A stretch of 16,935 nucleotides of DNA. Source: Streptosporangiaceae bacterium (GTDB lineage Bacteria > Actinomycetota > Actinomycetes > Streptosporangiales > Streptosporangiaceae). Positions 1-16,935 of this stretch are shown in pieces; the stretch's first letter is position 1, and the number at the start of each line of letters is the position of its first letter. Both the position numbers and the translations under genes were made by a program. Location of the stretch: positions 1-16,935 of the forward strand of contig JASHTQ010000641.1 of the NCBI GenBank assembly GCA_030040475.1. Reading direction: 5' to 3'. A model generated the notes under the pieces. It was not told the DNA's origin. It worked only from the letters and a program-made list of their open reading frames with translations, and did not search any database.

Positions 1-33
1 GACAACGTGATGTACTACGGGCCGGCTGCCTAG
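1..33 (+). CDS. 3' end of an unidentified gene (partial)
   Basis: The first ten codons of frame 1 read DNVMYYGPAA and end in TAG at 31-33. This would be the last part of a gene that starts upstream of the window. It is too short to identify. The following 370 bases hold no convincing gene, which fits a 3' end here, but the frame choice cannot be tested from so little sequence. Confidence 0.3.
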   Translation, partial: DNVMYYGPAA

Positions 34-53
34 CGCCGTATCAACCGATTATT

Positions 54-134
54 GCGCGGGGTGGGGTCTGCGGGACTGCCGCGTGGGGTGGGGTCTGTGG
101 TACCGCTGCGTGGGGCGGGGCCTGCGGGGCCGCT
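54..134. repeat. 27-bp tandem repeat, three copies
   Basis: Three adjacent 27-bp units lie at 54-80, 81-107 and 108-134, each starting GCGYGGGG and ending in SCY, with several substitutions between units. They follow a probable stop codon at 31-33. The rest of the gene-free stretch up to 405 holds only a small hairpin (GTCCC at 250-254 with GGGAC at 263-267). I see no gene or clear promoter there. Confidence 0.7.
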
Positions 135-405
135 GCGGCGGGGGCCATCCACGCCGACCCCCTCTCCTCCTGCCCTGATTAGACCGCGTTTTCATTATCG
201 TGGGTCTTTACTGCCGTTATAGGGCAAGTACTGTCCCACGATCATGCCGGTCCCCGGCGGCAGGGACAGGTGCGGCAGAGGGGATGGGGCGGCTGCGGCA
301 GGAGCGATTCGCGGGGCGAACGTTACCAGCCACGGCACTGGTTGACGGCGCCCGAGGAGCCGTACCCGCGTGGCGGATGAATGGCGGCGAACGCGGCGGG
401 GCCGG

Positions 406-813
406 TCAGATGACCCCGGTCAGTCTCTCTGCCACGGCCGCGGGCGGGACCCACAGGCCGGGGCGCCCCCGGCAGGGGATGAGAGGGTCAACGGGTGCCG
501 GAAACTCGAACATCCAGTGATACCTCCCTGCCGAGGCCCAGCGGCTGGGCGAATCGGTCAGGACATCGACCAGGTAAACAACGCCGATGATCGCTCCCCG
601 CGCCCGCCATGCCGTTCGCGGCTGCCCGAAGGCTTCGGGGTCGGCCATTGTCCATAGAAGCCGGGCGGAAGCCTCAGGATCAGGATCGGCGCTCTGGCCG
701 GCATGAATCAGCAGCGGACCGCGGTAGGCGGTTCTCCACCGCCGGTTCTCGACGTCTTTGCCACCGTATATCACCGCCCAGGCCCACGGCTGCCGCAGGG
801 TCAGCGCCTTCAT
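406..813 (-). CDS. ASCH-domain protein (PUA-like fold)
   Basis: The 135-residue protein starts MKALTLRQPWAWAVIYGG and contains the ASCH signature GGKDVENRRW (residues 17-26), followed by YRGPLLIHAG and, near the C terminus, a GRPGLW segment. Members of this family are small beta-barrel proteins thought to bind RNA or modified bases; the cellular role of this one is unknown. The length is normal for a single-domain member and the protein has no signal peptide or membrane segment. The ATG at 811-813 agrees with the conserved N terminus, although no strong ribosome binding site precedes it. None of the riboswitch-like leaders found elsewhere in the window lies upstream, so it is probably not part of that set. 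Confidence 0.85.
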   Translation of the reverse strand: MKALTLRQPWAWAVIYGGKDVENRRWRTAYRGPLLIHAGQSADPDPEASARLLWTMADPEAFGQPRTAWRARGAIIGVVYLVDVLTDSPSRWASAGRYHWMFEFPAPVDPLIPCRGRPGLWVPPAAVAERLTGVI

Positions 814-1034
814 AGCCGGAGCCCGGCCACTGACCTGGTTGTACCCGCTGGTTTATGACCATTGCTCAGCGCTCTGCTCATCGATCACCTCTCAGGAGGC
901 ACGTCCCGGCACCACCAGATCACGCTGGGGGCGCGAATCCCGGTCGGCTGGTTCGCGACCGACCGAATATGGCTGGGCCTGGTGGGTGGTGGTCGCCGGC
1001 GGTTCTACATGCTCATTTCTGGTCGCCGTCACTG

Positions 1035-1067
1035 CGGTGGTAACCACCGTGGCCCGACGCCTATCCT
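1035..1067 (+). promoter_or_regulatory. Putative promoter with inverted repeat for the PP2C gene
   Basis: TATCCT at 1062-1067 is a plausible -10 box 12 bases before the start of the structured leader. A perfect 7-bp inverted repeat with a 1-base centre (CGGTGGT-A-ACCACCG, 1035-1049) covers the place where the -35 box would lie, so it could be an operator. The promoter reading is inferred from position; no good -35 hexamer is visible. Confidence 0.4.
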
Positions 1068-1078
1068 GGTGTCAACGC

Positions 1079-1158
1079 GGTGGAGGGGCTCGCCGCGCAA
1101 GCACTCGCCACTTCGCGGGCGGCACCAACGCGGCACCGCCGCCAACGGTCCCTACCGG
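1079..1158 (+). promoter_or_regulatory. Fluoride (crcB)-type riboswitch, variant, before PP2C gene
   Basis: The 5' part reads GGTGGAGGGGCTCGCC and the 3' part GCCAACGGTCCCTACC. GGUG pairs with CGCC as the pseudoknot (one wobble), and AGGGGCU pairs with the 3' GGUCCCU strand as P1. A long central hairpin with GGCGG/CCGCC lies between them. The copy belongs to the variant subgroup in which the canonical GAUG and UGAUG are replaced by GGAG and CAACG. It ends 45 bases before the PP2C start. A hairpin GUU(A)AGC-GAGGA-GCUAAC would place the ribosome binding site in its loop. Confidence 0.72.
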
Positions 1159-1203
1159 ACGTACACAGCGCTGGTACGAGGACGTTAAGCGAGGAGCTAA
1201 CGA

Positions 1204-2031
1204 ATGCACACGATCAACCTGCCGCCCTCGCGCGACCACGCCGAGATCGATCTCGGCAATGGCGCCGGAGTCAGTGACCGGGGCCTGCGGCATCGCCGCA
1301 ACGAGGACGCCATGGCCCTGGCCGCTGAGATGACACCCGATGGCCCCGTGGTGGTGGCCGTGGTCTGCGACGGCGTCTCGTCCTCGCCACGGCCCGACGA
1401 GGCGTCACGCGTAGCCGCGCAGGCGGCGCTGCCGGTCCTGCTGGCGGCCGTCCGGGAGGGCAGGGACCTGATCCAGGCCTCACGGGTCGCGGTCACGGCC
1501 GGTCGTGAATCGGTGGCCCAGCTGGACGAGCCCTCGCGCGACACCTCGGCGACGACCTTCGTCTCCTCCGTGGCGGCCCCCGGCCTGATCACCTTGTGCT
1601 GGCTTGGCGACAGCCGCGCCTACTGGCTGACTCAGCCGGAATCGGAGTCCCGCCTGCTCACCCGCGACGATTCGGTAGCCGGGGGAATGGTCGAGGCAGG
1701 CCTGGTCACCGAGGCCGTGGCCATGGCCTCGCCGCACGCGCACGTGCTGACCCGCTGGCTCGGCGGAGATGCCGTGCTCGACGGGGACCCCGGGCGCGCA
1801 CCGCACGTAGAGCAGTACTCTCCGCCGGGAGCCGGGATCCTGCTGCTGTGCTCCGATGGGCTGTGGAACTACCTGCCCGAGGCCGGGGACCTGGCCAGAC
1901 TCGCCCTGCCCAAGGCGCTGAACGACCCGCTTTCCGCCGCGGTCGACATGGTGCAGTTCGCGGTCCAGGCCGGCGGCGCCGACAACATCACTGCGATCCT
2001 GATCCCATACGTCAACCCAGGCGAGCCCTGA
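1204..2031 (+). CDS. PP2C-family (PPM) serine/threonine protein phosphatase
   Basis: The 275-residue cytosolic protein shows the PPM metal-dependent phosphatase motifs in order: RRNEDA with acidic residues E34 and D35, VCDG (D56, G57), DTSATT near 113, WLGDSRAY (134-140), LCSDGLW (215-221) and GGADNIT (257-263). These supply the aspartates that hold two Mg/Mn ions for removing phosphate from Ser/Thr. The VADGMGG motif is altered to VCDGVSSS and the usual DHS is DDS, so the active-site rim is slightly divergent. The ATG at 1204 has GAGGAG seven bases upstream. The gene stands alone and its leader carries a fluoride-type riboswitch, which suggests induction by fluoride, a known inhibitor of Mg-phosphate chemistry. 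Its substrate is unknown. Confidence 0.88.
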   Translation: MHTINLPPSRDHAEIDLGNGAGVSDRGLRHRRNEDAMALAAEMTPDGPVVVAVVCDGVSSSPRPDEASRVAAQAALPVLLAAVREGRDLIQASRVAVTAGRESVAQLDEPSRDTSATTFVSSVAAPGLITLCWLGDSRAYWLTQPESESRLLTRDDSVAGGMVEAGLVTEAVAMASPHAHVLTRWLGGDAVLDGDPGRAPHVEQYSPPGAGILLLCSDGLWNYLPEAGDLARLALPKALNDPLSAAVDMVQFAVQAGGADNITAILIPYVNPGEP

Positions 2032-2061
2032 CGGGTCAGTGCTTCGGCCGGGCCGACCGCT

Positions 2062-2628
2062 TCACGGATTCGCGGATGTCCCCAGGTCGCGGGGTGTCAC
2101 GAAATGAGTCAGCCGCGCCGAACCCGGCACGATCTCCTCCCAGGTTCCGGTGAACTCAAGGACCGCGATGGCAGCGGTGGGGAACTTGGCTCGCATGCGC
2201 TCGAACACGCCAGCGGTGTCACTCACGGCACCCGTGTCGGCAAGCCGGGGTGGCGTCGCCAGCGCGAGCGCAAGTTCCGGTACCGCGGGATCATGGCCCA
2301 CGATCAGCAGGGTCCTCGCATCCGGGTATGCACCGCGGACCAGGTCAAGAAGCTGCATTGCGGACGCCTCGTATACGCGGGTGTCGAAGCTGACCGCCGG
2401 GGTCGCCTCGAGTCCGGCCTGCGCGAGCTGCCATGTTTCGCGAGCCCGGCGGGCAGTGGAGCACACGACCTGGTCCGGCACGAGACCGACCGCACGCAGC
2501 CAGCGCCCCATGACGGGCGCAGCCCTCCTGCCCCGGCGGGCCAGCGGCCTGTCGTGGTCTGGCACGTCGGGCCACGCCGATTTGGCATGCCGCAGCAGTA
2601 CCAGATGGCGACCCGCGGCGTCCGTCAT
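2062..2628 (-). CDS. SixA-like histidine phosphatase
   Basis: The 188-residue protein starts with HLVLLRHAKSAWPD, the RHxK-type histidine phosphatase motif, with the phospho-acceptor histidine at position 14. It continues with DRPLARRGRRAAP, STARRARETW and a second conserved histidine in LLIVGHDPAV, so the catalytic set looks complete. Relatives remove phosphate from phosphohistidine proteins or small phosphometabolites; the substrate here cannot be deduced. The start lies one base after the stop of the upstream Nudix gene (TGATATG), so the two are almost certainly one mRNA controlled by the riboswitch at 3581. The usual family length is 150-180 residues. Confidence 0.87.
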   Translation of the reverse strand: MTDAAGRHLVLLRHAKSAWPDVPDHDRPLARRGRRAAPVMGRWLRAVGLVPDQVVCSTARRARETWQLAQAGLEATPAVSFDTRVYEASAMQLLDLVRGAYPDARTLLIVGHDPAVPELALALATPPRLADTGAVSDTAGVFERMRAKFPTAAIAVLEFTGTWEEIVPGSARLTHFVTPRDLGTSANP

Positions 2629-2629
2629 A

Positions 2630-3547
2630 TCACGGCCGCGGGCTGCTGAAAGCCGGGTAGTAGTCTGCCGCCGCGAGCCGGCCAGCGGAGAAGAACAAGG
2701 CCCACACGCTTCCCTTCACCGCCGGATATTCCCTCATATCCAGGCCCGCTTCCTCGGCGAGGGTAGCGAGCAGGTGCCGGATCACGGCGCCGGGTGCGCA
2801 CACGGCCGTGCTACCGCCGGCGTCCGTAAGCTCAAGGATCCGGGTCAGGCCGTCCCCGGGACGGGCGGCATAGTTCGCTTCGCCGAAGACCGGCTCGGTC
2901 TCGACGGGAAGCCCGAGCTCCGCACCGAGCGGTTGCATCGTGTCCACGAAACGGGCCTCGCACGCTGAGAGCAGCCGGGACGGCCCGAAGGCGGGCAGCG
3001 TCTGGCGCAGGGCCGTGGCCTGTGCCTGTCCCTCGACGCCCAGCGGACGGTCGCCTTCGGCGCCCTCTCGTCGTCCGTTGGACACGGCGCGGGCGTTACG
3101 TACAAGCAGGACCGCCGCAGTGGGCAGGGCGGTGTTCGCGAGCGCCTCAAGCGCGTCGATCGCGTGCAGGTCGCGCCGATAGCGAAGCCGCCATCGAGCG
3201 TCAGCCATCGGCAGCCACGCCAGCCGGTCCACTTCCGCCGTGGGCGTGAACGAGCCGTCTGTGCCCTGCATCGCCCAGTACTCGACGGTCTTGGGCCCGC
3301 CGGGAGTGGCGTAGTGTCCGATGTCCAGCCGCTTCCCGGCCGTCGCCTGGATCCCGGTCTCCTCGGTCACCTCCCGGCAGGCGGTGACCACCGGATGCTC
3401 ACCACGGCGAAGCTTCCCCTTCGGCAGCGACCAATCGTCGTACCGCGGTCGGTGCACCAGTGCCACCTCAACAGCACCGCCGTCCGACGATCTCCACAAC
3501 ACCCCGCCAGCGGCCCGGATCATCGATGACGACACATTGGACTGCAC
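2630..3547 (-). CDS. MutT1-like Nudix hydrolase with degenerate histidine-phosphatase domain
   Basis: I place the start at GTG 3545-3547 because AGGAGG lies seven bases upstream; this gives 305 residues, close to mycobacterial MutT1. Residues 8-130 form a Nudix domain with an intact box (G44, E50, R58-E59, E62-E63 in REVTEETGI), which binds Mg and cleaves nucleoside polyphosphates, for example 8-oxo-dGTP or diadenosine polyphosphates. Residues from 143 on resemble a histidine phosphatase, but the expected RH motif reads LLVRNARA, with Asn151 replacing the catalytic histidine, and the later GH motif reads APGAVI. This half is therefore probably inactive. The intact SixA-like gene follows directly in the same operon and may supply the missing activity. 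A longer frame upstream overlaps the riboswitch and is not the protein. Confidence 0.87.
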   Translation of the reverse strand: MQSNVSSSMIRAAGGVLWRSSDGGAVEVALVHRPRYDDWSLPKGKLRRGEHPVVTACREVTEETGIQATAGKRLDIGHYATPGGPKTVEYWAMQGTDGSFTPTAEVDRLAWLPMADARWRLRYRRDLHAIDALEALANTALPTAAVLLVRNARAVSNGRREGAEGDRPLGVEGQAQATALRQTLPAFGPSRLLSACEARFVDTMQPLGAELGLPVETEPVFGEANYAARPGDGLTRILELTDAGGSTAVCAPGAVIRHLLATLAEEAGLDMREYPAVKGSVWALFFSAGRLAAADYYPAFSSPRP

Positions 3548-3580
3548 GGCCGTGCCTCCTGCCTCACCACAAACTGGGCC

Positions 3581-3658
3581 AGCAGGACCCATCGGCCGTA
3601 CGGCAAGCGAGCGCGCCAGCGGACACGGGCACGTTCCCGGCGAGATCCATCGCCGGGT
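3581..3658 (-). promoter_or_regulatory. Fluoride (crcB)-type riboswitch before MutT1-like/SixA operon
   Basis: On the minus strand the 5' part is GGCGATGGATCTCGCC, followed by GGGAACG, a variable hairpin region, and GGCCGATGGGTCCTGCT. The pseudoknot is GGCG/CGCC and P1 is GGAUCU/GGGUCC. The GAUG in both loops and the GGGAAC linker match the crcB consensus. The P1 3' strand UCCUGC (3582-3587) is also complementary to GCAGGA at 3557-3562, part of the ribosome binding site, so a competing helix can hide it when no ligand is bound. TATCGT on the minus strand (3677-3682) is a possible -10 box. Confidence 0.85.
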
Positions 3659-3731
3659 GGCACACGCCACTACCTGACGATACGGCCGCGTGGCGCGCCG
3701 AGTCCAGCGAGAACCTGGCCTGCTCCGGCCG

Positions 3732-6245
3732 TCAGGCCTCGGCGTCGGCCCAGGTCTGGGTGAGCGCGGGCAGGCCGGCGAGGAGGCGGAGGGCGCCAAG
3801 ATGAGCACGCGATTCCTCCTCGGTCACCAACCCGCTGTGCAGCGCCTCGCGCTTGAGAGCGTAGGCGCGCATGTCATCGCCAGCGCGGCGCAGCGCTGCG
3901 GCCAGAGCGCGGATCATCGCCCGCCCGGTATCTGGCGGAGTGCCCTCCCCGAGCGCCAGTGCCAGGTGCCGTAGGCACAACGCCGCCGCGGCTGGCGCCT
4001 GTCCGACGGCGTCGCTGAGCGCTTCGCGTTCGCGATCGGCCAGCGCCGCGCACAGGGGGCAGGTGCCGGACTGCGGCGCAACGGCGGCCACGCGGCCGGC
4101 CAGGTCCGCGACGGTCCCTTCTCGCCTGCTGACGGAGTCCAGCGCGTCGGCCACGGCGGCGGCTAGCTTTGGGTAGCCGGCGGAAATGCCCAGCGGGGAG
4201 GCGATGGCCGCATACTGCCAGGTGTGCAGCGGGCAGAACCCGCCCGTCAGTGCGTGCCGTTCCTGGTCATCCTCGCGAGTGGCGAGGCGGAACTGGCTCC
4301 GCCGAAGGTAGTCGACAAGCGTCGCCTGCATCCGTGAGCAAACGATGCAGCTGTCAGCCGACGGGCTGGCGACCGACGGGCTGGCGACCGACGGCGGTTC
4401 AGTGTCGGCGATAACGCCGGGGTGGCGTGGCTCCGCGGCGCCCAGAGCCTCCTGGAAGTCGGCCAGCCGGGCGGCGAGGTCGTCAAGCGCCACGAGATCC
4501 TCATCGCGTGGCACTGTCTGCAGCAAGTGGCGGAAACGCTCGGCCGCCTCGCGGATCTGCCGACCAGCCAGTTCATCCAGCCTCCTGGCCCAGTCCCTCG
4601 CCGCTGCCTGGAAGGCGGCACGCGCACGTTCCTCAAATGCGACGATCGCGGCGCGGAGCGCGTCCTGTAGGTGGCGCCGAACCTCCACGTCGGCGGTATC
4701 GGCCTTGCGGCGGGACCGCCTCGGCATCTGCACCGGGACCGCCCACTCTGGGACCGTGACCGCGAGACCGGGAAGGTCTTCTGATGACCAGCCTGCCGCC
4801 TCGCGACGGTCATCGACACAAGCCAGGTCGGCCATCCCGGCGCCAATTACGCCGGGCGAGCGCGACATCTCAAGCAACTCGCCGATCTCGCCGGCCGCCA
4901 AGCCGGTGAGCAGTTCGTGCGCCTCACCCACCCGTCGGTGCAGCCAGCCACCGACGACGTCACGCCCGGCTTCCTCGAGCTTGCTCTGGGCGTCCGCTAG
5001 GACGCTGCGGACGGTGCCGTCGCCGACGGCGCCCAGTGCTTCGTCGGCGCGCGGCTCGATCAGCTCCCGCAAACCCGTCTGCCAGGCAGGGCTCCGAGCG
5101 GCGAGCAACTGCGGCAAGCCGGTGTCGACTCGGTCGGCGATCGTGCCCGCCGCGGCGCTGAGCTGCCTGCCGAGTTCGGCCATGCGCGTGTCGAAGGCGG
5201 CGAGCACCGCTGAAGGGTCGGGCCCGCCGTCAAGGCGGAGCCGACCGAGCCGCAGGTCACGCCGCTGGCCGGAAACGAGCCGGGCGGCGCGGTCGGCGAT
5301 ATTGCCAAGGAACACACGCGTCTTGCCCGTGGTCAGGAACTCATCCAACGTGGCGCGAAGCTGCTCCACACCGCTGCCCGACAATCGCCCGCTATCTCCT
5401 TGGACGACCGCCTCCAGCGCGTCGCGTGCCGACAAGGCGAACAAGCGGGGCTCGTCGATTCCCAGGTCATCGCGCAAGCGGCGGCGGACGAACTCCATCG
5501 CCGCCGCGACGTCATTGCCGGAGACCAGGTCGCGCTTGTTGAGCACGAGGAACAACCGGCCGACATGCCTGGCCGCGTCGGCCAGGAAATCGACCTCGGC
5601 CTCGGTCAGCGGCGAGTCCAAGCCGGTAACGAATATCACCGCGTCCGCCTCGGGCAGGAACTGCCTGGTGGTCGCGGTGTTGATCTCGATCGCCGACCCG
5701 ACACCTGGAGTGTCGACGAACTCGAACCCGAGCCGCAGGATCTCCGCAGGGATCTCGACCTGGACCGACACCACCTGCAGCTCCGCGCGCCTGGCGCTGG
5801 CCTGCGCCACGAAGCCGGCCACCTCGGTCAGCGGCACCTCCACGGGCAGCGGCGATGCCCGGCGGTGCACGGTCGCGCGGGGCCTGCTGCCGAACCGGAC
5901 CGTGGTGATCACCGAGGTCATCGGCAGCGCGCCCATCGGCAGGTAGGGGCCGCCGAGCAGCGCGTTCATCAGCGTGGTCTTCCCCCGGCTGAACTGGCCC
6001 ACGACGGCGAGCTTGAACGTGTCGGCGGCCAGCCGCGCCAGCAGTTCCCTCGCCCGCTTCTCGGCCAGCTGATCCTCGGACGCGCGCGCCACGTACAGCG
6101 CCGCCCGGATCATGTCGCCGAGCTCGAGACGGCGGTCCCGGTAGGTCCTCAGCCCGTTCAGCCGTCCGCCGGGCGCTGCCGACTCCGCCGGGCCGGGCTG
6201 GCGCGGATCAGGATCGGCGGGTTCGGGCGACGGTGCTGACGGCAT
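3732..6245 (-). CDS. Dynamin-like GTPase with two C-terminal CxxC/CxxH zinc-binding-like motifs
   Basis: The start is ATG 6243-6245, preceded by GGAGG and placed just after a riboswitch; this gives 837 residues. A GTPase domain of the bacterial dynamin type is complete: P-loop GQFSRGKT (83-90), a Thr-rich switch region around LPMTSVITT, DTPG (178-181) and NKRD (236-239). The middle is long, charged and helical, as in dynamin stalks. The C-terminal 207 residues hold two cysteine/histidine sets, C633-C636 with C671-H674 and C729-C732 with C757-H760, each CxxC then CxxH, resembling DUF6062-like proteins and probably binding two zinc ions. No membrane helix is visible. Such GTPases reshape or repair membranes, which is inferred here. 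A 15-bp tandem repeat (4358-4395) encodes the PSVAS linker before the first cysteine pair. Confidence 0.83.
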   Translation of the reverse strand: MPSAPSPEPADPDPRQPGPAESAAPGGRLNGLRTYRDRRLELGDMIRAALYVARASEDQLAEKRARELLARLAADTFKLAVVGQFSRGKTTLMNALLGGPYLPMGALPMTSVITTVRFGSRPRATVHRRASPLPVEVPLTEVAGFVAQASARRAELQVVSVQVEIPAEILRLGFEFVDTPGVGSAIEINTATTRQFLPEADAVIFVTGLDSPLTEAEVDFLADAARHVGRLFLVLNKRDLVSGNDVAAAMEFVRRRLRDDLGIDEPRLFALSARDALEAVVQGDSGRLSGSGVEQLRATLDEFLTTGKTRVFLGNIADRAARLVSGQRRDLRLGRLRLDGGPDPSAVLAAFDTRMAELGRQLSAAAGTIADRVDTGLPQLLAARSPAWQTGLRELIEPRADEALGAVGDGTVRSVLADAQSKLEEAGRDVVGGWLHRRVGEAHELLTGLAAGEIGELLEMSRSPGVIGAGMADLACVDDRREAAGWSSEDLPGLAVTVPEWAVPVQMPRRSRRKADTADVEVRRHLQDALRAAIVAFEERARAAFQAAARDWARRLDELAGRQIREAAERFRHLLQTVPRDEDLVALDDLAARLADFQEALGAAEPRHPGVIADTEPPSVASPSVASPSADSCIVCSRMQATLVDYLRRSQFRLATREDDQERHALTGGFCPLHTWQYAAIASPLGISAGYPKLAAAVADALDSVSRREGTVADLAGRVAAVAPQSGTCPLCAALADREREALSDAVGQAPAAAALCLRHLALALGEGTPPDTGRAMIRALAAALRRAGDDMRAYALKREALHSGLVTEEESRAHLGALRLLAGLPALTQTWADAEA
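4358..4395. repeat. 15-bp in-frame tandem repeat inside the GTPase gene
   Basis: Two full units of CCGACGGGCTGGCGA (4358-4372 and 4373-4387) and a partial third encode a repeated PSVAS linker on the minus strand. The repeat sits between the helical middle and the zinc-binding-like C terminus and is in frame, so changes in copy number would only alter linker length. Confidence 0.75.
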
Positions 6246-6261
6246 TCGACCTCCGGGTCGT

Positions 6262-6323
6262 GGCCAGGGACCGTCAGCGGGCCGCGCACGCGGCCGCGAA
6301 ACCAGGGTGAGCCCCATCACCCA
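6262..6323 (-). promoter_or_regulatory. Fluoride (crcB)-type riboswitch before dynamin-like GTPase gene
   Basis: The minus strand reads GGGTGATGGGGCTCACCC, then a GC-rich hairpin (GCGGCCGCG/CGCGGCC), then GCTGACGGTCCCTGGCC. The pseudoknot GGUG/CACC is a compensated version of the GGCG/CGCC seen in other copies. P1 is GGGGCU/GGUCCC. GAUG and GCUGA are kept, so this copy is close to canonical. The ribosome binding site lies in the hairpin CGACC-CGGA-GGTCG (6247-6260). CACAAT at 6333-6338 on the minus strand is a weak -10 candidate. Confidence 0.87.
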
Positions 6324-7218
6324 TGCCCATCCATTGTGCCAGAGCCTCGCTGCCGCGTCCCGGCTGGCCGCCGCCGCGAACCAACCCGGATTCGGCCCTG
6401 GTCCGCGGGCGCGGGCGAGTGCCGCGAACCACCTCTCGTTCGGCCGAATTCTGTTGAACATCCGCGGCGGCGGCGGGTCGGCGGATCGCCCAGCTCAGCC
6501 GGCCCGGCGGCTGCCTGTCGCGTCGCCAGCCTGGTAGCGTGGACGCGGGCGGAGGGGCCCGCCGTCGAGTGCAGCAGTGCCAACGGTCCCTGTCGGAGGA
6601 CAGGAGGAGGCATGCATGCGCATGAATGTCAACAACGGCGAGGTAATCCCCAGAGCCGAGCGTGTCCTGTACCTCACCCAGTGGCGGGTATGGGAAGAGG
6701 CGGTGCTGGCCAGGCTGGCCCTTACCCGCGGCCTGGCCGCCGCGCCGCTGCTGCCGGCTTCCGACGCGATCTACCTGGTGACCTACGACGGAGAGCACCT
6801 GGGCCACGTACGGCGAGAGGGACCGCGCACACGCGGTGAACGCTGGGTGGCGGTGCCCCTGATGCAGATGCCGCTGGCGGGCTACCACCACAGCGCCGAG
6901 GCCGCGGCGCAAGCCCTGGCCCGTGCCTGCGGCAGGGCATAAGGACCGGCCGGGGCCGATGTTCCTCAGCTCGGGGGACAGCAGGTCCGCCAGCCTGCTG
7001 CAGGGCCAGGGGGCACGCCTGGCTTCGGTCTGTTCCGGCGTCTCGTCCATGACCGCCAGGTAGTCGTCCGGCCCGCTCCAGCGCGGGCACGCGGCGTGCA
7101 GCGGGCACGGGCTGCGCGGCGGCTTGCCCTGTGCCCGGCAGGCCGGCCTCGGACCCGAGCGGTAGGTCATCAGCGCCCGCCACAGCAGCAGCACCTCGTC
7201 GTCGGTCACCTTCGCCAT
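6274..7218 (-). CDS. Cysteine-rich small protein of unknown function; 3' end uncertain
   Basis: The ATG at 7216-7218 has GGGAGG five bases upstream and follows a riboswitch. The first 91 codons, down to about 6946, read like protein: MAKVTDDEVLLLWRALMTY, then four cysteines in PAC, SPCPLHAAC and a later PWPC, then LADLLSPELRNIGPG. The cysteines and histidine could bind a metal. No family is recognised. No stop appears until 6274, but the frame beyond 6946 runs antisense through the convergent 108-residue gene and both leaders and looks random. The true protein may therefore be about 90 residues, with the stop lost by a frameshift or sequence error, or the long tail may be translated. The start is more certain than the end. 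Confidence 0.4.
   Translation of the reverse strand: MAKVTDDEVLLLWRALMTYRSGPRPACRAQGKPPRSPCPLHAACPRWSGPDDYLAVMDETPEQTEARRAPWPCSRLADLLSPELRNIGPGRSLCPAAGTGQGLRRGLGAVVVARQRHLHQGHRHPAFTACARSLSPYVAQVLSVVGHQVDRVGSRQQRRGGQAAGKGQPGQHRLFPYPPLGEVQDTLGSGDYLAVVDIHAHACLLLSSDRDRWHCCTRRRAPPPASTLPGWRRDRQPPGRLSWAIRRPAAAADVQQNSAEREVVRGTRPRPRTRAESGLVRGGGQPGRGSEALAQWMGMGDGAHPGFAAACAAR
6535..6540 (+). promoter_or_regulatory. Putative -10 box (TAGCGT)
   Basis: TAGCGT lies seven bases before the first paired base of the structured leader at 6548, so transcription would begin almost exactly at the riboswitch. No convincing -35 box is visible. Confidence 0.35.
6548..6594 (+). promoter_or_regulatory. Fluoride-type riboswitch, compact variant, before 108-residue gene
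   Basis: GGCGGAGGGGCCCGCC is followed after 16 bases by GCCAACGGTCCCTGTC. The pseudoknot is GGCG/CGCC and P1 is AGGGGCC/GGUCCCU. The P1 3' strand CCUGUC (6589-6594) is complementary to GACAGG (6599-6604), which abuts the AGGAGG ribosome binding site, with a GGAG loop. The two pairings exclude each other, giving a translational switch. The loop bases are of the GGAG/CAACG variant type. Confidence 0.72.
6616..6942 (+). CDS. Riboswitch-controlled small protein of unknown function
   Basis: The 108-residue protein starts MRMNVNNGEVIPRAERVLYL; AGGAGG ends five to six bases before this ATG. Codon use is strongly G/C at third positions, which supports a real gene. I recognise no family. Visible segments are an aromatic N-terminal helix (LYLTQWRVWEEAVL), a probable beta pair (AIYLVTYDGEHLGHVRRE), a WVAVPL strand and an Ala-rich C-terminal helix. 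No signal peptide, membrane segment or metal motif is seen. The fold pattern suggests a small alpha/beta domain. It is directly controlled by a fluoride-type riboswitch. A convergent gene on the other strand has an open frame that continues across it; this strand is the better one in the shared region. Confidence 0.72.
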   Translation: MRMNVNNGEVIPRAERVLYLTQWRVWEEAVLARLALTRGLAAAPLLPASDAIYLVTYDGEHLGHVRREGPRTRGERWVAVPLMQMPLAGYHHSAEAAAQALARACGRA

Positions 7219-7247
7219 CCGGTCCTCCCTGCCGTCGGCGCGAACCT

Positions 7248-7298
7248 GGCAGGGACCGTTGGCGGGCATCCTCCGCGAATCAGGCGGGCCCCTCCGCC
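7248..7298 (-). promoter_or_regulatory. Fluoride-type riboswitch, variant, before cysteine-rich gene
   Basis: On the minus strand GGCGGAGGGGCCCGCC is followed by a short variable part and CGCCAACGGTCCCTGCC. The pseudoknot and P1 are as in the copy at 7404. The P1 3' strand UCCCUGCC is perfectly complementary over eight bases to GGCAGGGA (7226-7233), which contains the ribosome binding site. This is the clearest case of a mutually exclusive helix in the window and predicts translation on ligand binding. TAACGT (7308-7313, minus strand) is a possible -10 box. Confidence 0.75.
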
Positions 7299-7403
7299 TT
7301 GACCCCCACGTTACCGCTCGTCGCCGTGATGGCGCCGCTCGTCGGGGCACCGGCCGGCGCGCTTTACTGGCTCGCGGCAGCATGCCATCCTGTGAGTGGG
7401 TGC

Positions 7404-7451
7404 GGCGGAGGGGCCCGCCGTTAAGCGCGGTCATCGCCAACGGTCCCTGCC
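7404..7451 (+). promoter_or_regulatory. Fluoride-type riboswitch, variant, before SatP gene
   Basis: GGCGGAGGGGCCCGCC (7404-7419) and CGCCAACGGTCCCTGCC at the 3' end form the same pseudoknot and P1 as the copy at 7248 on the other strand. Unlike the other copies it is followed at once by an intrinsic terminator (7458-7477). The next good gene start is 263 bases further on. Confidence 0.75.
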
Positions 7452-7457
7452 CTAGCG

Positions 7458-7477
7458 GGCGGGAGGCCGCCTTTTTT
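7458..7477 (+). terminator. Intrinsic terminator or attenuator directly after a riboswitch
   Basis: GGCGG-GAGG-CCGCC forms a tight GC hairpin followed by six T residues (7472-7477). It lies six bases after the aptamer. The upstream CCCTGCCC (7445-7452) can pair with GGGCGGG (7457-7463), which removes the 5' arm of the terminator, so an antiterminator is possible. Since forming P1 would occupy that upstream strand, ligand would favour termination. That sign is inferred from base pairing only. Confidence 0.7.
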
Positions 7478-7717
7478 ATGCAGGACCGTCACACCCGGCT
7501 TGTTGGCACGCCTGGTGGCATTGCCGTCGCGCAGCGTGCCTTCTGCGCCGCCTTCTGTGACGAGCCCGCCGGCATCGGCGAGGCCGTCACGGCGCTCCCG
7601 CCGCCGACGGCCGAACTGCGCGAGGACGGCCTCATCGCCTCTGAGATCCAGCATGTCCCGGCCGGGCAAACCGCGCGGCCGGCACCGCACGAGATAACAG
7701 AGGAGAATGCACTATGA
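7478..7717 (+). CDS. Possible 79-residue leader protein before SatP (doubtful)
   Basis: An open frame starts at ATG 7478, right after the terminator T-run, and ends at TGA 7715-7717, overlapping the SatP start as ATGA. It has moderate third-position G/C and contains two cysteines (AFCAAFC) and a TALPPPTAELREDGL stretch. There is no ribosome binding site before the ATG, and the SatP gene has its own. It may be a leader peptide, a remnant of a gene, or untranslated leader. No homologue is recognised. Confidence 0.25.
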   Translation: MQDRHTRLVGTPGGIAVAQRAFCAAFCDEPAGIGEAVTALPPPTAELREDGLIASEIQHVPAGQTARPAPHEITEENAL

Positions 7718-8352
7718 CGGCATCGGATGCGGTAGGACAGCATTCGACCCAGGACCGGCAGGCACCGGCGCCCGCCGCCCCAGGCGGGATGGCCAATCCG
7801 GCGCCGTGGGCGGTGACCGCGTTCGCCACCACCTCGTTCATGCTCGGCATGTTCCAGACCGGGGAGCTGAACGCCAAGGGAATTCCGATCGTGCTGCCCG
7901 CGGCGTTCTTCTTCGGCGGCCTGGTGCAGATCATCGTCGCGATCTTGGAGTTCGCCCGCGGCAACCTGTTCGGCGGTGCGGTGTTCGGCACCTACGGGCC
8001 GTTCTGGGTGATGTTCGGCGCGTTTGAAACTATCTACGTGGGCGGTGTGCCGGTCGCTCAGCTCGGCTCGGCGACGAGCCTGTTCCTTGCCGTGTTCGCG
8101 GTGGTCACCTTCTACCTCGCGGTTGCCTCGCTGCGCACCGACCTGGTGCTGACGGTGATCATCTGGCTGATCTTCGTCGGGCTCGTGCTGCTGTCGATCG
8201 GCGCGGGCGCCAACCAGGCCAACATCACCAAGGCGGGCGGCTGGGTGGTGCTCGTCTTCGCGGTGCTGGCCTGGTACCACGCGGCCGGGGACATCATCGA
8301 GTCCACGTTCGGCCGCAAACTCCTCCCGTTCGGTCCCGCGCCGATCAGGTAG
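7714..8352 (+). CDS. Acetate uptake transporter, SatP/YaaH (GPR1/FUN34) family
   Basis: The 212-residue membrane protein contains the family landmarks MANPAPWAV (the NPAP motif before the first helix) and FFFGGLVQIIVAILEFARGN followed by LFGGAVFGTYGPFW. Six hydrophobic helices can be traced. Family members form hexameric channels for acetate or succinate and other small monocarboxylates. A hydrophilic N-terminal tail of about 25 residues is normal. GAGGAG lies eight bases before the ATG. The gene is downstream of a fluoride-type riboswitch with a terminator, so its expression is likely set by attenuation. Why an acetate channel is in this set is not clear; it could leak or pass small anions or weak acids, which is speculation. 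Confidence 0.87.
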   Translation: MTASDAVGQHSTQDRQAPAPAAPGGMANPAPWAVTAFATTSFMLGMFQTGELNAKGIPIVLPAAFFFGGLVQIIVAILEFARGNLFGGAVFGTYGPFWVMFGAFETIYVGGVPVAQLGSATSLFLAVFAVVTFYLAVASLRTDLVLTVIIWLIFVGLVLLSIGAGANQANITKAGGWVVLVFAVLAWYHAAGDIIESTFGRKLLPFGPAPIR

Positions 8353-8371
8353 CACCGGCGCCCTTATGACG

Positions 8372-8402
8372 CGCGGGCGGACCTTCACCCAGTCCGCCCG
8401 CG
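8372..8402. terminator. Strong hairpin between convergent genes
   Basis: CGCGGGCGGAC (8372-8382) and GTCCGCCCGCG (8392-8402) form a perfect 11-bp stem with a 9-base loop. It lies 20 bases after the SatP stop and two bases before the end of the minus-strand Nudix gene, so it probably serves both directions. There is no T-run. Confidence 0.65.
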
Positions 8403-8403
8403 T

Positions 8404-8883
8404 TCAGCTGGCACCGTCGGCGACCGCGGTACCGCGCGGACGCCACAGATTGCCCAGGTAGGCAGCGGTACGCGCGCGGCCGGCGTGCAGGCCGCGCAGG
8501 TGCCCGGCCACCGGCGGGCGCAGATCGATCTCGTGCAGCAGGTCGAGCGGGACGAATGCGGCGAAGAGGTTATTTTCCCCCGACTTGAGCAGCTGCCCTG
8601 GCACCGACGGGGTGGCGAGGAAGACAAGGTCCACCGTGTGCAGCCCGGCACGCGGCCCACTGCTTTCGACGACGAACGCGATCCTGGTGGCCTCGACCGC
8701 CAGCCCGGTCTCCTCCAGCGTTTCCCGCCGGGCACAGCTGGCCATGCTCTCGCCCTGCCGCGGCGTGCCTCCTGGCAGCACCCAGTCGTCGCCGCCGTCA
8801 CGGGCCCGGCGGACCAGGAGAACCTTGTGGTCACGGAAGACCACGGCCGAGCAGCGCACGTCGGCGACAGCGGGCTGGTCCAT
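8404..8883 (-). CDS. Nudix hydrolase
   Basis: The 159-residue protein has a full Nudix box, G-x5-E-x7-REXXEEXG, in GGTPRQGESMASCARRETLEETGL, which binds Mg and splits a nucleoside diphosphate linked to another group. It starts MDQPAVADVRCSAVVFRDHK, with a typical strand before the box. The ATG at 8881-8883 has AAGGGG six bases upstream. The substrate cannot be told from sequence. Unlike its neighbours it has no riboswitch-like leader; instead a 24-bp tandem repeat lies directly upstream. It is a single-domain enzyme, unlike the MutT1-like protein at 2630-3547. Confidence 0.87.
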   Translation of the reverse strand: MDQPAVADVRCSAVVFRDHKVLLVRRARDGGDDWVLPGGTPRQGESMASCARRETLEETGLAVEATRIAFVVESSGPRAGLHTVDLVFLATPSVPGQLLKSGENNLFAAFVPLDLLHEIDLRPPVAGHLRGLHAGRARTAAYLGNLWRPRGTAVADGAS

Positions 8884-8891
8884 GAGTACCC

Positions 8892-8939
8892 CTTTCCGTA
8901 TGCGGGTGCGGTCGTCTTTCCGTATGCCGGTGCGGTCGT
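8892..8939. repeat. 24-bp tandem repeat upstream of the Nudix gene
   Basis: Two adjacent 24-bp units (8892-8915 and 8916-8939) differ at one base. Each unit ends, on the gene strand, with GGAAAG, and in the proximal unit this forms part of the ribosome binding site. The duplication therefore copies half of a translation signal. It could be a binding site pair or a recent slippage event. Confidence 0.75.
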
Positions 8940-8990
8940 TCGCCTGGCCGGACGGATGCCCGGCCGGGTGGTCCGTCTAGTCCGTCGGCC

Positions 8991-9692
8991 TCAGGTCGCC
9001 TCGCGCCCGCTGGGATCAACGCCGACATCGATGCTGGGTCTGATGCCGGGATCGATGCTGGGACCGGTGCCGGGACCGGTGCCGGGATCGGTCAGGCGGA
9101 GCCATCCCTCGGCGAACAGCCAGCCGGCGATCACGTCGGCGGGCCAGTGCACGCCCAGGTAGACGCGGCTGGTCCCGACGATGGCCGCGGCCAGCAGCGG
9201 CCATGCCCGGTCGGCCGCGCCGGGCCGGCTGGAGGCACTGGAGCCTCTGGAGGCGCTGGAGGCGCGCATGCCGGCGCCGATCGCCAACGCGGCGAGGGTG
9301 GTGTGCTTGGACGGCAGGCTGAATCCCTCGGGCACGGTCAGCCAGGCTTCCTCCGGCGGGCGCGGCCTCGCGATCACCCGCGACAGCCTGCGCCTGGCGA
9401 AGGCTCCGCTCGCCACCACCAGGCACGGCGCACATGCCCGCCACCAGCCGATCCGCGGCGCCGCGGCGACGCCGGCGGCGCCGAGCAGCGGGTAGACCAC
9501 CTCGGGCTCGGCGAGGGAGCTGACCGCGTGGGCGACCACGATGCCCGCCCGGCTCCGGCGCGCCCTGACGATCTCGAACGCGGCCCGGTCGGCGCGCGCG
9601 AAGCGGTTCTCGCCGCCGATCCGCCAGGCGAGCAGCGCCAGGGCTGCGAACGCCGCCGCGCCGGCAAGCCGCCTGGCCGGCATCAGCGCCAT
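8991..9692 (-). CDS. PAP2-family membrane phosphatase
   Basis: The protein (233 residues from ATG 9692, or 230 from ATG 9683) contains the three phosphatase motifs of the type 2 phosphatidic acid phosphatase family: R-x6-RP in RLSRVIARP, PSKH (usually PSGH) and SRVYLGVHWPAD. The second motif carries a Gly-to-Lys change. Several hydrophobic helices surround them, so it sits in the membrane, with lipid phosphates or undecaprenyl diphosphate as typical substrates. The start overlaps the end of the upstream 118-residue gene (TGATG for ATG 9683), so it is translationally coupled and lies in the riboswitch-controlled operon. The loop before motif 3 and the C terminus carry short in-frame tandem repeats, giving Ser-rich and Pro-Gly-Thr-rich stretches. 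Confidence 0.83.
   Translation of the reverse strand: MALMPARRLAGAAAFAALALLAWRIGGENRFARADRAAFEIVRARRSRAGIVVAHAVSSLAEPEVVYPLLGAAGVAAAPRIGWWRACAPCLVVASGAFARRRLSRVIARPRPPEEAWLTVPEGFSLPSKHTTLAALAIGAGMRASSASRGSSASSRPGAADRAWPLLAAAIVGTSRVYLGVHWPADVIAGWLFAEGWLRLTDPGTGPGTGPSIDPGIRPSIDVGVDPSGREAT
9042..9092. repeat. 12-bp tandem repeats in the PAP2 gene tail
   Basis: About four units of a 12-bp motif close to GATGCCGGGATC or GGTGCCGGGACC encode the DPGTGPGTGPSIDPG-like tail. A second simple repeat of 9 bp (CTGGAGGCG type, four units around 9231-9266) encodes a Ser-rich loop in the same gene. Both are in frame. Confidence 0.6.
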
Positions 9693-10039
9693 GCGCTGTC
9701 GGCCTGCCGTGCGGCCTCGCGCGCCAGGTACGGCATCACGACAACCAGGGCAGTTTCCGCCGAACCGTAGTGGCTGGCGCCGACCCACAGCCGGTAACTC
9801 TCCGGCCGCCCGGTATGGTCCCGCAGCCGGGCCGCGGCGGAGCGGGCCGGCGCCGCGTACGCGGGCACGCCGGCCTCGTAAAGGAGGGCGAGCAACGCCG
9901 ACACGATCCGCTGACTGACCTCGAGGACCGGGGCCCACGCCTCGTCGTCCAGGCCGTTGCCGTAGCCGCCCGGCGGCAGCCACCACAGTCGCCCGGGCCG
10001 CCCGGCCTGCGGCAAGGGCCGTGACACTGATGCCGACAT
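9683..10039 (-). CDS. Riboswitch-controlled 118-residue protein of unknown function
   Basis: The protein starts MSASVSRPLPQAGRPG and continues with LWWLPPGGYGNGLDDEAW, an amphipathic helix (EVSQRIVSALLALLYEAGV), a strand-like YRLWVGASHYGSAETALVVVMPYL and a basic C terminus. I recognise no family; it looks like a small alpha/beta domain and has no signal peptide. GGGAGG lies nine bases before the ATG. It is the first gene after a fluoride-type riboswitch and is coupled to the PAP2 gene downstream (overlap at 9683-9692). A role linked to lipid phosphate turnover or to fluoride stress is possible but only inferred from context. Confidence 0.75.
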   Translation of the reverse strand: MSASVSRPLPQAGRPGRLWWLPPGGYGNGLDDEAWAPVLEVSQRIVSALLALLYEAGVPAYAAPARSAAARLRDHTGRPESYRLWVGASHYGSAETALVVVMPYLAREAARQADSAWR

Positions 10040-10065
10040 TCGGTCCTACCTCCCGCGTTCGGAGA

Positions 10066-10138
10066 GCAGGACCCATCGGCCATCCGGCAGATCTGCGCGG
10101 CTCGATGCCCGCGCAGACCCAGCGGGGTCCACCGCCGG
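10066..10138 (-). promoter_or_regulatory. Fluoride (crcB)-type riboswitch before 118-residue gene and PAP2
   Basis: The minus strand reads GGCGGTGGACCCCGCT, then a perfect 9-bp hairpin UCUGCGCGG/CCGCGCAGA, then GGCCGATGGGTCCTGC. P1 is GGACCC/GGGUCC, perfectly compensated relative to the copy at 3581. The pseudoknot is GGCG/CGCU with a wobble. The P1 3' strand GGUCCU pairs alternatively with AGGACC at 10042-10047, closing a hairpin that contains the GGGAGG ribosome binding site. Confidence 0.8.
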
Positions 10139-10159
10139 GTGAACTGAGTCACCGCCTTC

Positions 10160-10165
10160 ATTCTA
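10160..10165 (-). promoter_or_regulatory. Putative -10 box (TAGAAT)
   Basis: TAGAAT on the minus strand is close to the actinobacterial TANNNT consensus and lies about 22 bases before the riboswitch. No clear -35 box is visible. Confidence 0.45.
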
Positions 10166-10190
10166 GCGCTACGGTGCACCGGCGCCGCGA

Positions 10191-10967
10191 TCAGCCGCCC
10201 GCCCGTCCTATGTCGCGGACCAGGTCCACGCCCAGGATGCGGTCGGCATAGGCGAAGGTCTCGAACCTGGCCCCGGCCGGTACGTCGTCGTCGGGCTCGA
10301 GGCTTCGCAGCAGAGCGAGCGCCGCCGGGGTATCGAGATCGTCGAAGGCGGCCTTGAGCCGGTCTGCGATAAGTGCCGGCGCCGGCCGGGACGGCGACTG
10401 CGCCCATTCGGCGACCCGGTGACGCCAGCGGGCGAGCGTCTGGCGTGCCTGGTCCAGCACGTCCCCGGCGAGGTCGGCCGGCCGGTGATACGGGAAGGAC
10501 AGCATGGCGAGCCGGATCGCGAGCGGGTCCGGCTGGCCGGCCGCCGACTCGCCAAGCGGGTCCGCCTCGCGCGGGCGAACCGGGCCTATCCGCACGACGA
10601 GTCCGTCCTGGTCGCCGCCGGAGCCGGCATCGTCGCCGATCAGGTGCACGTCCAGCGGGCCGCCCAGCGACGCCGGGGCCTCGCCCGGGCCGGCGCGCAC
10701 CGCCGGCGGGTGGATGTTGAGCGCATCGGCGGCGCGCTCCAGGGCCGCTAGCCGCGCGGGGTCCTGGCCCGCCAGCGCGGTCAGTACCTGCCAGTCGCGC
10801 AGCTCGGCCGTCCTGGCCAGCAGGTCGGCGACGAGCAGGACACGCAACCCGGCCAGGTCTGATCCCCCGGCCGCTTCCGGCACCTGCGCGCACACCCGCA
10901 GCAGCCCACGGCGGCCCGACCTGACCTCGGCGTACGAATCGGTGCGGGTATCCAGCAGACGAAGCAC
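10191..10967 (-). CDS. CysRS/MshC C-terminal-like stand-alone protein
   Basis: With the GTG at 10965-10967 the protein has 258 residues and begins LRLLDTRTDSYAEV. A -10-like TAGCCT ends seven bases before this GTG, so the mRNA is probably leaderless. Parts resemble the helical C-terminal region of cysteinyl-tRNA synthetase and MshC (ALNIHPPA, then PDPLAIRLAMLSFPYHRPADL and QTLARWRHRVAEW), but no HIGH or KMSKS motif is present, so it cannot activate cysteine by the usual route. I believe similar hypothetical proteins occur in actinomycetes but cannot name a role. It is divergent from the DUF3040 gene. A longer frame upstream to 11078 crosses the promoter and is unlikely. Confidence 0.68.
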   Translation of the reverse strand: MLRLLDTRTDSYAEVRSGRRGLLRVCAQVPEAAGGSDLAGLRVLLVADLLARTAELRDWQVLTALAGQDPARLAALERAADALNIHPPAVRAGPGEAPASLGGPLDVHLIGDDAGSGGDQDGLVVRIGPVRPREADPLGESAAGQPDPLAIRLAMLSFPYHRPADLAGDVLDQARQTLARWRHRVAEWAQSPSRPAPALIADRLKAAFDDLDTPAALALLRSLEPDDDVPAGARFETFAYADRILGVDLVRDIGRAGG

Positions 10968-10973
10968 GTTCCC

Positions 10974-10979
10974 TAGGCT
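10974..10979 (-). promoter_or_regulatory. Putative -10 box of a leaderless transcript (TAGCCT)
   Basis: TAGCCT on the minus strand lies seven bases upstream of the GTG at 10967. That spacing would start the transcript at or next to the start codon, and there is no usable ribosome binding site. Confidence 0.45.
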
Positions 10980-11061
10980 AGTGCGCGGCCGCCCGGGCGG
11001 CGCGGCCGCCGGGGTGTCGCGGGCGCTGCGACGGCAGCGGCGGGTCCCGCTTGGGCTGGTA

Positions 11062-11067
11062 TATCCT
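11062..11067 (+). promoter_or_regulatory. Putative -10 box (TATCCT)
   Basis: TATCCT, within GGTATATCCTGG, lies nine bases before the riboswitch at 11076. The same hexamer stands in the same place before the PP2C riboswitch. Confidence 0.45.
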
Positions 11068-11075
11068 GGAGACAT

Positions 11076-11136
11076 CACGCGATGAGGCTCGCGTAAACAC
11101 CCGGATCCTCATTTCGGGCTGATGGCCTCTACCTGT
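11076..11136 (+). promoter_or_regulatory. Canonical fluoride (crcB) riboswitch before DUF3040 gene
   Basis: CGCGATGAGGCTCGCG is followed by TAAACACCCG, a short loop, CGGGCTGATGGCCTCTACC. All landmarks of the crcB motif are present: pseudoknot CGCG/CGCG, GAUG, the AAAC linker, P3 CCCG/CGGG, GCUGAUG, and P1 GAGGCU/GGCCUC followed by UACC. It is nearly identical to the well-studied Thermotoga petrophila aptamer as I remember it. The pseudoknot differs from the GGCG/CGCC of other copies by a compensated pair. The P1 3' strand GGCCUC can also pair with GAGGCC around 11165-11171. Confidence 0.94.
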
Positions 11137-11270
11137 TTCGGCGTCATGGATGCTGCGCGCAGGCGGAGGCCTTCGTGGTGATGTGGGGTTCCGGGCAGGT
11201 CAATCGGGCCAGCCGTGCTCCATGGCGCCGTAACCGATCAAGGTCACGGCGGCGCGATGGAGGAAGCGTC

Positions 11271-11723
11271 ATGAGCCTCAGTGCATGGGAGCAGCAGGCC
11301 CTGGATTCGATCAGGGACGAGCTTACCGGCTCAGATCCCGGGCTGACCCAGCTGCTGGCCAGCTTCACCGAACTGGCGACCGGCGAGGAGATGCCGGCGC
11401 TGGAGAAGGTGCGGACGGGCCTGCGGCGGCCCACGTATCGTCCGCACCGAAGGCAGCGCTCTCGCCGAGGCCTCGCCAGCCGGATCGTACGCGCGATGTG
11501 GCAGCGCCTGGGATTCCGGTGGATGGCGCTGCTGCTGTGGGTGACGATAACGGCCGGACTGATCGCGGTCGGGGTGGCCCTGAGCGCCGGCGGCGGCCAG
11601 GCGGGCAGGTGCACGACGGCGTGGCCGGTGGTCTGCGCCAACCCGGTGCCCGCAACTAGCTCACCTCCGGCCACGCATGACCGCAGCGGCGGCCAGACGC
11701 CGCCGCTCGTCCCGGCCGGCTAA
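11271..11723 (+). CDS. DUF3040 membrane protein
   Basis: The 150-residue protein starts MSLSAWEQQALDSIRDEL, the typical N terminus of DUF3040 proteins (a short amphipathic region followed by a membrane segment). GGAGGA precedes the ATG at 11271. A basic stretch (RPHRRQRSRRGL) comes before one strong hydrophobic helix, WMALLLWVTITAGLIAVGVA (about residues 84-103), followed by a Pro/Ser/Thr-rich tail with two cysteines. The function of the family is unknown. The gene is 135 bases downstream of the canonical fluoride riboswitch, a longer leader than for the other genes. It ends 10 bases before the convergent enolase gene. Confidence 0.82.
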   Translation: MSLSAWEQQALDSIRDELTGSDPGLTQLLASFTELATGEEMPALEKVRTGLRRPTYRPHRRQRSRRGLASRIVRAMWQRLGFRWMALLLWVTITAGLIAVGVALSAGGGQAGRCTTAWPVVCANPVPATSSPPATHDRSGGQTPPLVPAG

Positions 11724-11733
11724 CGCGATCCCG

Positions 11734-13005
11734 TCATGGCATTCCGTACCGCAGGCCGGGGTTGGCCGCGGCGATCTCCAGCAGCCGGTTGTACTTGGCG
11801 ACCCGCTCACCGCGGGCCGGTGCGCCGGACTTCAGGTGCCCGCAGCCGGTGCCGACCGCCAGGTCGGCGATGAACGTGTCGTCCGTCTCCCCCGACCGGT
11901 GGGAGACGAACTGGCGATACCCGGCCGCGCGGCAGATCGCCATCGCCTCAAGCGTCTCGGTCACCGTGCCGATCTGGTTCAGCTTGATCAGCGACGCGTT
12001 GCCGATGCCACGGTCGATTGCCCTGGCGATGATGGCCGGGTTGGTACAGAAGATGTCGTCGCCGACAAGCTCGGTCGTGGTGCCGAGCCGCTGCGTGAGC
12101 GCGATCCAGCCGTCCTCGTCGTCCTCGCCGAGACCGTCCTCGATCAGGTGCACGGGGAACCGCTGCGTGATGGCGGCGTACCTGTCGATCATCTGCCCGC
12201 TGTCCAGCGCTTCCCCGGCCACCCGGTAAGCGCCGCCGGGCTGGCGGAACTCCGAGGCCGCCGGGTCAAGCGCGATCGACACCCCCTGGGCGCCTGCCTG
12301 GTAACCCGCGTCCCCGATCGCCTGCACCAGCAGGCCGAGCACCTCCTCGGGCTCGGTGACCTCGGGGGCAAACCCGCCCTCGTCACCCAGCCCGGTCGAC
12401 AGCTTGCGGTCGGCCAGCTGGCGGCGCAGCGCAGCGTAGACCTCTGCCCCTGCCCGGACCGCCTCGGCCAGCGACGGCGCGCCCACCGGGGCGATCATGA
12501 ATTCCTGGAAGTCCAGGGCGTTCGGTGCGTGCACGCCGCCGTTGAGCACGTTGAAGTGCGGCACGGGCAGCGACGGCGGCACGCCGTCCGGGACGAGCGA
12601 CCGCCACAGCGGGACCTCCGCCGCGGCCGCCAGAGCGCGGGCCAGCGCCATCGAGACCCCTACCGTCGCGTTCGCGCCGAGCCTGCTCTTGTTCGCGGTG
12701 CCGTCGAGCTCGATCATCGCCCGGTCCACCTCGGCCAGCGAGGCCCAGGGCCGGGAGCGCAGCAGCGCGTCGATCTCCGTGTTCACCGCCGCTGCCGCGC
12801 CGAGCACGCCCCGGCCCTCGTACCTGGCCTTGTCGCCGTCCCGGCGTTCCACGGCTTCCCTGGAGCCGGTGGAGGCGCCGGACGGCACCCCGGCACTGGC
12901 CGTGGTCCCGTCGCCCAGCCGGGCGGTGACCGCCAGCGTGGGCCGCCCGCGTGAGTCCAGGATCTCCAGCGCGGACACGGCCGCGACATCAAAGCCCGCC
13001 ATCAT
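11734..13005 (-). CDS. eno: Enolase (phosphopyruvate hydratase), last gene of the ppa operon
   Basis: The 423-residue enzyme converts 2-phosphoglycerate to phosphoenolpyruvate. It has DSRGRPT, GASTGSREAVERRDGD, NVLNGGVHAPNALDFQEFM, GLGDEGGFAP, LIEDGLGEDD, VGDDIFCTN, LIKLNQIGTVTET, SHRSGETDD and HLKSGAPARGERVAKYN, so the metal ligands and catalytic lysine are present. Several motifs differ from the housekeeping form (HADN is HAPN, GASTGEHE is GASTGSRE, QIKTGAPSR is HLKSGAPAR), which suggests a second, specialised enolase. The ATG at 13005 overlaps the stop of the MFS gene (ATGA). Enolase is classically inhibited by fluoride with phosphate and Mg, which fits its place behind a fluoride riboswitch. 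A longer frame upstream is inside the MFS gene. Confidence 0.93.
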   Translation of the reverse strand: MMAGFDVAAVSALEILDSRGRPTLAVTARLGDGTTASAGVPSGASTGSREAVERRDGDKARYEGRGVLGAAAAVNTEIDALLRSRPWASLAEVDRAMIELDGTANKSRLGANATVGVSMALARALAAAAEVPLWRSLVPDGVPPSLPVPHFNVLNGGVHAPNALDFQEFMIAPVGAPSLAEAVRAGAEVYAALRRQLADRKLSTGLGDEGGFAPEVTEPEEVLGLLVQAIGDAGYQAGAQGVSIALDPAASEFRQPGGAYRVAGEALDSGQMIDRYAAITQRFPVHLIEDGLGEDDEDGWIALTQRLGTTTELVGDDIFCTNPAIIARAIDRGIGNASLIKLNQIGTVTETLEAMAICRAAGYRQFVSHRSGETDDTFIADLAVGTGCGHLKSGAPARGERVAKYNRLLEIAAANPGLRYGMP

Positions 13006-14237
13006 GGTTCCTCTCCTGTCATGGCAGCCGCCCTCGGCCGCCCCTTTCGTTGCTGTTTCTGGCGCACGATCCAGATCAGCGGGATCGCGGCCAGCTCGCA
13101 GGCCATGCAGAACGCGACGAGGCCGGCGACCGAGACGACGGCCAGAATGCCGATCACGACGCTTCCGGCCACCCAGGCCGTTCCGTATATGCCGGTGAAC
13201 AGGCCGTACGCGGAGGCGCGCCGATCCGCGGCGACCATCGGCGCCACCGCCGCCGGGATCAGCGATTCCTGCACGCCCATGCCCAGGCCCCACAGCGCCG
13301 CCCCGGCCAGGATTGTCCAGAACCCGCCGAGGAACACCAGCGGTGCGTACACCGCCGTGACGATCGTCAGCGGGATCAGCACGCCGATCCCGGCGCGGTC
13401 GAAGACCTTACCCAGGACCAGCGACCCGGTCCCGCTGACCGCCATCGCGACCGCGTAGAACACCGGCGTCAGCACCGGGGACACCTTCCCCGCATCCTGG
13501 AAGTGGTAGGCGATCAGCGGGAAGTCGGCGAACCCGGCGGCGGCCAGCGCCGCGCCGGCCGCGTAGATCCAGAACACCCGGGGCAGCCCGTGCGTGCTCA
13601 CCTGCGCCGGAGCGGACGCCAGGTCCTGCGGGCGTGGATACACCACGCGCGCGACCGCAAGCAGCGACAGCATGATCGCGGCCGGCGCCGCCAGCGCCGC
13701 GAACGCCACCCTGTAGTCGTGGTGGCCGACCGCGAGCACCAGCGCGACAAGCAGCGGGCCGAACATCGCGCCGAACTGGTCCAGCGCCTCGTGGATCCCG
13801 AACGCCCGCCCGTAGCCGATGTCCTTGGCGGCATGGGAGAGCATCGCGTCCCGCGGCGGGTTTCTGATGCCTTTCCCGATCCGCTCGGCGATGATCAGCA
13901 CCGCGGCCCACTGCCAGCTCCCGGCCAGGGCCAGCAGCGGCACCACCGCCATCTGCAAGATGTAGCCGCCGATCGTGATCGGCCAGTACTTGCCGGTCCG
14001 ATCCGAGCTTCGCCCGGAGAACAGCCGGATGTTGTACCCGATGAACTCCCCGGCGCCGCTGACCACGCTGATCGTGAACGCGCCCGCCCCGAGCAGCCCG
14101 AGGTACGGGCCGGTGATGCTGCGCGAGCCCTCGTAGGTGAAGTCCGCGAAGAAGCTCATGACCCCCACCATGAGCACGAACTTCATCGCCGGAGAGGCGT
14201 TCCTAGCGGCCCTGAGGGCACGCGCCGGTGCGCTCAC
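13002..14237 (-). CDS. MFS transporter in the pyrophosphatase-enolase operon
   Basis: The 411-residue protein has about 12 hydrophobic helices and MFS landmarks: GRSSDRTGKYWPITIGG (the loop 2-3 motif), ERIGKGIRNPPRDAMLSHA after helix 4, and a long central loop. The start is GTG 14235-14237, overlapping the stop of the 37-residue gene by four bases. The substrate is unknown. Its place between pyrophosphatase and enolase, both fluoride targets, and behind a fluoride riboswitch makes it a candidate for moving fluoride or a fluorinated or phosphate compound. No CrcB or CLC-F gene is visible here to do that job. The conserved Arg-Asn-Pro-Pro-Arg segment is typical of its subfamily, not of a characterised exporter I can name. 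Confidence 0.86.
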   Translation of the reverse strand: MSAPARALRAARNASPAMKFVLMVGVMSFFADFTYEGSRSITGPYLGLLGAGAFTISVVSGAGEFIGYNIRLFSGRSSDRTGKYWPITIGGYILQMAVVPLLALAGSWQWAAVLIIAERIGKGIRNPPRDAMLSHAAKDIGYGRAFGIHEALDQFGAMFGPLLVALVLAVGHHDYRVAFAALAAPAAIMLSLLAVARVVYPRPQDLASAPAQVSTHGLPRVFWIYAAGAALAAAGFADFPLIAYHFQDAGKVSPVLTPVFYAVAMAVSGTGSLVLGKVFDRAGIGVLIPLTIVTAVYAPLVFLGGFWTILAGAALWGLGMGVQESLIPAAVAPMVAADRRASAYGLFTGIYGTAWVAGSVVIGILAVVSVAGLVAFCMACELAAIPLIWIVRQKQQRKGRPRAAAMTGEEP

Positions 14238-14347
14238 CTGCGCTTGATGCCGCCGGGATACGTCCGCACGATCCAGCCGCCCTGCCCGGGCTTGAACAGC
14301 GGGGCCGCGGCGATGCCGCGGGCGCGCAGGGCGTCAGCGGCGTGCAT
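14234..14347 (-). CDS. 37-residue protein between pyrophosphatase and MFS genes
   Basis: A short frame starts at ATG 14345-14347 inside the last codons of the pyrophosphatase gene and ends at TGA 14234-14236, overlapping the GTG start of the MFS gene by four bases. It reads MHAADALRARGIAAAPLFK followed by a Gly/Trp/Arg/Tyr-rich tail ending IKRR. The tight overlap at both ends and the use of the whole gap argue for a real gene. It is basic and has no membrane helix. It may be a small partner of the transporter, or may only couple translation. No homologue is known to me. Confidence 0.5.
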   Translation of the reverse strand: MHAADALRARGIAAAPLFKPGQGGWIVRTYPGGIKRR

Positions 14348-14891
14348 CGCCGCTACCCGAGCCGTGCGGCCGACCCCGAAAGGGGCGATCCGGAGGGGAC
14401 ACCTCGGACGCCGGGCGGGAGGCGCGGGCGCGGGCCGCGTCGATGACCTGTTCGGCGCTGACCCGGTCCTGCCAGCCGCGGACGTCGGTGCTCTTGCCCG
14501 GTTCCAGCTCCTTGTAGATGTCGAAGAAGTGCGCGATCTCCGCGATCAGATGAGGCGGCACGTCGGCGAGGTCCCGTACGGCGCCGAACCGCTGGTCGCG
14601 GGCGGGGACGGTGAGGATCTTGGCGTCGGGCCCGTTCTCGTCGGCCATCCAGAACACCGCCACCGGCCGGGCCAGGACGTAGCAGCCAGGAAAGGTCGGC
14701 TCGTCCAGCATGACCATGGCGTCGAGAGGGTCGCCGTCCTCGGCGAGCGTGTCCGGGATGAACCCGTAGTCCAGCGGATAGCGGGTTGAGGTGAACAGCA
14801 TCCGGTCCAGGCGGATCTGGCCGGAAGCGTGATCCAGCTCGTACTTGTTCCGCGAGCCTTGCGGTATCTCGACTACTACCTCGACGTCCAC
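14334..14891 (-). CDS. ppa: Inorganic pyrophosphatase, first gene of a fluoride-controlled operon
   Basis: The 185-residue cytosolic enzyme splits pyrophosphate into two phosphates. It has the family I signature DGDPLDAMV (52-60) with three metal-binding aspartates, plus E9, SRNKYEL (13-19), DYGFIP (41-46), DENGPDAKI around 84-92 and IYKELEPGK (125-133). The core is complete; a tail of about 35 low-complexity residues rich in Arg, Pro and Gly is extra. The start is GTG 14889-14891 with GGGAAGGG upstream. Family I pyrophosphatase is a textbook fluoride-sensitive enzyme. The gene heads a run with overlapping junctions (37-residue gene, MFS, enolase). Whether another housekeeping ppa exists elsewhere is not known. 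Confidence 0.94.
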   Translation of the reverse strand: MDVEVVVEIPQGSRNKYELDHASGQIRLDRMLFTSTRYPLDYGFIPDTLAEDGDPLDAMVMLDEPTFPGCYVLARPVAVFWMADENGPDAKILTVPARDQRFGAVRDLADVPPHLIAEIAHFFDIYKELEPGKSTDVRGWQDRVSAEQVIDAARARASRPASEVSPPDRPFRGRPHGSGSGDARR

Positions 14892-14910
14892 GGTGCCCTT
14901 CCCTGCTCAT

Positions 14911-14956
14911 CCAGGGACCGTTGGCACCAGCGCGTTTTCGGGCGAGCCCCTCCGCC
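14911..14956 (-). promoter_or_regulatory. Fluoride-type riboswitch, variant, before the ppa operon
   Basis: On the minus strand GGCGGAGGGGCTCGCC is followed by CGAAAACGCGCTGG and TGCCAACGGTCCCTGG. Pseudoknot and P1 form as in the other variant copies, and an AAAAC linker is kept. The P1 3' strand UCCCUG pairs alternatively with CAGGGA (14900-14905), which is part of the ppa ribosome binding site. Ligand binding would free the site. Confidence 0.75.
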
Positions 14957-14963
14957 GGTTCCC

Positions 14964-14969
14964 AGGCTA
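14964..14969 (-). promoter_or_regulatory. Putative -10 box of the ppa operon (TAGCCT)
   Basis: TAGCCT on the minus strand lies seven bases before the riboswitch, so the transcript would begin at the aptamer. The stretch from here to 15014 holds no other signal I can name. Confidence 0.4.
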
Positions 14970-15014
14970 TCTGACCGGCCGGCGCCCCGTACCGGGAACG
15001 CCGGGGTGCCGGTC

Positions 15015-15109
15015 AGCTGCTCGGCCTCGGGTTAGCTGCTCGGGCTCTGGTTAGCTGCTCGGCCTCTGGTTAGCTGCTCGGGCTCGGGTTAGCTGCTGGG
15101 GCTCGGGCT
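15015..15109. repeat. 19-bp tandem repeat, five copies, at the lipoprotein gene end
   Basis: Units close to AGCTGCTCGGGCTCGGGTT lie at 15015-15033, 15034-15052, 15053-15071, 15072-15090 and 15091-15109 (the last diverged). The stop codon of the lipoprotein gene (15089-15091) falls at a unit boundary and the array continues for 74 bases beyond it. Because 19 is not a multiple of three, each unit is read in a different frame. Confidence 0.8.
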
Positions 15110-15682
15110 GGGGCTCGCCGTGGCGGCAGGCTGGATCAGCACCCGGCAGGTCTTGACCGCGGCCGCGGTCTTGCCGGTCGCGTTGCGGAGCTCGCCCAGG
15201 ATCTGGGCAGCGGTCTTGCCGGTGACCTTGACGCCGTTCTGGGTCAGGCAGCTCTTGAACGCGGCCAGCGCAGAGGCGCTGATCCCGCGGCCAGCGAAAC
15301 CGCCGCCGAAGCCGGCCGGCTCGTACTTGGCGCACGCCTTGAACGCGGCCGAGTCCTTGGGGTTGGCGGTGAAGGACCCGCGCGGGAAGGGCGACCCGGA
15401 CGGGAAGGCGGTCGGGCGGGCGCCGGGCGAGAAGGACGCGCCGGGCGAGAAGGACGCGCCGGGCCGGCCGCCGAACGCCCCGGCCGCGATCGTGACGCCG
15501 TGCTGCTTCAGGCAGCTCTGGAACGCGCTCAGCTTGGTGGACGAGGTGGCGCTTGGGCTCGTGGTCGAGCCCGCCCCGGCGCTGCTGCTGCCGCCGCAAC
15601 CGGACAGCAGCAGCGCCGCCGCCAATGCGGGCAGCGCGACACGGGTAAGCGTCGCGGGGGTGAGGAAACGGCGACCGTTCAT
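15089..15682 (-). CDS. Secreted lipoprotein with duplicated cysteine module
   Basis: The 197-residue protein has a lipoprotein signal: basic MNGRRF, a hydrophobic stretch and the lipobox LLSGC with lipidated Cys29. The mature part contains a repeated module, FQSCLKQHGV in the first half and FKSCLTQNGVKV in the second, each followed by a second cysteine (ACAKY and VKTCRVL), so two disulfide-linked units are likely. Between them is a repetitive Gly/Pro/Ser stretch (GASFSPGASFSPGAR). The ATG at 15682 has GGAGA upstream. The gene is 26 bases after the membrane-anchored gene upstream and probably shares its mRNA. Function is unknown; a link with the permease is suggested by position only. Confidence 0.75.
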   Translation of the reverse strand: MNGRRFLTPATLTRVALPALAAALLLSGCGGSSSAGAGSTTSPSATSSTKLSAFQSCLKQHGVTIAAGAFGGRPGASFSPGASFSPGARPTAFPSGSPFPRGSFTANPKDSAAFKACAKYEPAGFGGGFAGRGISASALAAFKSCLTQNGVKVTGKTAAQILGELRNATGKTAAAVKTCRVLIQPAATASPSPSPSS

Positions 15683-15708
15683 GTGGTCTCCTGCATGGTC
15701 GTGAGAGG

Positions 15709-16383
15709 CTAGCCGCCGAAGCCGCCGGCGCCGAGAGTTGTCTGGCTGATGCTGGTGGCGGCGATGGCGCCGCTGGAGTTCTTGCTGCCTTCGACGATGA
15801 CCGTCTCGCCGGGCGTCAGGCTCTTGACCGGGATGGTCTCGCTGGCCGTTACCTTCGTGCCCGACGACGTGGCCACCTGGACGACGTCGCCCGAGGTGGT
15901 CTCCACGTAGACGATGGAGCCGTCGACGAGCTTGATCGTGCCGATGGTCGCGTTGCCGCCGAACGTGCCGCCGCCGCCGCCGGGGAAACCGGAGCTGGTG
16001 CCTCCGCTCGCGCCCGGGCTTGCGCTCGAGGTCGCCCGGGCGGCGAGGCCCCTGAATGCTGCGGCCAGGTTGCCCGAGCCCGAGCTGCCGTAGTGCTTGC
16101 CGACCAGGGCGCCGCCGAGGAAGCCGGCGCTCGCCACCGCGATCACGGCCAAGATCAGTGTCACCGAGGGAATCTTCACCCGTGGCCGCCTGGTGAGCAC
16201 GGTATTCAGTTCGCCGTTGTCATCCAGCGGGCTGGACAGCAGGTCGAGCAGCCCGTCGGTATCGGCACGGGTCTCTTCTAGGCCTGGCCCAGGCTCTTCT
16301 GGTACCGGCTCTGGCCCCAGGCCCATCTCCGGCCCTTGCCTGAATCCTGGTATCAGCTCTGGCCGTTGTTCTGACTCTGACAT
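15709..16383 (-). CDS. Membrane-anchored protein of unknown function beside an ABC permease
   Basis: The 224-residue protein has an acidic Glu/Pro-rich N-terminal region of about 65 residues, a basic patch (LTRRPRVKIPS), one membrane helix (about 72-95) and an extracytoplasmic part. After a Gly/Ser linker the last 80 residues look like a small beta domain (IKLVDGSIVYVETTSGDVVQV, then VKSLTPGETVIVEG), of the kind seen in DUF5666-like domains. The start at ATG 16381-16383 is 12 bases after the permease stop. This permease, anchored protein, lipoprotein order is consistent with a MacAB-like export or envelope-stress system, though no periplasmic adaptor motif is visible. Confidence 0.72.
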   Translation of the reverse strand: MSESEQRPELIPGFRQGPEMGLGPEPVPEEPGPGLEETRADTDGLLDLLSSPLDDNGELNTVLTRRPRVKIPSVTLILAVIAVASAGFLGGALVGKHYGSSGSGNLAAAFRGLAARATSSASPGASGGTSSGFPGGGGGTFGGNATIGTIKLVDGSIVYVETTSGDVVQVATSSGTKVTASETIPVKSLTPGETVIVEGSKNSSGAIAATSISQTTLGAGGFGG

Positions 16384-16395
16384 GGTCGTGTCCGA

Positions 16396-16935
16396 TCACT
16401 CGTAACGCAGGGCGTCGGCGGGACGCATGTTCGCCGCGCGATTGGCGGGGAAGCCGCCGAAGAACAGGCCGATCAGCGCGCTGACGCCGAACGCGAGCGG
16501 GATCGACAACGTGTCGATGACGGGCTTCACGCCGACGATCGTGAACCGGCTGCCGATGACCCCGGCCAGCACGCCGAGTCCCCCGCCGATCATCGACAGC
16601 AGGGTGGCCTCGGTCAGGAACTGCGCCAGGATCACCCCGGGGGTGGCGCCGATAGCCTTGCGGATGCCGATCTCTCGGGTCCGCTCGGTCACCGTCACCA
16701 GCATGATGTTGGTGATGCCGATGCCGCCGACAAGCAGCGAGATCGCCGCCACCGCGCCGAGCAGCACGGTGAACGTGTGCGAGGTGGAGGAGGCCGTGGA
16801 CAGCAGGGTGGACGTGCTGAGCACGTCGAAGTCGGCGTCGCCGGAGGTCTCGTCGTGACGCTGGTCGAGGGTGGCGGTGACCTCGCCTTCCACCGTGGTG
16901 ACAACCGAGGCCGACTGGGCCTGCACCACGATGTC
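16396..16935 (-). CDS. MacB/FtsX-type ABC transporter permease (partial, 5' end outside)
   Basis: The open frame runs from the window edge to TGA at 16396-16398, so only the last 179 codons are visible. They hold part of the large extracytoplasmic domain and the last three membrane helices, with the signature ISLLVGGIGITNIMLVTVTERTREIGIRKAIGA, then LTEATLLSMIGGGLGVLAG and the end PANRAANMRPADALRYE. This is the C-terminal FtsX domain of MacB-type permeases, which couple ATP hydrolysis in the cytoplasm to movements outside the membrane. The ATPase gene is expected upstream of the window. The protein starts before 16935; an internal GTG near 16929 is not its start. Confidence 0.88.
   Translation of the reverse strand, partial: DIVVQAQSASVVTTVEGEVTATLDQRHDETSGDADFDVLSTSTLLSTASSTSHTFTVLLGAVAAISLLVGGIGITNIMLVTVTERTREIGIRKAIGATPGVILAQFLTEATLLSMIGGGLGVLAGVIGSRFTIVGVKPVIDTLSIPLAFGVSALIGLFFGGFPANRAANMRPADALRYE

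What the first reader, a model, noticed from the sequence alone, without database searches (positions are those of the whole stretch)
1079..14956. Nine fluoride-type riboswitches in 14 kb: a fluoride regulon island
The same aptamer architecture occurs nine times, each upstream of a gene on its strand. One copy (11076) matches the crcB motif almost perfectly and one at 6262 nearly so. The copies show compensated pairs in the pseudoknot (GGCG/CGCC, GGUG/CACC, CGCG/CGCG) and in P1 (GGACCC/GGGUCC versus GAGGCU/GGCCUC versus GGGGCC/GGUCCC). Genomes normally carry one or a few such RNAs. The controlled genes include known fluoride targets (pyrophosphatase, enolase) and other Mg-phosphate enzymes. 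This suggests a fluoride-response island based on replacing or reinforcing sensitive enzymes.
Basis: partly seen in the sequence, partly recalled or inferred. Interest (0 to 1): 0.95.

Follow-up and report, generated by a model that had tools for sequence, protein, structure and literature searches.

The report
Island of nine fluoride RNA switches
This stretch of actinobacterial DNA carries nine RNA elements built like the fluoride riboswitch, most of them in a sequence form that the standard RNA library does not recognise, and together they likely switch on spare enzymes and other defences when toxic fluoride enters the cell.

Summary
An architecture scan finds exactly the nine copies (mean 0.65, at most 3, in 40 shuffles), and models built without any window sequence recover all nine. 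Rfam passes none at its cut-off and sees only the 11076 copy. The copies are homologous to the fluoride aptamer: pseudoknot and A40-U48 pair are kept, while the reversed Watson-Crick pair A6-U38 is G6-C38 in six of nine. Over 134 distinct best matches this pair is A-U 83, G-C 48, G-U 1; 3 of 183 copies in the wider set break it. The G-C form is fluoride-linked: 56 of 394 actinomycete genomes (seed included) carry it, and of the 30 best loci 24 have the fluoride channel gene crcB directly downstream. Similar islands exist elsewhere (one genome: 17 elements in 40 kb), with crcB, MutS, NUDIX, Usp and a separate enolase clade. The window's genes (pyrophosphatase, enolase, phosphatases, dynamin-like GTPase, transporters) fit. 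Best reading: a fluoride-response island of mostly translational ON switches. Fluoride binding is inferred, not measured.

The parts
1079..1153 (+). c1: fluoride-riboswitch-like aptamer, G6-C38 form (GAG/CAACG), long P2 arm
   Evidence: E 5e-7 with no window row in the profile; R1 40.3 bits; not among the rows R1 was built from
1204..2031 (+). PP2C-type protein phosphatase behind c1
   Evidence: Pfam PF13672 6.8e-11; start 50 nt past U48
3584..3654 (-). c2: aptamer, AUG/CGAUG form (A6-C38, the one window copy without a complementary 6-38 pair), with an inserted arm before P2
   Evidence: R3 52.7 bits, E 1.6e-12, no window row in the model
2630..3547 (-). NUDIX plus histidine-phosphatase protein (MutT1-like) behind c2
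   Evidence: Pfam, NF052459 1.1e-77 but below its cut-off
2062..2628 (-). SixA-like histidine phosphatase, same strand behind the previous gene
   Evidence: PF00300 7.4e-9; TIGR00249 2.3e-11, below cut-off
6266..6321 (-). c3: aptamer, A6-U38 form (AUG/UGACG)
   Evidence: profile of 35 relatives, E 1.1e-5; R2 45.7 bits (row was in R2)
3732..6245 (-). dynamin-like GTPase behind c3
   Evidence: PF00350 9.2e-24 (on the longer frame to 6461); a dynamin-like cluster lies downstream of 17 of 180 copies, the window's included
6548..6591 (+). c4: aptamer, GAG/CAACG
   Evidence: E 2.5e-9
6616..6942 (+). 108-aa protein of unknown family behind c4
   Evidence: no Pfam match; homologs behind 2 further copies (cluster 19)
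7251..7298 (-). c5: aptamer, GAG/CAACG; divergent from c6, 5' ends 106 bp apart
   Evidence: (E 2.4e-10)
6274..7218 (-). reading frame behind c5; its second half lies antisense to the c4 gene, so its true end is unsure
7404..7448 (+). c6: aptamer, GAG/CAACG; followed by a GC hairpin and T6
   Evidence: (E 7.9e-12)
7714..8352 (+). acetate-transporter family protein (SatP/YaaH) behind c6
   Evidence: PF01184 1.3e-35, NF038013 above cut-off; homologs behind 4 further copies (cluster 15)
10068..10136 (-). c7: aptamer, GUG/CGAUG (G6-C38) with an inserted arm
   Evidence: R3 54.3 bits, E 5.9e-13, no window row in the model
9683..10039 (-). 118-aa protein of unknown family behind c7, with homologs behind 5 further copies
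   Evidence: cluster 12; no Pfam match
8991..10076 (-). open frame that holds a PAP2 phosphatase in its second half (true start probably near 9690)
   Evidence: PF01569 1.6e-11, residues 218-327 of 361
8404..8883 (-). NUDIX hydrolase, same strand
   Evidence: PF00293 8e-18
11078..11130 (+). c8: aptamer, canonical A6-U38 form (AUG/UGAUG)
   Evidence: RF01734 31.2 bits, cut-off 34; (E 4.6e-10)
11175..11723 (+). 182-aa protein behind c8, GTG start, no family over cut-off
14913..14956 (-). c9: aptamer, GAG/CAACG
   Evidence: E 3.9e-10
14334..14891 (-). inorganic pyrophosphatase, first gene behind c9
   Evidence: PF00719 2.3e-56
13002..14237 (-). MFS transporter behind the pyrophosphatase
   Evidence: PF07690 4.6e-24
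11734..13005 (-). enolase of the island clade, overlapping the end of the MFS gene
   Evidence: TIGR01060 3.6e-149, above cut-off; tree

Best explanation
The window is likely part of a fluoride-response island of an actinomycete, with nine homologs of the fluoride riboswitch aptamer in front of nine transcription units, where they are predicted to act as fluoride-sensing ON switches. Each RNA is predicted to fold a hairpin (P1) whose loop pairs with a downstream strand to make a pseudoknot; by homology this would hold three magnesium ions around one fluoride ion. Without fluoride the 3' pseudoknot strand is predicted to pair instead with the Shine-Dalgarno region just downstream; fluoride would lock the pseudoknot, free that region and start translation (inferred, and supported across relatives rather than copy by copy). 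Six of the nine carry G6-C38 in place of A6-U38, the reversed Watson-Crick pair of the known aptamer, a swap that keeps the pair; relatives of this form lead crcB/FluC. The controlled genes would supply a second enolase and pyrophosphatase, phosphatases and nucleotide-pool hydrolases, and transporters (product functions by family; fluoride tolerance untested).
For: Nine copies against 0.65 by chance and recovery by models without window rows. R2, trained only on A6-U38 copies, also finds G6-C38 copies (e.g. 30.6 bits at L024). On the best 150 of its 198 matches (134 distinct) the named structure is paired in 97.1% of cells against 87.8% in shuffles, and 6-38 is AU 83, GC 48, GU 1, unpaired 0. 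A40 and U48 accompany all five main classes even when the scan does not ask for them. crcB directly downstream of the G6-C38 form: 24 of the 30 best loci (67 matches in all) from 394 genomes, 12 of 24 crcB places in 18 genomes chosen for having the form, and pFRL5, where R1 scores 53.2 bits 57 nt before an annotated crcB. RF01734 is the only Rfam family listed for these crcB leaders (7 of 20 loci at E up to 0.5, none over cut-off). The island enolases form their own clade with support 100/100. A TAnnnT box starts 13-22 nt before P1 in 108 of 183 copies (5 of the 9 in the window), against 9 of 183 in a control interval and 8.3 on average, 16 at most, in 100 shuffles. Locking the 3' pseudoknot strand opens the Shine-Dalgarno site by >0.3 in 33 and closes it in 1 of the 90 qualifying copies of the five main classes; a control lock opens 3 of 56 against 21 of 56.
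Against: No fluoride binding or induction has been measured for any copy, and none reaches Rfam's cut-off. The GAG form also changes U7 to A and U41 to C beside the ion site. c2 has A6-C38, not a complementary pair; in the wider set 3 of 183 copies lack complementarity there, and the count leaves out the 48 weakest matches, c2 among them. In single window copies the folding model shows a large Shine-Dalgarno opening only for c8 (0.01 to 0.69); the other eight change little, and only c5 beats all 30 shuffles for the alternative helix (32% of 181 copies do so overall). The GUG/CGAUG class shows no opening (5 copies). T5 runs, though rare (7 of 183), exceed the control interval (1), so some copies may terminate transcription. 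The window holds no crcB, and in four Streptosporangiaceae MAGs (G002, G004, G005, G006) no element was found before crcB. The window's own genome is not held.
Confidence: 0.87

Rival explanations
1. The G6-C38 copies are a fluoride-aptamer derivative that has shifted to another small ligand (another anion or a metal ion), and only the A6-U38 copies sense fluoride.
For: Letters next to the ion site differ (U7A, U41C in the GAG form). Classes prefer different genes: crcB 18 to 0, NADHdh-like 1 to 15, MutS 2 to 13 (G6-C38 to A6-U38). Variant riboswitches with altered ligands are known (PMC7266159, passages read).
Against: The G6-C38 form is the one that leads the fluoride channel gene crcB (24 of the 30 best loci), shares enolase and pyrophosphatase with known fluoride regulons, and sits in the same islands as copies that Rfam calls fluoride riboswitches. 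In print, fluoride contacts magnesium and backbone phosphates, not bases (PMC8752731, passages).
Confidence: 0.06
2. The copies are repeated DNA, for example a mobile inverted repeat, that only resembles the aptamer.
For: Nine similar short elements in 14 kb; divergent pairs are common in the loci read (23 pairs with 5' ends under 300 bp apart).
Against: Arms, loops and P2 length vary while pairs are kept by changes on both sides (10 of 15 pairs); position is fixed relative to a promoter-like box and a start codon; downstream gene families recur across genomes.
Confidence: 0.02
3. Fluoride aptamers, but the switch works mainly at transcription (termination) or in both directions, some copies being OFF switches.
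For: c6 is followed by a GC hairpin and T6, and 7 of 183 copies have T5 within 70 nt against 1 in a control interval. In published crcB RNAs terminators overlap the motif in many cases (PMC2864571, passages; transcriptional examples in PMC11077080, passages).
Against: 176 of 183 copies have no T5 within 70 nt; in the five main classes 33 of 90 copies open and 1 closes the Shine-Dalgarno site on pseudoknot locking.
Confidence: 0.12

Closest known systems
Fluoride riboswitch, crcB motif, RF01734
   Same: P1 hairpin with 8-nt loop, P2, H-type pseudoknot of 6 pairs, G8, A40, U48; same kinds of genes in the islands (crcB, eno, ppa, mutS, NADHdh-like membrane genes, usp)
   Different: No window copy passes the gathering score; A6-U38 is swapped for G6-C38 in 6 of 9; U7A and U41C in the GAG form; inserted arm before P2 in c2 and c7
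Fluoride-resistance operon on genomic island GI3 of Enterobacter cloacae FRM (PMC5533749, passages read)
   Same: An island with crcB, enolase, pyrophosphatase, phosphoglycerate mutase and Usp, induced by fluoride
   Different: One riboswitch for one six-gene operon there; nine elements for about nine units here, plus dynamin-like, PP2C, PAP2, NUDIX and SatP genes
Fluoride regulation in Streptomyces cattleya (called extensive in PMC11139923, passage read; the primary paper PMC5818262 is not held)
   Same: An actinomycete with riboswitch-based fluoride regulation
   Different: Whether its elements are clustered or of the G6-C38 form could not be read here

Membership tests
Fluoride riboswitch (RF01734) | P1 with 8-nt loop, P2, six-pair pseudoknot | tested here: met
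   9 of 9 window copies for P1 and pseudoknot; P2 by models and alignment; pair counts on relatives
Fluoride riboswitch (RF01734) | Score at or above the curated cut-off | tested here: not met
   0 of 9; c8 31.2 of 34 bits. Relatives in 15 island loci: 0 of 24 GAG/CAACG and 16 of 26 AUG/UGAUG copies pass
Fluoride riboswitch (RF01734) | Linchpin pair A40-U48 | tested here: met
   9 of 9 (required by the scan); present in all five main classes in a scan that did not ask for it
Fluoride riboswitch (RF01734) | Reversed Watson-Crick pair A6-U38 | tested here: not met
   A-U in 2 of 9, G-C in 6 of 9, A-C in 1 of 9. The pair is kept by covariation in relatives (180 of 183), so the letters fail but the contact is likely preserved
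Fluoride riboswitch (RF01734) | Leader of fluoride-defence genes | tested here: met
   crcB behind the G6-C38 form in 24 of the 30 best loci; eno and ppa in the window
Fluoride riboswitch (RF01734) | Binds fluoride with magnesium and changes expression | not testable with these tools
   needs in-line probing and reporter assays

The most novel reading that the evidence does not exclude
Actinomycetes have split the fluoride riboswitch into sequence subclasses by a tRNA-Levitt-like swap of its reversed Watson-Crick pair (A6-U38 to G6-C38), and islands deploy several subclasses side by side, each preferring its own genes, so that one ion drives a staged programme with different fluoride thresholds: export first, then spare glycolytic enzymes, repair and metabolic rerouting.
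Probability: 0.3. Interest if true: 0.88.

Novelty: new variant of a known kind. Interest (0 to 1): 0.74.

Why it matters
A textbook riboswitch turns out to have a subclass that the standard model misses: 56 of 394 actinomycete genomes (the seed included) match it at E 1e-6, mostly in front of the fluoride channel gene where read. A review puts about 15% of Fluc channels under riboswitch control (PMC11139923, passage); this subclass could raise that share. The natural G-C for A-U swap is a comparative test of a tertiary pair known from a crystal structure. Islands with about 20 elements in a genome (19 places in G009, 20 in G008, overlaps merged by hand) give a rare case of one ion wired by RNA to many genes, and a list of new candidate fluoride-defence genes (island enolase, MFS transporter, dynamin-like GTPase, PP2C, PAP2, NUDIX).

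Tried and rejected
Rfam at E up to 10 also listed sul1 and rpfG RNAs; both are far below cut-off and inside coding genes, rejected. The pattern scan also hit four non-actinobacterial records (Asticcacaulis, Azospirillum, Methanoregula, Nitrospira: L015, L037, L047, L062) and one Acidobacteria MAG (L024); the first four look like chance, the fifth like a real copy or a mis-binned contig; not followed. Viral contigs gave no match. My gene caller mislabelled several frames and was dropped in favour of clustering all downstream frames, whose cluster names rest on one Pfam-scanned representative each, on membership of an annotated window protein, or on reading the sequence; cluster 8 is probably a wrong frame. 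The alternative-helix test copy by copy was weak for single window copies and is told as such. In the neighbour search, in-frame window queries for PP2C, the NUDIX/histidine-phosphatase protein, the dynamin-like protein, the 6616, 15089 and FtsX frames found no locus with 40% coverage at E 1e-10; my queries for PAP2 (8991-9690) and for the 7219 frame were out of frame, so their zero hits mean nothing. The first enolase tree used an out-of-frame query and is void; one search replaces it (one of the 33 loci tried, L074, gave no enolase). Mycobacterium branderi plasmid (L176): two hits of a looser letter scan, one with the full six-pair pseudoknot, both rejected as chance because neither covariance model matches them.

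Literature: I saw passages only, never a whole paper. No paper describing a G6-C38 fluoride riboswitch form or such islands turned up in the listings of searches of an open-licence library; two primary papers of 2012 (PMC4140402, PMC5818262) are not held, so absence from print is not shown.
Full report
WHAT IS THERE. The window is high-GC DNA without tRNAs; its closest protein relatives found here are actinobacterial. Rfam reports nothing at its gathering scores and, with E up to 10, one Fluoride match at 11069-11138(+), 31.2 bits against a cut-off of 34. Nothing in that scan fixes positions 6, 7, 38, 39 or 41.

INDEPENDENT RECOVERY. Because some window copies entered models R1 and R2, I rebuilt profiles without them: 74 relatives of the GAG class find c1, c4, c5, c6 and c9; 35 relatives of the AUG classes find c8 and c3. 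Model R3, from 11 relatives and no window row, finds c7 at 54.3 and c2 at 52.7 bits; its next best window match scores 21.2 and is c6.

RELATIVES. One exact pattern of the GAG form hit 70 stretches of a collection of 84,980 species genomes, 65 of them in records titled as actinobacterial by my reading of the titles; 0 in viral contigs. In these 70 stretches (532 kb) the scan found five recurring letter classes. With the loci held there are 183 distinct copies in classes: GAG/CAACG 90, AUG/UGAUG 46, AUG/UGACG 17, GUG/CAACG 15, GUG/CGAUG 9, others 6; a further 32 scan hits fell outside the classes and were dropped as background. Dropping the A40 and U48 conditions gives 2548 hits, in which the same five classes lead, all with A40 and U48.

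COVARIATION. R2, trained on A6-U38 copies only and without the pseudoknot or the 6-38 pair in its structure, was run on 74 sources (the window and 73 loci) and gave 198 matches; the best 150 (134 distinct, window rows among them) were counted. Standard pairs fill 97.1% of cells against 87.8% after shuffling and at most 57.1% when partners are slid; 188 cells change on both sides against 46.6. The pair 6-38 is A-U 83, G-C 48, G-U 1, unpaired 0. The 48 weakest matches, which include c2 and a second AUG/CGAUG copy, were not counted. In the scan set, where 6 and 38 are free, 187 of all 215 hits are G-C or A-U; of the 183 in classes (chosen by me on these letters) 180 are, and 3 are A-C or C-C. [quoted passage not shown] The exchange A-U to G-C in a reversed Watson-Crick pair is the one known from the Levitt pair of tRNA (recalled, no call). 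The window has 2 A-U, 6 G-C and 1 A-C.

LIGAND. No binding was measured. The case for fluoride is genetic. (a) In 394 genomes drawn evenly from the class of G015, R1 matches 56, the seed included, at E 1e-6, with 67 matches in all. I read the 30 best-scoring loci, one of them from the seed: 24 have CrcB directly downstream on the same strand, at 3-362 nt by the start of the alignment; 3 could not be parsed but hold CrcB hits, 2 end at a contig end, and the seed locus has another gene. The other 37 matches were not read. An earlier phylum draw of 296 gave 5 genomes, 4 of them not the seed; in all 4 crcB follows. These 4 genomes are also in the draw of 394 and among its 24. (b) In 18 genomes chosen for carrying the GAG form, 24 crcB places have a G6-C38 element upstream in 12, an A6-U38 element within 0.7 kb in 4 (three of them with only five of six pseudoknot pairs in my scan), none found in 8, among them four Streptosporangiaceae MAGs (grouped by hand). 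(c) Annotated plasmids: pFRL5 has R1 at 53.2 bits 57 nt before crcB; a Rhodococcus qingshengii plasmid has the form before eno, before MutS and before a metallophosphoesterase (the last inside an annotated hypothetical gene), and an A6-U38 element at the start of its crcB pair. (d) On 20 of the crcB-type loci Rfam lists only RF01734, at 20.5-22.5 bits in 7, none over cut-off.

ISLANDS. R1, RF01734 and R3 hits taken together give 19 places in the Streptacidiphilus sp. 4-A2 genome (G009), 17 of them between 6,707,644 and 6,747,824, and 20 in Streptantibioticus parmotrematis (G008) on four contigs (overlaps merged by hand; some places are below RF01734's cut-off). Other genomes show clusters on one contig. 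In 15 island loci RF01734 passes its cut-off for 16 of 26 AUG/UGAUG, 2 of 6 AUG/UGACG, 1 of 1 AUG/UAACG, 0 of 24 GAG/CAACG, 0 of 9 GUG/CAACG, 0 of 3 GUG/CGAUG and 0 of 1 CUG/CGAUG copies; 7 further RF01734 hits lie outside my classes. Among 180 copies, recurring downstream families are CrcB 18, dynamin-like 17, NADH-dehydrogenase-like 16, MutS 15, HTH 11, NUDIX 10, ABC-F 9, DUF190 8, pyrophosphatase 8, enolase 7 and smaller groups. G6-C38 and A6-U38 copies differ in genes: crcB 18 to 0, NADHdh 1 to 15, MutS 2 to 13; pyrophosphatase does not differ, 4 to 4 (copies are related, so the p values are indicative, and most loci were chosen by a G6-C38 pattern).

THE ENZYMES. Enolase_C matches fall in two sets by profile coverage. 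A tree of 33 rows puts the window enolase with 14 island enolases apart from the other 18 rows, each side with support 100/100. By coverage and place 14 of 18 genomes have an island-type gene; 11 of these also show an intact housekeeping-type gene, G009 only fragments, and two MAGs none. The usual active-site motifs are present (judged by eye from recalled motifs). Pyrophosphatase is doubled less often: 9 of 18 genomes have two or more matches. Known fluoride operons carry enolase and pyrophosphatase (PMC5533749, PMC11139923, passages).

HOW IT WORKS. A TAnnnT box starts 13-22 nt before P1 in 108 of 183 copies against 9 of 183 at -45 to -35 and 8.3 on average, 16 at most, in 100 letter shuffles of the same stretches; 5 of the 9 window copies have it by eye. 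So transcripts likely begin at the aptamer. All nine window copies have a Shine-Dalgarno-like site and a start 20-50 nt after U48. Of 183 copies, 94 have such a site with a frame of at least 100 codons; the five main classes hold 90 of these, and there locking the 3' pseudoknot strand opens the site by >0.3 in 33 and closes it in 1. Locking other segments opens 3 of 56, the pseudoknot strand 21 of 56. Overall the best helix between the 3' pseudoknot strand and the leader scores 18.4 against 13.7 in shuffles, and 32% of 181 copies beat all 30 shuffles. In the window only c8 shows a large opening and only c5 beats all shuffles. T5 runs are few, 7 of 183, but above the 1 in a control interval. 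Translational ON control is therefore the best general model; c6, with a hairpin and T6, may differ.

VERDICT. A new variant form of a known riboswitch, in an island arrangement. Shown: the elements, homology, covariation, positions, gene links. Inferred: fluoride binding, switching direction, the advantage of the second enzymes. Speculative: graded thresholds among subclasses.

Noticed in passing
window 11734-13005 (-) and genomes G001-G018: The island enolase belongs to a clade separate from the housekeeping enolase (support 100/100); related enolases at 55-69% identity sit on plasmids of Rhodococcus, Streptomyces, Pantoea and others (best 25 of 326 records seen).
   Followed up: partly
window 13002-14237 (-): An MFS transporter lies between pyrophosphatase and enolase, and MFS genes recur beside eno and crcB in islands and plasmids; it could be a further fluoride-related transporter.
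   Followed up: no
window 7298-7404: c5 and c6 form a divergent pair with 5' ends 106 bp apart; 23 such pairs under 300 bp exist in the loci read, which suggests shared bidirectional promoter regions.
   Followed up: partly
window 6274-7218 (-) against 6616-6942 (+): The frame behind c5 runs antisense over the c4 gene; one of the two ends is probably not real.
   Followed up: no
window 15022-15110: Short direct repeats around 'ttagctgctcgg' at the downstream end of the frame at 15089-15682 (-), seen by eye in the sequence.
   Followed up: no
window 406-813 (-): A protein with a borderline ASCH domain match with no riboswitch-like copy in front of it.
   Followed up: no
L071-L073 (G009): The island enolase of this assembly appears split over frames, as in an error-prone assembly; described only.
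   Followed up: no
L001:2282-3220 (+): A protein with weak HTH matches represents a cluster found downstream of 11 copies, mostly GAG form; a possible regulator in the islands.
   Followed up: no
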